Shown here: one piece after another, positions 1-64,000 of the stretch
How the letters are laid out: each line of letters starts with the position of its first letter
Position numbering within the stretch: position 1 is the stretch's first letter
Source of the DNA: Algoriphagus sp. Y33
GTDB taxonomy: Bacteria > Bacteroidota > Bacteroidia > Cytophagales > Cyclobacteriaceae
Length of the DNA: 64,000 nt
Assembly (NCBI RefSeq): GCF_014838715.1
Contig: NZ_CP061947.1
Location: 868,001 to 932,000, forward strand
Reading direction: 5' to 3'
Position numbers and translations under genes: made by a program
The notes under the pieces: model-generated
What the model was told of the DNA's origin: nothing
The model's input: the letters and a program-made list of their open reading frames with translations, nothing else
The model's database searches: none

Positions 1-297
1 GTAAAAATACAGTCTTTCATACACTGATTTTATACGGACTAACAAAAGCTGAATACAAGCAAAAAACAACGAACTGCTAAACCAATGGGAATAGGGTAGA
101 AGGGAGGATGAGGTATCTCTCAATTCCTGCAAAAATTTTAACGTACCCAAAATTAGCAGAACTAAAGAGGTATGTTAATTTCGAATCCTAGTCTTTTTCA
201 TATTATCGCTAGATTATGTTTGTTTTTTTAGACCGATATTTATTGGGCAGTGAGTAAGTTTTTAATTATAATTACTAGGATTTTTAGTTAGACAAAC
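1..297. other. Intergenic, no gene seen
   Basis: No convincing coding region is visible. Around 93-115 there is a stretch (gtagaaggga followed by ggatgaggt) resembling the tail of the short interspersed repeats that are common between 2.5 and 7.1 kb. The last 60 bases before the lipoprotein at 298 are very AT-rich and probably carry its promoter, but I could not assign boxes. Confidence 0.5.
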
Positions 298-1200
298 ATG
301 AAAAACTTTGGGTCTATTCTTTTATTCCTTTTATCTATATCCGCCATTTCATGCAGCCAGTTTCCGGAGCCTTCCCCCGTCAATTATGAGCTGTATGTCT
401 CGGACCGTGATCAGTACCCCAAATTCTCACCTGACGGAGAGCATATCGCCTATTACCATGTCAATTCCCAATTAGCAGACTCGGAGGATTATCCAACGGG
501 GTTGTACATCATCGATAAAAATGGAAATAACAGAAGGTTGGTACTTCGCGGAACCCATCTTAACCCAGCTTGGTCTCCAGACGGTCAGTGGTTGGTATTC
601 TCCACATCAGGAGTGTTGCAGAAGTGTAAAACCGATGGTGACAGCCTTATGACATTTAAAGAGAATGATTTATCACAATACTCTTCCTATTTCTTTCCGG
701 ATTGGATCTCCAATGGGACGGAAATTCTTTTTGATAGGGCTGAAAATATTGCGGGGGAGAGTAATTTGTTGTCGATTAAAAAAGATTTTACAGGTTTAAG
801 ACCAATATTCGGGAATTTTATAGTGGCAGGTAGAGACCCGGAACTAAGCCCTAGTGGGGGTAGACTAGTTTATACAAAAGCTTCTGGCGATTGGGATGGC
901 TGGAGAATTTTTGCGATGGATACGACAGGCGATAATGAGTTAATGTTGACGGAAAACAACAATGATAACCGAAGTCCTACCTGGTCTGCGGATGGCCAAA
1001 TGATAGCTTGGAGTAAGAATGTCAGGATCCATGTTATGGATTCGGATGGAAACAATCAGACTCCATTATCACCTGGGGTTTACCCAAGCTGGTCAGTTCA
1101 GGGTGAAATTGTCTATAGCCATGCAAATCATGATTATTCTAAGGAAGTACTTTATATGATTGATCCTGACGAAAGCAATAGGCGTCAGCTGACCTTTTGA
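298..1200 (+). CDS. TolB-like PD40 beta-propeller lipoprotein
   Basis: The 300-residue product begins with a lipoprotein signal peptide: a charged MKN start, a hydrophobic stretch, then SAISC with the lipidated Cys near residue 19. The mature part repeats the PD40/WD40-like pattern of TolB, with copies such as YPKFSPDGEHIAYY, NPAWSPDGQWLVFS, PELSPSGGRLVYT, SPTWSADGQMIAWS and YPSWSVQGEIVYS, about 45 residues apart. This fits a five- or six-bladed propeller facing the periplasm or cell surface. Such proteins usually bind peptides, glycans or partner proteins rather than catalyse. No neighbour suggests a specific partner; it appears to be a single-gene unit. Confidence 0.8.
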   Translation: MKNFGSILLFLLSISAISCSQFPEPSPVNYELYVSDRDQYPKFSPDGEHIAYYHVNSQLADSEDYPTGLYIIDKNGNNRRLVLRGTHLNPAWSPDGQWLVFSTSGVLQKCKTDGDSLMTFKENDLSQYSSYFFPDWISNGTEILFDRAENIAGESNLLSIKKDFTGLRPIFGNFIVAGRDPELSPSGGRLVYTKASGDWDGWRIFAMDTTGDNELMLTENNNDNRSPTWSADGQMIAWSKNVRIHVMDSDGNNQTPLSPGVYPSWSVQGEIVYSHANHDYSKEVLYMIDPDESNRRQLTF

Positions 1201-1393
1201 CCATATACCCCAATCCTAATGAAAAATCCGCAGTATTTTTTAGTATTCTATAGCTTCTTGATTGGTTGCAGCATGGGGATAATTCCTCCAACTCTTGCAG
1301 TGTGAAGATGTCCATTTGATACTCATCCAGCATGAGCATCATCTCGATTTGAGGCTGTGTCAGATTTTCAGAAATGTATGTGCCTCTTGCCAT
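1139..1393 (-). pseudogene. Possible truncated helix-turn-helix fragment
   Basis: An 84-residue minus-strand frame starts at the ATG at 1393 and ends inside the 3' end of the propeller gene. Its first 40 residues (MARGTYISENLTQPQIEMML, then an IFTLQELEEL stretch) look like genuine protein and vaguely resemble the N-terminal wing-helix of AbiEi-type antitoxins. The rest is not protein-like and overlaps a well-supported gene on the other strand. I read it as the 5' remnant of a lost gene. It could equally be chance. Confidence 0.25.
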
Positions 1394-1528
1394 TATACTT
1401 TGAGTCGGAATAAACCCTAATTATTTGGGTTTATCCTTTATTGAAATATTATTAGAATATAGACTTATATATTAGGAAAGACAAGCTGGGAATGTAAACC
1501 CGAACTTACTGTAGTTCCCAATGAATTA

Positions 1529-1861
1529 GTGTCTAAAGAGGTAGCGGTTTATGATGTGTCATTGCTACAGAATGCAATAAGGTCAGTTTTTAAATTTGCT
1601 TCAGGGTTGTTTTCGATTGATCCATTTTACTATTTCTTGAGGAATTCATGCGAAAGATTTGATCTTGAAGAATCGGTTCTTTCCAAAAATATAAATAGAA
1701 CCTTCAATGATATGTTGAATATGGATTTCTCCAATGTTCAGAAGATCCCTGAAAAAATTGCCTTGCAGCTTATTCAGGAAAGTAAGGATCAAAGAGAAAT
1801 TAGAGTGCAATATGCCAAATATCTTAATTCCATTTTACCCGAAAAATTGCTGGCGGCATGA
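1529..1861 (+). CDS. Small protein of unknown function
   Basis: The 110-residue frame opens at a GTG (1529) and is alpha-helical in composition, with no signal peptide or membrane segment. The same frame stays open upstream to a stop at 1460-1462. Its upstream codons also read like protein (SWECKPEL), so this may be the 3' part of a gene that lost its start. I do not recognise the family. It lies beside the fragment at 1139-1393, and the two may be remains of one locus, which is inference only. Confidence 0.4.
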   Translation: MSKEVAVYDVSLLQNAIRSVFKFASGLFSIDPFYYFLRNSCERFDLEESVLSKNINRTFNDMLNMDFSNVQKIPEKIALQLIQESKDQREIRVQYAKYLNSILPEKLLAA

Positions 1862-2019
1862 TGGGTAAATAGGGATAAATCTATTACGGGATAATAAGAA
1901 TGTTTGGGATTAGTTAAACGGATAAAGAAGTAAATTGATAAATTCGGTCTCACCGAAGATAATCTGGTTCTGCAAACATATGATAATTAGTTGTTTGGGG
2001 TTCGCTAGCCAGAATTGTT

Positions 2020-2571
2020 ATGAGAAAGAATATTACAGGAGTCATATTCGTACTTGGTTTCTATTTCTCTGCTTGTTCGCAGAAAACAATTCCAGATGTC
2101 CAAATTTCTAAGATGGACAACCTTCAATCTGATTCTGTTAATACTTCGGACAACACAGAATTTGAAAACAAAGCTGGACTTAAACCAATTGACAAAACTC
2201 AAAATTCTTATGAAATCAGATTTTATAAAACAGAAGAATTATCCGGAGAAAGAACACTAAAGGTTCTATACTCAACTGATCTTTGTGCTCACGGACACGT
2301 TTTTGTGAAAATCGGAGACGAAGTTATAGCAGACAAAGACAGTTTAGACATGACAGTCAGTGCAACGGCTTTATATTTAATGCGGACTTTAAAAGACAAT
2401 TATAAAAAAGGCTACTACGCAAGTCAATTACTTCCTTGTTGAGGACACTTTATAATAGCAGATGATGAAAATGACTTTGTAAATATTTGTGGCTGCCCAA
2501 GCGGAATTGATTGGACAATTATTCACACAGACGACAATAAAATTAAACCTAGTTTGCACTGCCTGTCCTGA
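2020..2571 (+). pseudogene. Lipoprotein gene interrupted by in-frame TGA
   Basis: The frame from ATG 2020 encodes a lipoprotein signal (lipobox FSAC, Cys near residue 19) and a mature domain up to LLPC, where a TGA occurs at 2440-2442. The same frame continues without a break for about 42 more protein-like residues (FIIADDENDFV, NICGCPSGIDW, TIIHTDD) to a second TGA at 2569. That second stop falls where a dispersed repeat begins. So the gene appears broken twice: a stop inside the domain, at what may originally have been a Cys or Trp codon, and loss of the true C-terminus at the repeat junction. The 140-residue product may still be made. No family recognised. Confidence 0.6.
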
Positions 2572-3275
2572 TGAGCAAGGCGATATCGGAAGATGGGGTG
2601 AGGTAGGAAAGCCAATTGCAAATTGGTAATGATATGAGGATGGAATTACAAATCCCACCCAGTAACCACGAATATTGTGACTACGCCTAGCGTGGGAGCA
2701 AGCCTTAAAAAAGATGCAAATTATTTGGCAGAATTAAAGTTGTAAATGCCCTGGCCAATTTCACAGATCAATGTCAGCACTGTACTGCTGCTGATCGATT
2801 CAATGGCGAATAGATCCACTCCGTAAAATTTATAACTCAGCACTGGAAGATTGAATTTCGGTTGGTTCTTTCCCCATCTGGGCTTAAATCCGGAGAACCT
2901 TTCAATCTAGTGGAAGCACTAGTTTGAAAAATGTTGTCTCACAATCGCCTCCTCTTCTATGGAGAACCTGTCCCGAGGTTTTAATTCCGAGAGTAAGCGA
3001 TTCGTGAAGGAGGATGGGACGAGGTAGAAAAGCCAAGCTAACGAGTCCGCCATATACTGGTTAGGAATAGCCTAATTCAGACCATTCACTGCCAAACTCA
3101 AAATGATGATTGGATCAACGTATGCAGTTTGTGAAATTTATGTAATCAAAAAATTTCTATTGTATCCTACAGGGCTTAAATCCGGAAACCATCAAATACC
3201 TTTTGATTCTGATATCTGAATTATAGTGCTAAACAAGTGCCTTCTCCATGTGGAGGAGGATGGGAGCAGATAGTT
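2566..3275. repeat. Cluster of short interspersed repeats
   Basis: This gene-free stretch holds several imperfect elements that recur elsewhere in the left flank. One is a gatgagc-ggcgatatcgg-gatgggg-tgagg-tagg unit at 2570-2610, related to 6920-6958. Another is the phrase gggcttaaatccgga at about 2880 and 3173, related to 7114. A third is a cgcctcctc/ccttctcc arm with a matching ggaggatggg arm, at 2946-3035 and 3238-3272. The pairing arms suggest REP-like hairpin elements. Between 3276 and 3544 I see no gene. The last part contains a taacacgttggcagtaatt stretch just before the next gene. Confidence 0.5.
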
Positions 3276-3544
3276 CCAGATGCTCAAGGAAATCTGCTTC
3301 CGGGAGTAGTTATTGCTGGCAACATTGGGATTCAGGTGGATCATTTTAAGGGTAAATAATATCAAGTCATAAAGCAATAGTAATTACTTGTAAGCGATAA
3401 ATGTCGGATAACCGTCGGAAATAGAAGGATAAAGGCAAATTATAGTTGGTATTGTCTGTAGAGACATATAAGAAATAACCGCAATTTCGGATATAACACG
3501 TTGGCAGTAATTATAAAAAAGGACCAAAAATAAATCCAAACGTT

Positions 3545-5023
3545 ATGACATCAATTCGAAAATTTTCAATATTGCTTTTTGTAGCAATAACACTATTCGG
3601 TTGCAAAACTGCAAAAATTATTCCCGACAAGCCTGTTACAGGTAATTTGCCAGAACGACCTGAAAGGTTGAGTTCTGAAATTACGATTCCTTTTGAAATC
3701 GATATTAATTCTATCAACGAGTATATAAATCAAAAACTGCCAAGTGGACAGATTGAAAGCGGAAGTGGAAGCTCAGGTAATACGACCAGATTTTCATATC
3801 AGATTTACAGAAATAAACCTGTTGTATTTAGTGCTCAAGGAAATGAATTGATCTTTAAAGTTCCAATTGACATAAGAGCAAGAGGAAGTTATACTGCTTG
3901 TATTGGGTATTGGCACCACGGAAGATGCCGTTCATCACCGATAAGCCCGGGAGTAACTACCACAGAACACGGTGACGCTTCACCCACAGTTGATATAGAA
4001 CTAAGAGTAAAGTTAGCAATACAAGAGGATTACACGATGAAAGCCGAAACGTATCTAAAAGGTAGCCTAAGCGGAAATACGCACCTTCACATAGACTTAA
4101 TTGGTAACCTAATAAGAATAAATATTGATATTAAAGACAAACTAGAGAAACCCCTACAAAAATTTGTAAGAGACTACCAACAAGAGATAGATAAAAAAGT
4201 TGCTGAGTTAGTTCAACAATATGACATCAAAACCGAAGTGAACAAATATTGGGTTCAAGTTGGCCAACCTATGGAACTTGGTGACTTTTGGCTTAAGTCT
4301 GAACCACAAAAAGTTATTTTTGAGAATCTAAATGCAAATGACAATAAACTACGTCTTGCTTTAGGTTTGGCTTCAAAGTTAGAAGTTGTATCTCAAAAAC
4401 CTCCAGACTTCAACAGTCCTTTACCAAACCTTACTCTAAACGAAAATACAGAAGGTCTGTTTAACATATATCTTCCTGCAAGTACTACTTTTAACTCGCT
4501 TGAAGAAATATTAAAAAGAGAAGTCGTTGGGAAAGAATATAATAAAGATGGCGTAAAAATTAAGCTAAATTCCATTGATTTACAAGGAGTAAAGCTAACC
4601 AATACAAGTTTATTATTAATTAAAGCTAATGTTAAAGGAAAAGCAAAATCAAAGAGATTTAAAGGAGATATGTATTTTACTGCACTACCCACAATTGACA
4701 CCACCAACAAGCTTGTTTTTGTTGAGGATTTTAGAATTGAAGCAAATACAAATAGTTTTTTGATTAATAATGGTTTACCATTTTTAATTAACAACTTCTA
4801 TTACAATGACCTCAAAAACATGCTAAAGTATTCATATCAAGAGGACTACTCTAAATATTATGATTTAATAAACGATAAGCTTAAAAATATTGAGATAGAT
4901 AACTTAGTAATTAACGGTACTCTAGAACAACTAATAGTTCCAGGATTTTATATAGACCAAGAAAGTTTAGACTTACTGTTAATCGCAAAAGGGAAGCTAA
5001 CAACAATATTTAAACTAGAATAA
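3545..5023 (+). CDS. DUF4403 family lipoprotein
   Basis: A 492-residue protein with a lipoprotein signal peptide (lipobox LFGC, Cys near residue 20), followed by a long beta-rich domain that I recognise as DUF4403. The opening is EITIPFEIDINSINEYINQK, followed by the conserved IDLIGNLIRINIDIKDKLEKP region and the predicted helix near residue 230. The domain is thought to form elongated lipid-binding-like (TULIP/BPI-like) beta structures, but its biochemical role is unknown. A Cys/His-containing insertion (CIGYWHHGRCRSS) at about residues 119-131 could be metal-binding or disulphide-bonded; that is inference. Base composition is markedly AT-rich compared with the cluster further right. Confidence 0.75.
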   Translation: MTSIRKFSILLFVAITLFGCKTAKIIPDKPVTGNLPERPERLSSEITIPFEIDINSINEYINQKLPSGQIESGSGSSGNTTRFSYQIYRNKPVVFSAQGNELIFKVPIDIRARGSYTACIGYWHHGRCRSSPISPGVTTTEHGDASPTVDIELRVKLAIQEDYTMKAETYLKGSLSGNTHLHIDLIGNLIRINIDIKDKLEKPLQKFVRDYQQEIDKKVAELVQQYDIKTEVNKYWVQVGQPMELGDFWLKSEPQKVIFENLNANDNKLRLALGLASKLEVVSQKPPDFNSPLPNLTLNENTEGLFNIYLPASTTFNSLEEILKREVVGKEYNKDGVKIKLNSIDLQGVKLTNTSLLLIKANVKGKAKSKRFKGDMYFTALPTIDTTNKLVFVEDFRIEANTNSFLINNGLPFLINNFYYNDLKNMLKYSYQEDYSKYYDLINDKLKNIEIDNLVINGTLEQLIVPGFYIDQESLDLLLIAKGKLTTIFKLE

Positions 5024-5068
5024 ATACGGTGCAACATTATGTTTTAGGTAATTATAAATGACAATGAA

Positions 5069-5563
5069 ATGGAAATATTATTTAAAATTTTAATAGGTGT
5101 TTTTGCAGTTATTGGTGTATTATTCTTGGTAATCCTAGTTATATTTTTCTTTCCGACAAATAATGATAACTCAGAAAAAAAATATTGCAATAAAAAAGTA
5201 ATTACTGACACTACTTTACTTTCATTGAAAAACGGAGTTGAAGATTATGATAAATTCAGACAACTTTATTTTACAAATTATATATTTCAGAAAAGTAGAA
5301 CAAAATTCCCTTTAAAGGGTATTCCTGGCAGTATGTGGTCTATGGAAAAATGGACAACTTGCAATTGGAAAACCTTAACTCCATATTATATGGACACAAT
5401 TACCTATGGATTTAGGAAGCCAAATCATTTCAAAGATAGCCCTTATGAAAGAAAGGAAGAAATATTTATGAAATCTGATAGTTCAAGATTAGAATCCGTC
5501 ATAAATTTGACATTCAAATTGGAAACATCAAAATGGTTTTTAACAGAAAGAATTTCAAATTAA
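5069..5563 (+). CDS. Small membrane-anchored protein, unknown
   Basis: The 164-residue product has one strongly hydrophobic segment at residues 4-28 (ILIGVFAVIGVLFLVILVIF) followed by a polar domain of about 130 residues. This suggests a single N-terminal anchor with the domain outside the cytoplasmic membrane. The domain is rich in Trp, Tyr and Lys and matches no family I recognise. It follows the DUF4403 gene by 45 bases and is followed almost immediately by another small membrane protein, so the three may be co-transcribed. Confidence 0.55.
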   Translation: MEILFKILIGVFAVIGVLFLVILVIFFFPTNNDNSEKKYCNKKVITDTTLLSLKNGVEDYDKFRQLYFTNYIFQKSRTKFPLKGIPGSMWSMEKWTTCNWKTLTPYYMDTITYGFRKPNHFKDSPYERKEEIFMKSDSSRLESVINLTFKLETSKWFLTERISN

Positions 5564-5568
5564 AAGAA

Positions 5569-5895
5569 ATGGAACGTAATTTATTTAAGAAGGTATTTGC
5601 TTGGGTAGTGGCAATATTATTTATTGTCTCTGGAACATTTGTTTTTCTATTTGTCTTTAAAGGAGAAATAAATCCCATTTATATTCAATTATATAAAGAC
5701 CATTTTAGTGCAATTGTTGGTCTTCCTGCTGCTGCATTCATTTCTACATTTTTAATCTTGCTATTAAAAATAACAGAAAAGGAAGCGCTTGAATTCAGCG
5801 TTTTACAAGTTACATTCAAAGGAACTTCAGGAGAAATAGTTCTATGGATATTCATATATATGACCATAGTATCTTCTATTAAAATATTATGGTAA
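5569..5895 (+). CDS. Small integral membrane protein, unknown
   Basis: The frame is open from 5533, but a start at 5569 (MERNLFKK) avoids overlap with the upstream gene and places positive residues directly before the first membrane segment. The roughly 108-residue product has two or three hydrophobic segments: VFAWVVAILFIVSGTFVFLF, AIVGLPAAAFISTFLILLL and a final IVLWIFIYMTIVSSIKIL. No catalytic motif or family is recognised. The close coupling with the anchored protein upstream suggests they work together. Confidence 0.5.
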   Translation: MERNLFKKVFAWVVAILFIVSGTFVFLFVFKGEINPIYIQLYKDHFSAIVGLPAAAFISTFLILLLKITEKEALEFSVLQVTFKGTSGEIVLWIFIYMTIVSSIKILW

Positions 5896-5904
5896 AGAAA
5901 ATAA

Positions 5905-6325
5905 CTACCGCTTCCCGAAAGCATTCGGGACGGTGAGGTTCTTATGGGGATTGAGTCGGGATGAATATATCGGTTCATCTGTCCCCATTCTGAAAGATCA
6001 AAGGGAATAAGCCACTCCCTTACCCAAATTTCCACAATTCCTCCTAAATATTGAATTTCCTCTATACTTGGTATGTTTTTCTATCATTTTATTCCTTTTC
6101 TTGCATATAATCTTTTAGTTATTGAAATCTAAGATCCCGAGAAGCGAAGCGATTCGGGAACGACCAACCTACTTCTTACTCTTTATCTCACCTGGAGCAG
6201 ATCCGATCGCCTTTTCCTAAAGGAGAAGGGCCGATGAGGCAGGTAGGCTACACCAACTTTTAGCACACATCCAGGCTTAAATCAACCTCACCCTAACCCT
6301 CTCCTTGAGGAGAGGGCATTAGACT
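5905..6325. repeat. Intergenic repeat elements with hairpins
   Basis: The stretch contains several stem-forming units. TCCCGAA-agca-TTCGGGA lies at 5913-5930. A longer TCCCGA...TCGGGA pair sits at about 6135-6159. The cgccttttcct-aaaggagaagg unit at 6208-6230 has arms matching the 3238, 6873 and 7069 copies. A cctaaccctctcc-ttgaggagaggg unit occupies 6294-6316. There is no protein-like frame. The 5913 hairpin could end transcription of the upstream genes but lacks a clear T-run. Confidence 0.5.
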
Positions 6326-6422
6326 CTGCTATCAATAAAGCATTCACTTCAAATCAGTTTTTTGTTATACTGACTAATAAATGACTTACCCATCAAACCT
6401 CTTTTACGGAGCGTCAATATCC

Positions 6423-6791
6423 ATGCACCAAAAAGCTAGAGAGCTTCGAAAACGCAGTATACCTGCTGAAAGAAAGCTCTGGGAAATCCTCCAAAACAAA
6501 CAGTTAGATGGCCATAAGTTCCGTCGACAACATCCGATACGCCACGGCGCACAAGTTCTTAAGATACATAGCCGATTTCTACTGCCATGAGCTGCGCGGC
6601 TGGTGATAGAACTAGATGGCGAGGTTCATAATGACGATGACCAGCGGGAGCATGACATCAACAGGGATCCGGTCATTAAGGAGTACACAATCCGTATTCT
6701 GAGATTCAAAAACGAAGAGATAATGAACGGGTTACCTAAGGTACTCGAATGTGTACGAAGCTATATGACAAGTATTAAATCAGAATACTGA
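6423..6791 (+). pseudogene. DUF559 nuclease-like pseudogene, two frameshifts
   Basis: DUF559 proteins are small PD-(D/E)XK-fold (Vsr-like) proteins of about 115-130 residues. Here the N-terminal third (ARELRKRSIPAERKLWEIL, then HKFRRQHPIR) reads from 6423. The middle third (RYIADFYCHELR) is in a different frame. The last third (VIELDGEVHNDDDQREHD, then YTIRILRFKNEEIM) returns to the first frame and runs to 6791. Two compensating small indels, one near 6545 and one near 6598, break the gene between the substrate-facing FRRQHP motif and the ELDGEVH acidic motif. No functional copy is visible in the window. Confidence 0.85.
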
Positions 6792-6867
6792 TTGCTAGGC
6801 AGTGATTCAGTTGTTTCCACGACACCATCTCACCTTATGTGGAACACATGCGTTTCATTTTAGCAGT

Positions 6868-7145
6868 GCCGATCGCCTTCTCCTAAATACCTGCCCCGCA
6901 GTATTGCGGGATGACTCGTCCCGATGAGCGCGATATCGGGAAGGGGGTTGGGGTGGGATACAAAAAATACTCTATATCTAATACATGGTATGTTTTTTCT
7001 ATTATTTTATTCCCTTTCTTACACATAATCTCTTTTTTTACTGAAAGCTGTCATTTACCGCTGACTAGCGCCTTCTCCTCAAGGAGAAGGGGGGAAGGAG
7101 GTAGAACATCCATCAGGGCATAAATCCGGAATCCATCAAACACCT
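6868..7145. repeat. Interspersed repeat cluster
   Basis: Three members of the left-flank repeat family are packed here. One is gatcgccttctcct followed by ccccgcagtattgcggga (a stem) and cccgatgagcgcgatatcggga, at 6870-6943. One is a nearly perfect cgccttctcct-caaggagaagg stem at 7070-7091, followed by a ggaggtag tail. The last is gggcataaatccggaatccatcaaa at 7114-7138, which matches 3171-3196. They read as mobile or recombinogenic intergenic elements and are non-coding. Confidence 0.55.
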
Positions 7146-7816
7146 TATTGGTACTAACGGTGTTAATATGCCCTAGACTCACTAAAGAGACTTCCCTAGA
7201 ATATAGAGAGCTAGACCCTGGCAAATCGATCTACAGGATTTGTTTTATGTAACTGCCATGTAACTGAGTTCTTAAAGCCGTGCCTCAAAGGATTGTACAC
7301 TGGGGTTCTTATGTAACTGTCACGGGTATGTATCTGACTTGTCTTTTGAAATCAAGCATGTCACAGGTGTCGACATCCATATTGACGGCAACGGGCATTT
7401 GTCTTTTAAAAATCAAATTGTAAACAGATCAAATCGGATAGTCAGTTAACTACCGTTTTATAGCCCGCCATTTATCCCATACTGCTTAATAAAATAGGAC
7501 CAATAATTGCTTCAAAATCAGCCATTACATTGCCGTTTTCGACTTCACCATATCCGCCGCGGCGGACTCAGTCTCCAAACAGCCTGATTTTCTTGTAATT
7601 AATGGTCTCTTAACGAAACCTAATGCAAGATCCGGGTTTAAGTAGGCCAAAATCAACAGTCTGATTACCCAAGAAACTGAGCTGACAATAATTATCCGGG
7701 TTACTCTTCTGATGGCACAGCCTTTTCTTCTTAACGCTTAACGCTTATAAGCGCTGCGCTATTGTATAACGAGTGGATTCCCCGGTACCTTTTATGCCTT
7801 CAAAAAATTGATCAAT
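7146..7816. other. Long gene-free spacer at end of cluster
   Basis: No protein-like frame is seen. Visible elements are a repeated atgtaactg phrase (7246-7328, three copies), a GC-rich perfect palindrome tccgccgcggcgga at about 7553-7566, and an acgctta/agcgct-rich stretch near 7735-7760. The palindrome AAATTGATCAATTT (7805-7818) overlaps the stop codon of the kinase gene and on the minus strand runs into a short T-tract, so it may be a weak terminator for the long operon. This spacer marks the shift from repeat-rich AT-rich DNA to the GC-richer cluster. Confidence 0.4.
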
Positions 7817-8638
7817 TTAGTTTGACAGAGCATCCATGTTTGTCCTGATATATTTCTCAGTCCAATCTTTTTCCTCTATAGAAACTTTGGTGAATAACCT
7901 TGAAGTCGATACGGGTATTAGCCAATTCCGGATCTGACCAGATGAGGTGTTGGTCAGTTTCATATATTCCTGAAGGTAGAACCTGGCAAACAGCTTCCGG
8001 TACTTGTTGTGAAGTTGAAAGTAGTGGGAGGAGCTTTTAAGGATGGGGGCAGGAACCGGGTGCTCCTGTACCAGTACGGCATGCACCACATCAGCGATCG
8101 GGTTTCCCCTCAGTGCTTCCTGCCAATCCAGAATTATCGGGCCTTTTGCAGAAAATATGATATTCTCTTGATGAAAATCGTTGTGGCAAAGCCTATCGGA
8201 GTCCGGGAGGTCCCGGAATAGTTTGAGTATTGTTTCAGTGGTATCCCTTCCCAAACGGCCCTGGCTGCTCAGAATCGTTTTTTCCATAAACTCCCGCTGG
8301 TTCGGGAAGTCCGTCACCGGAATGCTGTGCATATCTGCCTGCAGCCGGGCAAACTTTTGGGCGTATATTTTGATTTTATGCGGAGCTTTCCTGAGTATGG
8401 CGGTGATAGTTGGCCCCTTGATATGCTCCATCACGATCCCCTCACGGCCTTCAAGCCGGATGAGGTCTTTTACAGCAGGTACCGGCAGTCCATAAGCCAT
8501 GGCCGCCGCGGTATTGGTAGCCTCCCTTTGCACATGCCGGCTACTGATCTCTTTTCTAAACAGCTTTACCAAAGTATCCGGACCATACATGAAAATTTCC
8601 GACTGTTCTCCTGCTGATATCAATTCACCGAGTTTCAT
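7817..8638 (-). CDS. APH-like small-molecule kinase
   Basis: The 273-residue protein carries the aminoglycoside/choline-kinase-type phosphotransferase signature. A catalytic loop HNDFHQENI lies at about residues 149-157 (HxDxxxxN). The metal-binding LDW segment lies about 20 residues later. An N-lobe with VKLFRKE near residue 25 probably provides the ATP-contacting Lys. The family phosphorylates hydroxyls on antibiotics, choline, amino sugars or other small molecules. Its start overlaps the stop of the hydroxylase gene by four bases (ATGA), so the two are translationally coupled. In this context a likely target is a hydroxyl on the product of the FAAL-PKS, or a head group; self-resistance is an alternative. 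The substrate cannot be read from sequence. Confidence 0.8.
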   Translation of the reverse strand: MKLGELISAGEQSEIFMYGPDTLVKLFRKEISSRHVQREATNTAAAMAYGLPVPAVKDLIRLEGREGIVMEHIKGPTITAILRKAPHKIKIYAQKFARLQADMHSIPVTDFPNQREFMEKTILSSQGRLGRDTTETILKLFRDLPDSDRLCHNDFHQENIIFSAKGPIILDWQEALRGNPIADVVHAVLVQEHPVPAPILKSSSHYFQLHNKYRKLFARFYLQEYMKLTNTSSGQIRNWLIPVSTSRLFTKVSIEEKDWTEKYIRTNMDALSN

Positions 8639-9459
8639 TTCGGCTGGTGTTTAAGGGAAATGCGTTGAAAAGGCAGGTATAAAAACATTACAGTCCGCAC
8701 CACATGGTAGATCATTTTCTTGATGTACCGCTTTCTGTTTCTTAGAAAGTTATATTTTTGATAGAGCATTTGCACGGCTGCTGAAGCCAATACATGTGCG
8801 CAAATCTCATTTTTTCTGTTTCTGAACTCCGGGCGCATCACGTCAAGAATCATGATATACCTCCTTTGCGAAGTGTGGTTCCAAGCGGTATGCGTTCTGG
8901 CGTCACAAAAAGGGAGTGTTTTTCCTTCTTCCCATCCTTTGATCTCGTTGTCTACCTGGAAGCCACATTCCGGTAAGTTGCCCGGTATGGATAGCCCCAT
9001 GTGGCACCTGATCACCGCATCGGTATCACCCTGGTGTGGGTTGATGTTGGATTGTGGTTCCAAGATGCTCAATGATGCAGAAGTACATCCCGGTAAGGAT
9101 TGGAGGATCTTCATCGTCTGTGGGCAACGGTTACAGTTCCTGTGATTTTTCATATTCCAGAAGATCAGCCCCATAGTTTTCCACTTTTTTGGAGGGAACG
9201 ACATGGATTTGTTAATCTTATACGGCTGTAGCCGGTCCGGATCTTCTTCGATCAGACCAAGCAGCTCGTCGCGGATGATCTTCCAGTTTGCCTCCAGGAT
9301 TTTTGTCCAAGGCAATTGCTCCCGGTCGTAAAAGGGAGGATGGTCCCCTTGGTATCTTCCGCCGAAAATACTGTACCAAGGCTCTGCATCCCGGGTGGTC
9401 TGTTTTTCTTCTTTGCGTAAAGGGATGTCTGGGGCATCAATGTTCATTTGATAATTCAT
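8635..9459 (-). CDS. Aspartyl/asparaginyl beta-hydroxylase-fold oxygenase
   Basis: The 274-residue protein matches the AspH domain of Fe(II)/2-oxoglutarate oxygenases. The metal-binding segment INPHQGDTD is near residue 140, RCHMGLSIP follows, then W-x-EGK, and a second histidine region ARTHTAWNHT is near residue 188 with the closing RRYIMILDV. Family members hydroxylate Asp/Asn in proteins, while LpxO, in the same family, hydroxylates a lipid A acyl chain. Both kinds of substrate are plausible here: Asn/Asp-rich glycine repeat proteins and a fatty-acyl PKS product are encoded in the same operon. The C-terminus carries extra basic and hydrophobic residues (YIKKMIYHVVRTVMFLYLPF), suggesting membrane association. 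It overlaps the PKS gene by 23 bases; Met5 is an alternative start. Confidence 0.82.
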   Translation of the reverse strand: MNYQMNIDAPDIPLRKEEKQTTRDAEPWYSIFGGRYQGDHPPFYDREQLPWTKILEANWKIIRDELLGLIEEDPDRLQPYKINKSMSFPPKKWKTMGLIFWNMKNHRNCNRCPQTMKILQSLPGCTSASLSILEPQSNINPHQGDTDAVIRCHMGLSIPGNLPECGFQVDNEIKGWEEGKTLPFCDARTHTAWNHTSQRRYIMILDVMRPEFRNRKNEICAHVLASAAVQMLYQKYNFLRNRKRYIKKMIYHVVRTVMFLYLPFQRISLKHQPK

Positions 9460-12400
9460 TTAAAACGATTTCAATTTCGTCGGACCAATAATTACTAAGT
9501 TGCCCTTCTATCATGTGCACCAAAACCTCGTGCTGCTCACTGACTAGGTCATGCCCTCCGGGAATGTAGAAAATCTTGAAATCCTTAAGTGACAAAAGGG
9601 CCCATTTCCTGACTTTTTCAGGAGACATTAATGGATCAGATTCGCCCACAATGACCGTTAAGGGTGCAGTGACGGCCCCATTGCAGGTTTGATAGGTTTC
9701 CAGGATCTGTATATCTGCTCTCAGCAGGTCTGTAGTTCTTTCTAGGGCCAGCCGGCGTCCATGGTTATGGGTACCTTCGTATTTCTCCATTATGGCATCA
9801 ATAAATTCGGATTGCGGCAACTGATGGATCATGTTACCACTGCCCGTTCCCGGGGCATTGCTGCCTGATAAAAATAAATGGTCGGGTGTACGTTTGCCCG
9901 CTTTTTGAAGTGCTATATAGCACTCATAAGCAGTTAAAGCACCCAAGCTATGCCCAAAGAAGGCATAAGGTCCTTCAGGCGGATCAAATACCTCAACAAG
10001 GGCAGAGATCAACTGGGTCATTGAGGTATAGGGCTTTTCTCCCGCCCGATCGTCCCTTCCGGGGGACTGGATGCCGATGAGCGTGATATCCGGATGGGTC
10101 ACGTTTACCCATGACTGAAAGGCCAGCGGCCCGGAACCGGCATAGGAGAAACAATAGAGTGTAATCGCGGTTTTCCCTTCCGACTCCTTCAGTACTTTAA
10201 ACCAACTGCCGGCCGTGACTTGTGCATCATCCTCAATGGCTGGAACAACTTCTTTTAAAACAGGTTCTTCGACCGCAGCTTCTTCTGTCTTTAGTGGGTT
10301 ATAGACCAGTTCAAACAAGTGGTCGGAAACCGCCCTGATATGTGGATAGTTATAAGCCAACGTGTTGGGCAGCTTGATCCGAAAATACTGCTCCAGCTTG
10401 GAAGCCATCAAAATAGCCATAAGAGAATCCATACCCAAGAAGTTAAACCGTTTGTCATCAGGGATTTCATCTATGGACTCAATCAGCATGACCGATCTTA
10501 GCTCTGTTCGAACTACCTCTTCGATAAGCTCCCGTGCCTTTGTGGGTGAGGACTGCAGGATGCTGTCCAGATGGTCACGTGAGGCCTCGGGAGCAGCACT
10601 AATTGATGTTTTGGCCACCTGTTCAAACAAAGAAGGCTGCAAAGTGAAATCAATGAACGACCTGTATTTTTCCCAATTGATCTTGCTGATCAGGGACAGA
10701 GGCCGGCCAGTACCCAGTTGCAGTTCCATAGCGTTTAGCGCTTCCTGAGGAGGCATCAGCTTAAAGCCCATTTTATCCAGAACCTCTCTTTCTGCTGGCT
10801 TGGCACTCATGCCAACCTCATCCCACGGACCCCAATCAATGCTAAGCGTTTTTTGACCTGCTCCAGAGCGGTATTGGCTCACGGCATCCATGAAGAAGTT
10901 TGCTGCGGTATAATGGCTGAGGTTGACCGAACCCCAGAGTGCTGAAACCGAGGAGTACAAGATAAAGCAATCCAGGTCATGCGGCTTGCTGAGCTGATGA
11001 AGCGCCCAAGTACCGGCTACCTTGATATCAAGGGTGTCAAAAAACTGCGATTCATCCAGCTCCATGATTTTAGAAAACCAGTTGACTCCGGCTGCATGCA
11101 GTATCCCGCGGACAGGTATTTTACGTGCTTCTAGGGAAGCAAACAGGGCTTCCAGTTTTGGAATATTGCTCACATCCAGGCTGGCCACCTCAACTAGTGC
11201 ACCCTGCTCTTCCAGTGTCAGTAATTGCTGAACCAGTTCATGTTGCGGATGATCTAATGCTATTGATGCCCATTCTGTCTTGAGGGGTACACTCCTGCGG
11301 CTGATTAAAACGACATGCCGCGCTCCTTTATCCACCACCCAAGATGCGGTTTCCAAGCCTAAGCCCCCCAGGCCTCCGGTAATGATGAAAGCACCATCAT
11401 TGCGAAAGGTTATAGGTTCTTGAAGTGCCGGTTCGGCCGGGATTAATTGCTCCACATATTGTTCTCCTTGCCTGATGGCAATACAATTTTCTTTTTGGGG
11501 TCGAAGAACCTTGCCCATAATTTGAGCAGCTTTTTCTTCTGGGTTGATGCCCTGCTCAAGGTCGATCATACCACCGCGCCACTCGGGATGTTCCAAATAC
11601 AGGGTTTTTGCAAAACCCCACAGCGGTGAAGAAGTTAAGTTGAGGGATATGGCCTCTTCCGGCATCACCTGCTGTGTGCCCTCAGTAACAATCCATAGCG
11701 GTGGAGTAATAACCACCCTTCTTAGTGCTTTTAGAAATGATATAAAAACGCCAAGGTCTTTTTGTACAGCTTCTTTGAGGTTATCCGTCTCGAGCGTAGC
11801 GCCGCTGCTTGAGGAGTTTTTTGGTAAGAAAACCACCTTCCAGGCATCTACATTGGCTCTGCTTTCACTGGTTACTATTCTGTTGAGTACATTAAAAACG
11901 GACGTGGTATCCATGCCATAGGAAAGCACGGCATCAGGCTTATGGGCATACTTCGTATCCATACCCACCCAGAATACCTGGTGGCCTCTTTTCCTGATCT
12001 TATCCAGTAATGCTTGCATGGCAGGAGAATCTTCCCCCAGAATAATCCATGAAATATTGGCCCTCAAATCCTCAATTTCACCGGGTAGCGTTAGTTTCCC
12101 TTTTTTTACCCAGATGAGATCATAATGGATGGTCGAGTCGGTCTTCCGGTCATGGGCAGGAGGTGCCGGTTTGTAATCAGGGTTGTATATCGGGCCGGCA
12201 AATGCTGAAATATTTTCCGCCTCAAGCCCTTTTACCCAGTAGCGCTGATGGTTAAATACTACTCCCGGTATCATTTCCGGGTACTTTTTGCCATGAAGTA
12301 ACGTTTGCCAGTGAATAGTCCGGCCGTCCTGATAAAGTTTTGCCAGAGAATCAAAAAAGTGACGGGATTCCGTACGTCCTCCTTTGGGGATGTTTAATGA

Positions 12401-15400
12401 CCTGAGCAGCACCAGATCCGACCGGTTAAGGCACTCTCTAATGGCCACCAGCGTACTGGCCCCGGGGCCGATCTCCAAGAAATGGCGGATATCTTCCCTG
12501 GCTAAAAGACCGGCAGCGGAAGAAAAGTGAATCGTCTGGCGCAAATGATTCACCCAGTGATCTGCATTTGGTGCTTCGTTCATTTCCTTGCCAGTCGCAG
12601 AAGAAATCCATCTTTTTACAGGCCGGGTAAAGGTAAATTGAGAGATGTATTCGTGAAAAGGTTTCAGGACAGGTTCCAGCAAGTGGCAATGGAAGGCTAT
12701 GTTCATTCTCAGATTATAGAATTCAATTCCCTGACGCGAAAAGTGGTCTACAACTCGTGCTACTTCTGCCGATTCACCTGCTATTACTGTTTTTTTAGGG
12801 CTGTTGATTACCGCTATCTGGGCCTTTTCCTTGTTCAGGATTTTTTCAACTTCTTCATGTCCGGCGAATATCGTTACCATCCTTCCTTTTTCAGGAAGCG
12901 TATCAACTAATTCTGAGCGCTTCATAAGCATCTTCATGCCTGTCTCCGGCTCAAAACATCCGGCGATACATGCAGCCGCATATTCTCCCAGACTATGGCC
13001 TAAAAGAAAGTGCGGAATGATACCGCACTCCTGCCAAAGCGTGGCCAGTGCATATTGAGTGGCAAAAAGGATTACCTGCAGGTACTTGTCATGCCATACT
13101 TCGTAATGGGTCACTTCAAAAGCAATCTCTTGAAGTGACATCGGAAGGTCTTTATCTTCTATGGCCCCGGCACACCGGTCAAATGCCTCCCGAAAAATTG
13201 GGATTTGATAGTAAAATTCCCGCCCCATGCGCATGAATTGTTCACCCTGTCCAGTGAAGAGAAAAGCTATCTTTTGATCGTTGGATAGCGGAGTGCCAGC
13301 CGGGGAGGTGCTTCGGACGAACTGTTCCAGCTTGTTCCTGATTTCGGTTTTATCCTGCACCAGAAAACATTGTCTGTACCTCAGATGCGACCTGCTTACT
13401 GCCTGGGTGTACGTGAGGTCATTGATGGCCATCTCAGGGTTTGTCTCCAGCCATTCCACCCAGTGTTGAGCCTGTTTTACCAGCCCCTGTGGGGTATGGG
13501 CAGAAATCGGGAATGGCCGGAAGGCGAACATCTTCAGTGGCTTCTCCTCTTCGGTAGTGGTATTTGGAATGAATTGGTGAGCATCCGGTTCTTCTAGAAT
13601 AACATGAGCCAAAGATCCCCCAAAACCAAAGGAACTAATGGCTCCTCTTCTTTTTTCATTTTCAGGGTTCCATTCCCGGGTTTGCGTAGGGATCTCAAGT
13701 CGGGTGTTTTCAAGGTGAATGCGTGGATTTAGTTTTTTGACATGGATCTGAGGCGGAATTTGCTGATGCTGTAACATGAGCAATACCTTGATTACTCCGG
13801 CTATGCCTGCTGCCGTTTCCAAATGTCCGATATTGGCTTTTACAGACCCTACATAGCATTTGTCCTTTGCTGGGACTCCATACAGCATTCCTAATTGCTC
13901 CAGTTCCACAGGGTCACCGGTGGGAGTTCCTGTGCCATGAGCTTCCAGATAATTGATTTGTTTGCCTTCGAGGCCGGCTTCACCCAGTGTCCGGGCAATA
14001 AGCTTGTGCTGTGCTGCCCCGTTAGGGTAGGTGATGCCCATACTATGCCCATCCTGACCTATGGATGAACCTTTAACTACGGCTAGTATCCGGTCTCCGT
14101 CTTTCAAGGCTTCTGATTGCTTTTTCAGCATCACCAGTCCGCATCCCTCTGAGCGAACGTAACCGTCTGCATCGGAATCAAATGTTTTGCACCTGCCTTC
14201 CGGCGACATCATACCAAACTGTGAGAGCGTGATGGTGGTACCGGGAGAAAGAATAGCATTCACTCCTCCAACTATCGCCTGAGTACAGTCACCTCTATGA
14301 ATGGCCTGAACCCCTAAATGAAATGCGGTAAGTGAGGAAGAGCAGGCCGTATCTACTGCCAGGCTGGGGCCTTTCAGGTCATAGAAATAGGACAGCCTGT
14401 TGGCGGCTATACTGTTGGAGTTGCCCAAACCCGAATAGGCGTTAAAGCCATTCATATCAGGTGTAAGCTTTATTTTCATGTACAGGTAGTCATTATTGGC
14501 TATGCCTACAAACACTCCTGTGTTTGAGTTTTGCAAGTCTTCTTTTTGCCATCCCGTATGCTCTAGCAATCTCCAGGATGTTTCCAGCAGCATCCGTTGC
14601 TGAGGGTCGATCTCCGGAGCTTCGTAAGGAGAAATGCCAAAAAGGCCCGGGTCAAACTGATCAATATCATCGGTCAGTCCGGCCCACCGGGTATTCATCC
14701 GGCCGGGCATTGCGGCTTTCGGATCATAGAAAATATCGTTATCCCATCTGCTTTCAGGCACCTCGGAGATGCCATCCACCCCTTGTACCAGTTGTTCCCA
14801 AAACTGCTCAGGGCTGTTAGCTCCCCCAGGGAACCTGCAAGCCATACCCACGACTACTACCGGATCCTCTTTGGGCAAAGCCGGCGGTACAGATGCTTTG
14901 GCCTCCATGGAATATAACATTTGCAATTCGCCGGAAAGGTAGCATGTTAAGCATTTTTGCCTCGATATTTTGTGATTGGAAGTTTTGGGAAGCATTCCCC
15001 GTGCTATCAGATGAATGGTATCTGCAGTTATGCCATAACTCTCCGTTAAGTTGGCCTGAATGCTTTCCTCGATCTGCTTGTAGAGGTTTGGCGATGTGTG
15101 GCGGTGTATTTCCTGAAACACCAGTAACCTTTCCTTATCGGGTCTGATGTGTGCAACGCAGGCCGTGAGATCGTTGCTTTGCAAAAAATCCTGATTTTGG
15201 CGTATGGCATACTCCAGGTCTTCTGCATTGTAATTAACTCCTCTTACGATTACAATTTCCTTTCTCCTTCCGGTAATGTACAGAAATCCATCCTTAATGA
15301 AGCCTAGGTCACCGGTGGCAATGATGCATTCATCATTATCGGAAATGTCGTGGGGTTCAGTTTCCAGATACCCACTGGAATTGTAAGGAGCCTCCATGAT

Positions 15401-16630
15401 AATTTCTCCCTCATGGCCTTCCGGGAGTACTTTGCCACTTTCCGGGTCTTGTACCCGAATGGTTCCCGTTTCTTCATCAATTTCATACGGTGTTAATTTT
15501 CTTTGGTAGGTTCCGGCAGGTTTGTCAATAAAATGATCGTCAAGGTCTTTCAGCCCTTTACCACCTCCGGCAACCAGCAAGGTAGCTTCTGCTAGACCAT
15601 AAACAGGCCTGATAGCATTTGCATTAAAACCTGAGCCGGCATACTTCTCCGCAAAATCATGCAGTATATTGTACGTTACGGTTTCAGAGCCTACATACAA
15701 ATGTCTGAAGTGGCTGAAATCCCACGATTTTGAGGCGGTAACTTTTCGGGTACACATTTCCAGTGCAAAAGTAGGTGCGGCAGCAGCAGTACCCTGATAA
15801 TCATGTATGGCCTGTAACCAAAGGTGCGGAGAGGCAAGAAACGAAGCGGGAGGTAAAAATACCCCAAAGCCGGATTCGTAAAGTACTGTAAACAGATGAC
15901 CTACCAGCCCCATATCGTGGTGAAACGGCAGCCAGCCAACCACCCGCACGCGTTCCCGGCGCTGGAATACCCGGTACATTTTGGAAAGGTTTTGCAGCAC
16001 TTGCCTGTGCGTGAGCATTGCCCCTTTAGGATGGGCCGTAGAGCCGGAGGTGTACTGCACGTAGGCCAGGTCATCAGCTAAAACATCTGGTAAAGTCACC
16101 TCACCCTCCAGCTCTTCATACATCGGCTCCAGCGAAAGCACCCTGACAACCGGGGAAACTTCACTGCTCAATGGACTTTCCCAGGTCTGTCCCCCGACAG
16201 ACCAACCTCCAACAGGCCGTTCAGCTAACTGGCTATCCAACATGTCCTTTTGCCCCTCAGTGACCAATACAGTACTTGCCTTTCCCGACTGCAAGATATT
16301 GAGTATCCGCTCTATACCCGTACGGTCCCGCTTATGCCGGATGAGAGGGAGAGGGGCAGGTACACATCCTGCCAGTATGCATCCAAAGAACGCAATAACG
16401 AAATGTTCCTGCTCTTCAATGGGCAACAAAATTACGTCTCCCTTGATTGTGTTATTGGCCAGATGTTGCGCTACACGGATGCATTGCTCCTTTAGTTCCC
16501 TGAAGGTGAAACTTTGGGATTCAGTAGCCCGCCCGTCTAAAAATAAAAGGACTTGTTCCTCTGCCCGTTCCTCCGGGAAATTCATCACCATATCCTGAAC
16601 AAGTATTCTTTCTGTATTGATCACTTTCAT
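9437..16630 (-). CDS. FAAL-KS-AT-KR-ACP-TE type I polyketide synthase
   Basis: A start at 16630 (MKVINTER) gives 2397 residues; upstream GTG/ATG codons lie inside a dispersed repeat. The order is as follows. (1) Fatty acyl-AMP ligase, about 1-560, with YTSGSTAHPKGAMLTH near 193 and GWLPFHHDMGLVG. (2) Ketosynthase, about 588-1020, DTACSSS with Cys about 763, plus the EAHGTGT and NIGHLE histidines. (3) Acyltransferase, about 1120-1420, GHSLGE Ser about 1213; an IAFH motif near 1310 resembles malonyl-type HAFH. (4) Ketoreductase with TGGLGGLG near 1750 and Tyr about 1907. (5) Carrier protein, GMDSLM Ser about 2069. (6) Thioesterase, GHSLG Ser about 2228, with GGHD. No DH, ER or MT is seen. The predicted job is to activate a free fatty acid, add one C2 unit, reduce to beta-hydroxy and release. 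No carrier domain separates FAAL from KS, which is unusual. Confidence 0.93.
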   Translation of the reverse strand: MKVINTERILVQDMVMNFPEERAEEQVLLFLDGRATESQSFTFRELKEQCIRVAQHLANNTIKGDVILLPIEEQEHFVIAFFGCILAGCVPAPLPLIRHKRDRTGIERILNILQSGKASTVLVTEGQKDMLDSQLAERPVGGWSVGGQTWESPLSSEVSPVVRVLSLEPMYEELEGEVTLPDVLADDLAYVQYTSGSTAHPKGAMLTHRQVLQNLSKMYRVFQRRERVRVVGWLPFHHDMGLVGHLFTVLYESGFGVFLPPASFLASPHLWLQAIHDYQGTAAAAPTFALEMCTRKVTASKSWDFSHFRHLYVGSETVTYNILHDFAEKYAGSGFNANAIRPVYGLAEATLLVAGGGKGLKDLDDHFIDKPAGTYQRKLTPYEIDEETGTIRVQDPESGKVLPEGHEGEIIMEAPYNSSGYLETEPHDISDNDECIIATGDLGFIKDGFLYITGRRKEIVIVRGVNYNAEDLEYAIRQNQDFLQSNDLTACVAHIRPDKERLLVFQEIHRHTSPNLYKQIEESIQANLTESYGITADTIHLIARGMLPKTSNHKISRQKCLTCYLSGELQMLYSMEAKASVPPALPKEDPVVVVGMACRFPGGANSPEQFWEQLVQGVDGISEVPESRWDNDIFYDPKAAMPGRMNTRWAGLTDDIDQFDPGLFGISPYEAPEIDPQQRMLLETSWRLLEHTGWQKEDLQNSNTGVFVGIANNDYLYMKIKLTPDMNGFNAYSGLGNSNSIAANRLSYFYDLKGPSLAVDTACSSSLTAFHLGVQAIHRGDCTQAIVGGVNAILSPGTTITLSQFGMMSPEGRCKTFDSDADGYVRSEGCGLVMLKKQSEALKDGDRILAVVKGSSIGQDGHSMGITYPNGAAQHKLIARTLGEAGLEGKQINYLEAHGTGTPTGDPVELEQLGMLYGVPAKDKCYVGSVKANIGHLETAAGIAGVIKVLLMLQHQQIPPQIHVKKLNPRIHLENTRLEIPTQTREWNPENEKRRGAISSFGFGGSLAHVILEEPDAHQFIPNTTTEEEKPLKMFAFRPFPISAHTPQGLVKQAQHWVEWLETNPEMAINDLTYTQAVSRSHLRYRQCFLVQDKTEIRNKLEQFVRSTSPAGTPLSNDQKIAFLFTGQGEQFMRMGREFYYQIPIFREAFDRCAGAIEDKDLPMSLQEIAFEVTHYEVWHDKYLQVILFATQYALATLWQECGIIPHFLLGHSLGEYAAACIAGCFEPETGMKMLMKRSELVDTLPEKGRMVTIFAGHEEVEKILNKEKAQIAVINSPKKTVIAGESAEVARVVDHFSRQGIEFYNLRMNIAFHCHLLEPVLKPFHEYISQFTFTRPVKRWISSATGKEMNEAPNADHWVNHLRQTIHFSSAAGLLAREDIRHFLEIGPGASTLVAIRECLNRSDLVLLRSLNIPKGGRTESRHFFDSLAKLYQDGRTIHWQTLLHGKKYPEMIPGVVFNHQRYWVKGLEAENISAFAGPIYNPDYKPAPPAHDRKTDSTIHYDLIWVKKGKLTLPGEIEDLRANISWIILGEDSPAMQALLDKIRKRGHQVFWVGMDTKYAHKPDAVLSYGMDTTSVFNVLNRIVTSESRANVDAWKVVFLPKNSSSSGATLETDNLKEAVQKDLGVFISFLKALRRVVITPPLWIVTEGTQQVMPEEAISLNLTSSPLWGFAKTLYLEHPEWRGGMIDLEQGINPEEKAAQIMGKVLRPQKENCIAIRQGEQYVEQLIPAEPALQEPITFRNDGAFIITGGLGGLGLETASWVVDKGARHVVLISRRSVPLKTEWASIALDHPQHELVQQLLTLEEQGALVEVASLDVSNIPKLEALFASLEARKIPVRGILHAAGVNWFSKIMELDESQFFDTLDIKVAGTWALHQLSKPHDLDCFILYSSVSALWGSVNLSHYTAANFFMDAVSQYRSGAGQKTLSIDWGPWDEVGMSAKPAEREVLDKMGFKLMPPQEALNAMELQLGTGRPLSLISKINWEKYRSFIDFTLQPSLFEQVAKTSISAAPEASRDHLDSILQSSPTKARELIEEVVRTELRSVMLIESIDEIPDDKRFNFLGMDSLMAILMASKLEQYFRIKLPNTLAYNYPHIRAVSDHLFELVYNPLKTEEAAVEEPVLKEVVPAIEDDAQVTAGSWFKVLKESEGKTAITLYCFSYAGSGPLAFQSWVNVTHPDITLIGIQSPGRDDRAGEKPYTSMTQLISALVEVFDPPEGPYAFFGHSLGALTAYECYIALQKAGKRTPDHLFLSGSNAPGTGSGNMIHQLPQSEFIDAIMEKYEGTHNHGRRLALERTTDLLRADIQILETYQTCNGAVTAPLTVIVGESDPLMSPEKVRKWALLSLKDFKIFYIPGGHDLVSEQHEVLVHMIEGQLSNYWSDEIEIVLNELSNEH

Positions 16631-16650
16631 GTGTTTATAATTGTTTTCTA

Positions 16651-16738
16651 TTGGCCACATGGAATCTCGCACGGTTTATAATCATCCCACTGTGTGTCGT
16701 CTTCGACATGCTCGATTTCATATATTTTTACTACTATT
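16651..16738. repeat. Dispersed repeat copy A
   Basis: The stretch atggaatctcgcacgg, ataatcat, actgtgtgtcgtcttcgac, atgctcgatttcatat matches two other copies at 51963-52075 and 52083-52192. It lies between the 463-residue gene and the PKS gene. It covers the GTG and ATG that would extend the PKS N-terminus, arguing that those codons are not used. Confidence 0.6.
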
Positions 16739-16815
16739 GAGTATTGAGACTTGGTGTTCGGTAATCGGAAACCAGTAACCAGAGAGCAGAGATCAGAACT
16801 AACTCCCCAATTTGC

Positions 16816-16866
16816 CTACTGCTCTTGCCAACCGCAACTGCTTTTGCCGACTGCCTATTGCTCCTC
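16816..16866. repeat. Degenerate tandem repeat, about 20-base unit
   Basis: Two to three imperfect units of the type gcctactgctcttgccaac / gcaactgcttttgccgact / gcctattgctcct follow one another and run into the last codons of the 463-residue gene. No function is evident. It may be a decayed intergenic repeat captured at the gene's 3' end. Confidence 0.4.
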
Positions 16867-18246
16867 AGCTACACTCTTCGGAATTTTCAGAACGCTTCTT
16901 ACGGATTGGCCATTATTACCTACGCCGGTTAAGGTCACCGATGTGGCATCATTGGGGATCGGGCTGCTTCCTGTATTGATTTTACTTTCATCTATGGAAA
17001 TGCCTCCGGGATCTAACGTGAGCGACTTTAGATTGGTGGTGATCCATGACAGGTCTCCATCCACACTATCAAAATACTGTATCATGGGATTGGTGGTATC
17101 GTTTTTACTGAGGTAATAAATGTCAGTTGAGGGGCCTGGCTGGTAAATAGTTAGCATCAGTTCGTTAGTCCCGAAGGAAGATACAAAAGCTCCCCAATTC
17201 GAAGGGTCAATTGCAAACATGATCCCGGTAAGGTCAGGGTTTTTGTATTTGATATACAAGAGCTGAACGGGCTTTACTTTGACAACAAAGTCGTGCTGTG
17301 CGGGTTGTTTGAAGCCATTGATGATGATGGAATAAGTCACCGAATCTGGCATAAACTGGGCATTATGGTTCCTGATATTGTATATTTTGGTAAGCTCGGC
17401 TCCCGACGTGGTTATAAAAGGGGAGCGCACATTACTTCTGACGGATTGCAGCCACTTCATTTCATTGCTGCTTTCGTACATGGCTTTCCAGGTAAGGGTG
17501 ACTTCCTCGCCCGCTCCAACCGATTGGCTTTCCGTTGGACTAAAAACAGTAATCAAAGGCGGGACTTGCGTAAGCGTGATGGATTCCGGCGGGGATTGAT
17601 TGCCACCGGCCCAGGCTGTTGCAGTGTAAGTCCGTTGAGCATTCGTATCGGAGCCTATGCCAACAGTGTCGCTGCCTGAATAGGGAGGCGTTTCAAATGT
17701 TTTTTCACCTTTTCCGTCAGGGTAGCCTGATATAACTACGCTGGTACTGGCTGCACTTTTGAATTGAAGGTTAGACTCTTGTCCTAACCCAACGATTAGA
17801 GGATCCAGCCAGACAATTACGCCCAACTCTTGTGCCTTTTTGGTCACCGAAACGGATGTTTTACCGGAGTTTATACCAATAAATTCATTGATAGTGACAT
17901 ATGCCGTACCTGTAGAGTTATTGACAGGAATGTCGTTGAATGTAATTTGAACAGTATCTCCCGGATCCAGCGTAGTATCTTTCGTAGCTGTAACGACGAA
18001 GTCATCCCCAACCTTATTGACGGTAAATGGAGTGGAAACATTACCTGTACCGAACTTCAAATTGGTAACGAGATCACCTTGACTATCACCAAACGGAAAA
18101 GTGACAGTGATCGTGTCTCCTCCGCGGCCGGCCTTAAAAGGTATTGGTTTTCCTGAGGTAGGGTTTTGGATAACAAGTTTTAGGTTGTCATTCGAGTTAA
18201 CGAATACGGTATCGGGCAGAAAGGAGTAGTCAAGTAGTGTGCTCAT
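16855..18246 (-). CDS. Beta-rich Ig-like protein of unknown function
   Basis: The 463-residue protein has no signal peptide (MSTLLDYSFLPDTVFV). It is made of Ser/Thr/Val-rich stretches typical of Ig-like or CARDB-like beta sandwiches. The clearest is about residues 230-330, starting ITVFSPTESQSVGAGEEVTL with TLTWKA and a closing HDFVVKVK. The C-terminal third (LLYIKYKNPDLTGIMFAID onward) is not recognised. The gene sits 24 bases after the 1323-residue gene and 182 bases before the PKS reading frame begins. It is probably a structural or binding partner of the large proteins upstream; that is inference from context. Confidence 0.6.
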   Translation of the reverse strand: MSTLLDYSFLPDTVFVNSNDNLKLVIQNPTSGKPIPFKAGRGGDTITVTFPFGDSQGDLVTNLKFGTGNVSTPFTVNKVGDDFVVTATKDTTLDPGDTVQITFNDIPVNNSTGTAYVTINEFIGINSGKTSVSVTKKAQELGVIVWLDPLIVGLGQESNLQFKSAASTSVVISGYPDGKGEKTFETPPYSGSDTVGIGSDTNAQRTYTATAWAGGNQSPPESITLTQVPPLITVFSPTESQSVGAGEEVTLTWKAMYESSNEMKWLQSVRSNVRSPFITTSGAELTKIYNIRNHNAQFMPDSVTYSIIINGFKQPAQHDFVVKVKPVQLLYIKYKNPDLTGIMFAIDPSNWGAFVSSFGTNELMLTIYQPGPSTDIYYLSKNDTTNPMIQYFDSVDGDLSWITTNLKSLTLDPGGISIDESKINTGSSPIPNDATSVTLTGVGNNGQSVRSVLKIPKSVAEEQ

Positions 18247-18270
18247 TGTTCAATTTGCTCAAGTTGGTTA

Positions 18271-21200
18271 CTAATTGTTTTTGTTGAAGTTGGAAAGGCT
18301 TAGCCAGCCTTCCATCAGACTCAAAGGTTGAGGTGTTAAGGCGGCCTGGGAGGTTTGCTCCGTAATCGTCATATCCTGCTGCCATTCGGTGACATCTTTT
18401 CTGGCTACCCAGGCCCAGTCCCCCCTTACTTCAGCAGGTGTAGGCATCCTGAGCTGATTGGAGTCCAGCAGCAACGGGCCTGTTCTGAATGTGGCGGAAA
18501 GGTTTTCAATGGCTGCGGTCACCGGACCGTTAGGGAGGGAAATGCTACTTCCGGGCAGGCTCCCTGGTATGATCGGCAGATCTCCGGTAGGATCCATGAT
18601 CAACGTAAGCTTTACGGGGCCTTGATTGGCAGCCAGTGCTATCAGGTGATCGGTAATAACATAGCCGGAAGAAGGGGGGGGCGATTTACTTAAAGCAGAT
18701 TTTACCTGATCCAGGGAGAGGGAAGCTCCTCCCGTTTTGAGTAGCTGCTGTAACTCCTGTGTCTGGCCTGTAGATCCATACACCTTATAAAATTTCGTGT
18801 AGTCATCATTGACGAAATAGCCCATCACTCCATTTTTTTTCATGAGGCTGTCACCGATTCGGACGTTAAATTTTACCGACATAAATGGAGGCTCCTGTGG
18901 TTTGTAAATGCCCTGATCGTCATAATACGCTCCGGTCTGGAACCACCCTTGGTTATAGGCGGGTTTGCCAGACAGGGTCAGCTCTACTTCGCCCCTTACA
19001 AGGGCCAGCGGTTTGCCTAGCAGTATGGAGAGGTTATTTCCTTCCTTCAGCGGGTTATTTAACCACAATGTTGAATCAATCGCATTCATCAGTTCGGTAT
19101 AAGCCTGAGCGCCACTGCTGCTGGTTCCTGTTGCTAAAAGGGCATCGATGAAACCCTGAAGGTGGGCATTTGGTAAATCGGGACCCGCACCCAGCGCCGT
19201 GTTGGTGCCCGGGGCGGCATCCCAGCGGATAGTCAGGGTATTGTCATCTCCCGTTACTTCCCTTCGCACCTTGATCACTTCTCCCTGGCTGTTGCCGCCT
19301 GCATCAAATACCATCAAGGCATCATCTAGGTAATTGGCCATTACCCATCCGCAGATAGGGCTGGTGCTGTCAGAGGAATTGGTAAATATTTCATCATTAT
19401 CGCTCTGTAAAAAGCGAGGTGTCATTACGGTATCCTGCGAGATTCTGGGAGGCAACTGACCAAATCTATTGGTGTCACTACCGCTGTAGTTGGGGCTGCT
19501 GGTAGTCATATCAGGAGACCAAATGATGTTTTCTATGGGATCGTCAGGGCCTAATAAATTGCTTTTTCCCGGCAGTATCTGCCCGTAGGAGTCTACCAGC
19601 CACAGGTCCAGCACCTGAAAATGCCCTGACCGGATAGGGAAAAACGGGCCCGCATCCCGGATACCTGTAGAACCGGCGACGGGATCGAAATATGAATTTC
19701 CCGTAAGAAGATCCTGAATACCGGTATCCAGCGGTTGGTTTTTCATGGTGTTCAGCACGGTAGTGAGCTGGAGCGTGAAACCCGCCATGGACTGGGTCAC
19801 AAGATCCATATAAGAAATATTATTGGCTACCCATTGGAGGTTTTCAATGGTGTTTTGGGGTAAATTTTGATAGTTAGGATCGTTTTTAAAAGTGGTAAAC
19901 TTGGTTTGGATATTTTGCGTCGTTTTTTGATTTAAAACAGATCTCCCCTCAAAGACGATTTCAGGAGAAGGTGATTTCAGCTCTGATCCCAGCCATGAAT
20001 AATCCAGTTCGCCCAGCTCCCAGTCCTTCAAGGCATCAGCCTCCTCAGAGGAGGAAGGAAACCATTTGATCTTCCAGTCCATAAATATGGGCGTCCAAGG
20101 GTTTTTGTCAGGCCTGTAGGCCACTCCGACAGGATCTGGCAACAACCCTTCAAAACCGCAGGCTGCAGTCAATGCCTCAGTGGGAGGCTTGGTTTCAAAA
20201 TCAGCCCAGCAGGAGGTTTGCTGGGTTTGAATTTTTGCCGTAAGTTCTTCCAACTGATTTCCCTGGGGAGTTTTTCCCGCCTTCTCAAAATAGATAGAAG
20301 CAATCAGTTGAGCATTGCCGGTATCCAGTAAAAGCACTTCCAGCCATAGCCCCTGCACTTCTTTCGGGAAGGCATTCCAACTTGCCAAAGTGATTTTGCC
20401 CAGGAGATCTTCCCAGGAGATCGCAATGGGCTCCTGTTGTACAGGAGCATACGTTACGCTGATGGCCGTGATGGCCTGTCCGGTGAAGCGGGTGGGTAAC
20501 AACTGCGATTCTCCATTCAGCTCCGGAGGGAGAAGCTTGGTGTCCAGCTCACCTCCGCTGACCAGCACCACGGGGTCTGATGGGGAAGCCACCGGATCCA
20601 GATCTACGGCCTTTAAGATATATTCGTCACCCAGATCAGCCAGAAGGTTTTCGGCGGAGGTTTTAATTGTATTTTGTAAAGTAGTTTGTTGATTCTGGTT
20701 TAAGGTAAGGGCACTACTTATTGCTTTGGTGCTATTGTCTACTTTTTCAGTCAGTAGGGTTAAATTGTTTGGGTCAATGGTAGCGCGATTATACATCAGG
20801 TACTCCTTTTTCATAGCCAAAGCATAGAGCTCAAGCTGCTGGGTAGTTATGGCCCATCCGAGCTCATTGAGTGCAGTCTGGTCAGCGTTCAACTGAGTGA
20901 GTGCCTGGGTCTGTGCCGGATTTAAAGGAATGGACTGTTGCCCCTGACGGTTGTCATCGGATAGGGCTGGATTCGTTGATGAGCCATCTGACCTGACTAC
21001 GATCCATTGCTGTCCGTGGTACTTTTTGTCAAACTTCGCATCATGGATCATGCTTTGGGCCCATTCCGGATCTGTCTGCAAGTCAAACAGCAGGTCACGC
21101 TGAAATGCTTCCAGAGCAATGGCCAGGTTAGGAATGTCTTCTTTAGTAATGCCAGAACCGGGCACTTCCGATGCTTTGGTCGCCATGTAAGTGGAAATTG

Positions 21201-22242
21201 CCGCCTCAGGAGTGTTGGCAATCGACAATGTTGGTAATTTTTGTTTGCCTTCTGAGCCAATGGGAGCTCCTGTGCCGTAAGACTTATTTTTTCCTTTCCA
21301 CTGCACAGTGGCTACCATGGAGTGATAGAGGCCTTGAGTGGGTAAATCCGGAGTGGCGGTTGTGATGCCGTTTTGCTGCTGCCAGTTATGCCAGGCTTCT
21401 ATCATGGCTTTGGCCCGGTCAGGGAGGTTCAGCGATGATGGGTCCCATGCGCCGGATAGGCCATATTGCTTTTGCCATGCCTGCCAGTCGGCTACAGCTT
21501 GTTCCACATCCTCAGAAGTCCATTGAAATTGACTTTCAAGAAAAGACTGCCAGTTTTTGTCAGTATCGGACGGTAAGCCATACAAAGGATCCTTTTGAGG
21601 GTCTGCATACCACCCAATGATGGAATAAGTATACGTTTGTGTTTCATCGGGGAGGTCGTCATGTAAGGCAAATACATTTTGAATATTGTCATAACTTACT
21701 GACCAGGTGATGTCTCCGGGACCCACGGCCTTTAATTCAGCCGTTCCGGAATCCTCGCCTTTGAACTGGTCCAGTGGCATATGAGTACCTATTTGGCGAA
21801 CCCCCAGATTGGTATCTTCATAATAGGGATATTGGTTTACATTTTGAATGTCACCTCCAGCATCCACCAGGATGTCGCTCTGAACAATAGTGGGCGTGCT
21901 GTCAGGAGCTGCTCCGGGGCTGCTATAACCAAATCTGGTGATCAACCACCGGTTAGGAACGTTGGGGAAGTCCACAGGAGCCCCTTCGGTAGTTTGTTGT
22001 TGTCCTTGTCGGAGGCTATTGGGGAGTGTCCATATCAAATGGGCACCAACGGAAGGGCATGTACCTTTAGAGAATGGAGCAGGCTGGGCAGTGCTGCCAA
22101 ACAGCCATAAACCATAGTAGTCATTCTTTAGATTGGCCCATGTTGTCTGTGCATTCACATCTCCCTGACCTATGAGCAATACATCGGTGGGGATAGGGAT
22201 TAACAGGGAGGGGCCGGGCCAGACAGAGGATTTCTTGCTCAT
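18271..22242 (-). CDS. 1323-residue protein of unknown family
   Basis: A very large protein with no signal peptide and no membrane segment. The N-terminal 300 residues contain Trp-rich, strand-like sequence (DVLLIGQGDVNAQTTWANL, then YYGLWLFGS). Residues about 430-540 form a probable helical coiled-coil insert (Gln/Leu/Asn heptad-like, LNADQTALNELGWAITTQQL). The last third is again beta-rich and ends with acidic/aromatic segments. A C8 tract in the coding strand at 18673-18680 encodes Pro-Pro-Pro. The start codon overlaps the stop of the 313-residue gene by four bases, implying coupled translation and a fixed stoichiometric partnership. I recognise no enzyme motif. A structural component of a large assembly fits best. 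Confidence 0.6.
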   Translation of the reverse strand: MSKKSSVWPGPSLLIPIPTDVLLIGQGDVNAQTTWANLKNDYYGLWLFGSTAQPAPFSKGTCPSVGAHLIWTLPNSLRQGQQQTTEGAPVDFPNVPNRWLITRFGYSSPGAAPDSTPTIVQSDILVDAGGDIQNVNQYPYYEDTNLGVRQIGTHMPLDQFKGEDSGTAELKAVGPGDITWSVSYDNIQNVFALHDDLPDETQTYTYSIIGWYADPQKDPLYGLPSDTDKNWQSFLESQFQWTSEDVEQAVADWQAWQKQYGLSGAWDPSSLNLPDRAKAMIEAWHNWQQQNGITTATPDLPTQGLYHSMVATVQWKGKNKSYGTGAPIGSEGKQKLPTLSIANTPEAAISTYMATKASEVPGSGITKEDIPNLAIALEAFQRDLLFDLQTDPEWAQSMIHDAKFDKKYHGQQWIVVRSDGSSTNPALSDDNRQGQQSIPLNPAQTQALTQLNADQTALNELGWAITTQQLELYALAMKKEYLMYNRATIDPNNLTLLTEKVDNSTKAISSALTLNQNQQTTLQNTIKTSAENLLADLGDEYILKAVDLDPVASPSDPVVLVSGGELDTKLLPPELNGESQLLPTRFTGQAITAISVTYAPVQQEPIAISWEDLLGKITLASWNAFPKEVQGLWLEVLLLDTGNAQLIASIYFEKAGKTPQGNQLEELTAKIQTQQTSCWADFETKPPTEALTAACGFEGLLPDPVGVAYRPDKNPWTPIFMDWKIKWFPSSSEEADALKDWELGELDYSWLGSELKSPSPEIVFEGRSVLNQKTTQNIQTKFTTFKNDPNYQNLPQNTIENLQWVANNISYMDLVTQSMAGFTLQLTTVLNTMKNQPLDTGIQDLLTGNSYFDPVAGSTGIRDAGPFFPIRSGHFQVLDLWLVDSYGQILPGKSNLLGPDDPIENIIWSPDMTTSSPNYSGSDTNRFGQLPPRISQDTVMTPRFLQSDNDEIFTNSSDSTSPICGWVMANYLDDALMVFDAGGNSQGEVIKVRREVTGDDNTLTIRWDAAPGTNTALGAGPDLPNAHLQGFIDALLATGTSSSGAQAYTELMNAIDSTLWLNNPLKEGNNLSILLGKPLALVRGEVELTLSGKPAYNQGWFQTGAYYDDQGIYKPQEPPFMSVKFNVRIGDSLMKKNGVMGYFVNDDYTKFYKVYGSTGQTQELQQLLKTGGASLSLDQVKSALSKSPPPSSGYVITDHLIALAANQGPVKLTLIMDPTGDLPIIPGSLPGSSISLPNGPVTAAIENLSATFRTGPLLLDSNQLRMPTPAEVRGDWAWVARKDVTEWQQDMTITEQTSQAALTPQPLSLMEGWLSLSNFNKNN

Positions 22243-23180
22243 TTTTTTACTTGGTCAATGTTGGTAGAAGGATTACAGGGAGGAAAGTTGCTTCCTGACT
22301 CATAGGGTTGTTTCTGTGCGGTTTTGGTCATTTGAATGGCAAATCCACCTGAGGTCAGCTTACCATCTTTCAGAGACCCCGGGGGCATTGTTGTGGTGAT
22401 ATTGTCCACTAAACCCTTGATATTTACGACACCGGCAGGCTGGTCATCCCCTGAGCGGAACGAACCGTAGCCTCTTAGTTTGGTGCCATGCCCGTCTTCG
22501 ATTTGTACTCCGGCAGGGTAACCACCCTCCCCAAGACCTCTCAGGAACAAGTGAAAATCACTTCCATCCTGTGGCGGGTCGTTCGGGAATAACCCAAACT
22601 GGAGGCCTTCGCCCGGTTGAATAAACTCCACTTTATCCGGTACACCGGAAACCATGCATAGCAGTGTGTTGGGCGAGAGGGTATCCATGCGGATGATGGG
22701 TAGGGTGTTTCCCCCCTGTGTAGGGTTGATCTCTATCCCCGGAAAGTCCGCAACTACCTGTGAGCGAAAAATGAAACCTGTAATAGGGCCACCTGCTTCG
22801 CCGGAGTCGGCAGGGGGTGCGTCCCGCAAAGTTGATCTTAGGGTCAGTTGCGCCTTATCTACCTCATCATAGATCTGTTTAAAGAAAGAAAGGTTGAAAA
22901 CGGCATCAGCAGAAGAAAGTACACCCACGCTCAAAGCTCCGTCAACCATCCGGTCCAGCCAGTTTCTGTCTAGGTAGAAGAACCGGATAGATTCGATGGG
23001 TAAAAGCCTAATATCGGGTACCATATATTCTACAGGCACGCCATAAAGCAGGGTTAGCTGCGCCAGCCAGTTTTTTAGATTATCAGGGAGTACCGGAGGG
23101 GGGTATTCGCCGGCCTGCGCTTGTGCCAATTGGGTTACTACATCCGAATGCAGGTCTTCACGATTTGTTAGTGATGCCAT
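22239..23180 (-). CDS. 313-residue protein of unknown family
   Basis: The N-terminal 110 residues are well ordered in appearance: an NWLAQLTLLYGVPVEYMVPD segment, then LPIESIRFFYLDRNWLDRMV and DGALSVG. This looks like a conserved domain dealing with a bound partner, but I cannot name it. The remainder is Gly/Pro-rich and strand-like. There is no signal peptide. It lies four bases after the 502-residue gene and overlaps the 1323-residue gene by four bases. The tight packing of 502, 313 and 1323 suggests one complex. Confidence 0.6.
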   Translation of the reverse strand: MASLTNREDLHSDVVTQLAQAQAGEYPPPVLPDNLKNWLAQLTLLYGVPVEYMVPDIRLLPIESIRFFYLDRNWLDRMVDGALSVGVLSSADAVFNLSFFKQIYDEVDKAQLTLRSTLRDAPPADSGEAGGPITGFIFRSQVVADFPGIEINPTQGGNTLPIIRMDTLSPNTLLCMVSGVPDKVEFIQPGEGLQFGLFPNDPPQDGSDFHLFLRGLGEGGYPAGVQIEDGHGTKLRGYGSFRSGDDQPAGVVNIKGLVDNITTTMPPGSLKDGKLTSGGFAIQMTKTAQKQPYESGSNFPPCNPSTNIDQVKK

Positions 23181-23184
23181 GGCT

Positions 23185-24693
23185 CTATTGCTTATTTTTT
23201 TGGTGTAATTTCAGGAGTGGGTCTTCGTCATTTTCTTCGATGGCCTTCTTTTCTGCTTCTGTGAATACAGCAGGGAGTTGATCAATGAGCATTTTTTGCT
23301 TTCTGCTTTTTAGTTTGTCCCAGGCTACCTTTTGAAATGCGTCTGTAAAGAAGGACCGCGTGGCCGAATGCAGGTTAACTGAACCAACGCCTTCTCCGTC
23401 AGCCTGAATGGATGCGGCTGCTGCGAGCGTATTTTTCTGTTTGACCTGGTTGACTATGGATCTTAGATAGTCTGCCCTCCAGTTGAACATCCCCTGGGCA
23501 AATGATGCATCTGAAAGTGCCAACAATCTCCCTATTTGCCAGGCGGCACTGTAGGCATGATTGAAAATACCTGTGTCGGGATCGTAGTGCATGGCGTGGT
23601 CTGAGTAGATGTATGGGCCGTAGTTGCCATTGTCCCGAAGTTGCGATGATTCACGTTTTGTAGGTGATGGTACCAGCGGGCCCCGGTACCATGAAGTGGC
23701 ATTTTCTCCAACCCGCATCTGGTTTTGAAGTGCCACATAGCCGATATCCAAAGCTTCTTTTGCCATTGCGTTTTGTTCGGTTGCCTTGTCAATTGACAGT
23801 TGGATCAATGATGTGCCTCCGTTGCCAGGCTGACAGAGGGCTTCCATCATATTGAGAAATTCCCGGTCAAACTTGGCTGCTGTGAATTCCCAGCTTCCCA
23901 GATGAACCAGCCTGATCTTGGTATAGCTCCCCGTGGTGCCGGCACCATTAAGGTGATTTTGATGACCCTCGAAGGATACCAGCAAGGCCATGTTTCTCTG
24001 ACCTGTGCCCGGTACCCTGTTAGCGATACATAAGGAAAAGCAACCATCTGCGTCCATATTCAGAATCACTTTTCCATCCGTATTTACTGCACGTGCGTGA
24101 GACAAATATTTTAACTCCTCCAGCTTGGGAGCAATGGCTTGAAAGTACTTCAGGTCTATATCAACCACGGTAACTTTATCAGTATCGTTTCCTTCGAAAT
24201 CATTGCCCAGATCTGGAGGGAGGATCCCATCTCCCGGATTGACGAGTTGCCCGGTAGTGACCGTATGCGGGGTGCTTATTTTACGGGTACTGCTGGTTTC
24301 CAGGTATTCAGCTTCGTATAGAGTCAGCAAGCCCATCCAGGGAGTATCTTCGTCTTGGGTGGTGTCCGTGGGGTTAATAGCTCTGGACCAGGGTAAGCTA
24401 AAGTCGTTAAATACAATATTGGGGAGGAAGTTTGCATAATTTCCCTCCTGGTTTGCCGGTGGAAACAGAGAGTGAATGTTATTGGGCTTCAAAACAAACC
24501 TGGGACCGTCTATGATAAGCTTTTTGGTAGCGTCATACTCCGGGTCGTCACCCGAATCCACTACATTTTGGATCGTTTGTTTTGCGGTAAGTGTATACTC
24601 ATCCGTTTTAAGAGGTGGCTGTATGGAGTCAAAAAACTGAATGTCTCCAGCACCAACTGTTCCTGGATTGGTAATGATACTATTGCTCATCAA
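23185..24693 (-). CDS. 502-residue protein of unknown family
   Basis: The protein starts MMSNSIITNPGTVGAGDIQF with no export signal. The central part contains CFSLCIANRVPGTGQRNMAL, a VSFEGHQNHL segment and KIRLVHLGSWEF. The later part contains a YRGPLVPSPTKR motif, a YGPYIYSDHAMHYDPDTGIF stretch and a helix AYSAAWQIGRLLALSDASFA. The pattern is consistent and repeats no known catalytic signature. The start lies 14 bases inside the end of the 3183-residue giant gene, so translation is probably coupled. I infer a structural or adaptor role in the same assembly. Confidence 0.6.
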   Translation of the reverse strand: MMSNSIITNPGTVGAGDIQFFDSIQPPLKTDEYTLTAKQTIQNVVDSGDDPEYDATKKLIIDGPRFVLKPNNIHSLFPPANQEGNYANFLPNIVFNDFSLPWSRAINPTDTTQDEDTPWMGLLTLYEAEYLETSSTRKISTPHTVTTGQLVNPGDGILPPDLGNDFEGNDTDKVTVVDIDLKYFQAIAPKLEELKYLSHARAVNTDGKVILNMDADGCFSLCIANRVPGTGQRNMALLVSFEGHQNHLNGAGTTGSYTKIRLVHLGSWEFTAAKFDREFLNMMEALCQPGNGGTSLIQLSIDKATEQNAMAKEALDIGYVALQNQMRVGENATSWYRGPLVPSPTKRESSQLRDNGNYGPYIYSDHAMHYDPDTGIFNHAYSAAWQIGRLLALSDASFAQGMFNWRADYLRSIVNQVKQKNTLAAAASIQADGEGVGSVNLHSATRSFFTDAFQKVAWDKLKSRKQKMLIDQLPAVFTEAEKKAIEENDEDPLLKLHQKNKQ

Positions 24694-27600
24694 TTTGTTG
24701 TTTTTGAATTAATTTAACACTGGTCGTTTTGTGAGATGAATCGCCAAAATCAATTCCGCCCTGTGCGATGGAAAGTTTATGGATCAATTCATTTTTTTCT
24801 GCGCTGTCTTTACCCAAAGCATACATGCCCAGCACTTCTACCTCCTGATCGATCAGAGAGATCATCACCCCATAGTAAGTTTCAGCCTTGGTAGGGGCAT
24901 CGAATAATAAAAGCGTATTTTCCTTGTAGGCCTGGACAGTAGTGGGTTTGAACTCTCCGGTTTTGACCGGCACTTCATCCGCAGCAATAGCCACCCTGAT
25001 TGATCCGGTATCTGCTTTCCCTTTCAGCATTACGCCAAACACCTGGCTTTGCCTTGGGAAAACCGACTGGATCCATCCCTTTCTGGTTGTATTTCCCGAA
25101 GTTTTTACAAGGTTTTGATCCACCAGATCGCTGGCTTTTACATGGCCGATCTGACCCGTTTTGGGTTTTATTTGTCTGCTGTTTTGTACACGTACCAAAC
25201 ATCCGTCAGCAAGGAACCATCCGCCGTTGATCTTGGAAAGGTGGGTGTTGATTTGCCAGCCGAGTGCCGCCTCAGGATTGGTTTCAAATCCCTGGACAAC
25301 GATCTGGCCCGTTTCGGCAGGAAGCCCAAAAGTTTCAGATCCGCTGAAATGGTTAAAACCCAGCAGGCTGCCATATTCATCAAAACTCGCGATAAGGCTT
25401 GGCATCTCTCCCTGTAGCTTCAGGTCAAGTGGCAGTTTAGGGTCAGTCTTCCATACCAGTGTGGTACCATCATACAGCGTTTTGCTTTGGGTGCTGCCAA
25501 AGTCCGCAAGTGAGGTCAGGTAGCTTACACTGGCAATTTTATGGGTGGTTTTCCATTGTCCTTTAGCCTTTCTGGCCAGTTTGGGAACGTGAACGGCTTC
25601 AGGAGTATCCTTGCTTATGGTCTTATAGGTTTGCAGTTGTGCTATTAGTTGAGGCTCTCGGATACAAGCCGGTTCGGCGGCCAGGGACCGGGGTGCACGT
25701 TGGAGTAGGGTAGTCTTGCCTGGCTCCACTTCACCATTGTTCTGATAGATCCCTATTCTGGCGAGTACCGGGAAGTCTTGCAGTATAAGGTTGGCCGATG
25801 AAGCCATTACTGATAGGTTAGGGTTTAGCGGGGCGTTGATGGCAGAGGCCTGTAGCGCACGGTAAATGTCATTCCGGGTATTAATCACCGTCACATCCAT
25901 GATGGACTGCCTGATGATGGTAAAGGCCTTTTGCTGGTCCTCAGCAGGATAAAGTGCTGCTGGCGGATAGTTAGGGGTAAAATCATAGGACAATCGCCTG
26001 ACGTCACCGACTACATAAGCCAGGTTTTCCAGCGGAAACTCAGGCACAACCCCTGAATACACATATTGGCTGGCATCCAGTTCCAGTCCGAACAGCACAT
26101 TGGGAATAAGCATGGTATTGGGATCAGGGGCAATTTCCCGGTTCAACTCTGATCGCGACCACAAGGCCGACGGGGCTCCGTTGTTGCTTGCCGAAAGGCT
26201 TATATTCCGGGCTTTAAGGTTTATTGCTTTTCCTGAATTGTCGGTTAAAGTAATGGTCATCAGAGAGAGCAATTGATCTTCTTTTCCCATTGGCCTTACA
26301 CCTACCTGGCTACTGCCCTGCAAGGAAGTATCTGAGTTGGTAACCGTCACCGTGCTGCTTGGAACCGCTGATTCAACGGTGAGCCTCCAGGGTATAGGAT
26401 TTATTACCCATTCATTCTTACCTGTGCCTTCTTCACCATCGTTACTGTCCTGCTCCAGGCCTGTTTGCGCCGTCCACTTGACCACCTGCTGGTTATCGCT
26501 CTGCTGAGCGTTTTCATCAGCGAGCATCACCATTCTGGCGTTTGACTGGACGGGGGTTACTGAGGAAGATGTGGGGGCTGGAAGGAACGATGCTTCAAAA
26601 GCAGACCAGTCCAGGCTTGCCGTACCCGGATGGTTTTCCTGATTGCCGATCGGAATGGAGAAACTGATCACGTACCAGTCTACTTCCACTTTGCCATACA
26701 CCGGCGGGCCTTGTAGCTCAAGCGTACAACCCAGCTTAGCCACCAGCCGAACGGAAACACCCGCAATGGTGGTCTGGAAGCCGGCATAGACCGTTACACC
26801 GATGCCGACATTGAAATAGAAAGGTTCCCATTCGATGAGGAAGTTGGCATAGGCATCCAACCCCGCAATGAGAGGGCCCGCATCAAAGGCAATTTTCAGA
26901 TAACCTCCCGACATGATGGCCGTAGGGCAGATGGCAAAGTACGCGCCACCGGTAATGGATACTTTCCCTACAGAGAAATCCAGCTTCCAGTTGATCCCCA
27001 GACGAGGCACGTCCGGATAGTAAACAGGCTTATTGAATGCGGGGTGATACCCCCCTAAGGTGACCACAAAATCTCCTGCGTGGATCATTCCCCCATCTTC
27101 AAGCGGGATATCTTTAAACCATAAGTAGAAGGCAAAACCTCCCGTTAATTTAACATCCTTGGCCAGCACAAATGAATTTGGGGTCAACTGAGCTTCGGCA
27201 GAAACATATCCCGCTGCCGGACTGATGGTGACTTTGATGGCCAGCTCCATATAGGCCAGGGCCAGGTTGGGACCAACTTTGGGAGGAAGTGTAGCCGTAG
27301 AGACTCCCAGTAGGTTGAATTCAAAGTCTTTGCCAAAGCTAAGGAAAAGCAGGGCTGTAGTTTCTAACAACTGAAAGGAGGAGAACTTAAGGCCGGCGGC
27401 AAACCAGTATTGACCTACTTGGGGACGAATGACATCATTCAGTTTAATCAGAGCATCCATAGGATTCTCTCCTTCCGTAAAGGAACCTTCCGCTACCCCT
27501 TTGACCAATGGGAAGTTGGCGACGTTTTCAATACTTGGAATATCGAGGCTTCTATTATAGGCAAATCCTGCAGCAATACCTTCAATGAAAAATGCGGGAA

Positions 27601-30600
27601 TACCTCCCAGTGGTGCATTAAGGACTCCGAAAATGAACATGGAAGTTGAGGCATCTCCATTTTGCATCTTTATTTGAGCATAAGACCCTAAAGCCCCCAA
27701 AGAGAATTTTTTTGCGGAGAGGATGGCCACGCCGGTATATTCGACAATACCATCTGATTCACTTTTCAGGAAGCCGGCGTTGATGGTGATACCACCCGTG
27801 TAATCTACGGCAAACCCATCCAGATCGATCGTGTATTTGCTCCAATCGGTAGGCGCTGTGACTGGCATGCCCACACGCAGACCTTGAAGTGCCGCTTTGA
27901 ACCCGGCCAGCTCAAAGCTTCCCGAACTGATAAAGTCAAGCAATGGTGGCGTTTTTTCTCCTTCCCATCCCAGGCCAATGTTTTCAATATACAGTGGACC
28001 GAAACTTCTTTGTACAGGGATGACCACCTCATGACCGTTGCCGGTGTTGCTGCGCAGGTTTACCCAAAGTTTATCGATGTAGCCAACATCAACTGAGAAC
28101 CGGGGATCAGTTGTTTTATTGTCATTGTCGGATTCACCTGATCCAAGCACGTTTTTGGCGATCGGGTTATTTCCGCCTCCTTCAGAAATGGTTTTCGGAG
28201 ATAGGGAAAGTCCCATTTCATCCATGGTCAGACCCGCCCCGAATTGCATCTTGATGGGCTGGTCTCCCTGAAATTGCAGGTCGAACAAGGCACGCGGATC
28301 TACAGCACCCAGTTTAAAGCGGCTCAGATCCACAATGGGTTGCCCGTTTTTACCGATGATGTCGAAGCCTACATTGTTTAATACCAGGTTAAAATGGGTA
28401 AAGTCTACGGAGTAAGAATCATTTCCGTTTTTGGCAATAGGAACATAAAAACCAATTCCTCTGTCTCCAAATTCCGGCGTACCGTTTACACTGTTGCTGA
28501 TCCAATCGGTATTTTTTCCTCCCAATTGGAAAACAAGGTTAGGGATGGCAGCAATGGAGAGGTTTGGTGCTTGTATAAGCAAACCATAGTAGCCTTCCAC
28601 CTTGGTTTTGGGGCCGATAATGATTTTTCCCTCTTCACTGAAAGTGAGCAACGTCCATTGCTCTTTGAGCAGCGTAAACAGGAAGTTTCCTAAAAATTCC
28701 GTAGGGGTTAGTTTAGCCAGGTTATCGAATGAATTGAGGACGTATACTCCGTCGGTATCTTCTACCAGTTGAGTGGCTTCGAGGAGCAATACTGGGCTAA
28801 TCGTGGAGGATTTGATCAGGGGAGCCTCCAACCATGCCTTGACCTGATCCTGATTAAGCACCAGGAGAGAAACATAGCGCGGCAGTACATCTTTGATCAC
28901 GCTGAGTACCCAGGAAGAAACCTTGTCGCCGACATTACCGCCTCCAAAGAAGTTTGGCAGCAGCTCTACATTCAGGGAAGAGTGGGTTGCCAGGTTGTTT
29001 GGATCTGCAAGCGGATCGAAGCCGAAATCAAATTGTCCGTTGCTGAAATTGATACTCAGGCCCGGACCATTCAGGTTTTCGATGGGCACGACCATGTCCA
29101 GCCCAAAAGAGATGTCAAAATGGCCCTGATCCAGATTGTAGCTCACACCGGTTGGAGCAATCTCCATTTTAAGCAATTTCATATCAGGCAGCTCTGCCCC
29201 GGCCCATAAGCCAATCGAGTTGGTAGCGTCCAGCCCGGCAAGTAGCTTAAAGGGCAGTTTGGCACTTGGTATGTACTGGATCTGCCCGCCTATCACAGTT
29301 AGAGCGTCCGCCGGTAAGGCCAGTTTGAGCAGGTCTGCTATCGCGGTAGCCGTGTCGTTGGCATTTGCTGTTGAAAAACGTTCTTTGACCCATGTAAAGG
29401 CCACTTTTTCCAATTTTTCAAGTAATTCATCCCCGCTCATACCCTCACTTAATGCCTGTGAAAAGGCACTGACAATAGTGTTGACCAGATCTTTTACATC
29501 CGTTTTGGTCGCGAAGCCGTCCATGGCAGCAAAGAACTTGCCTGCATCGGTCGTATCGGCTGGATACTTGATTAGCAGGTAGTTCATTAATTTGGGCACC
29601 ACATCATTGATCACTACTGCCGCTCCGGTAGCCAGGGCTTGTCCAGCCAGCGTGCCCCATCCCTGGAATGGCAATAACTGTACCCCTAGGCCGGTGGGTT
29701 GAGCAGGAGTGCCTTGTGAAATGCTGAACTGAAATTCTTTATCATAAGCCACATGGGTGAAAAATCCATCCTGAAGTGACGGGATCGTAGCCTCAAGGTC
29801 TAACCCTCCGGAAAAGGCGGGCTGATAGCTTTCGTTGAGGCTTACACCAAAATTCAGGTTCTTGATGGCTGCCTGATCACTAACAATAGAGATGGTGTCT
29901 ACTCCAAAACTGAAAGTAGCCAGGTTGTTTTCTCCGTTCATGCCTACTTTGAATCCGTAAGGCAGGCCGGTCAGTTCCATCCCCTTGCCCGGGGTAGGTG
30001 TCACCTGTATATCGTTATAGTTAACCTCAGGCAGATTACCCAGCAGGGCGATCAGTTTAGATACATTGAAATTACCATTGGTGCCCAGTACTTCGTCTGA
30101 GAGTATCCAGCCCAATGGATCGGATAAAATACCCATGAGCGACGGCATGCGCCAGATACCATCTTCATCTTTGCCAATGCCCAGGCCTTCGAAGATTTTT
30201 TGTACGAATTCATATTTGCCAAGCAGTTCCTCTTCGAATATTGCGTTGAGGAGGATATTCAGTGTGTAGGCCGGGGCCAGTTCCGACACTTGGTCAACGA
30301 AAGTCGATGAATTAAAAGGATATATGTCCAGCGGGCTGGCAGCCGGTTTCAGTCCATCACCCCAAATAAGCTGCACAGCAAATGCGGGAGTTTGTAAGGC
30401 ACCATTGTTCATGCGAAGACCCAGGGATGAAGCCAGCGTCAACCCAACCTTGGGTATATAAATATCTCCGGTGAAGGTGAGGGTTTCATCACTGATGTTG
30501 AGCTGCAGGTTACCATACAGGTTTACAAATTCTCCAAGAGCGATGGCATTTTCAGGCAGAATGCTTAAAGAAATGACCCCGTTTGCCGTGGCACTGAAAG

Positions 30601-33600
30601 TGAGCGGGCCATAGTTCGCCGGCGGTAAGTTGGAAGCTATTTGAGCGGCCAGGTTTCTTACGGCATTGGCGTCGGTAAAAAAGTTCTCAAATCTGGAGGT
30701 AAGCCCCTGAACAGGGTTGGTAAATACTTGGAGCACCGCCTCCGGCAGAAGCGGGTAGCCCTGATTTGCAGGTCCACAGATATTCAGTGCAGAGAGGAAC
30801 TGCAATGCAGGCTCAGGAAGGGAAGGGATGGTAATGCCGGTAACTTCCTGTAAGAAATTAAACAGTTCTTTTCTGTGGGCTGGGTCTAACAGCAGAGATT
30901 GGAACTGGTTTTTTAAATAAGTGTCAGGATTGGCCAGTAAGGCATTCCAGCCACTGGTATTGATGCCGTAGGGTGCCTGATCATTGGCCCGGGGCAGCGT
31001 AAGGCCAATTAATTGTAAAAGACTATAGGTGGTTTGAAATCCGCTGTTGCCGGTTACCGCTTCCACGTTTGTAGCAGCCTGCAGAGCACCATTGAGCAAG
31101 GCCAGAAAGGAAGATTGCAGGTTTGATGCAAAGCTGTCGCTCAGGAACTGTTCCAGTGTGACCAGGTCAGCCTGAAAGTCTGTGCCGAGCTGCGCATTGA
31201 CCAAAGTAACTACCGGCTGAACTTTTACCTCGCCATTGTCTAATGACAGGGTCAGGCCCAGCATAATTTTATCAATACTACCTATGCTTCCAAGATCAAC
31301 CAATTTGGCATTGGGATTGGAAAGTGTGCTGATGAAATTCAGTGAGGGAACATCATCAATAAATTCCAATTTCTGATTTTGAATGGAGTATTCGACCAGA
31401 TTTAGCCTTTGTTCCAAATTAAAAGCTATTTCTGCAGTGCCTGAACCGGGATAGTTGAATTTGTCCTGACGACCAAATCCGAGCCCAAGGTTTTGTTTGT
31501 CCGTGTTATACCAAACCGGTAAGTTGAAGCCAAACGGTATGGGGGTGATCCAGGGATCGTTGAATGTGCCGCTTCCGGAAATGGCCGGGGCATCTTCGGT
31601 TCCGGACATGGTATAGGCGAGCAAACCAAGCACACTTTTACCTTTAGCGTCCGTATTAAAAAGCTGGTCTATCTGTTTGTTAAAGTCAGCCCACGGGTCG
31701 TCGAAGCTGGTAAAAGGATAAAGTTCAAAGCCTGACCAGGACAAACCGTTTTTCGGGAATGCCGGTGCGGTGGACAGGTCTTTGACCAGGCCCATTGCAC
31801 CGGCTACGAAGAGGCCCGCTTTGGACTGGGTCCGTACGAGCATGGTGCCCAATGCTGAAACCAGGAAAGGGCCAAAGGTCGATGCACTTTGCTTCACCAG
31901 ATCCTCTAGAGTTGACTGGTCATCAAAATTCAGGTCGGTCCCCAGAGCGGTAGGGGTTCCATCTACCACCAGTGCTGGTTCCTTTATCAGCATAGACCAT
32001 GACCAGCCACCGTTTTGGTTCCAGGTGGCTGATAGCTGAGCCGTGTCTGTCTTTACCTGCATGCCACCTACCGCTGGCGTTTCAAAACCTTTGGGCAGGG
32101 TGAGTCGTGCGGCTACACCGGAGAGCCAATTGGCCGTGGTATGGCTCAGATTACCGTCCTTTGGTAGCCGGATGGTGGCGGCATCCAGGGACAGAGAGGC
32201 TACAATGTCAGTGCCTTTCACCGTAAGTTCCGGGGCAAGTTCGAGGCCTAGATTCAGGTTGATATAATCAGTCGTGCTCTCCTGAAAACAAAACAGGTAA
32301 GCCGGTAAGGTTTGATCTTTAACGGAGATCCCGGCTTTCCAGGGGTCTTGCTGAGTTCCTGAACCGGTGATGCTGATCGGTAAGGAGTCCGTAGAGGCTT
32401 GCAGAAGTTGGGCAAAGGATTCTACTACATAATAGAAAGCTTCTTTTCCGGAGACCTGCTGCCGGTAGGAAAGTACGTTGGAGTAATAGCTGGCCCAGGC
32501 ACCAATCGGGTTGGTGATGGACTTCTCCATGCCTGTGGGAGAGAAGGGAGGTACGAGGCTTTCCGGCCAATTGGCCCCTGCTGAAGAAGGGGATTGTAAA
32601 CCAATTAAAGCCCCGATACTATCAGAAAGTTTTTTGTTGTCCGTGCCGAAATCCAGGAGGCTTTGCAGGCCTTCGCTAAGGGCAGCGGCGCCTGCATCGG
32701 CCAGTTGGCCGGGCGAGAGCAGGTTCAGTGTGTCGTAATGCGTACTTCCGATGCTTACTGCATTAAGGCCAAACCAGGGCATCATACTGGAGTCTGACCC
32801 CAGCGACATGCCTCCTTCCAGGGAGCCAATGGAATATTCCTTGTTTTCGAGGTTAAATTCAGCCAGAGGTTGAGCTTCTATTTTGTTATTGAGGCTGAAC
32901 TTTGCGGTAAAATTGATGGAAGGAGAGAGCCCAATGGCGTCTCCCGTAATCTGAAACCTTGCCAGTTCGCTCTCGACCTGCATGGTAAAAACTATGCCGG
33001 AGGTACCAAATTCGATAGGTGATCCTGAAAAGGCCATGCCGGGGTACAGTACGCGGGTGCTTTCCCCAACCACCTCAGTTCCCATGGCGAGGCTTAAGGT
33101 ACCAATGCTGCTCACATCCAGTAGAGAGATCAGGAAAGGGGAGGTGCGTGACCCGTTACCGGAGACATTTACCTCTTTTTTAAGGAATCCTGAAAGACAG
33201 GAAAGCCAGGTTTTTAGTGTGTTGTTGTCAGCGGCAATGGTATTGAACCAGTTCAGGAAAATGGTTTCTGCATTATTGTCTTTGGCGGCATTGAACAACT
33301 CATACCATTTCAGTATCGGGAGTGTGGCATTTGGGGCGCCTTCAACCTTGGGTACCTGCGAGCTTAAACCAAAAAGGGGGGGGAAGTACTGAATGTTTCC
33401 GCTGAGTTCAGGGAATACTTTGCTTAGCCCACCTACAAAAAGGCTGGAGGCCGTATTCATGATCTTTTCAGCAGTGATAGCTTCCAGGTCAGACAGTGAC
33501 CGGTTGGACGGTTTGTCTTCACCGGCCAACTGCAGGCCAATAATTTCCACTCCTAGCTCAAACGGCGGTTTTCCGGCTATTTCTTTTGCCAGGTCAATAT

Positions 33601-34231
33601 TGGCATTGACTTTAACGCCGTTGAACTGAATGCCATTGATATCTATAAGTGGAGAAGAGGGATCCGGGCCATTGACTGCTGCTCCGAAAACGATCGGGAA
33701 GCCTTCTGTTACAAAGGTCATTTTTACCGGGTCATTGCTATCCTCTGCATCAATAGCAACGAAAGGGATCAGCCCCCACACTGCGGACTGCAATGTTGGC
33801 GGACTACCAAATTCCCAGGCATGATAGACTCCTACACCTATGACGGTACTGCTTCCTGATTGATAGGTTACTGCATATACACCCGTATTTACATCTTTGC
33901 CATCCTTTTGGTATTTGATAGGAAACCAGTTGCCTAAAAGGCTGGGGTTTTGAACGGGTATGCCGAAAGAATTTCCTCCTATTTTCCCTAGAAGTTCTTC
34001 AAACAAGGTGTTAAATTCTGCCGGATTCTTAACAATTCCCGCTTTTGTGTTCACATACGGGTTATTGAACCATTCAGGAATTAATGAGTAGGAATCATCT
34101 TCATTTTTTTTAAGAAGCCCGGTAAGCACTCCCAGACTACCAAGTATTGGATCCAGACCTGAAAAGCTTGAGTCCGGTGATTGAAGAACAGTTACATCTT
34201 CTTCAAAGGAGGAGGTTGATAGCATTACCAC
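24680..34231 (-). CDS. Giant DUF6603-containing protein (3183 aa)
   Basis: The largest gene here. No signal peptide, transmembrane segment or secretion tail is visible. Three internal repeats of about 265 residues occur in the first 1100: each has a helical lead-in ending in a Gly-x-Gly-(Ser/Thr)-x3-Pro-(Trp/Phe) motif (SGNGSRTSPF near 360, TGSGTQQDPW near 620, SGSGTFNDPW near 887), followed by long amphipathic strands. Further strand/helix alternation follows to about 2000. Residues about 2050-2600 match what I recognise as DUF6603: YPDVPRLGINWKL, YFAICPTAIMSGGYLKI, FLIEWEPFYFNVGIGVTV, then EVDWYVISFSIPIG. The C-terminal 580 residues are not recognised. DUF6603 has no known biochemical function to my knowledge. 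A scaffold or lipid-binding groove is conceivable; that is inference. Confidence 0.75.
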   Translation of the reverse strand: MVMLSTSSFEEDVTVLQSPDSSFSGLDPILGSLGVLTGLLKKNEDDSYSLIPEWFNNPYVNTKAGIVKNPAEFNTLFEELLGKIGGNSFGIPVQNPSLLGNWFPIKYQKDGKDVNTGVYAVTYQSGSSTVIGVGVYHAWEFGSPPTLQSAVWGLIPFVAIDAEDSNDPVKMTFVTEGFPIVFGAAVNGPDPSSPLIDINGIQFNGVKVNANIDLAKEIAGKPPFELGVEIIGLQLAGEDKPSNRSLSDLEAITAEKIMNTASSLFVGGLSKVFPELSGNIQYFPPLFGLSSQVPKVEGAPNATLPILKWYELFNAAKDNNAETIFLNWFNTIAADNNTLKTWLSCLSGFLKKEVNVSGNGSRTSPFLISLLDVSSIGTLSLAMGTEVVGESTRVLYPGMAFSGSPIEFGTSGIVFTMQVESELARFQITGDAIGLSPSINFTAKFSLNNKIEAQPLAEFNLENKEYSIGSLEGGMSLGSDSSMMPWFGLNAVSIGSTHYDTLNLLSPGQLADAGAAALSEGLQSLLDFGTDNKKLSDSIGALIGLQSPSSAGANWPESLVPPFSPTGMEKSITNPIGAWASYYSNVLSYRQQVSGKEAFYYVVESFAQLLQASTDSLPISITGSGTQQDPWKAGISVKDQTLPAYLFCFQESTTDYINLNLGLELAPELTVKGTDIVASLSLDAATIRLPKDGNLSHTTANWLSGVAARLTLPKGFETPAVGGMQVKTDTAQLSATWNQNGGWSWSMLIKEPALVVDGTPTALGTDLNFDDQSTLEDLVKQSASTFGPFLVSALGTMLVRTQSKAGLFVAGAMGLVKDLSTAPAFPKNGLSWSGFELYPFTSFDDPWADFNKQIDQLFNTDAKGKSVLGLLAYTMSGTEDAPAISGSGTFNDPWITPIPFGFNLPVWYNTDKQNLGLGFGRQDKFNYPGSGTAEIAFNLEQRLNLVEYSIQNQKLEFIDDVPSLNFISTLSNPNAKLVDLGSIGSIDKIMLGLTLSLDNGEVKVQPVVTLVNAQLGTDFQADLVTLEQFLSDSFASNLQSSFLALLNGALQAATNVEAVTGNSGFQTTYSLLQLIGLTLPRANDQAPYGINTSGWNALLANPDTYLKNQFQSLLLDPAHRKELFNFLQEVTGITIPSLPEPALQFLSALNICGPANQGYPLLPEAVLQVFTNPVQGLTSRFENFFTDANAVRNLAAQIASNLPPANYGPLTFSATANGVISLSILPENAIALGEFVNLYGNLQLNISDETLTFTGDIYIPKVGLTLASSLGLRMNNGALQTPAFAVQLIWGDGLKPAASPLDIYPFNSSTFVDQVSELAPAYTLNILLNAIFEEELLGKYEFVQKIFEGLGIGKDEDGIWRMPSLMGILSDPLGWILSDEVLGTNGNFNVSKLIALLGNLPEVNYNDIQVTPTPGKGMELTGLPYGFKVGMNGENNLATFSFGVDTISIVSDQAAIKNLNFGVSLNESYQPAFSGGLDLEATIPSLQDGFFTHVAYDKEFQFSISQGTPAQPTGLGVQLLPFQGWGTLAGQALATGAAVVINDVVPKLMNYLLIKYPADTTDAGKFFAAMDGFATKTDVKDLVNTIVSAFSQALSEGMSGDELLEKLEKVAFTWVKERFSTANANDTATAIADLLKLALPADALTVIGGQIQYIPSAKLPFKLLAGLDATNSIGLWAGAELPDMKLLKMEIAPTGVSYNLDQGHFDISFGLDMVVPIENLNGPGLSINFSNGQFDFGFDPLADPNNLATHSSLNVELLPNFFGGGNVGDKVSSWVLSVIKDVLPRYVSLLVLNQDQVKAWLEAPLIKSSTISPVLLLEATQLVEDTDGVYVLNSFDNLAKLTPTEFLGNFLFTLLKEQWTLLTFSEEGKIIIGPKTKVEGYYGLLIQAPNLSIAAIPNLVFQLGGKNTDWISNSVNGTPEFGDRGIGFYVPIAKNGNDSYSVDFTHFNLVLNNVGFDIIGKNGQPIVDLSRFKLGAVDPRALFDLQFQGDQPIKMQFGAGLTMDEMGLSLSPKTISEGGGNNPIAKNVLGSGESDNDNKTTDPRFSVDVGYIDKLWVNLRSNTGNGHEVVIPVQRSFGPLYIENIGLGWEGEKTPPLLDFISSGSFELAGFKAALQGLRVGMPVTAPTDWSKYTIDLDGFAVDYTGGITINAGFLKSESDGIVEYTGVAILSAKKFSLGALGSYAQIKMQNGDASTSMFIFGVLNAPLGGIPAFFIEGIAAGFAYNRSLDIPSIENVANFPLVKGVAEGSFTEGENPMDALIKLNDVIRPQVGQYWFAAGLKFSSFQLLETTALLFLSFGKDFEFNLLGVSTATLPPKVGPNLALAYMELAIKVTISPAAGYVSAEAQLTPNSFVLAKDVKLTGGFAFYLWFKDIPLEDGGMIHAGDFVVTLGGYHPAFNKPVYYPDVPRLGINWKLDFSVGKVSITGGAYFAICPTAIMSGGYLKIAFDAGPLIAGLDAYANFLIEWEPFYFNVGIGVTVYAGFQTTIAGVSVRLVAKLGCTLELQGPPVYGKVEVDWYVISFSIPIGNQENHPGTASLDWSAFEASFLPAPTSSSVTPVQSNARMVMLADENAQQSDNQQVVKWTAQTGLEQDSNDGEEGTGKNEWVINPIPWRLTVESAVPSSTVTVTNSDTSLQGSSQVGVRPMGKEDQLLSLMTITLTDNSGKAINLKARNISLSASNNGAPSALWSRSELNREIAPDPNTMLIPNVLFGLELDASQYVYSGVVPEFPLENLAYVVGDVRRLSYDFTPNYPPAALYPAEDQQKAFTIIRQSIMDVTVINTRNDIYRALQASAINAPLNPNLSVMASSANLILQDFPVLARIGIYQNNGEVEPGKTTLLQRAPRSLAAEPACIREPQLIAQLQTYKTISKDTPEAVHVPKLARKAKGQWKTTHKIASVSYLTSLADFGSTQSKTLYDGTTLVWKTDPKLPLDLKLQGEMPSLIASFDEYGSLLGFNHFSGSETFGLPAETGQIVVQGFETNPEAALGWQINTHLSKINGGWFLADGCLVRVQNSRQIKPKTGQIGHVKASDLVDQNLVKTSGNTTRKGWIQSVFPRQSQVFGVMLKGKADTGSIRVAIAADEVPVKTGEFKPTTVQAYKENTLLLFDAPTKAETYYGVMISLIDQEVEVLGMYALGKDSAEKNELIHKLSIAQGGIDFGDSSHKTTSVKLIQKQQIDEQ

Positions 34232-34275
34232 GTGGTGTCAGTTTATTTGGTGTAAGTATCATAATGAGATGTCGG

Positions 34276-35823
34276 TTAAATAGCCCTGCTAGGGTCAAGT
34301 AAACTTAGGTATGCACTCAGTGAGTGACTGGTGTCTCCGGGTACTTTTAATGTGCCGTTAAGAACAACGATGCTATCCACGGGATTGAACAGCGGAAGAC
34401 TACTCAGTGCCGTGGCAATTTTGTCCTGTGGGCGAAGAACCTGATAACTAACGGTCCCAAGCTTGGCATTAAAGGTGAAGGAAAAGGCCGTTCCTGCCCA
34501 ATAATTAGCTCCAAAGGTATAAATACCCTTTATGGGGGGAGGTTCAGTCTGGTTAAAGGTCAGATCTGCGGCTGCCATGTTAGCCAGTACGCCGCCAAAA
34601 CCATGTCCTGTCAGGTATAATTTTTTGTCGCTGTATTTTGCGACCTGGGTTTTTATTTGATCCGCGAGGGTGGTGCCACTGTTGTTGGGGTCCTTGTAGT
34701 AAACATTATTGGCTCCGGTTGCTACCGTTTGCCCATAAGGAGTGCTGGCTGTACTTGTGGCAGCGTCCCACGAAAGAAACTCCTCGAATGTAACAGAGCC
34801 CCTAAAAGCAATGACCACACAGTTTGGGTTGGTAAATACTCCAGCTATAAGGCTTCCTGCATAATCAATGGTTTCAACCAGTACATATGGTGAGGTGCCT
34901 GGGAAGCCCGTGGTGTTGGGTTGCATAGCTTGCTGATAGATCATGGCCGTCATTTTTCCGAGTGAGAATGCCAATGCCTGGCTAAACCCGGAAGACGGAT
35001 TGGGAATAGAAGTGGGCGAAGCGGTAAAAGTCTGCGGCGTTCCCCCTAAAGCCTTCAGATAAAAAACAGAGTCTCTGACTTCCCATGGTGTAAAATATAG
35101 CTGAGGAACGGGGGCTGTCGCCGGAACTGAAGCACCTAAGGGAGCAAAGTCCGATGCTGAGCCGGAAGGCTCACTCGGAAACAGGTCAACAGGTAATGCG
35201 GCAGACCCCGCCGTTACCAGATATGCTTCGCTTACCCGCTGATTATAGAGACTTTGAAAGTCCTTGGTGCCGATATTTCCGGAACTAAAGGCATACGATG
35301 GAGGCTGGGAAGTGAACGGTATGTTTTGGTTAGCAGGTCCTTTTTGACCGGGCCGGAAGTCTAGGGCTACAATTTGCGCTAACGGGCCTCCAAGGCCCAT
35401 TCCGGTGATGTACAATGGTTTTCCGGCTACTCCGGTGTTATTTAAATAGGACAGGCTATCCCAGGCCGGAGATCTCAGATAATTGTAAGCCACGGCATAC
35501 AAGCTAAGGATAGTAGAATTTCCCTGCGGATCGCCCATCACACTTGTAGGCAGCATTTGTTTGTTTTGCGGGGTAAAACCAAAGTGGTACTCACCGAGCA
35601 AGTTGGACCAGGGCAAACCTACGGCCATGCAGGCGATCACATCGCTCCCTACATTGCCGTAAGCCAGCAGGATCTGAATATTACCAACCGTGGGCGCTGA
35701 AACTGACTGGGTGGTCAGGGTCTTCCAGGTGTCGGGTAAATGTGGTGAATTGGTAGTCAGCTCCGGGTTGGCAGCTTCTCCTGCCAGTTGCACCAGGGTT
35801 TGTTGGAGTAGGTTGATATCCAT
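34276..35823 (-). CDS. Duplicated lipase-fold protein lacking catalytic Ser
   Basis: The 515-residue protein contains two class-3-lipase-like halves. The first has LYITGMGLGGPLAQIVALD near residue 140. The second has LYLTGHGFGGVLANMAAADL near 404, followed by IYTFGANYWAG, VLRPQDKIATAL and an earlier CVVIAFRGS beta strand, which is the usual lipase-3 order. In active lipases the elbow is G-x-S-x-G. Here both elbows carry Gly (GMGLG and GHGFG; the codons read GGC and GGT). The fold is therefore probably retained without hydrolase activity, possibly for binding acyl chains or protein partners. No signal peptide is present. It sits 44 bases upstream of the giant gene and seven after the collagen-like gene. 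Confidence 0.72.
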   Translation of the reverse strand: MDINLLQQTLVQLAGEAANPELTTNSPHLPDTWKTLTTQSVSAPTVGNIQILLAYGNVGSDVIACMAVGLPWSNLLGEYHFGFTPQNKQMLPTSVMGDPQGNSTILSLYAVAYNYLRSPAWDSLSYLNNTGVAGKPLYITGMGLGGPLAQIVALDFRPGQKGPANQNIPFTSQPPSYAFSSGNIGTKDFQSLYNQRVSEAYLVTAGSAALPVDLFPSEPSGSASDFAPLGASVPATAPVPQLYFTPWEVRDSVFYLKALGGTPQTFTASPTSIPNPSSGFSQALAFSLGKMTAMIYQQAMQPNTTGFPGTSPYVLVETIDYAGSLIAGVFTNPNCVVIAFRGSVTFEEFLSWDAATSTASTPYGQTVATGANNVYYKDPNNSGTTLADQIKTQVAKYSDKKLYLTGHGFGGVLANMAAADLTFNQTEPPPIKGIYTFGANYWAGTAFSFTFNAKLGTVSYQVLRPQDKIATALSSLPLFNPVDSIVVLNGTLKVPGDTSHSLSAYLSLLDPSRAI

Positions 35824-35830
35824 GATAGGG

Positions 35831-36607
35831 TCACGGGTTTTTCTTTGTTAAAACTTTTATTCCGGGATTTCCATTGTTCCCGGGAGTTCCGGGACCCATA
35901 CTGTTTCCGTTAGCCCCACCCGGGCCTGGTCCGCCTCCGGCTGCTTTTGAGTTGGCTCCTCCTGTTCCTCCTGTTCCTCCTTTTCCGCCATTTCCCGGAT
36001 CACCCCCAACTCCGGAACGGCTGTCGAGATTGAAAAGAGCGAGATTAGGGGTGGTGTTGTAATAGATATAGATATCACCTCCATTGCCTCCGTGGCCTCC
36101 ATCTCCCGGGCTTCCTCCATCCTTACCATCACCACCCCGGCCGCCTAACGCAGGGGTGGTGCAATGCTTCTCAAACCAGGATTCGTCAGGGTTATTTCCT
36201 GCGTCACCACCATTACCACCAGTACCCCCAGTACCGCCGGTACCCCCGTTACCCCCGTTTCCGGCGGTACTCAAAATGTAAAGTACGCGCTGTAGTTCAA
36301 ATTCATCCGATGTCAGCGTAAAGGTGGGCGCCGAAGGGGCATTTCCACCTGAAGTGGCTGGAGTTCCACATGTTCCATCTGTTCCATCTTTTCCCGATGT
36401 GGCACATTCGCTTTTGCTAAACCATCCTCCTTCTTTTCCGTCATCTCCCGGGTCACCATCCTCTCCGTTATCTCCCGGGTCACCATTTTTTCCATTCACC
36501 CCATTTTTGGGTGTAGAGTTATCCTCCCCGGGCTCTAAAATCAGAATGGTGGGAGGAGTTTGCCCCTCGTCTGTTGTGACGGATTGAGGTGGTTGTTCTT
36601 CTTTCAT
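35831..36607 (-). CDS. Collagen-like / polyglycine repeat protein 1
   Basis: The 258-residue product has a Pro/Glu-rich start, then Gly-X-Y triplets (NGDPGDNGEDGDPGDDG). A non-repeat segment with strands (FELQRVLYILSTAG) comes next, followed by a GGNGGTGGTGG tract. A short Cys-containing insert follows (WFEKHCTTP), then GGRGGDGKDGG, an aromatic strand DIYIYYNTTPNLALFNLD and a last Gly-rich tail. The GGX tracts with alternating inserts resemble polyglycine-II bundles, while the GDPG part resembles collagen. Asn and Asp are abundant in the repeats and are potential targets of the operon's AspH-type hydroxylase; this link is inference. There is no signal peptide. Confidence 0.75.
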   Translation of the reverse strand: MKEEQPPQSVTTDEGQTPPTILILEPGEDNSTPKNGVNGKNGDPGDNGEDGDPGDDGKEGGWFSKSECATSGKDGTDGTCGTPATSGGNAPSAPTFTLTSDEFELQRVLYILSTAGNGGNGGTGGTGGTGGNGGDAGNNPDESWFEKHCTTPALGGRGGDGKDGGSPGDGGHGGNGGDIYIYYNTTPNLALFNLDSRSGVGGDPGNGGKGGTGGTGGANSKAAGGGPGPGGANGNSMGPGTPGNNGNPGIKVLTKKNP

Positions 36608-36618
36608 GGATGTTTTGA

Positions 36619-37290
36619 TTATGATTTTGGGAGGACGTTTACAATAGGGGCGGCACCTGGATCGCCTGGATTTCCCGGGTTGCCGGGGTTACCGTTCGTA
36701 GATCCGGTTCCCTGTTTGCCAGCGGCTCCACCTGCGCCGCCAGAGGTTTGATTGGTGACAACATCCCAACTTGCGTTGTTATTCTGGCGGTAGTAGAGAT
36801 ATACCTGACCACCATTGCCGCCTTTACCACCATCACGACCATTACCACCATTACCGCCGACACCTGGAGGTCCATTTTGAGCTGCCGCACAGGCGTTACT
36901 ATCTTTGCTGGCATTTGGATCAACTCCTGCGTCTCCTCCGGGGCCACCATTTCCTCCATTTCCTCCATCACCTCCTGCCTGACCGTCCTGAGCGCCTACC
37001 ACAATGGTGATATGACCCTCCAGTACGTCTACCACATTGGTGAAAATAGGGCCGTGCTGTCCCGATTGTCCGGGCGTGCCGTCAGTGGCATCGCCACCGG
37101 GAAGCCCTGGTTTACCATCGGTGGGTGGTTGGTCACACTTCCATGTGCAATCACCTCCGTCATAGTGACTTGAACCATTGGTTCCTGCTGTCCCTTTGTC
37201 AGTAGGAGTTGTCCCGTCGTGGCCATTGTTTGCCTTTGCCGGGCTAATAGGGTCTTTTACCGTACAGGTTATAGTGCTATCTGTTGCCAT
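36619..37290 (-). CDS. Collagen-like / polyglycine repeat protein 2
   Basis: A 223-residue paralogue of the next gene with the same plan. A Cys pair lies near the N-terminus (DCTWKCDQPP). It is followed by a collagen-like tract (GKPGLPGGDATDGTPGQSG), a strand segment GHITIVVGAQDG, a GGNGGNGGPGG tract, a Cys-containing insert (NACAAAQNG), a second GGNGG tract, the aromatic strand VYLYYRQNNNASWDVV and a NPGNPGDPG tail. The shared YIYY/YLYY strand after the second Gly tract shows the two genes arose by duplication. It is transcribed 20 bases after the 193-residue gene. Probably a fibrous or adhesive element; no export signal seen. Confidence 0.75.
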   Translation of the reverse strand: MATDSTITCTVKDPISPAKANNGHDGTTPTDKGTAGTNGSSHYDGGDCTWKCDQPPTDGKPGLPGGDATDGTPGQSGQHGPIFTNVVDVLEGHITIVVGAQDGQAGGDGGNGGNGGPGGDAGVDPNASKDSNACAAAQNGPPGVGGNGGNGRDGGKGGNGGQVYLYYRQNNNASWDVVTNQTSGGAGGAAGKQGTGSTNGNPGNPGNPGDPGAAPIVNVLPKS

Positions 37291-37310
37291 AGTTTTTAAT
37301 GTTAATAAGT

Positions 37311-37892
37311 TTAGCTTTGTTGAATAAATACTTGACAGTTCATAGACGCATCTCCCAATACCAGTATTTCTCCGCCTGGCTCAACGGTAAGTACCCCGTA
37401 ATTGGCTACTGTTCCGGCATGTAACTCCAGTACCTCTCCAGTTTTCACAGTGTAGTCTGGCTCAGAGTAAGCAGCCAGGGTCGTAGGAAACAAAGTGTTG
37501 TTTATTAAAGCTTTATCGCTTTCACTGATCTTGCTTGGGTTGCCATGGATATAGGCATGGGCAATTCTTTTCAGGTGATGAATCTGATCACTGCTTAGAT
37601 CTCTTCTTTTTTGGTTAGCCTCCAGATTGAGTGGCGCAGGATAAGTGATATGACTATCGTTTTCATCATCAGATGCACCGATCGCCGCTTTGAGGGCATC
37701 AATGTGACCTATAGAAATCAACTTGTGGGGTGTAGTGGTTTTAGCCGGATCTTTTGATAAAACCCTTTTTTTGCTGTTTGCTGATTTTATAAAGCCTTCC
37801 GTTGAAAGGGTGGCGGTATGCTCTCCTGCCTGGAATCCCAAACGAGCTGCAAAAGCTTCAAAATTTTGTTGCTGTTCTTTTGATAGTGACAT
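37311..37892 (-). CDS. 193-aa protein with shared N-terminal module
   Basis: The first 14 residues, MSLSKEQQQNFEAF, are identical to those of the 83-residue protein at 38340. Similarity continues through RLGF and a SKDPAK(T/S)(T/S)-x-P-x-K block to about residue 80. The unique C-terminal half has a short helical part (DQIHHLKRIAHAYIHG) and then strand repeats (ELHAGTVANYGVLTVEPGGE, ILVLGDAS), like a small beta-helix. The identical N-terminus in otherwise divergent proteins suggests a sorting, docking or processing sequence, but no cleavage motif such as GG is seen. Function unknown. It is the second gene of the long operon. Confidence 0.65.
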   Translation of the reverse strand: MSLSKEQQQNFEAFAARLGFQAGEHTATLSTEGFIKSANSKKRVLSKDPAKTTTPHKLISIGHIDALKAAIGASDDENDSHITYPAPLNLEANQKRRDLSSDQIHHLKRIAHAYIHGNPSKISESDKALINNTLFPTTLAAYSEPDYTVKTGEVLELHAGTVANYGVLTVEPGGEILVLGDASMNCQVFIQQS

Positions 37893-38339
37893 GATCTTAA
37901 AAGGTTAAATGGATGGTTTAATGATATGTATGAAATTGATTACCAATTATTTAATCGATATAAACTAATTAATTGGTTAATTGGGCACGCAGTTGGCTTT
38001 TTAACATCATGGATATACAGTTAAATTACTCACCACGTCAAAAATTGAATGTCGGAGTCCCCTCCTAAAACCTGATTTCAGGAATAGGCAAGAACTTGGC
38101 TTTTTTAAAATAGGTGGGTCTAAACCGGTTTATAAGGCTTACCTATGGGAGTATTGAAATCCCGGTTTGAAGTTCAGAATCAGCCTGTTTGCCAGTTTTG
38201 AGAACATGTTTTGCGATTCGCACAAAGTTCACCCATAAACAGCGGATGTTTGTAAATACCCGTTACTACTCAGGTTGTTTTCCTTAACGCTGAGTCATTT
38301 TTTTCATGGGCGTCTGCCATTGATTTTACCGCCGCCAGG
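37893..38339. other. Gap inside the cluster, possible regulatory region
   Basis: No protein-like frame is seen in this 447-base gap. Close to the 193-residue gene, at about 37940-37983, there are facing ACCAATT and AATTGGTTAAT motifs separated by an AT-rich stretch. A similar AATTGG-aaa-CCAATTT palindrome lies upstream of the 83-residue gene (about 38638-38653). The shared motif suggests both genes have a promoter under the same regulator. A palindrome aaaccggttt lies near 38122. The rest may be remains of the C-terminal half missing from the 83-residue paralogue, but I could not read any codons that prove it. Confidence 0.35.
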
Positions 38340-38591
38340 TTAATTGACGGAAATAGTCGACCTGTCATCGCTTCCTGTATCCGGAGCATTGATCAGGGCT
38401 TTAGGTTCATCAATAGTATTGACGGTTATCATCTTCGGGGGTCCCGATGATTTTGCCGGGTCCTTGGAAAGTCTTACCCTTCCCTCTGTAGCTTTTTTTC
38501 CTAATGGGAAGGAAGACAGCGTTCCGGACTTAAATCCAAGCCTTTTATTGAAAGCTTCAAAATTCTGTTGTTGTTCTTTTGATAAGGACAT
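38340..38591 (-). CDS. 83-aa protein with shared N-terminal module
   Basis: The gene begins with the same MSLSKEQQQNFEAF as the 193-residue protein and keeps the RLGF, LSKDPAK, PxK(M/L)I and ID-x-x-KA-x-I positions over its whole length. It then stops (TISVN) where the other protein continues into its strand-rich half. It is therefore either a truncated paralogue or the isolated N-terminal module. It is the first gene of the minus-strand cluster, facing the phosphopantetheinyl transferase across a 229-base divergent promoter region. Conservation of the extreme N-terminus over the middle argues that this short protein is real and under selection. Confidence 0.6.
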   Translation of the reverse strand: MSLSKEQQQNFEAFNKRLGFKSGTLSSFPLGKKATEGRVRLSKDPAKSSGPPKMITVNTIDEPKALINAPDTGSDDRSTISVN

Positions 38592-38820
38592 TGCATTAAA
38601 AGATTTTAGGTTAATTGAAAAATTTCTGAATCTAAAAAATTGGAAACCAATTTCTAATTTTAATAATCACTATAATTATAATAAAATTTAAATAGCAATG
38701 CAAATGTTTAATTAAAAATTATCGTCCTTACCGGAAATATTGCGGATATTCTTAATTTTTTCTCTATAAGTAAGATAGCTGTTTCATTAAATTGGTAGTA
38801 GAATCATTAATTTTGTTGAG
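38592..38820. promoter_or_regulatory. Divergent promoter region of the cluster
   Basis: A very AT-rich 229-base region separates the first minus-strand cluster gene from the plus-strand transferase. It contains an AATTGGaaaCCAATTT palindrome at about 38638-38653, which could be an operator for the minus-strand operon. A TAATTTTG matching the Bacteroidota TAnnTTTG box lies at 38808-38815, very close to the transferase ATG, so use of that box would imply an almost leaderless mRNA. Box assignment is tentative. Confidence 0.35.
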
Positions 38821-39471
38821 ATGGAAATTCATGTTGTAGTGGCTGGAAATGATGGAGATCTATCGTTCGAAGCTTATGCCCGTATCTCTGAACTATTAAC
38901 CAATCAAATGAGAGAAAAAGTGAAGAGCTTTCATTCTTTAATGGATTCTCAGGCTTTCATGATTGGGAAGTACCTAATTGTTCACTCGTTAAAGAGATTT
39001 GGATATAGTGATTTTCGTCTCGATTCTATTAGATTTAATGATAATGGCAGGCCATATCTACCAGGTTCGAATGTTGATTTTAATCTATCTCACGCAGGAA
39101 ACTATGTTGTTTGCGCTTCTGCGCTAAATGTGAGAATAGGGATTGATATTGAAAAAGTTTGTCCGCTGAATCTTAATGATTTTTCAAAGGTTTTCACGGA
39201 AAATGAACTAGAAGCATTTGATAATGCAAATGATACTGATGCGGAATTAATAGCTCATTGGACAATGAAAGAGGCTGTAATTAAAGCTGATGGTCGCGGT
39301 TTTTCTATTTCGCCAATGGAAATAGCTCTGAACAATTCAAAATTGGCCTACCTGCATTCACAAAAATGGTTCATTCAACATATCCCTTTTGACCCTAAGT
39401 ATTTTGTTCATATAGCATGTGATCAAATGATAAAGCCAGAGAATATTTATATTGAAAAAATTTGTATATAA
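38821..39471 (+). CDS. Sfp-type 4'-phosphopantetheinyl transferase
   Basis: The 216-residue protein shows the family signature: GIDIEKV near residue 106 (Mg-binding Asp and Glu) and WTMKEAVIKADGRGF at about 146-160. An N-terminal half typical of the two-lobed Sfp type is present (F-x-D-NGRPYLPG, then FNLSHAG near 80). It transfers phosphopantetheine from coenzyme A to the serine of carrier proteins. The obvious local client is the carrier domain of the FAAL-PKS (Ser about 2069). Its position at the head of the cluster, divergent from the long operon, supports a dedicated activating enzyme. Composition is more AT-rich than the operon. Confidence 0.92.
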   Translation: MEIHVVVAGNDGDLSFEAYARISELLTNQMREKVKSFHSLMDSQAFMIGKYLIVHSLKRFGYSDFRLDSIRFNDNGRPYLPGSNVDFNLSHAGNYVVCASALNVRIGIDIEKVCPLNLNDFSKVFTENELEAFDNANDTDAELIAHWTMKEAVIKADGRGFSISPMEIALNNSKLAYLHSQKWFIQHIPFDPKYFVHIACDQMIKPENIYIEKICI

Positions 39472-39500
39472 ACAGCGTTTTTAATTTAACATTTAGTAAA

Positions 39501-39530
39501 ATTAAAATAAGGAGGTTTCTTATTTTTAAT
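39501..39530 (+). terminator. Probable terminator after the transferase gene
   Basis: An inverted repeat attaaaataag / cttatttttaat with a short gaggttt-type loop lies 30 bases after the stop codon at 39471. The arms are AT-rich with one bulged T, and the T-rich 3' arm could act as the U-tract. From here to 39705 no other gene is seen. Confidence 0.4.
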
Positions 39531-39705
39531 TAACTGATTTCGGAACTGAATGCACTTACCTTTTGCCTGACGATAATGTGATAGGGTTTATTATAGAAAC
39601 CAATGAGGAAGTGCTTTCCAATACAACAAATTGGAGTGATTGGCATATATAAAAATCAAAGGAGACTCGGGAGCAAAATTCTCAGTTAATTTAGGTTTAG
39701 AGTGG

Positions 39706-40740
39706 TTATCCTAATTCTGTCAGCACTTTTTCGAGCAGCTTTTTGGTTGCTTTTATCCCCTGTTCATTTGGCAGGTAGCTGTGGTCTCCGCCTAAATCTC
39801 TCATGAGGCCTCCTTCGTATTCAATTCCAACATATCCACCCGACCATCCGGAAGCCTTGATTAATTCAAACATTTTGAAAAAATCAGTATCCAAGTCATT
39901 GCCTTCCGCATCAAACCGGTGTGTCTTTGCGCTTACTCCTTTTGAATACGGCATCATCTTTTTTACTCCCTCATATCGGTCGTATTCACGAAGGCAGGTA
40001 GTGTTGATCAGACTTTTTAGATCAGCTCCGTCTGGTTTGCTTCGTTCCAGGCAGAAATTCCCAAAATCAGGCAAAAGCCCTTTAAATGAAGAAGGTACCT
40101 GGGAAAGAATCCCAATCAACCAGTCAGGATCTGTAGAGTACCCAAAATGGTTTTCGACAATAACATGGATTTCAGCTTTTTCCGCATATTCCAAAAGGGA
40201 ATTGTACCCATCCGCGGCCGCTTTGGCGACTTCTTCCGGGGTTCCTTCTTCTGCTTTTCCCGTTAAGGCTGCCATTGTATCCCCTAAATTGACACGGATG
40301 GCACTGCATTCCAGGTACTTTGCTGCATCAACCCAGCTATAATGTCCTTCCACTGCTTTTTTTCTTGCAGCAGTGTCCAGTGAGGCAATGTTTTCTGCAT
40401 CTACCATAATCAGGTGGTTTTTTGCTCCCAAATCATTACAGATGCTCTTCAATTCTTTCATGAAAACAGGGTCTAGATGCTTGTTGTTAAAGAATCCGGA
40501 TACGTATTCCAACGTGTTGACCCCAAATTCATTCACTGCCCGCTGGGGGAAATCAAGCATGGTCATTTTTCCGGAAAATAATTCGGAAGCGAATGAAAAC
40601 TGGGCAAGGGATAGTTCGAATGTAAACTTGCGTTGATCTAGACTTCCTGCAGTCAACAAATTGGGAAAAATACCGGCAAGGCCACAGCTACCGGCTGCAA
40701 GACCCATCCTATTGATAAAATCCCGTCTCGATAATTCCAT
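39706..40740 (-). CDS. TIM-barrel sugar isomerase/epimerase, Tat signal
   Basis: The 344-residue protein begins with a twin-arginine-type leader (SRRDFINRMGLAAGSCGLAG), so export by Tat is likely, as is common for Bacteroidota periplasmic sugar-modifying enzymes. The body fits the xylose-isomerase-like AP_endonuc_2 TIM barrel: the strand-end motifs IHVIVENHFGYSTD, LLPDFGNF and a late KTHRFD, and a C-terminal YVGIEYEGG carrying a probable metal-ligand Glu. Family members isomerise or epimerise sugars or sugar acids. It lies 29 bases downstream of the PQQ-type dehydrogenase gene, on the same strand, so they form an operon for oxidising and rearranging a periplasmic sugar. Confidence 0.8.
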   Translation of the reverse strand: MELSRRDFINRMGLAAGSCGLAGIFPNLLTAGSLDQRKFTFELSLAQFSFASELFSGKMTMLDFPQRAVNEFGVNTLEYVSGFFNNKHLDPVFMKELKSICNDLGAKNHLIMVDAENIASLDTAARKKAVEGHYSWVDAAKYLECSAIRVNLGDTMAALTGKAEEGTPEEVAKAAADGYNSLLEYAEKAEIHVIVENHFGYSTDPDWLIGILSQVPSSFKGLLPDFGNFCLERSKPDGADLKSLINTTCLREYDRYEGVKKMMPYSKGVSAKTHRFDAEGNDLDTDFFKMFELIKASGWSGGYVGIEYEGGLMRDLGGDHSYLPNEQGIKATKKLLEKVLTELG

Positions 40741-40769
40741 AGTTTGATAATTTTGATTGAAAATAATTT

Positions 40770-43508
40770 TTATTCGAAAGTCACAGAGAAGGGCACAAAC
40801 AAGGCGCCTTTGGATTGGTCGTTTCTAAATATAAAATACAGGTCATGTATTCCCTGCCTGGCTGGTATGGGGACCCGGTAGGAAGGTGGCTCTGAGTTTC
40901 CTGTAAGCAAATCAGGATCGCTGGATGGTTTTATAAATTCAGTTTGACCTAATAATGGTCCTTCGGGACTCCCTGTTCGGACTTCGATGACTCCTCCTTG
41001 AGAATTTAACTGTTCAACAGGTGCGGCAACCTGAAGGGAAATTGCCTGAATAGCTGTAAGATCAATTTCTCTGAATCCTGCAAATGTATCAGGGGAGGTG
41101 ACAATCAACAGGTTGGTCTCACCCATTTTAAATTTCATGATTGTAGGAGATACTTCATCTGCATTACCTAGCAAAAGCTTAGGGCTTCTCAAGACAATAG
41201 CAGCGGCTCGGGTGATGGAGGGTACTCCATTGTAACCCTTATCGGTGTAGCTAGCGCTTAGTTTAAATACGGTAAGATCGGATTTTAACCCATCGGAGTT
41301 ATTGGGTATTAGCTCTCCTCTGGTCGGGAGTAGTTTCGGCTCTTCCGTTTTTTCCGCCAAGCTTAGTATGTAACGTACCATTTGATTTGCATCCCCTTCA
41401 CTTAGTGCAGGGTGAGGTGACATCGGGATTTCTCCCCAAATTCCTGCCCCGCCCTTTATGATTTTTTCTGAAAGTTTTTTAGAAGCTTCCGGATCAGATT
41501 TGTACTTGGTGGCAACATCCAGATAGGATGGACCGACTGATTTTTTATCGGTCATATGGCAGGCATTGCAGTCACTTTTGTCTATCAAAACCCTGCCTGA
41601 AAGTACTTCTTGCGGACTATGCGGATTGGCTCCGGCAGCATGCGTACCGGCTGATGATTCTCCGTTGTTGTGAAATCCACTTTTTACCAGAACTAGTTCT
41701 TCGGCGATTTGATTGGTTTTGAGTGACCCGTCCTCTTGGTCATATACCTCAACTTCGTAAGTGATTTTTTTTCCCGGAAAGAAGAAGGTTTGGTTTCCTT
41801 CCAGCAATCTTAATGTGACGATTGGGGGTTCATTTCCGGCTGTTAGATTCAATTCTTGACTCGATTGCAATCCCTTTGAATCCGTTACTGTGAGTTTTGC
41901 ACGGTATTTTCCGGGATCATTAAACTGAAATGTTGGGTTAGGGTCTTCCAAAAGGGCTAAAGTCTCTCCGTGTGGTGAGTAGATTTCCCAGGAATATTCC
42001 AGGGAGTCCTGATCATAATCCAGTGTCCCTTTCGATGAAAAATTTACGTTGGATGGGACAGCTCCCGCATACTTGTCAGCAGAGGCCACTACTATTGGTT
42101 TGCGATTTCCGTCATTATATTCAATTTTGACCAGTTTAGCCTCGGGATTTGCCATAAACCAACCTTGGCCATATTCCAAAAGATAAAGATCTCCCTGTGG
42201 GCCAAATGCCATGTCAATGGGATGCTCCAGTTCGAGATTTGGGAGGAAAGGCTCCATTCGGATATAATTTCCCTGTTCATTTAAGGTGACTGCCATGATC
42301 CAATCTCTCATCCATTCATAAATGAACCATTTGCCCTCATAGTAGGAAGGAAAGAGCCGCTTGGCTTTCTTAAAATCAGATTCATGAAATACCGGGCCTG
42401 CCATGGCCGTTCTGCCACCACTACCGAGTAAAGGAAAACGAAGCGATTCTCCGGCGGAATAAAAGATCATTGCCTTTTGAGCCGGAGGAAGATCAATCAT
42501 TCCGCTATTATTGGGAGAATTGTTACGTGGATGTTCTGGGTCAAATTGTTCACCAGATAGATTAGTGGCAAAGTTGAAATCCCAAAAAGCTTTGTTGTTT
42601 CCTACAAAATAAGGCCATCCAAAGTTACCTGCAGCCTTTGCCTGGTTAAACTCATCTTCAGCTGCGGGTCCAAGGCCGATGGAGTCTTGTCCTGCATCCG
42701 GTCCTACATCCCCCCAATACAGGAAACCTGTCTTTTTGTCCACGGAGATCCGGTATGGATTACGATGTCCCATCGTATAGATCTCCGGTTTTGTCCCCGG
42801 GGTGCCCTGTGGAAACAGGTTGCCCTTCGGAATCGTATAGGTTCCGTCTGCTTCAGGGTGTATTCTCAGGATTTTTCCGCGCAGATCATTGGTGTTTGCG
42901 GCAGTACCCTGTGCGTCAAAAGCTGATCTTTCTTCTCTTTCGTCAATAGGCGTATAGCCTGCCGATTCTCTCGGGCTTGTATTGTCCCCCGTTGAGAGAT
43001 ATAGATTTCCATCTGAATCCCAATCAATCGATCCGCCTGTGTGGCAACAATGATCCCTTTGAGTAGGGATTTCAAGCAGGATTTTAACAGATGTTAGATC
43101 CAGTTTGTCATCCTTCATGGTATACCTTGCCAGTATGTTTTTTGGATCTTTTCCCGCAGGGGAATAATAAAGGTAAACCCAGGGATGAACATTGAAATCA
43201 GGATGGATCCCAAGACCCAGCAATCCGTCCTCAGCCTCCTGTGGACTGCCTCCCGGTTCCGGATTATAGGTTGTGCTTACTGCTATTTTTCCTATTTGAT
43301 CGATTTTTTGATTAATGGGATTGTACAGCTTTACCAATCCGTGTCTTTCAATAAAAATTACGCGGTCATCCGGAAGAATTGCCAATTCCAAAGGTTCATT
43401 CAACTGATCTGCCAAAACAACCTTTTGAAACCTGTTTTCTTCCGGCACTTGTGCAATTGCCTGTATGCTGAGGAAAAGGAACACCAGGATTTTGACTATT
43501 TTTCCCAT
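40770..43508 (-). CDS. PQQ-type sugar dehydrogenase-PKD-cytochrome c fusion
   Basis: The 912-residue secreted protein has a Sec signal (residues 1-19). A glucose/sorbosone dehydrogenase propeller spans about 25-460 (GLLGLGIHPDF, RDHCCHTGGSIDWDSDGNLY, RGKILRIHPEADG, YTMGHRNPYRISVD, FGWPYFVGNN). A PKD domain spans about 475-556. A class I cytochrome c domain with CNACH near 648 and the MSPHP Met ligand region follows, and a beta-rich CBM6-like tail (about 745-912) closes the protein. It should oxidise a sugar with PQQ and pass electrons to haem. It is divergent from the Nudix-type regulator gene, with a strong palindrome between them. A paralogue of the same architecture lies at 57222-59885. 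Confidence 0.85.
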   Translation of the reverse strand: MGKIVKILVFLFLSIQAIAQVPEENRFQKVVLADQLNEPLELAILPDDRVIFIERHGLVKLYNPINQKIDQIGKIAVSTTYNPEPGGSPQEAEDGLLGLGIHPDFNVHPWVYLYYSPAGKDPKNILARYTMKDDKLDLTSVKILLEIPTQRDHCCHTGGSIDWDSDGNLYLSTGDNTSPRESAGYTPIDEREERSAFDAQGTAANTNDLRGKILRIHPEADGTYTIPKGNLFPQGTPGTKPEIYTMGHRNPYRISVDKKTGFLYWGDVGPDAGQDSIGLGPAAEDEFNQAKAAGNFGWPYFVGNNKAFWDFNFATNLSGEQFDPEHPRNNSPNNSGMIDLPPAQKAMIFYSAGESLRFPLLGSGGRTAMAGPVFHESDFKKAKRLFPSYYEGKWFIYEWMRDWIMAVTLNEQGNYIRMEPFLPNLELEHPIDMAFGPQGDLYLLEYGQGWFMANPEAKLVKIEYNDGNRKPIVVASADKYAGAVPSNVNFSSKGTLDYDQDSLEYSWEIYSPHGETLALLEDPNPTFQFNDPGKYRAKLTVTDSKGLQSSQELNLTAGNEPPIVTLRLLEGNQTFFFPGKKITYEVEVYDQEDGSLKTNQIAEELVLVKSGFHNNGESSAGTHAAGANPHSPQEVLSGRVLIDKSDCNACHMTDKKSVGPSYLDVATKYKSDPEASKKLSEKIIKGGAGIWGEIPMSPHPALSEGDANQMVRYILSLAEKTEEPKLLPTRGELIPNNSDGLKSDLTVFKLSASYTDKGYNGVPSITRAAAIVLRSPKLLLGNADEVSPTIMKFKMGETNLLIVTSPDTFAGFREIDLTAIQAISLQVAAPVEQLNSQGGVIEVRTGSPEGPLLGQTEFIKPSSDPDLLTGNSEPPSYRVPIPARQGIHDLYFIFRNDQSKGALFVPFSVTFE

Positions 43509-43571
43509 GCGAAGTGTGGTTAAAGGGGCAATGAAGTTGTTTTGTTTGTGTTATTTTTACACAATAAAGAG

Positions 43572-43612
43572 AAAAAATATTAATGTGTAAAATTTACGCA
43601 TTAATATTTTTT
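43572..43612. promoter_or_regulatory. 41-bp palindrome, likely regulator operator
   Basis: The arms AAAAAATATTAATG (43572-43585) and CATTAATATTTTTT (43599-43612) are perfectly complementary. The 13-base centre, tGTAAAATTTACg, is itself palindromic apart from one pair. In all, 19 of 20 base pairs match around the central A at 43592. It lies 26 bases before the Nudix-type regulator and 63 bases from the dehydrogenase start, and the core GTGTAAAATTTACGC resembles Nudix-type (NrtR/AraR) operators. A further half-like ttttacacaa lies at about 43556-43565. It probably controls both divergent genes. Confidence 0.7.
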
Positions 43613-43638
43613 GATAAATCTTATAAATTAAGTAAAGA

Positions 43639-44385
43639 ATGTTGGGATTAGTGTTTGATTCTATTTTAAAGGAAGTGTCCATTGACTTTGTGATTGTGGG
43701 TTTTCAGGCAAATAGACTGAAAGTGTTGTTGTTAAAATGGAAGGGTACGGAGAAGTGGAGTCTGCCGGGTGGCAGAATTTATGTAGGTGAACCCATCAGT
43801 GTAGCAGCTGTCCGCACGCTGGAGGAAAGAACAGGGCTGAAGAATGTGTTCTTGAGGCAGTTCAATACTTTCGGAAATACCCAACGGTACGTATACTATT
43901 CCAAAGAGGAAACCTTGGAATATGTTAAACAGGCTATTGGAGAGGATATTTTACAGCTTCAAAACCTGCCTCGAACTGTTTCTGTTGGCTATTACGCATT
44001 AGTGGATATAGAAAAGGTAGTTGCAAAACCTGATTTTTACACCGATGAGTGTAGTTGGTGGGATGTGGCAGATGTCCCAAAATTGCTGTTTGATCATAAT
44101 GAAATGATAGAGGTGGCACTTCAAACCTTAAGAAGAGAGATTCGCCATCAGCCGGTTGGAAATCTGCTGCCGGAAAAATTTACCATGAATGAATTGCAAA
44201 ATCTATTTCAGGGTATCCTGAATACCGAGTTGGATAGGCGTAATTTCCACAAAATGATGACCGGATACGATTTTCTGATCAAATTGGAGGAAAAACGGGT
44301 GGGGGGGGCCAACAGAGCGCCACATTTATACCGTTTTGATTACAAAAAGTATTACGAGGCACTTAACGGAGGGGTCTCTTTCTGA
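43639..44385 (+). CDS. Nudix-type transcriptional regulator (NrtR/AraR-like)
   Basis: The 248-residue protein has an N-terminal Nudix fold with the Nudix-box region at about residues 43-66 (GRIYVGEPISVAAVRTLEER then TGL). The canonical REUxEE is altered to RTLEER, so hydrolysis is probably lost. The C-terminal 85 residues (FTMNELQNLFQGILN, NFHKMMTGYDFLIKL) form the winged helix typical of NrtR and Bacteroidota AraR-like regulators. It should bind a sugar or nucleotide ligand and control the divergent dehydrogenase-isomerase operon through the palindrome at 43572-43612. A run of eight G at 44301-44308 within the wing is a potential slippage site. Confidence 0.82.
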   Translation: MLGLVFDSILKEVSIDFVIVGFQANRLKVLLLKWKGTEKWSLPGGRIYVGEPISVAAVRTLEERTGLKNVFLRQFNTFGNTQRYVYYSKEETLEYVKQAIGEDILQLQNLPRTVSVGYYALVDIEKVVAKPDFYTDECSWWDVADVPKLLFDHNEMIEVALQTLRREIRHQPVGNLLPEKFTMNELQNLFQGILNTELDRRNFHKMMTGYDFLIKLEEKRVGGANRAPHLYRFDYKKYYEALNGGVSF

Positions 44386-44862
44386 AGTTATGCGGAAATT
44401 TCAGGGTACCGGAATTGATGTATCAGGGATCTTCCGCTTATTTCAGGGGCGGATATGGATAAGTCGCAGGGGGCTGGCCGGGTAAAATTGTTTGACTCCG
44501 GCACCGTAACCCTGTAAACGGATGTATTTTCTAACCAACCCCAAAAATTCAATTACACACTTTTCGGAATAATGTCCGGTTTTTCGCAGTGGAATTTGTT
44601 TTCCTTAGGATGTCTGTTAGCAGCTTACAGCTATCACTTATCTTGACAGGGAAAGCTATAAACCATATCTTTTATGACATAGAACGGCTTGCATTATTAG
44701 TTTTCCTAAACTAAGTTAGACAGGAAAAAACAAGTGCAATTGTCGTGGATTCAGTATTTACAAGTTCAAAATGCAAGAGCGCGCTAAAGTAATGACCACA
44801 AGTTTCTAACCAAATGGAGGTAGAAGCCTTCGGAATCATGCCGTATTTCTGATATTTTTAAG
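44386..44862. other. Intergenic, no gene seen
   Basis: No protein-like frame is recognised in 477 bases. A TTTTCCT...AGGAAAA stem (44701-44728) with an inner CTAA-g-TTAG pairing may be a bidirectional terminator or regulatory hairpin. The rest shows nothing distinctive. Confidence 0.4.
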
Positions 44863-45450
44863 ATGACCATGACACTGCCGGAAAAAATAATCACTGCCCG
44901 CCGCACCCTCGGCCTTACACAGGAGGAACTCGCTCTACGTGCACAGCTCTCCGTACGTACTATTCAGCGAATCGAGAACGGGCAAAGTATTCCGCGAATG
45001 TACACCTTGCGTGCCATCGCCAAAGCACTCAACGTTCCTTATGATGAAATCGATTCGACACCACCCGACAACGTTTCGGGCACAATGGATCAATCAGATA
45101 CTACCCACTTTCTACGGATTCTGTGCCTGTCCTACTTTAGCTACCTGGTGATCCCTTATGTCCATTTCTTGATAGCTCAAAACATGTTACGCAAAGAAAA
45201 AAGACTCAATGGGCCAGCGTTGTCGTTTGCCCGTGGCATGGTGAGGACGCAAATCCGGTGGGTTGTCCTCTTTCACACTGGGCTTTTGGTAACACTTGCA
45301 ATGAATTTCTTTCTCCAAAAATACGGTAACGGTACGATCATCGTGAATTACTTGTGGGTCGTCTTCGTGGCATACATCATGAACTTCCTTACTATCACCG
45401 GCTATTTTTTTCGTATCAAAGCTGTTACTGGCTTAAAAATGGGGATTTGA
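44863..45450 (+). CDS. XRE-family regulator with membrane segments
   Basis: The 195-residue protein opens with a clear Cro/CI-type helix-turn-helix (ITARRTLGLTQEELALRAQL, SVRTIQRIENGQSIPRMYTL). A C-terminal hydrophobic region follows with about three membrane segments (ILCLSYFSYLVIPYVHFLIA near 85-105, WVVLFHTGLLVTLAMNFFL, NYLWVVFVAYIMNFLTITGY). HTH-plus-DUF4870-like membrane proteins of this size are common in Bacteroidota and may sense membrane state. The gene ends 75 bases before the protease-like gene and could be co-transcribed with it. Target unknown. Confidence 0.78.
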   Translation: MTMTLPEKIITARRTLGLTQEELALRAQLSVRTIQRIENGQSIPRMYTLRAIAKALNVPYDEIDSTPPDNVSGTMDQSDTTHFLRILCLSYFSYLVIPYVHFLIAQNMLRKEKRLNGPALSFARGMVRTQIRWVVLFHTGLLVTLAMNFFLQKYGNGTIIVNYLWVVFVAYIMNFLTITGYFFRIKAVTGLKMGI

Positions 45451-45525
45451 CGTCTAAACGACGTGTGAATGTCGGATGAAATCTGCCACGTAACCCGCTA
45501 CTTTTGAGGACTTGCCAAAACACGT

Positions 45526-46500
45526 ATGCAAAATTCCCTATCCCGAATTATCCAGATCGCTTTATGGGTAATGACACCAAATTTGGTCTCTGCCCAACAA
45601 ATGCCTACACTTCCACCAAACCAACTTCAGTTCGATTTCACGGATAAAACCATAGAGTTCCTATGGTTAAGTGACACCCTGCAAACCAGGTTTGAACCCT
45701 ATGCTGCCATGTTGATCCCTATCGAATTAAAAGACTGCCCAAAACTTTTCTATATGCAGTTCGATCTCGGAGCGCCGAACTCCGTCCTTTATCACGACAA
45801 AGTCCTTCAGATTCGGGAGGAATATCCACAGGCAATTGTTTCCGGAGACACGGTGGTGCTCACCGATTTCCAGTTTAGACTCGGCGAAATTGATGTTCTC
45901 GCCAAGGAAATCAACCTGATCGAACACGGGAAATCCCAGATCAACTGGAAAGATAATACTAGTATGACAGTGATCGGTACTATCGGTGCAGACCTCATTG
46001 ACGGACGTGTTGCCGTAATTGATTATCCGGCGATGGAGCTTTTTATAGGAAAAGAAATTCCGGCAAACCTGAGACCACAACTCATACTGACCGACATGAT
46101 CTTCGAACGTCGAAGTGTGCTGCTACCTGCACAACTGGGAGATAAGAATCTCATGATTTTTTTTGATACGGGATCCAGTGCCTATGAACTTCTAACCGAC
46201 CGGGAAACCGCTGAAGTCCTTTCTTGCGATACGCTGGTAGAGCAAAACGAAGTCACTTCTTGGGATCGTAAACTTATAGCCAATACCGTTCGTACCTCGG
46301 GCACTATCGAATTTGCCGGACAAGCACTTCCCTTAAAGCATGTGACATACATGGAAGGGGTTAGCGATGCACAGGCCATACAGATGAAACGTATAGGTAT
46401 TGGTGGAATGACAGGTAACAAGTTGTTTATAAACAGCATCTTGGTACTTGATACCCGGAACAAGAAATTCGGACTGATAGTCCTTCCTCTCCCTGAATAA
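45526..46500 (+). CDS. Secreted aspartic-protease-like protein
   Basis: The 324-residue protein has a Sec signal ending VSAQ. It has two pepsin/retropepsin-like halves. The first contains MQFDLGAPNSVLY near residue 79, where the usual D-T/S-G is D-L-G. The second contains IFFDTGSSAYELL near 211, with a proper DTG. The intervening GTIGADLIDGRVAVIDYPAM is typical of bacterial retropepsin-like proteins. The altered first motif makes activity uncertain, but the fold assignment is good. It may be co-expressed with the XRE regulator upstream. Confidence 0.7.
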   Translation: MQNSLSRIIQIALWVMTPNLVSAQQMPTLPPNQLQFDFTDKTIEFLWLSDTLQTRFEPYAAMLIPIELKDCPKLFYMQFDLGAPNSVLYHDKVLQIREEYPQAIVSGDTVVLTDFQFRLGEIDVLAKEINLIEHGKSQINWKDNTSMTVIGTIGADLIDGRVAVIDYPAMELFIGKEIPANLRPQLILTDMIFERRSVLLPAQLGDKNLMIFFDTGSSAYELLTDRETAEVLSCDTLVEQNEVTSWDRKLIANTVRTSGTIEFAGQALPLKHVTYMEGVSDAQAIQMKRIGIGGMTGNKLFINSILVLDTRNKKFGLIVLPLPE

Positions 46501-46559
46501 GAAGGAGCTAAGCGTAGTAGTATGCAAGAATCGTCCGTAAGATATATTCTACAATAGAA

Positions 46560-47403
46560 TCAAAAAAGATGGTGACGTGTTTGCTTTAGAGATTTGTGCC
46601 CGAGCATTTTTGATACGGTTTCAATCGGTACACCGTTTGCTAAGGGAATGGTTGTCTCAACTGTGCGCCGTGCGATATGGAAGATGGGCGGTTTATTGAT
46701 CTCACAGACATCTGCGATTTCTTTCAAATACGAATTCATCTTTTGATTGCTTAAAACAGGCAATACATGAGTCCCGTCCTGGCATTGGGTATGATTTCGG
46801 TATTTTTCAACCAACTCCAAAGCTTTCGGCAATAAGGGAAGTAGAGTAGGGGAATCGGTTTTTTGACGATGGGTATAGATCCACTGTTCCCCGTCAATCC
46901 CTGTGGATATCTGGTTTTTGCCAAGGTTTTGACATCAATGTATGCCAGACCCGTGTAGCAGCTAAAAAGAAAAATATCCCTTACGTTGTTTACCGTAGGC
47001 AAATTCTTTATCCAGCAGATCCTCTACCCGGTCGTTGTGCTCCTGATAAATTTCAAGAATCATCCTTCTCTTTTCTCCGATTCCAAGTAGCACATTTTTT
47101 AATGCTTCAGAAGTCACTTCCTTATCTGAATCAATTAGCTGTTTTTTCGCTTGAAGTACTTTGTGGTGGAGAGAATCTAGGTAGGCGTTTAATGTGCGGT
47201 CCTCTTCTTTATTACCGTTTGCCCTTCCAATGGCGTTATTCCAACGTTTTGGGCTCCATAATCTTTTTGTTGACAGGTCTTTAGCTATTCCGTCAACTGT
47301 AATTCGCAAGTACACATACTTGTCTCCTGTGGTGGTTTTTTTCGATTGTTTCAAAAAGAAGAGCAATCCGAAGCTTTTTTCTTCCGAAGCTTTTTTCTAA
47401 CAT
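46560..47403 (-). pseudogene. Broken Bacteroidota tyrosine integrase
   Basis: Pieces in different frames spell an integrase. From the ATG at 47403 one reads MLEKSFG. A 16-base tandem duplication (period 16, copies at 47366-47381 and 47382-47397) then shifts the frame before LLFFLKQSKKTT. The arm-binding and core-binding parts run to about 46980 (KRWNNAIGRANG, EIYQEHNDRVEDLL). Another shift precedes IFLFSCYTGLAYIDVK. After a further shift the catalytic end reads FHIARRTVETTIPLANGVPI, ETVSKMLGHKSL. The H-x-x-R is kept, but the C-terminus ends RHHLF without the nucleophilic Tyr (usually HYAK). It lies about 360 bases from the 3' end of tRNA-Ser, a usual integration target. Confidence 0.88.
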
Positions 47404-47502
47404 GATTTGATTAGTTAGGTTGAACAAAACTCGGAATACAAGTTCTAAATCACAAGATGCTCATCTATTGAACATGTTGTAAATCAGTAATCTATAACAA
47501 TA

Positions 47503-47552
47503 CCAGTGCGTCTTTTTTTTCGATTAGACGAACGCCACGAATGACGCACTGG
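47503..47552. repeat. 10-bp inverted repeat near integrase remnant
   Basis: CCAGTGCGTC (47503-47512) and GACGCACTGG (47543-47552) are perfect inverted copies separated by 30 bases. It lies between the broken integrase and the tRNA-Ser. It may be a relic of an element end or recombination site. No gene is seen from 47404 to 47700. Confidence 0.4.
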
Positions 47553-47702
47553 AATTACAGGCAATTATGAAAATTATAGGGGGGTGACCACGATTAAATG
47601 CTGTAAAGGCAGTTTTTTCATCTGGCCCGCTCATTAGTCTGATCTATACTGAAAAACATATAATATATTGATAATCAATGTTTTATGATCTTGTTTACCA
47701 AT

Positions 47703-47742
47703 AAAAAAAGCGAGTTGACAATTTTTGAAATTGTAACTCGCT
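47703..47742 (-). terminator. Rho-independent terminator of tRNA-Ser
   Basis: The arms AGCGAGTTgACAATTT and AAATTGTaACTCGCT (47709-47742) form a long stem with a small loop. On the minus strand this is followed by a run of seven T (47709-47703). It lies about 20 bases past the 3' end of the tRNA and is well placed to end its transcript. Confidence 0.8.
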
Positions 47743-47761
47743 AGTTTTAAGTGTTTACGAG

Positions 47762-47850
47762 TAGAGAGTGGGGGATTCGAACCCCCGGTACGCTTTGACA
47801 CGTACGACAGTTTAGCAAACTGCTGGTTTAAGCCACTCACCCAACTCTCT
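47762..47850 (-). tRNA. tRNA-Ser (anticodon GCT)
   Basis: On the minus strand the acceptor arms AGAGAGT and ACTCTCT pair over seven bases. The D-arm GGTGAGTGG-type sequence follows, then the anticodon loop in CAGTTTGCTAAACTG with GCT. A long class II variable arm (TACG...CGTA pairing) and the T-arm GGGGGTTCGAATCCCCC complete the fold. CCA is not encoded. The long variable arm and GCT anticodon identify a serine tRNA reading AGC/AGU. A promoter lies about 100 bases upstream and a strong terminator just downstream, so it is transcribed alone. Confidence 0.95.
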
Positions 47851-47953
47851 AGATGTTTATTTGGCTTACTTTTTCTACGTGTAAAAAAACATCTTTTCGA
47901 CGCTTTTTTTCGAATTGGCTGATCTATTCATCATTCCATCCCGTAAATCGATG

Positions 47954-47986
47954 CAAATATAAGTCAATTGATCAGATTTTAACAAA
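47954..47986 (-). promoter_or_regulatory. Bacteroidota-type promoter for tRNA-Ser
   Basis: On the minus strand a TTTG box (47986-47983) and a TATATTTG box (47961-47954) are separated by 21 bases, matching the Bacteroidota TTTG-n19-21-TAnnTTTG promoter. Transcription would begin near 47947, about 100 bases before the tRNA. Confidence 0.6.
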
Positions 47987-48082
47987 TCATTAACAGATAG
48001 GAATCCAATGATTTTATCTTTTTGCCTAATAGTCTGACAATCAAATTAAATAATTTTCCAGTAGCCCCCCGAAGTCTAAAAA

Positions 48083-48129
48083 ATACCCTGTACAGGGTAT
48101 ATATAAGAAAAATGGGGAGGCTAAATTTG
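48083..48129 (+). promoter_or_regulatory. 18-bp palindrome plus TAnnTTTG box
   Basis: ATACCCTGTACAGGGTAT (48083-48100) is a perfect palindrome. It is followed 21 bases later by TAAATTTG (48122-48129), a match to the Bacteroidota -7 box, and the ATG of the 90-residue gene comes at 48153. The palindrome occupies the place of the -33 box, as expected for an operator of a dimeric regulator. Confidence 0.5.
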
Positions 48130-48152
48130 TACTTTACTCTCAAGCCGACATT

Positions 48153-48425
48153 ATGATAATCCAAACATCTACTGCAAGTTTTCTGATTGAGAACTCCCAA
48201 TCCAGAAGTGGATGCGTTGCCATCCGTTCCAATTCCCAAGAGGAACTTTACCGTTTTTTTGGGTCTCTAGAAATCAGGACAACCGATGAACTCTTTTATT
48301 CCTATGAAGTTCTTGCTTGTAAGCAGGAATTTGCAAATGCAATGATCGTGATGGTGAAAGAAATTGACTATTCTGAATTCGAAATATTTAGTTTTCAGGC
48401 ATCTTCATCTTCGAAACTCCCTTAA
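48153..48425 (+). CDS. Small 90-aa protein, unknown
   Basis: A compact reading frame with a plausible promoter and an operator-like palindrome directly upstream. The product is hydrophilic with alternating strands and helices (SRSGCVAIRSNSQEELYRFF, ELFYSYEVLACKQ, MIVMVKEIDYSEFEIF). It has no signal peptide and no recognised domain. It converges on queA, with only 14 bases between the stops. The clean upstream signals make it more likely real than a chance frame. Confidence 0.5.
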   Translation: MIIQTSTASFLIENSQSRSGCVAIRSNSQEELYRFFGSLEIRTTDELFYSYEVLACKQEFANAMIVMVKEIDYSEFEIFSFQASSSSKLP

Positions 48426-48439
48426 ATTGGAGGAAATAT

Positions 48440-49651
48440 TTAGGCTATCCAGAGCAGACTGCTGTCTCCATAGCTCAAAAATCTATAATCATTTGCCAAG
48501 GCCTCAGCATAGACACGTTTCCAGTCTTCGCCAAGAATCGTTGCAATCAGGAGAATAAGTGTAGATCCCGACTGATGAAAATTGGTGATTAGCCCTTGAA
48601 CAATCTTGAATTTGTATCCGGGGAAAATAAATATCTCCGTGGTGCCCATGATCGTTTCAAGACCCTTTTTATGCATTAATGCAAGAATAGCCTTATAGGA
48701 TTCTTGTGCAGTAGGTAGACTTACCCTGTTTTCGTAAGGAAACAGTTTCCCGATTTTCAATTCCTCGTCTTTTCCTTCGAGTAATTTCACCCCATACCAA
48801 TACAAACTTTCCAGCGTACGCACGGAAGTAGTTCCTACTGTAACCACTTTGCCTAGGTGCGCGCTGATGCGTTCGATTGTTTCTCTGCTGACGTGGATCT
48901 GCTCACTGTGCATGGGGTGCTCAGCGACTTCCTTTGCTTTGATCGGCTGAAAAGTACCGGCACTTACATGTAGTGTGACTTGTGTTTGTTTGATGCCTTT
49001 TGATTTCAACTGTCCAAAAATCTCCGGTGTGAAATGCAGGCCGGCAGTGGGAGCGGCTACAGCACCTTCTTTTTCTGAATAGACTGTCTGATACCTTGAT
49101 TTGTCTTCCTCTATTGGCTTACGGTTCAGGTAGGGGGGAAGCGGTACTTCGCCACTAGCTTCTACCACATCCACAAAAGTGACCTCTTCATTGTCCCATG
49201 AGAATTCTACTTGACGTGCCTCCCGGTGGATTAGCTTGGCCTGAAGCGTAATTGTACCATCCTGTAATGGAATTAATCCTTTCAAGATCTCTCCGTCCTT
49301 CCATTTCTTGGCATTGCCGATCATGGTTTCCCAGATTACAGGATGCTTGGCTAGCATAATCTCAGGAATCACTGTAGTGGGAGAAATAGGTTGAAGTAAA
49401 AAAATCTCTATGCGTGCTCCTGTTTCCCGTTGGAAAATCAACCGGGCCGGAATTACCTTAGTGTCATTGTATACCAGTAAGGTGTCTGACGGGAGCAAAT
49501 CAGGAATACTACTAAAATTTTGATGAGAAATCCTGCCTTCTTTGTAGTGTAAAAGCTTTGAAGAGTCCCGCTTTACCAAAGGGAATTTTGCGATCTTTTC
49601 AGGGGGTAATGTATATTCGTAGGCGGTTAAATCAATTGCCGGGATCTGCAT
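48440..49651 (-). CDS. tRNA preQ1(34) S-adenosylmethionine ribosyltransferase-isomerase
   Basis: QueA builds epoxyqueuosine on tRNA by moving the ribosyl part of S-adenosylmethionine to preQ1 at position 34. The 403-residue protein shows the family landmarks. The start reads YTLPPEKIAKFPL and RDSSKLL, followed by LVYNDTKVIPARL and then PLPPYL with RYQTVYSEKEGAVAAPTAGL. After this come HFTPEI, TLHVSAGTFQPI, GTTSVRTLESL and LITNFHQSGSTLILL near the C-terminus. The length suits Bacteroidota members, which are somewhat longer than the usual 350. It is divergent from menC over 69 bases. Confidence 0.95.
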   Translation of the reverse strand: MQIPAIDLTAYEYTLPPEKIAKFPLVKRDSSKLLHYKEGRISHQNFSSIPDLLPSDTLLVYNDTKVIPARLIFQRETGARIEIFLLQPISPTTVIPEIMLAKHPVIWETMIGNAKKWKDGEILKGLIPLQDGTITLQAKLIHREARQVEFSWDNEEVTFVDVVEASGEVPLPPYLNRKPIEEDKSRYQTVYSEKEGAVAAPTAGLHFTPEIFGQLKSKGIKQTQVTLHVSAGTFQPIKAKEVAEHPMHSEQIHVSRETIERISAHLGKVVTVGTTSVRTLESLYWYGVKLLEGKDEELKIGKLFPYENRVSLPTAQESYKAILALMHKKGLETIMGTTEIFIFPGYKFKIVQGLITNFHQSGSTLILLIATILGEDWKRVYAEALANDYRFLSYGDSSLLWIA

Positions 49652-49670
49652 AAATAGGGGATTCTGCCTG

Positions 49671-49678
49671 CAAATATA
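49671..49678 (-). promoter_or_regulatory. Probable -7 box for queA
   Basis: On the minus strand TATATTTG matches TAnnTTTG about 20 bases before the queA ATG at 49651. I could not place a convincing TTTG box at the right distance upstream, so the assignment is tentative. Confidence 0.4.
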
Positions 49679-49720
49679 ACCAAACTCGTTTCAAGTACCT
49701 TCTACAACCTCTTATAATCC

Positions 49721-50803
49721 ATGCCAGATTCTTCCATAATCAACTTTGACTACGTAAAAAGAACTTTGGTTTTCAAGTTTGATGCAGGCACCTCCAGAGG
49801 AGTATTGAAAACAAAAGATGTGTTTTGGATCAAAGCTTTCCATACTGGAAATCCCGGACTGTTGGGTTGGGGTGAAGCTGCACCTTTAGTGAAGTTGAGC
49901 CCGGACGACAGGGAAGATTTTGAGCAAGTTCTCAGCGAAATAATGTCAGGGCTGTCTGAAATAGCTTTTGAAAAGAATGAAGCGGATGTCTTGAGACAGT
50001 TACGGGAATTAATTCCATTTGAGCTGCCCAGCATTCGTTTTGCTTTGGAAACGGCCATTCTGGATTTGATAAATGGAGGTAAAAAGAAAATCCTTGGCAG
50101 CGGTTTTTATAATGGGGAAAAGTCTATATCCATCAATGGGCTAATCTGGATGGGGCGGCAGGATTTTATGCTGGAGCAGATCAATGAAAAGTTGGCGCAG
50201 GGATTTGACTGCATCAAAATGAAAATAGGTGCAATTGACTTCCGGCAGGAATTGGATCTTCTCGAATATATTAGATCCCGCTTTTCCAAAGATCAGATTA
50301 CGCTTCGGGTGGATGCCAATGGCGCTTTTTCTACTAAAGATGCACTTGGCAAGCTTCAGCAACTGGCACAGTACGATTTACATAGCATTGAGCAGCCTAT
50401 TGCTGCGGGCAATTGGGATGCAATGAAGCAGCTATGTGCAGTTACCCCGTTGCCGATAGCACTGGATGAGGAACTAATCGGTGTAAAGGACAAAGCTGAG
50501 CTTCTTGATAAAATTGAGCCACAGTATATCATAGTAAAGCCGACTTTGCTGGGCGGGATATTGGAAACCAAAGAATGGATTGAGCTTGCGGAGGCTCGAA
50601 GTATTGGCTGGTGGATGACCTCGGCCTTGGAGAGTACTATTGGACTGAACGCCATCGCACAGCTTGCCGATAGCCTGGAGACAAAGATTCCCCAAGGTCT
50701 GGGTACTGGAAAGCTTTATATGAATAATCTGGAATCCCCCTTGGAAATAGATCGGGGTCAGATTCATTATAATCCGACTATTGCTTGGGAGGAACCTGCT
50801 TAA
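49721..50803 (+). CDS. o-Succinylbenzoate synthase-like enolase-superfamily enzyme
   Basis: The 360-residue protein belongs to the enolase superfamily (muconate-lactonizing subgroup). The catalytic pair is in IKMKIG near residue 166. Metal ligands are in RVDANG (about 195), IEQP (about 223) and LDEE (about 248), and the general base is in VKPTLLGG (about 272), followed by the ALES motif. In Bacteroidota this form is normally MenC, which dehydrates SHCHC to o-succinylbenzoate in menaquinone synthesis. Dipeptide epimerase or N-acylamino acid racemase is the alternative within the subgroup. It overlaps the convergent lactonase-like gene by four bases at the stops. Confidence 0.82.
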   Translation: MPDSSIINFDYVKRTLVFKFDAGTSRGVLKTKDVFWIKAFHTGNPGLLGWGEAAPLVKLSPDDREDFEQVLSEIMSGLSEIAFEKNEADVLRQLRELIPFELPSIRFALETAILDLINGGKKKILGSGFYNGEKSISINGLIWMGRQDFMLEQINEKLAQGFDCIKMKIGAIDFRQELDLLEYIRSRFSKDQITLRVDANGAFSTKDALGKLQQLAQYDLHSIEQPIAAGNWDAMKQLCAVTPLPIALDEELIGVKDKAELLDKIEPQYIIVKPTLLGGILETKEWIELAEARSIGWWMTSALESTIGLNAIAQLADSLETKIPQGLGTGKLYMNNLESPLEIDRGQIHYNPTIAWEEPA

Positions 50804-51939
50804 TCGCCTAGTCTGAAGAGGTACACAGGCTTGTTTATTTCCACTTTCCAGGAAGTTTGGTTTAACTTTCCTGTTTCTCCGTCCCGTTCAAAAACTACAA
50901 TGTCATTGCTCGCTTGATTGGCGGAGATTAGGTATTTGCCATCAGCTGTCAAATTGAAATTACGTGGCATTACCCCTCCTGAACTTACTTGCTGGATCAG
51001 TTCATAATTTCCGCCGTCTTTCTTCGCAAGCACCGAAAGGTTGTTGGCATCTCCGCGGTTGGATGCATAAATGTTTTTACCGTCAGAAGAGATCCGTACC
51101 TCGGCAGCTCCTACATCACCTTCAGGGTTATCCGTAATCAGGGAGATCCGTTGCTTGGGAGTGAGTTTTCCCTCTTTAAAATCAACTACTTCCAATACAG
51201 CCGTTAATTCCTGCAAGATAAATAGCTCACCTCCATCGGCTGAAAACACAAGATGTCGTGGGCCATCTCCGGGTTGGGATTTAAATGTGTTGTTTAAGCT
51301 GAGGGGTTCTTTTGAGGTGTTGTCAAAATCATACACATAGACCTGATCCGTACCAAGATCTGCTGCCAGTAAGAATTTCCCGTCCGGGCTGAATACCGTG
51401 CTGTGAACATGTGGAGCATTTTGACGTTCCTTATTGACACTGCTTCCTTCGTGCCGGATCGTCTGTAGGTGGGTTAATTCTGCTTCTTTTCCGATCTTAT
51501 AAGCACTTAAACTTCCGCCGCTATAATTTGCCACAGTCAAAAAATCTTCTGTCGGAGCTAATGCAAGATAACAGGGATGGTCTCCGAAGCTTGATATTTC
51601 ACTCAGTTTGGAAAGCGATTGATTTTCTGACGAGCGGCTTAAGCTGATTATATTCCCACCCGGGAGATCACCTATTTCTTCTAAAGTGAAAACCTTGTCC
51701 CCTGCTGAATTAGCCAATACAAATGAAGGGTTTTGTATGCCGGGAAAAATTGTCCGAACTTCTAGTCTGTTTTCCGAAGGAGTAAAATCAAGTTGGTTTA
51801 AGCCCTGACTTTCTTTGTCTGTATAAGTTCCTACCAAAAAAGTATAGGTAATGGGTGTTTCTGTCATTTCAGTTGTTTTTTCTGTGGTGCAGGCCAATGA
51901 GATCGCAAGAAGTAGGGAGAGAACAAGTGATTTTTTCAT
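50800..51939 (-). CDS. Lactonase-family (Pgl-like) beta-propeller lipoprotein
   Basis: The 379-residue protein has a lipoprotein signal (ISLAC, Cys about 17). It matches the YbhE/6-phosphogluconolactonase-type seven-bladed propeller: TFLVGTYTDKESQGL at the start, FGDHPCYLALAPTEDFLTVA, APHVHSTVFSPDGKFLLAAD, LGTDQVYVYDFD, GDGPRHLVFSADGGELFIL, MPRNFNLTADGKYLISANQ. Cytoplasmic members hydrolyse 6-phosphogluconolactone. An exported lipoprotein more likely acts on sugar lactones such as those released by the PQQ-type dehydrogenases in this window. That pairing is inference. Confidence 0.85.
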   Translation of the reverse strand: MKKSLVLSLLLAISLACTTEKTTEMTETPITYTFLVGTYTDKESQGLNQLDFTPSENRLEVRTIFPGIQNPSFVLANSAGDKVFTLEEIGDLPGGNIISLSRSSENQSLSKLSEISSFGDHPCYLALAPTEDFLTVANYSGGSLSAYKIGKEAELTHLQTIRHEGSSVNKERQNAPHVHSTVFSPDGKFLLAADLGTDQVYVYDFDNTSKEPLSLNNTFKSQPGDGPRHLVFSADGGELFILQELTAVLEVVDFKEGKLTPKQRISLITDNPEGDVGAAEVRISSDGKNIYASNRGDANNLSVLAKKDGGNYELIQQVSSGGVMPRNFNLTADGKYLISANQASNDIVVFERDGETGKLNQTSWKVEINKPVYLFRLGD

Positions 51940-51962
51940 CTGTTTATAATTTGGTTTTTAAT

Positions 51963-52192
51963 GGTCCCATAGCCTGTCCCGTCCGCCGCGGCAGATCGGG
52001 AGAATCTCGCATTTGGATAATCATTCCTCTTGTGTGTCGCTTGCGTCATGCCCGATTTCAGGTGTTTTTATTTATCTTTCATAGGTCATCCCGATTAGTC
52101 GGGGCAGGCTATGGAATCTTACGCAGCGGATAACCATCTTACATCTCACTGTGTGCTGTCTTCGAAATGTTCGATTTCATATCAGAAAGATA
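51963..52192. repeat. Dispersed repeat copies B and C
   Basis: Two head-to-tail copies of the family seen at 16651-16738 are present. B contains agaatctcgcatttggataatcat, tgtgtgtcgcttgcgtcat and gcccgatttcaggt. C contains tggaatcttacgcagcggataacca, actgtgtgctgtcttcgaa and atgttcgatttcatat. B begins with catagcctgtcccg and a ccgccgcgg core, and C is preceded by the inverted form cggggcaggctatgg, so the unit has complementary ends. No gene lies between 51940 and 52354. Confidence 0.6.
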
Positions 52193-52354
52193 TGGAAATA
52201 TCCGAAATCAATATTTTGTCTTTTTATCGAGAAAATGCTCATTTGATTAATAAAAAGAAAGAAAATAAGATTATTTGTTAATGAATACTCAATAGTTATT
52301 TCAGTTTTTAGAATTTTCGCTAATTTGCTTTTCCATTAAAACGGAAGATGAATA

Positions 52355-54889
52355 ATGTACAAAACCTATGATACCCAAGTAGCCAAGCGCTTCACGATTT
52401 ACAACAGTTTATTTTTGGATCTTCCCTTCAATGACATTTACCGCACAGGAACCTTGCTTCCGATTTTAGGTACGGCATGTCAAAATGGCTTCCAGAAAGG
52501 ATTGACCCCAAAGGAAATTATTGCAGGGTTTTTCGATGAATTAATGCCTGATTCTACGGAATCTCAGCAATCTGATTTGCTTTTCCAGATGATCCAATAC
52601 GTAGAGCGACAGGTTGTTTTGTTTGACTCTATAGAGGATGCCGCCTATGAGAAGATCCATGATCTGAATGGGAAAGGAACAATTAAGGCTTTGATAGACC
52701 GTACGGACAATGATAACAAGCGGGAAGAGCTAGTCGAGAAATTGAAAACTTTTTCGGTACGTCTTACGCTAACTGCCCATCCGACACAATTTTATCCAGG
52801 CAATGTCTTGGCTATTATCACAGATTTGGAGAATGCAATCCGTACGGATGACATCGGAAAGATCAATTCCCTTCTTCAGCAACTGGGCAAAACAGGGTTT
52901 ACCAAACGGGAAAAACCAACGCCTTACGATGAGGCGGTGAGCTTGATCTGGTTTTTGGAAAATATATTCTACCAGAGTATTTCTGATATTATGGTTCGCT
53001 TACTGGGATCCTTGAATATCCCGCTTCATGATTGGGAAAACCCGGGCTTGTTGAAAGTCGGCTTTTGGCCGGGGGGAGATAGGGACGGAAATCCTTTTGT
53101 AACACATACCATTACAAAGCAGGTGGCAGAACGCTTGAAAAAGTGGGTTCTAAAATGCTATTACCGTGATGTCCGGAAAGTTCGGCGAAGATTGACTTTC
53201 AAGCATGTGGAAGAAATCCTGATTAATATCGAACGGGGTCTTTACGCTACTTTATTTGAAAATGATCCTGTCTATAAGACCAAAGACCAACTGCTTGCTG
53301 ATTTGCTTTCTGCAAGAGAAGGCTTAATTAAGTATCACGAAGGACTTTTCCTGGATGTATTGGATCAGTTTATTCTGAAAGTAAAAATATTCGGTTTCCA
53401 CTTCGCATGCATGGATATGCGTCAGGACAGCCGCAAGCATGATGCATTGATAGACGAGATTTTTCAGCTTCAGGGCAAGAAACTAGAAGGCACGGAGGAT
53501 GAACAAATTGCCCAAATCCTGTCATTGACAGAGCTCCCTGAAATAGCTTCATTTCAGGACGAGTTTAATCAAGAAATATTGCAGTCATTAGGTGTAATTG
53601 ACTCAGTCCAGCAGGAAAGTGGGGAAGAGGTTCTCAATCGCTACATCATTTCTAATTGCCAATCCAGAAAGCACCTGTTGGAAGTTTTTAAGTTGGCAAA
53701 ACTGACGCTGGGTGCAGACAAGGAAAACCTTCCTTTGGACATTGTGCCGCTTTTTGAGACAATTGACGATTTGGCAGAAGCTCCTGAGATCATGACAAGT
53801 CTCTACAATCTTCCTGAATACAAAAAACATTTGGCATCCAGGGGAAATAAACAAACCATCATGCTTGGCTTCTCTGACGGAACAAAAGACGGTGGATACC
53901 TTCAGGCCAACTGGTCTATCTTAAGGGCTAAAGAGGAGATGACCAGAGTATCAAGGGAAAATGGAATAGAAGTAGTCTTCTTCGACGGTAGAGGAGGGCC
54001 CCCTGCACGTGGCGGAGGAAACATGCATAATTTCTATGCCTCTCTGGGAGAGAAAGTAGAAAACTCTGAAATACAGATAACTATCCAGGGTCAGACTATT
54101 TCTGCCAATTATGGTAAAGTTGCTTCGTGCACTTACAATTTTGAGCAGCTCCTCAGTGCAGGTTTGGAAAACCATCTTTACGGTGGTGCAGATAAGAATT
54201 TAAATAACGGGCAACGTGCTTTGATCGACGAGCTGGCAGGAGAAGCCTATGAATCCTACAAGAAATTCAAAAGCCATCCTAAGTTTGTGCCTTATTTGGA
54301 GCACGTGACTCCACTTAAGTACTTTGGGATGACAAATATCGGTTCCAGGCCTTTAAAAAGAGGTAAGGGTGAAGGCTTGAAATTCGAAGATCTAAGGGCA
54401 ATTCCTTTTGTGGGGTCATGGGCTCAGATGAAACAAAATATTCCTGGTTTCTACGGTGTAGGAGCTGCGGTGGAGGAATTGGAAAAGAGAGGGAAATTGG
54501 GTGACTTGAAAGAATTATATAATAACAGTCTATTCTTCAGAGCACTTCTCGGTAATTCCATGCAGTCATTGACCAAGTGTTTTTATCCGGCTACTGCTTA
54601 TCTAAAGCATGACAAGAATTATGGTGAATTCTGGGAGATTATGTACGACGAGTACCTTAGGTCTATAGAGAAACTCAAAGAAGTGTCTTCAATGGATGAA
54701 CTGATGGGGGACAACAAGGTCATTAAAAAGTCAATTGAAATTAGAGAGCGAATCGTATTGCCTTTGATTACAGTGCAGCAGTACGCTATTCAGAAAATAC
54801 TTGAAACAGGTAAGTCCACAGAAGTGCTTCAAAAGTTGATCCTGAGAAGTATGTTTGGGATTATCAATGCAGCAAGGAATGCAGCGTAA
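52355..54889 (+). CDS. Phosphoenolpyruvate carboxylase
   Basis: PEPC adds bicarbonate to phosphoenolpyruvate to give oxaloacetate. The 844-residue protein carries the catalytic His in LTAHPTQF near residue 142, and the FWPGGDRDGNPFV motif near 240. LGFSDGTKDGGYLQANW lies near 508-524, the glycine-rich FFDGRGGPPARGGGN loop near 545-555 and a C-terminal IINAARNAA. This is the short variant found in Bacteroidota, with SDGTKDGG in place of SDSNKDAG and no obvious N-terminal phosphorylation serine. It is a single gene followed by a clear terminator. Cytoplasmic, anaplerotic. Confidence 0.93.
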   Translation: MYKTYDTQVAKRFTIYNSLFLDLPFNDIYRTGTLLPILGTACQNGFQKGLTPKEIIAGFFDELMPDSTESQQSDLLFQMIQYVERQVVLFDSIEDAAYEKIHDLNGKGTIKALIDRTDNDNKREELVEKLKTFSVRLTLTAHPTQFYPGNVLAIITDLENAIRTDDIGKINSLLQQLGKTGFTKREKPTPYDEAVSLIWFLENIFYQSISDIMVRLLGSLNIPLHDWENPGLLKVGFWPGGDRDGNPFVTHTITKQVAERLKKWVLKCYYRDVRKVRRRLTFKHVEEILINIERGLYATLFENDPVYKTKDQLLADLLSAREGLIKYHEGLFLDVLDQFILKVKIFGFHFACMDMRQDSRKHDALIDEIFQLQGKKLEGTEDEQIAQILSLTELPEIASFQDEFNQEILQSLGVIDSVQQESGEEVLNRYIISNCQSRKHLLEVFKLAKLTLGADKENLPLDIVPLFETIDDLAEAPEIMTSLYNLPEYKKHLASRGNKQTIMLGFSDGTKDGGYLQANWSILRAKEEMTRVSRENGIEVVFFDGRGGPPARGGGNMHNFYASLGEKVENSEIQITIQGQTISANYGKVASCTYNFEQLLSAGLENHLYGGADKNLNNGQRALIDELAGEAYESYKKFKSHPKFVPYLEHVTPLKYFGMTNIGSRPLKRGKGEGLKFEDLRAIPFVGSWAQMKQNIPGFYGVGAAVEELEKRGKLGDLKELYNNSLFFRALLGNSMQSLTKCFYPATAYLKHDKNYGEFWEIMYDEYLRSIEKLKEVSSMDELMGDNKVIKKSIEIRERIVLPLITVQQYAIQKILETGKSTEVLQKLILRSMFGIINAARNAA

Positions 54890-54910
54890 GTACGCTTCAT
54901 AATTTATTTG

Positions 54911-54944
54911 AAAAGCCCGGTTGATTAGATTCAGCCGGGCTTTT
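54911..54944 (+). terminator. Rho-independent terminator after ppc
   Basis: AAAAGCCCGG and CCGGGCTTTT form a 10-bp stem with an inner TGA/TCA pairing. The 3' arm ends in T4 followed by GTTT. It starts 21 bases after the ppc stop. The symmetric A/T flanks would also let it work for the minus-strand gene at 55023. Confidence 0.85.
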
Positions 54945-55022
54945 GTTTGAAAGGATGCACGCAGTGGCGGTTTTGGAGTCACTGATGTCCTGCTTCTCGG
55001 GAAACCGGACTGGATTTCAGTT

Positions 55023-55646
55023 TTAATACATAAGTCCCAGCCGGAATACAAAGCTTCGATATATGAAGTTGTTTTCTGTCAGAGAACTGTATCCGGAAGG
55101 AAGACGGTCAGAAGTAGCTGTCTGGGTACCTGAACGGGACAAAACCCCATGGAATTGTGAAACTTCCTGCCTTTTGTAAGCAAAGCTGAAAGAAAGAGCA
55201 GATTTGCCTTTTTTGGAGGGAAAGCTCAACCCTGCCGATGGACTGACTAAGAATCCGCCTTCATACCAGCTTTTACTCCATTCATCGCTTACTTTTTTCT
55301 CCAAAATCGCTGTGCCTCCTCCCAAATCAAATCCTCCAAAAATCCTGGGTTTGCCATCTTTTCCCAGAAAACCTCTCCATCCCAACGCAATGGGGAGGAT
55401 GGAAATTTCATCGTATTGATCAAGTCCGAGGGAAAATCCGATTACATGGTTTTTGACTACTTGTGCCCCATGAAAAGTCATAAAGCTGGCATCAAATCGT
55501 TTCTCATGATTTCCGTCCCATTGCTCTTGACTTCGGCCACGCAGAAATCCAATTTCGGTCTGTCCAAAATATATTTTCTTCTGAGCAAAACCTTCGAGAC
55601 TGACGAGGAAAAAGCCAATTAGTAAGAGTTTGATTGCGTTTGACAT
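55023..55646 (-). CDS. Secreted or outer-membrane protein, unknown
   Basis: The 207-residue protein has a Sec signal peptide (residues 1-21, ending EGFAQ). It is followed by alternating strands with aromatic girdles (IYFGQTEIGFLRG, VIGFSLGLDQYDE, ILPIALGWRGFLG, RIFGGFDLGGGTAIL, SALSFSFAYKRQ) and ends in a strand closing with FRLGLMY. This is the pattern of a small eight- to ten-strand outer-membrane barrel. It lies just seven bases downstream of the LVIVD lipoprotein gene on the same strand, so the two are probably one operon. No specific function recognised. Confidence 0.65.
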   Translation of the reverse strand: MSNAIKLLLIGFFLVSLEGFAQKKIYFGQTEIGFLRGRSQEQWDGNHEKRFDASFMTFHGAQVVKNHVIGFSLGLDQYDEISILPIALGWRGFLGKDGKPRIFGGFDLGGGTAILEKKVSDEWSKSWYEGGFLVSPSAGLSFPSKKGKSALSFSFAYKRQEVSQFHGVLSRSGTQTATSDRLPSGYSSLTENNFIYRSFVFRLGLMY

Positions 55647-55653
55647 CAGCTTA

Positions 55654-56913
55654 TCAATATAAGTTGACCGGATTGCTGACTTGGATACAGCTGAGTTTTT
55701 TCAGTTTGGATGGGTTGCTATAGTCAAATTGGCAAACGCCATCAGGGCCGATCACAATCAGAGATTTGGGTCCGGGGATCAGGTCAACCGATTGTTGGTT
55801 GGTCAAAAACTCGAGTTGATTTTGGTCAATAGTCATTACGTTGCTGACATCGAAGCTTTTAAGACCATGAGTTCCTTCGGCTACGTACAGGTGGTTTCCG
55901 GCTAGTCCCAATCCATGGGGATTGAGCATACTGTAGGATTTTGTGAGTTTGGGTTGGTAGAGGTCTTTGATATCAATTACCTGAAGCTCATTCACGCCAT
56001 TCCAGCAGGTGTTACCATTTCTCAATGTCACAAAAGCGTAATCTTCATTCACCACTACAGGATCGCAAGCCTGAACATGCTCATAAACTGACATACGGGT
56101 AGGAGAATTCGGGGTGCTGGCATCGTAGATATACATCCCGGCATTTGATCCGATAAATAGCTTGTCCTCAAAAGGGAAAATGGTTTCAATTCCCCAGCCT
56201 AGATCAATTGGTTTTACAAAAGTGGGGTCGGCAGGAGTCTCTACATTAAATACACGCAAGGTTGATTCGTCTACTGCATAAAGATGTTGATTTGAAAGTG
56301 TAAACCTAGCCATGGATCCACCTATACCGTAGCTTTGCGATGCAGCAGAAAGGTTGGCTGAAAAGCTCATCCTAGAATCCATCATCCATGCACCTTCTAG
56401 CCATCCACCTCTTTCCCATCCAGGATTTTCGGTGGTAATTACCGTGTCACGGAAACTAATTATTTCACCTGTTTCGTGATAGAACATATGGGTAAAAACA
56501 TCTTCGATACGTTTTACCATTTGTATACTGCTGATATTACTGATGTCGAATACTAGTAGATCTACATAATTATCAGCATAAAGAATATTGCCATTCACCG
56601 CCATGTCTACATTTCCAGCAATGGATATAAAGCTCAAATTGATAGGGTTGGAGGGGTTGGAATTGTCCAGAATGTGAATTCCCTTTGTAGGCTCATTAAT
56701 AAAAAGGTAATCTCCATAGATGTAGATTTTGCCTGGGTTGTCCAATGGTTTGGCAGGTTCGGTTGTGATGATCCTTGCTCTTTCATTGCTCATTTCCACA
56801 TACACCGGCATCATAGTATGGTAAGTGTATGAAGAATTGACTTCATCATGGCAGGATGATAATAACAAAATCGATAGTAAGAGAAGTGGATAGGAAAAGG
56901 AGAAACGTTTCAT
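55654..56913 (-). CDS. LVIVD-repeat lipoprotein
   Basis: The 419-residue lipoprotein (LLSSC, Cys about 21) contains repeats of the LVIVD type. Examples are KGIHILDNSNPSNPINLSFI, LLVFDISNISSIQMVKRI, LRVFNVETPADPTFVKPI, MYIYDASTPNSPTRMSVY, LQVIDIKDLYQPKLTKSY and LKSFDVSNVM. They are spaced about 45-60 residues apart and would form a propeller on the outer membrane. LVIVD proteins are widespread in Bacteroidota and their role is mostly unknown, probably surface binding. It is the first gene of a two-gene unit with the small barrel-like protein. Confidence 0.82.
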   Translation of the reverse strand: MKRFSFSYPLLLLSILLLSSCHDEVNSSYTYHTMMPVYVEMSNERARIITTEPAKPLDNPGKIYIYGDYLFINEPTKGIHILDNSNPSNPINLSFISIAGNVDMAVNGNILYADNYVDLLVFDISNISSIQMVKRIEDVFTHMFYHETGEIISFRDTVITTENPGWERGGWLEGAWMMDSRMSFSANLSAASQSYGIGGSMARFTLSNQHLYAVDESTLRVFNVETPADPTFVKPIDLGWGIETIFPFEDKLFIGSNAGMYIYDASTPNSPTRMSVYEHVQACDPVVVNEDYAFVTLRNGNTCWNGVNELQVIDIKDLYQPKLTKSYSMLNPHGLGLAGNHLYVAEGTHGLKSFDVSNVMTIDQNQLEFLTNQQSVDLIPGPKSLIVIGPDGVCQFDYSNPSKLKKLSCIQVSNPVNLY

Positions 56914-57221
56914 ATAGCTCGATTTTAGTGGTGTAAAAGCATGTGATATTCAGACGTAACCGAACAATAATATGCTACAGAGGACGTTAGAAAAATTTGA
57001 TTTTTTTCAAAATCATCCTATACCCCTTGCGGTCGATCTAAGTTCGATGTCAAATTCAACCGATGGGCGTTAAGTGTTATTCCTTCTCGCAGGATTCTTG
57101 GGCTGTTTTTTATAGGAGGGAAAATTTCTTGGGCTGAAAATAATGCCATTGATCATAATCAGCCCCCTTAGATTTTCAGATTTCTTTACCTTAACGCTCT
57201 TATTAAACCATAGTAAACCGT
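56914..57221. other. Divergent intergenic region
   Basis: A 308-base region between the LVIVD gene and the second PQQ-type dehydrogenase. It contains an 11-base direct repeat TTCTTGGGCTG at 57095-57105 and 57126-57136 (31-base period, about three helical turns), a possible activator site. No gene or clear promoter boxes were seen. Confidence 0.4.
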
Positions 57222-59885
57222 ATGAGAAAGTATCTGCTTCCGTTTGCAGTCTGTAGTTTGATTTTTTGGAGTTGTGACAAAAAGCAACGAGATCCCTTTG
57301 CCACCGAGAAACCGGATGAATCAAGATTTACCAAGATCCCTTTGGCAGGCAACTTCAATGAACCCATGGAAATCGAGGTGCTGGATAACGGAGATGTATT
57401 GATCATCGAACGGCATGGGAAACTCAAACTTTTTCAGGCGGAATCAGGAAATACTATAGTGGTAGGAGAGTTGGAGGTATTCCCTGAGCGTGAAGATGGC
57501 TTAATGGGAATGGCAAAGGATCCAGATTTCAACACTAATAACTGGTTGTATCTCTATTATGCCCCGGCTTCCGAAGCAGCTTTAAACAGGATTTCGAGAT
57601 TTGACTTTGTAGATAATAAGCTTGATTTGGCCTCTGAGGTAATCATTCTGGATGTGGACATTTATCGGGGATGTTGCCATTCCGGGGGAGGTCTGGAATT
57701 TGATGCTCAGGGCAATCTGTACTTGGGAATAGGAGATGACTCTACCCCCTTTGAGTCAAGTAATTTCAATCCAATAGATGAGCGGCAAGACCAACCTAAA
57801 AATGTGGATGCCCAAAGAAGTTCGGGCAATACTAATGACCTGCGCGGTGCGATTCTTCGGATCAAACCTAATCGGGAAGGAGGATATTCTATTCCTGAAG
57901 GTAATTTATTCCCTTTGGGTACACCCAAAACCCGCCCCGAAATCTATGTGAAAGGCAATCGTAACCCTTTCAGATTTTCTATAGACAGTCGTAACGGCAA
58001 TTTGTATTGGGGAGAAGTAGGGCCTGACGGTTCAGAAGACAAAGAAGGCCGTGGGCCCAAGGGGTACGATGAAATCAATGTTGCGACAGGCCCCGGCTAT
58101 TACGGATGGCCTTATTTTGTGGGGAATAATTCGGCCTATTGGAAGTATGACTTTGCCACCGGTGAAAGCTTGTTTCAATTTGACCCAAATGAGCCAAAGA
58201 ATACTTCACCCAATAATACAGGCATGGGGGTATTGCCTGTCGCGAAGCCTGCTTTGATCTATTATCCCTATGCAGAGTCAGAGCAATTTCCCATGCTCGG
58301 TCAGGGGGGTAGAAATGCCATGGCCGGTCAAGTGTATTACCGTGAAGATTATGAGAAGTCTGATGTGAGATTTCCGGGGTATTACAATGAGAAACTGTTT
58401 ATCTATGACTGGATGAGAAACTGGATTTTCACTGTTAGCTTGACAGAGGATTTCGAGTACGATACCATGGAGCAATTTATGCCCGAGACTCACTTTGAAA
58501 AACCTATGGATATGCAGTTTGCTAAAGACGGTTCTTTGTATGTATTGGAGTATGGGACTTTTTGGCGTGCAAATAACGATGATTCGGGTCTGTACAGAAT
58601 CGTGTTTTCGGAAGGAAACAGAAGGCCGGATGTGAAAATTTCCGCGGATAGAACTGTGGGCGCAGCCCCTTTTACGGTGAATTTTTCCTCTTCAGGAACA
58701 AATGACCCCGATACTGACGATCAAGTCAGTTTTCACTGGGAGTTTGGGGAGAACGGAACCACTTCCACTGATACAAATCCAACCTATACTTATGGTGCCC
58801 CAGGAATTTATAGCGTGAAATTAACGGCAACTGATCTAAAGGGGGAGACTTCAAGTTCATTTTTGGAAGTAAAAGTGGGGAACGAGGCACCGACAGTTTC
58901 TATTGACTGGCAGGGAAACCGAAGTTTCTATTTTGGAAAGGAGACGATCAGCTATGCGGTTACGGCATCTGATAAAGAAGATGGGCAAATAGATCCATCT
59001 CAAATCAACATGACGATAGCTTATCTGGAAGGCGGATATGATCTGATAGAAACGGGCCATCAGGAAGAGATTTTGAGCGTTGGGGAGTCTTATATCAATG
59101 AAGCGGGATGCAAAGCCTGCCACGGAATCAGCAATGAGTCCGTAGGTCCGGATTATACGTCAGTGTCTGAGAAATACAAAAACGATCCAAAAGCCAAAAT
59201 ATACCTGATCGATAAAGTCAGAAATGGGGGAGCCGGAGTATGGGGCGAGCAGATTATGCCAGGGCATACCCACTTGGATGAGATTAAAATAGGACAGATG
59301 ATTGATTTTGTGTTGGGCATCGCCAATCCAACTGGAGTTTCGGGTTTGCCTGCTTCAGGAAAGTATCAGGTTGAAAATGTGGATGATCCTGAGGGATTCT
59401 ACCTGATACAGGCGTCCTATGAAGATCGGGGAGCAAACGGTATTCCCAGGATTAAGACTACCGGTCAATTGAAATTGAGAAATACGGCTGTATCAGCATA
59501 TAGCGCAGATCACCTGGAAGGTGCAGCCAGAGCTAACCCCGAAGATGAGTACTTTGTACAATTCACTACTTCCGAATCCTGGCTTTTGCTGAAGGATATT
59601 GACCTAAACCAAATTAATAAAATTACACTGTCCATTCTGCCCGCAACTACCAAAGGAAAAATCCAGGTGCGGACAGGGTCTCCTGATGGCCGACTGATCG
59701 CCGAAACGGCGATGCTCACCAATGATTCCCGGCTTGCTTCGGATCCAAATGAAGGATGGTTTGATTTTTCGTTAACCATTCCGGAGACGGACTATTATGG
59801 AGATTTGTACTTTGTTTATCTTACAGATGAGCCAATCTCGATTTGGAACACATTTAATCTGAGCACATTAAAGTTTGGGAGGTGA
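57222..59885 (+). CDS. PQQ-type sugar dehydrogenase-PKD-cytochrome c lipoprotein
   Basis: The 887-residue paralogue of 40770-43508 has the same order: dehydrogenase propeller (LMGMAKDPDFNTNNWLYLYY, IYRGCCHSGGGLEFDAQGN, RGAILRIKPNREG, GNRNPFRFSID, YGWPYFVGNNSAYW), PKD (about 470-555), cytochrome c with CKACH near 629, and a beta-rich CBM6-like tail. Unlike the first it is a lipoprotein (LIFWSCDKK, Cys near 18), so it is membrane-anchored rather than free in the periplasm. It lacks the roughly 15-20 residues that precede the haem motif in the other copy. It is a single gene without an isomerase partner. Confidence 0.85.
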   Translation: MRKYLLPFAVCSLIFWSCDKKQRDPFATEKPDESRFTKIPLAGNFNEPMEIEVLDNGDVLIIERHGKLKLFQAESGNTIVVGELEVFPEREDGLMGMAKDPDFNTNNWLYLYYAPASEAALNRISRFDFVDNKLDLASEVIILDVDIYRGCCHSGGGLEFDAQGNLYLGIGDDSTPFESSNFNPIDERQDQPKNVDAQRSSGNTNDLRGAILRIKPNREGGYSIPEGNLFPLGTPKTRPEIYVKGNRNPFRFSIDSRNGNLYWGEVGPDGSEDKEGRGPKGYDEINVATGPGYYGWPYFVGNNSAYWKYDFATGESLFQFDPNEPKNTSPNNTGMGVLPVAKPALIYYPYAESEQFPMLGQGGRNAMAGQVYYREDYEKSDVRFPGYYNEKLFIYDWMRNWIFTVSLTEDFEYDTMEQFMPETHFEKPMDMQFAKDGSLYVLEYGTFWRANNDDSGLYRIVFSEGNRRPDVKISADRTVGAAPFTVNFSSSGTNDPDTDDQVSFHWEFGENGTTSTDTNPTYTYGAPGIYSVKLTATDLKGETSSSFLEVKVGNEAPTVSIDWQGNRSFYFGKETISYAVTASDKEDGQIDPSQINMTIAYLEGGYDLIETGHQEEILSVGESYINEAGCKACHGISNESVGPDYTSVSEKYKNDPKAKIYLIDKVRNGGAGVWGEQIMPGHTHLDEIKIGQMIDFVLGIANPTGVSGLPASGKYQVENVDDPEGFYLIQASYEDRGANGIPRIKTTGQLKLRNTAVSAYSADHLEGAARANPEDEYFVQFTTSESWLLLKDIDLNQINKITLSILPATTKGKIQVRTGSPDGRLIAETAMLTNDSRLASDPNEGWFDFSLTIPETDYYGDLYFVYLTDEPISIWNTFNLSTLKFGR

Positions 59886-60263
59886 GCTTAATAAAAACCG
59901 TATTTGGGTTATTAGAGGAATAGGTCTATGGCGCAAGAAGAGTGAGGGTTGCGAGTTAAGTGTCAATCAAATTCCTTAATGACTATGCATAAGAAAAATT
60001 TTATTTATGGCCCATAATAATCCGTATGGAAAACTTTCTTCATTGTAGGATTTACGATTGACTAAACGAATCCAGAAAACCTGAAAGATTTTGGATATTT
60101 TGGGAGTGAATCATATCATTATGGCACAGGATGAATATTATTACATAGCAGATAATGTGGCCTTTTAGGGTTCTTTTTAATGTGGATGTATGGCAAAAAA
60201 AATACTTATCCGAATAGTTGATTTCTTTTTAACCAGGGGATTGCGGGTTTTCTTAGCATAAAA

Positions 60264-60312
60264 GTTCAAATAAATATTTTTAGTGTTTTTTACTAAAAAT
60301 ATTTATTTGAAC
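60264..60312. promoter_or_regulatory. Perfect 21-bp inverted repeat
   Basis: GTTCAAATAAATATTTTTAGT (60264-60284, 21 bases, written here only to locate the arm) and its exact complement at 60292-60312 are separated by the seven-base loop gtttttt. It lies in the 717-base gap between the dehydrogenase and the RHS gene, about 290 bases before the latter. Candidate roles are a bidirectional terminator or an operator. No gene was seen in the rest of the gap (59886-60602). Confidence 0.6.
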
Positions 60313-60562
60313 TAATTTAATTCGCAATTGATTTTTTCCTAGAATTTTACTTCGGAATTTTATCTTAATTAAAGAAATGGGACAAATTTAAATGCACAAA
60401 AAAGGTGTGTATATTCTTGGTTTTATGCCTGTGTTTTTTGGTTTGAATACAAAATTGTGAATTTCATGGCTTTTTTTATTTACTATGAATCCAAATAATA
60501 TTTTTAATAATGAAATTTATCAAATATTAAACACCGAATACGGGGTGTTGTTTAGAATAAAA

Positions 60563-60570
60563 TAGTTTTG
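60563..60570 (+). promoter_or_regulatory. Probable -7 box for the RHS gene
   Basis: TAGTTTTG fits TAnnTTTG and lies 33 bases before the ATG at 60603. No matching TTTG box was found at 19-21 bases upstream, so the call rests on one element. Confidence 0.4.
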
Positions 60571-60602
60571 GTTTTTGTAGCGACATTCAATAACAGTCTG
60601 TT

Positions 60603-63600
60603 ATGGCTATAAAAATTATACTTAGGAAAATTCTAATTGTTCAGTTCTTATTCTGGGGCGGTATTGGAACTGTTCGGGCTCAGGTACCATCTGATGTTCA
60701 GACACAGGTCAACAATAATTTCCCGAAGCACATCCAAAAATCACCTAATGTTTCAGGTATAGAGCGATATGGGAACTATGATGTTAATTTGTACACTGGG
60801 ATACCCAATATTTCAATACCTCTTTATAATGTGGAGGCAGGCCCAATCACTCTGCCTATCACTCTTAGCTACCATGCTTCAGGAATAAAATATACGGATC
60901 AGGCAAGTTGGGCAGGGTTGGGATGGTCAGTTGTTGCCGGTGGCCAGATTACGCGGCAAATCCAGAAAATGAGAGATGAACAGAATTTCTATACTTCATC
61001 TAATGATTATTCCGTAGGACTGAACTGTGATGATTGGGCTTACAAGGAGGCTAGTGTGTCGAGCGGGAATGACCGGGAAGCAGATATTTTTTCCTACACT
61101 TTCCCCGGAAAAAGTGGAAAGTTCTATCTACGGCAAAATGGACAGGCTCCCTACCTTTTTCCTGAAGCTCCTATTAAACTCGCAGTTGCTTTAGGTTTGA
61201 ATTATTTTGACATCACGGATGAAAGCGGTATCAGGTATCGGTTTGGAAGGAATTCTGTCAACGACAACTATACCGAAACCACCACATCATATGGAGCCGG
61301 AGGAAGTGTTGTTTCAGGAAGGACAGCATGGTATCTGGTCGAAATTTTTGCACCAAACTCAGATGATAAGGTAGAAATCACCTATCAAACCATCGGTAGC
61401 CAGAGCCTGGAGGATATTGAGCATAACATTACCGTGATTGACCAATGCACTACTGACAATCAAGCAAGTCTTCCCTGCAGGAGTGCTGTATATATACAGC
61501 AGGCAGTTAATACAAGTTCATCGACTACCGGTATGGGTATTAAGGAAATAAAGTATAAAACCGGAATGGTTAAATTTGTGATGGGAACAGCTAACCGTGC
61601 TGACCTAACAGGACTCAAACCGTTGGACAGGATAGAAATTTACAGCAAGACAGGAACTGATTCTACATTGATCAAATCCTTCCAGTTGACTAAAAGCTAT
61701 TTTACCGGAGTTTCACGGCTCAAACTGGATGAATTGATAGAAAAGGACGGAGCAAACACTGTAATCAACAAACATACCTTCAGCTATCACACTACTTCAT
61801 TTTCGTGGAATCAGGCAACCAAAAGCCTGAGAAGAGACTGGTTTGGTTTTTATAATGGGAAGCCAAATACAAGTCTGATTCCACAACAGTCCATCCAGTT
61901 TCAGCCCAATACTTCTACGGCTGTCTCCAATATCAATATAGGCAGTGCCAACAGGGAAAGTGATACTACATTTTTAAAAGAAGGTATGCTCAAACGCATT
62001 ACCTATCCCACTAAGGGATATACAGAGTTTTATTATGAACCCCACAAATACGTTGACGCTTCTGTGACAAAATATGGCGGGGGTTTAAGGATCAAGAGAA
62101 TCAGCAATACCGTAGGTTCAGCTGTCTATTCCAAGGAATATCGATACGGAGAGGGTGAATCAGGGACAGGAATTAAAAACTTCACCCAAGGCTTATTTTA
62201 TTTTAACGCTGAGTCAATAAGCAGGTCGAACTGTGGAACCACTCCGTGCAACCGCACAGAAAGAGTCAGAATGTTTTTCTCAAATTCAGTGATTGGTGCC
62301 GGATACGACGACAGTCCCGTAGTCTACCTTAAGGTCAGCGAATATGAAAATATCAATGGAAGCAATGGTAAAATCCTCTATGAATTTGACGACAATATCC
62401 ACATCCCGGATATGCTGATGACAGTACCTTATTCCAACAAAACCCACAGAAACTCCAGTGCTTGGGAAAGGGGAAAGCTCACCAAAAAAACCGTTAAGAA
62501 TGCAGCCGGGACGGATGTTGCTCAAACCGTAATTACGTATTCAAAATTAAAAGCCCAAAATATTGCCGTCAGCCAAGCAGTTGTCAAATTCATTGATGGG
62601 ACACATCAAGGGGGGTATTTGTTTATGTCATGTCCGGTTCCCGGGTCACTGCCCAGGGATGGATTTACTTACCAAGTGAGAAACTTGGAACAAGCAACAG
62701 GGATCTATCTGGAAAGCTCACGTACTGAATCTATCATCAATACCGGGGGTGCATACACCACTACCACACTGAAGTCTTATGACCCAACTTATCTTCAGCT
62801 TACCCAAGAGGAAGTCAGGGTCAGTTCAAATCCTGAAGTAGTAGTGACGCGGTACCGATATCCTTTCCAGGTGATTAATCCCTCCACTACTTACACAGGA
62901 TATCCAAATATACTTAAGCAGCTCACTTTAAAGAATATCCTTAAACCTGTAGAACAGTATACACTTATCCAGAATCTTAATGCTTCAAATGTTCAGGTAG
63001 TGGGTGGGCAGTTGACCTATTTCAAGGTTTCGGGAAGTTATTATGTTCCTGAAAGTATGTACTTTTTGGAGATTGCCTCTCCTCTTGCAATGGCGTCTTT
63101 TACCCCCCTTGCACTTTCGGGAACTTCAGCTGTCACCCGGGATACCCGCTATCAGCAAAGGTTGACTTTTTCCACTTACGACACACGTGGAAACATCACC
63201 ACTTTCAATAAGTCCAATGCCCAGCCGAATTCCTTTATTTGGGCATACAACGGTGCATACCCCATTGCGGAAGTTAAAAATGCAACGGCTACACAAATTG
63301 CCTATACTTCCTTTGAGACAAATGAGAAAGGTGGTTGGAATTATAGTGGACAGGAAACAGTACTTCGTTGGGGAGAGGCAAGAACAGGAAGGAATGCTTA
63401 CAGCTTGTCGGGAGGAGCCATATCCAGGACGGTGACAGGAGCATCAACTTCCAATAAGTTTAAGTTGAGCTTTTGGGCCAAGGTTCCTACAGGAACTCAG
63501 TCATGGACTTTTCTGGGAGCAACAGAAAGCCTGACAACCTCCTGGAAGCTTATTGAGCGGGAAGTGACCTCCACATCGCTTTCCATTTCGGGAACCAATA

Positions 63601-63803
63601 TATTGATCGATGAAATCCGGATACATCCACCCGGAGCAGAAATGAACACCTACACCTATTTGCCCGGAGTAGGGCAATGGTCTCAGCTGGATGCAAGGAA
63701 CCATGCCGTTGTTTATAAATACGACAGATTGGGAAGGCTGGAAACCATCCTGAACAATGACGGGCATATTCTTTCTCACTACGAATACAACTTTATCAAA
63801 TAA
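60603..63803 (+). CDS. Bacteroidota RHS/YD-repeat secreted protein
   Basis: The 1066-residue protein has a signal peptide (to about residue 26, VRAQ). It has the standard opening of Bacteroidota RHS-associated proteins: SGIERYGNYDVNLYTGIPNI, SIPLYNVEAGPITLPITLSY, HASGIKYTDQASWAGLGWSV. Strand-rich YD-like stretches follow, along with a jelly-roll-like insert near residues 900-1000 (GWNYSGQETV, KLSFWAKVPTG). The closing RHS units are VYKYDRLGRLETILNN and HILSHYEYNF. It ends without a toxin domain, unlike many RHS proteins. The next gene starts four bases later and should supply the rest of the system. It is probably surface-exposed or secreted. Confidence 0.82.
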   Translation: MAIKIILRKILIVQFLFWGGIGTVRAQVPSDVQTQVNNNFPKHIQKSPNVSGIERYGNYDVNLYTGIPNISIPLYNVEAGPITLPITLSYHASGIKYTDQASWAGLGWSVVAGGQITRQIQKMRDEQNFYTSSNDYSVGLNCDDWAYKEASVSSGNDREADIFSYTFPGKSGKFYLRQNGQAPYLFPEAPIKLAVALGLNYFDITDESGIRYRFGRNSVNDNYTETTTSYGAGGSVVSGRTAWYLVEIFAPNSDDKVEITYQTIGSQSLEDIEHNITVIDQCTTDNQASLPCRSAVYIQQAVNTSSSTTGMGIKEIKYKTGMVKFVMGTANRADLTGLKPLDRIEIYSKTGTDSTLIKSFQLTKSYFTGVSRLKLDELIEKDGANTVINKHTFSYHTTSFSWNQATKSLRRDWFGFYNGKPNTSLIPQQSIQFQPNTSTAVSNINIGSANRESDTTFLKEGMLKRITYPTKGYTEFYYEPHKYVDASVTKYGGGLRIKRISNTVGSAVYSKEYRYGEGESGTGIKNFTQGLFYFNAESISRSNCGTTPCNRTERVRMFFSNSVIGAGYDDSPVVYLKVSEYENINGSNGKILYEFDDNIHIPDMLMTVPYSNKTHRNSSAWERGKLTKKTVKNAAGTDVAQTVITYSKLKAQNIAVSQAVVKFIDGTHQGGYLFMSCPVPGSLPRDGFTYQVRNLEQATGIYLESSRTESIINTGGAYTTTTLKSYDPTYLQLTQEEVRVSSNPEVVVTRYRYPFQVINPSTTYTGYPNILKQLTLKNILKPVEQYTLIQNLNASNVQVVGGQLTYFKVSGSYYVPESMYFLEIASPLAMASFTPLALSGTSAVTRDTRYQQRLTFSTYDTRGNITTFNKSNAQPNSFIWAYNGAYPIAEVKNATATQIAYTSFETNEKGGWNYSGQETVLRWGEARTGRNAYSLSGGAISRTVTGASTSNKFKLSFWAKVPTGTQSWTFLGATESLTTSWKLIEREVTSTSLSISGTNILIDEIRIHPPGAEMNTYTYLPGVGQWSQLDARNHAVVYKYDRLGRLETILNNDGHILSHYEYNFIK

Positions 63804-63806
63804 GCT

Positions 63807-64000
63807 ATGGGGACTTATCGATCATTTTTTTTAACAGGTCTGCTTTTGGGTATGTTTCAACTAGGGTTGGTTGCCCAATCCAAAGACAGTATAGCTACAG
63901 CAGAATTATCAGGTGCATGGCTTATGGATGCGGCTTTGCAGATGGAGAAATCCATGTTGGCCAACCGAAACAGTCAAAAAGCATTAGAGGATAAGCATAG
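63807..64000 (+). CDS. Start of a secreted protein, cut by window end
   Basis: An ATG at 63807, four bases after the RHS-type gene, opens a frame that runs to the end of the window. The first 64 residues show a signal peptide (MGTYRSFFLTGLLLGMFQLG, LVAQ) followed by polar helical sequence (SIATAELSGAWLMDAALQME, KSMLANRN). Close spacing indicates an operon with the RHS gene. The product is probably another RHS-associated or helper protein; identity cannot be judged from the fragment. Confidence 0.7.
   Translation, partial: MGTYRSFFLTGLLLGMFQLGLVAQSKDSIATAELSGAWLMDAALQMEKSMLANRNSQKALEDKH

Follow-up and report, generated by a model that had tools for sequence, protein, structure and literature searches.

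A widespread core of large proteins and a lipid module inherited with it in one clade form a gene cluster of Algoriphagus sp. Y33

We analysed a 64-kb stretch of the Algoriphagus sp. Y33 genome (the window) and found, at positions 7817–39471, a cluster that comprises 12 intact genes on the minus strand, a further, truncated copy of the first of these and a divergent gene for a phosphopantetheinyl transferase (PPTase) (Table 1). The thirteen minus-strand genes counted beside the PPTase in an earlier note on this DNA correspond, coordinates included, to these 12 and the truncated ORF of 83 codons. The dense packing described there held as well: adjacent intact genes are separated by at most 44 bases or overlap by at most 23, with the sole exception of 182 bases before the PKS gene (16673–16854), which separate the p463 side of the cluster from the PKS side. 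In 23 of the 27 gene comparisons with computable dS, dN was well below dS. The GC content is 0.480 in the cluster and 0.370 and 0.424 in its flanks; because the clusters of relatives are also GC-richer than their own flanks, we dropped the argument for a recent island based on GC. A genome of the same genus (G019) matches the Y33 stretch rightwards from 39682 (90.7% over 2.86 kb), has no cluster gene in the 17 kb left of the matched part and no DUF6603 in the genome. The cluster is absent there, and this comparison does not define its exact ends.

Table 1 Features of the cluster, with positions in the window
Feature	Position	Strand	Remarks
APH-fold kinase	7817..8638	-	HNDFHQEN and DWQE motifs
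AspH-fold dioxygenase	8635..9459	-	Pfam Asp_Arg_Hydrox
One-module lipid PKS, AMP-binding(FAAL-type)-KS-AT-KR-ACP-TE	9437..16672	-	Pfam domains and catalytic motifs
p463, Ig-like by eye only	16855..18246	-	
p1323, core protein, no known family	18271..22242	-	
p313, core protein, no known family	22239..23180	-	
p502, core protein, no known family	23185..24693	-	
DUF6603 giant, 3183 aa	24680..34231	-	Pfam E 3.6e-136
Tandem lipase-fold protein (pseudo-lipase)	34276..35823	-	Lipase_3 E 2e-19; nucleophile Ser absent from both motifs
Gly-rich protein, 258 aa	35831..36607	-	
Gly-rich (GGX-repeat) protein, 223 aa	36619..37290	-	
p193	37311..37892	-	N-terminal domain; fused to Gly-rich part in some relatives
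83-codon ORF, truncated paralogue of p193 N-terminus	38340..38591	-	
Phosphopantetheinyl transferase (PPTase), divergent	38821..39471	+	Pfam ACPS and AASDHPPT_N

The domains that had been read from the sequence of the PKS, AspH, APH and DUF6603 proteins were each matched in Pfam. The PKS carries AMP-binding, KS, AT, KR, one ACP and TE domains in one chain with their catalytic motifs present, and a match to a DIP2-like C-terminal domain in its AMP-binding part is the basis for the putative FAAL-type label. Its catalytic residues are kept in all 13 PKSs compared, as are the TE residues in all 12 that reach the TE. The AspH-fold protein matches PF05118 (Asp_Arg_Hydrox) with 152.4 bits (cut-off 22.6); its nearest named models in NCBIfam are OlsC and LpxO, with 132.7 and 86.8 bits against equivalog cut-offs of 450 and 500, and Pfam recognised no ornithine-lipid or lipid A synthesis gene in the cluster. 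The APH-fold kinase (PF01636, 70.8 bits) contains the HxDxxxxN and metal-binding D motifs. A PPTase gene also lies beside another Algoriphagus cluster, with 84% DNA identity.

The domain that gives the DUF6603 giant its name (PF20248) spans residues 2073–2590 (455 bits over profile positions 1–493 of 502; curated cut-off 27), and tandem repeats of about 200–270 residues extend across the N-terminal two thirds of the protein. The domain profile combined alternating hydrophobicity (z = 6.7) with a deficit of helical periodicity (z = -4.6), an amphipathic beta pattern; a single TamB sequence used as a control gave z = 8.9. The N-terminal repeat region is of mixed beta and alpha character, and the long-protein DUF6603 profile showed no helical deficit. 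Judging from periodicity, the giant may offer a lipid-holding surface. The other large proteins, p502, p313 and p1323, had no significant match in Pfam, NCBIfam, PHROGs or PADLOC; like them, p193 and both Gly-rich proteins matched no Pfam family at E 0.01. In many other lineages p502 is fused to p313. Sequence searches for a known fold found none for p502–p313 or DUF6603 and returned for p1323 scattered weak matches, several of them to helical or coiled-coil chains. A 19-residue hydropathy scan detected no hydrophobic stretch over the threshold in 12 of the 13 cluster proteins, the one run lying inside the PKS, which fits, and does not prove, a cytoplasmic or unconventionally released assembly.

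The remaining proteins are more variable. After the core, which comprises DUF6603, p502, p313 and p1323, often comes a p463-like protein; its C-terminus differs between lineages, with propeller, kelch, lectin or phage tail-collar types in some relatives; Y33 p463 itself matches none of these and has only a sub-threshold Pfam match, to PPR_1. The lipase-fold protein lacks, as proposed earlier, its serine: the G-x-S-x-G nucleophile motif of active class 3 lipases is absent, and the two degenerate motifs read GMGLG and GHGFG. Of 12 sequences compared, only those of Hahella, Chitinophaga and Pseudoalteromonas carry a Ser in either or both motifs. By contrast, the label 'collagen-like', which the earlier note had given to two proteins, did not survive; they are instead Gly-rich (GGX), with no Pfam collagen match. 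One of them has weak matches to PHROG structural or tail families (E 0.004–0.011), and by eye both contain many Asn and Asp residues. In Fulvivirga, Algoriphagus and Vibrio, p193 and a Gly-rich part form one fused protein of 396–397 residues. The suggested pair of genes with a common N-terminus was partly right: the 83-codon ORF shares the N-terminus of p193 and matches the start of the fused gene in another Algoriphagus, yet it is a truncated member.

To follow the core beyond Y33, we surveyed 96 regions chosen through p502 (G046 was first chosen via DUF6603 and p1323, and the G026 region was left out), among which two contigs are doubly present (L068 = G105 and L073 = G154). The core recurs in 11 phylum-level groups, usually in the order seen in Y33 (77 of the 87 regions that hold the three marker genes, all of them found via p502). 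Essentially the same order of the whole cluster as in Y33, kept from Bacteroidota to Vibrio and Hahella, is found in Belliella, Fulvivirga, Algoriphagus, Vibrio, Hahella, Chitinophaga and Parapedobacter; the latter two genera have an additional small gene ahead of the PKS. Core membership itself is not invariant, because three loci (L069, L081 and L084) have no DUF6603 in the approximately 10 kb upstream of p502. Matches to p502 occurred in 8 of 72,556 plasmid records, all below 60% identity; one Streptomyces plasmid carries, after a DUF6603 gene, a p502-matching 'hypothetical' and then two hypotheticals that fit by size only.

The lipid enzymes are distributed differently. Y33 p502 belongs to a clade of 22 p502 sequences (clade A; SH-aLRT 99), in which PKS or discrete ketosynthases accompany 20 of 22 members and an AspH-fold hydroxylase 18 of 22, Y33 included, although one search behind these counts covered 50 of the 80 original loci. 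By region alone, AspH was found in 15 of 21 loci; contig positions supplied two more (L047 and L061), and L048, L052 and L059 end before the AspH place. Niveispirillum has a clade-A core but, within 53.8 kb, no KS and no AspH (a true absence of AspH), and is the only member that clearly lacks both. The pseudo-lipase and Gly-rich proteins travel with the lipid module in this clade: the lipase-fold gene was found in 17 of 21 clade-A loci and p193 in 14 of 21, both in 0 of 75 other regions. The APH kinase is accessory and optional even here, occurring in 5 of 17 extended clade-A regions (Belliella, Fulvivirga, Algoriphagus, Vibrio and Pseudoalteromonas), although some of the remaining twelve stop short. 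All region counts are HMM matches over all ORFs, and the HMMs for KS, AspH, lipase and p193 derive mainly from clade-A sequences. Compared on an equal footing in the 80 original loci, KS was present in 15 of 21 clade-A loci and in none of the 59 others (p = 8e-12), lipase in 12 clade-A loci and again none of the others (p = 5e-9) and AspH, which mostly lies beyond these short loci, in 4 clade-A loci and one other (p = 0.016); these counts reflect shared ancestry rather than independent events.

PKS and AspH identities track those of p502 (r = 0.93 and 0.89; 55 pairs, 11 taxa). Two distant AspH subfamilies accompany clade-A cores, one with the PKS and the other with discrete KS genes; wherever a clade-A locus has a PKS as well as an AspH, the two adjoin, whereas in some discrete-KS loci AspH is apart from KS. 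Among 842 genomes, three contained an AspH with E below 1e-90, and each of these was already known to bear the core. Outside clade A, AspH was found in 1 of 75 regions and KS in 5 of 75, many flanks being only about 10 kb. One of these five, a single 23.6-kb Pyrinomonadaceae metagenome contig, carries an acidobacterial-type PKS (54%) adjoining an AspH (69%), together with a core that belongs to a different clade; the ketosynthases of Taibaiella, G122b, G589 and G660 were presumed to be background. By eye, the G122b KS resembles a housekeeping fab set.

These results show that the cluster is a composite of two modules, a widespread core and a lipid module (PKS or discrete KS, plus AspH) inherited with the core in one clade. 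The joining of enzymes and giant proteins into one inherited unit, which the earlier note had proposed, was thus borne out within clade A; in the wider family, homologues of the large proteins commonly occur without PKS, AspH or kinase genes. It is a single clade that has the lipid module, and the lipid is not what defines the core. Since most cores outside clade A lack the lipid enzymes, the general function of the core cannot depend on this lipid. Nevertheless, the co-occurrence in clade A, the co-divergence, the second AspH subfamily and the Pyrinomonadaceae contig indicate that the enzymes very probably work with the core.

The reading that we favour, with a probability of about 0.4, is that the core builds a multi-protein assembly that is not exported, binds lipid and has an exchangeable subunit for recognition, and that in clade A this assembly is loaded with a hydroxylated fatty acyl chain. 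The core proteins would come together as a particle or scaffold with no need of Sec export, the DUF6603 giant would hold acyl chains along a long amphipathic beta surface, and the p463-like subunit would recognize a target, in keeping with the recognition-type domains found at its place in some lineages. Once the PPTase had armed the ACP, the FAAL and PKS would lengthen a fatty acid of the cell with a malonyl unit, and a single reduction of the keto group would yield a 3-hydroxyacyl product for release by the TE. AspH could then hydroxylate the acyl chain once more, in the manner of LpxO and OlsC, the pseudo-lipase might bind the product, and the loaded assembly would carry or display the hydroxylated lipid. 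This agrees with the earlier idea of a hydroxylated fatty acid bound by the large proteins in that the PKS active sites are conserved and the unit is inherited in clade A, and departs from it in that the core is common without lipid enzymes. A broader version is more tentative: the four core proteins may be an undescribed class of assembly, found in at least 11 phylum-level groups, that serves as an unexported vehicle for hydrophobic cargo with an exchangeable tip, the cargo in clade A being hard-wired by two recruited enzyme sets (FAAL-PKS with one AspH subfamily, discrete KS with another) that would make a hydroxylated fatty acyl ligand.

It is also possible, although rather unlikely, that PKS, AspH and APH are a metabolite cluster in their own right, with a product that leaves it, and that the core is a separate structure, kept beside them by travel in a shared island with no contact between lipid and protein. 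Cores without enzymes are the rule outside clade A, the 182-base gap falls between the two blocks, and dS against Belliella is a mosaic (0.42–0.85 from p463 to lipase; saturated for PKS, AspH and APH), so the enzyme block may recombine separately. Against two independent units stand the co-divergence at r of about 0.9 over 11 taxa, the two distant enzyme sets beside the same clade of cores, and the occurrence of so close an AspH, among 842 genomes, in the three core-bearing ones only.

Other explanations keep the lipid or the hydroxylase and change its partner. Covalent attachment of the lipid to a cluster protein would anchor the assembly to the membrane, a need suggested by the scarcity of hydrophobic stretches and by a dedicated acyl synthase with a TE. 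Pfam, however, recognised no acyltransferase in the cluster besides the PKS's own domains, and TE-terminated PKSs usually free their product as an acid or ester, which makes such an anchor improbable. Least probable in our judgement is that AspH acts like its eukaryotic namesake and hydroxylates Asp or Asn side chains, here in the Gly-rich or Ig-like proteins, the PKS lipid being unrelated to it. The Asp_Arg_Hydrox assignment and the Asn and Asp seen by eye in the neighbouring Gly-rich proteins speak for it; the nearest named models, although not reached at their cut-offs, are acyl hydroxylases, and AspH stands beside the PKS in clade A and on the Pyrinomonadaceae contig alike.

Four large families with no assigned function thus travel together through many phyla, and clade A, with its lipid enzymes, provides a chemical handle on a possible ligand of the core. 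If a lipid were found on the complex, it would be a new kind of bacterial lipid-carrying machine, testable in culturable strains.

No known system matches the combination of this core with enzymes for a hydroxylated fatty acid. PADLOC gave only weak matches (E 0.03–0.05) in two of the seven proteins scanned, so we rejected an anti-phage defence system, and likewise a phage origin, as judged by p502 only: it was absent from 50,697 phage records, and none of 40 IMG/VR pattern matches was confirmed. The DUF6603 family (PF20248; RefSeq 'DUF6603 domain-containing protein') shares the domain and has no function attached to it; the clade-A giant has about 2000 extra residues, many of them in repeats, before the domain. 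The part of the literature covered by our searches contained no mention of DUF6603 or PF20248 and nothing relevant on giant, collagen-like and PKS clusters. The AspH has OlsC and LpxO acyl 2-hydroxylases as its best named matches, yet scores far below their curated cut-offs. FAAL-led type I PKSs of the lipidic polyketide or mycolic-acid type resemble the Y33 enzyme in AMP-binding with a DIP2-like C-terminus, KS, AT, KR, ACP and TE, whereas the Y33 PKS is a single module with one recognised ACP and is tied to giant proteins rather than to further PKS/NRPS modules. In contrast to the repeating-beta-groove lipid carriers TamB, AsmA and VPS13, of which none matched by Pfam, the DUF6603 giant has repeats of 200–270 residues with helical content and no membrane anchor by hydropathy; at the sequence level, it resembles them in size, tandem repeats and alternating hydrophobicity.

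The twelve intact genes of the cluster run from 7817 to 37892, all on the minus strand of a 6.38-Mb genome assembled as a single contig, and are separated by gaps of at most 44 bases or by short overlaps, with the exception of 182 bases before the PKS gene. These genes, together with a truncated p193 copy and a divergent PPTase, confirm the compact cluster described in the earlier note, and the observation is strengthened by comparison with relatives. The 5′ end of the cluster looks mosaic, because the truncated p193 copy is Algoriphagus-like while the neighbouring intact genes resemble the set in Belliella. A short dispersed repeat, with similar stretches in Algoriphagus and in another compared genome (G019), has one of its copies where the core block meets the enzyme block.

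Features in and around the cluster (window positions)
Feature	Position	Remark
DUF4403 protein	3545-5023	left of cluster
Short dispersed repeat	16662-16730; 52002-52182	first copy in p463-PKS gap; 79-88% identity
Intact Belliella-like genes	34276-37892	
Stretch similar to start and upstream of fused p193-Gly-rich gene of Algoriphagus	38332-38750	80% DNA identity
Truncated p193 copy	38340-38591	matches p193 N-terminus
PPTase	38821-39471	divergent from cluster
Two genes with similar domain make-up (glucose/sorbosone dehydrogenase, PKD, cytochrome c)	40770-43508; 57222-59885	right of cluster

The core of the cluster (the DUF6603 giant, p502, p313 and p1323) recurs across genomes. Searching the proteins of 296 genomes of the same phylum with p502 gave matches in seven, including its own, and in all seven a DUF6603 protein, a p502-like protein and p1323 are neighbours, with intervening genes in some; the p502-like protein is often fused to p313. 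A p502 alignment, scanned against 84,980 species genomes, yielded 186 confirmed relatives, of which 80 loci were retained, and a 44-sequence profile matched 9 of 299 Pseudomonadota, a chosen centre among them. We mapped 96 regions, almost all of them selected through p502, with HMMs and found p313 in 95 and DUF6603 and p1323 in 91 each. Several of the misses are contig ends; in L069, L081 and L084, DUF6603 was not found in about 10 kb upstream. The order DUF6603, p502, p1323 on a single strand is kept in 77 of the 87 regions with all three, and the remaining ten have p1323 on the opposite side (inverted too in Moorena). The p502 tree (88 rows) covers 11 phylum-level groups and shows repeated mixing, suggesting that these cores may have spread by transfer. 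On a Streptomyces plasmid (L181:936-13809), about 9 kb separate the DUF6603 gene from one whose product is annotated as CATRA conflict system caspase/TPR repeat-associated protein.

Within this tree, the window p502 belongs to a clade of 22 rows, itself included (clade A; SH-aLRT 99). Long DUF6603 open frames (3122-3801 residues) are present in 18 of the 21 other clade-A loci, and contig ends truncate the remaining three. A KS-containing enzyme accompanies 20 of the 22 and an AspH-fold protein 18; L052 ends too early to judge either and L048 and L059 too early to judge AspH, and Niveispirillum has neither. Across the 75 regions outside clade A, AspH was found once, KS five times, and the pseudo-lipase and p193 not at all. 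Flank lengths differ among the regions behind these counts, inside and outside clade A, and clade-A members supplied most of the sequences for the HMMs. Restricting the comparison to the 80 original loci gave KS in 15/21 clade-A loci versus 0/59 others, lipase in 12/21 versus 0/59 and AspH in 4/21 versus 1/59. Giants of the long type turn up in ten of the 75 regions too, two of these being the same contig; those of Taibaiella, Aquimarina and Mucilaginibacter have no AspH or lipase of the clade-A kind in the region, and in Taibaiella helva a ketosynthase sits about 13 kb away from p463. Cores of one distant group (G430, G469, G634, G645 and G676; L162-L165, L170-L173 and L176-L177) encode giants of 3247-3390 residues, with no KS or AspH found in the regions; gene-level listings for the last four genomes place a protein of 1122-1274 residues, propeller-like by eye, after p1323. 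In two Pseudomonadota regions, L168 (G589) and L174 (G660), a ketosynthase lies upstream of a short-type DUF6603 core, preceded in G589 by a FabZ-like protein (by eye).

The members of the cluster also appear to be inherited together. Over 55 pairs from 11 taxa, p502 identity correlated with that of PKS (0.93), AspH (0.89), p463 (0.97), p1323 (0.985) and p313 (0.98), and over 36 pairs with that of the lipase (0.90). FAAL, KS, AT, KR and ACP catalytic residues are retained in 13/13 PKSs and the TE motif in all 12 that reach that far, with minor changes adjacent to catalytic residues, such as one AT GYSLG for GHSLG. In 23 of 27 comparisons dN was well below dS, and in the remaining four dS was saturated. 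The earlier note joined the giants and the lipid enzymes in one system; this is supported for clade A and is not supported for the core at large. Between the window and Belliella (7817-35823), dS is saturated for PKS-AspH-APH and 0.42-0.85 from p463 to the lipase; against Algoriphagus it is lowest for AspH and APH (0.45-0.48) and saturated for the lipase. Such block-wise values suggest that recombination may have exchanged blocks within the cluster.

The enzyme set itself varies. Discrete ketosynthases replace the PKS in Methylobacterium, Rhodospirillum, Azospirillum, Janthinobacterium (with a KR-like reductase besides) and Moorena, and in these genera the AspH-fold protein belongs to a second subfamily separated by long branches. 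Janthinobacterium carries both subfamilies, its PKS-type copy sitting on a long branch with unsure placement. Contig L082, from Pyrinomonadaceae, carries a core that belongs to a different p502 clade and shares 33-37% identity with the clade-A sequences used for comparison; its PKS and AspH are closest to those of Bryobacteraceae (54% and 69%), and the PKS groups with the two acidobacterial PKSs at 100 in a tree without outgroup, while the AspH tree does not resolve the grouping. Among 842 genomes of three phyla, AspH matches below E 1e-90 were confined to its own genome and two chosen centres, all core-bearing; seven others matched at 1e-30 or better, with 33-38% identity.

We compared profiles of 240-residue slices from 28 long DUF6603 proteins (300 slice pairs) and found tandem repeats (top pair probability 98, E 2e-13), spaced about 250-270 residues within 250-1030 and 200-230 within 1140-1790. 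When hydrophobicity is averaged over the alignment, DUF6603 shows strong alternation (z = 6.7) and less helical periodicity than shuffles (z = -4.6); the long proteins gave 6.3 and 0.0, and p502-p313, p1323 and PKS showed no alternation by this measure. As single sequences, TamB reached z = 8.9 and the window giant 4.2 at residues 2050-2700, 2.9 (helical 2.2) in the N-terminal 2050 residues and 0.7 in the C-terminal part. This periodicity fits amphipathic beta sheets and does not distinguish a lipid groove from a barrel or a solenoid; we infer that the giant may bind lipid. The 45 proteins that we picked at or near the p463 place have little sequence in common: kelch models match seven of them, Phage Tail Collar four, and Laminin_G_3 and B_lectin one each, whereas none of these models matches the window p463. 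We infer that the p463-like protein may be an exchangeable recognition part.

By Pfam, the PKS has no DH, ER or second ACP, and a stretch of about 340 residues that separates AT from KR has no match; from family knowledge, a single round would therefore yield a 3-hydroxyacyl chain. The APH kinase is an optional member. The named models nearest to the AspH-fold protein, with scores below cut-off, are LpxO and OlsC, which hydroxylate acyl chains at C2, although the cluster enzyme may differ from them in substrate or position.
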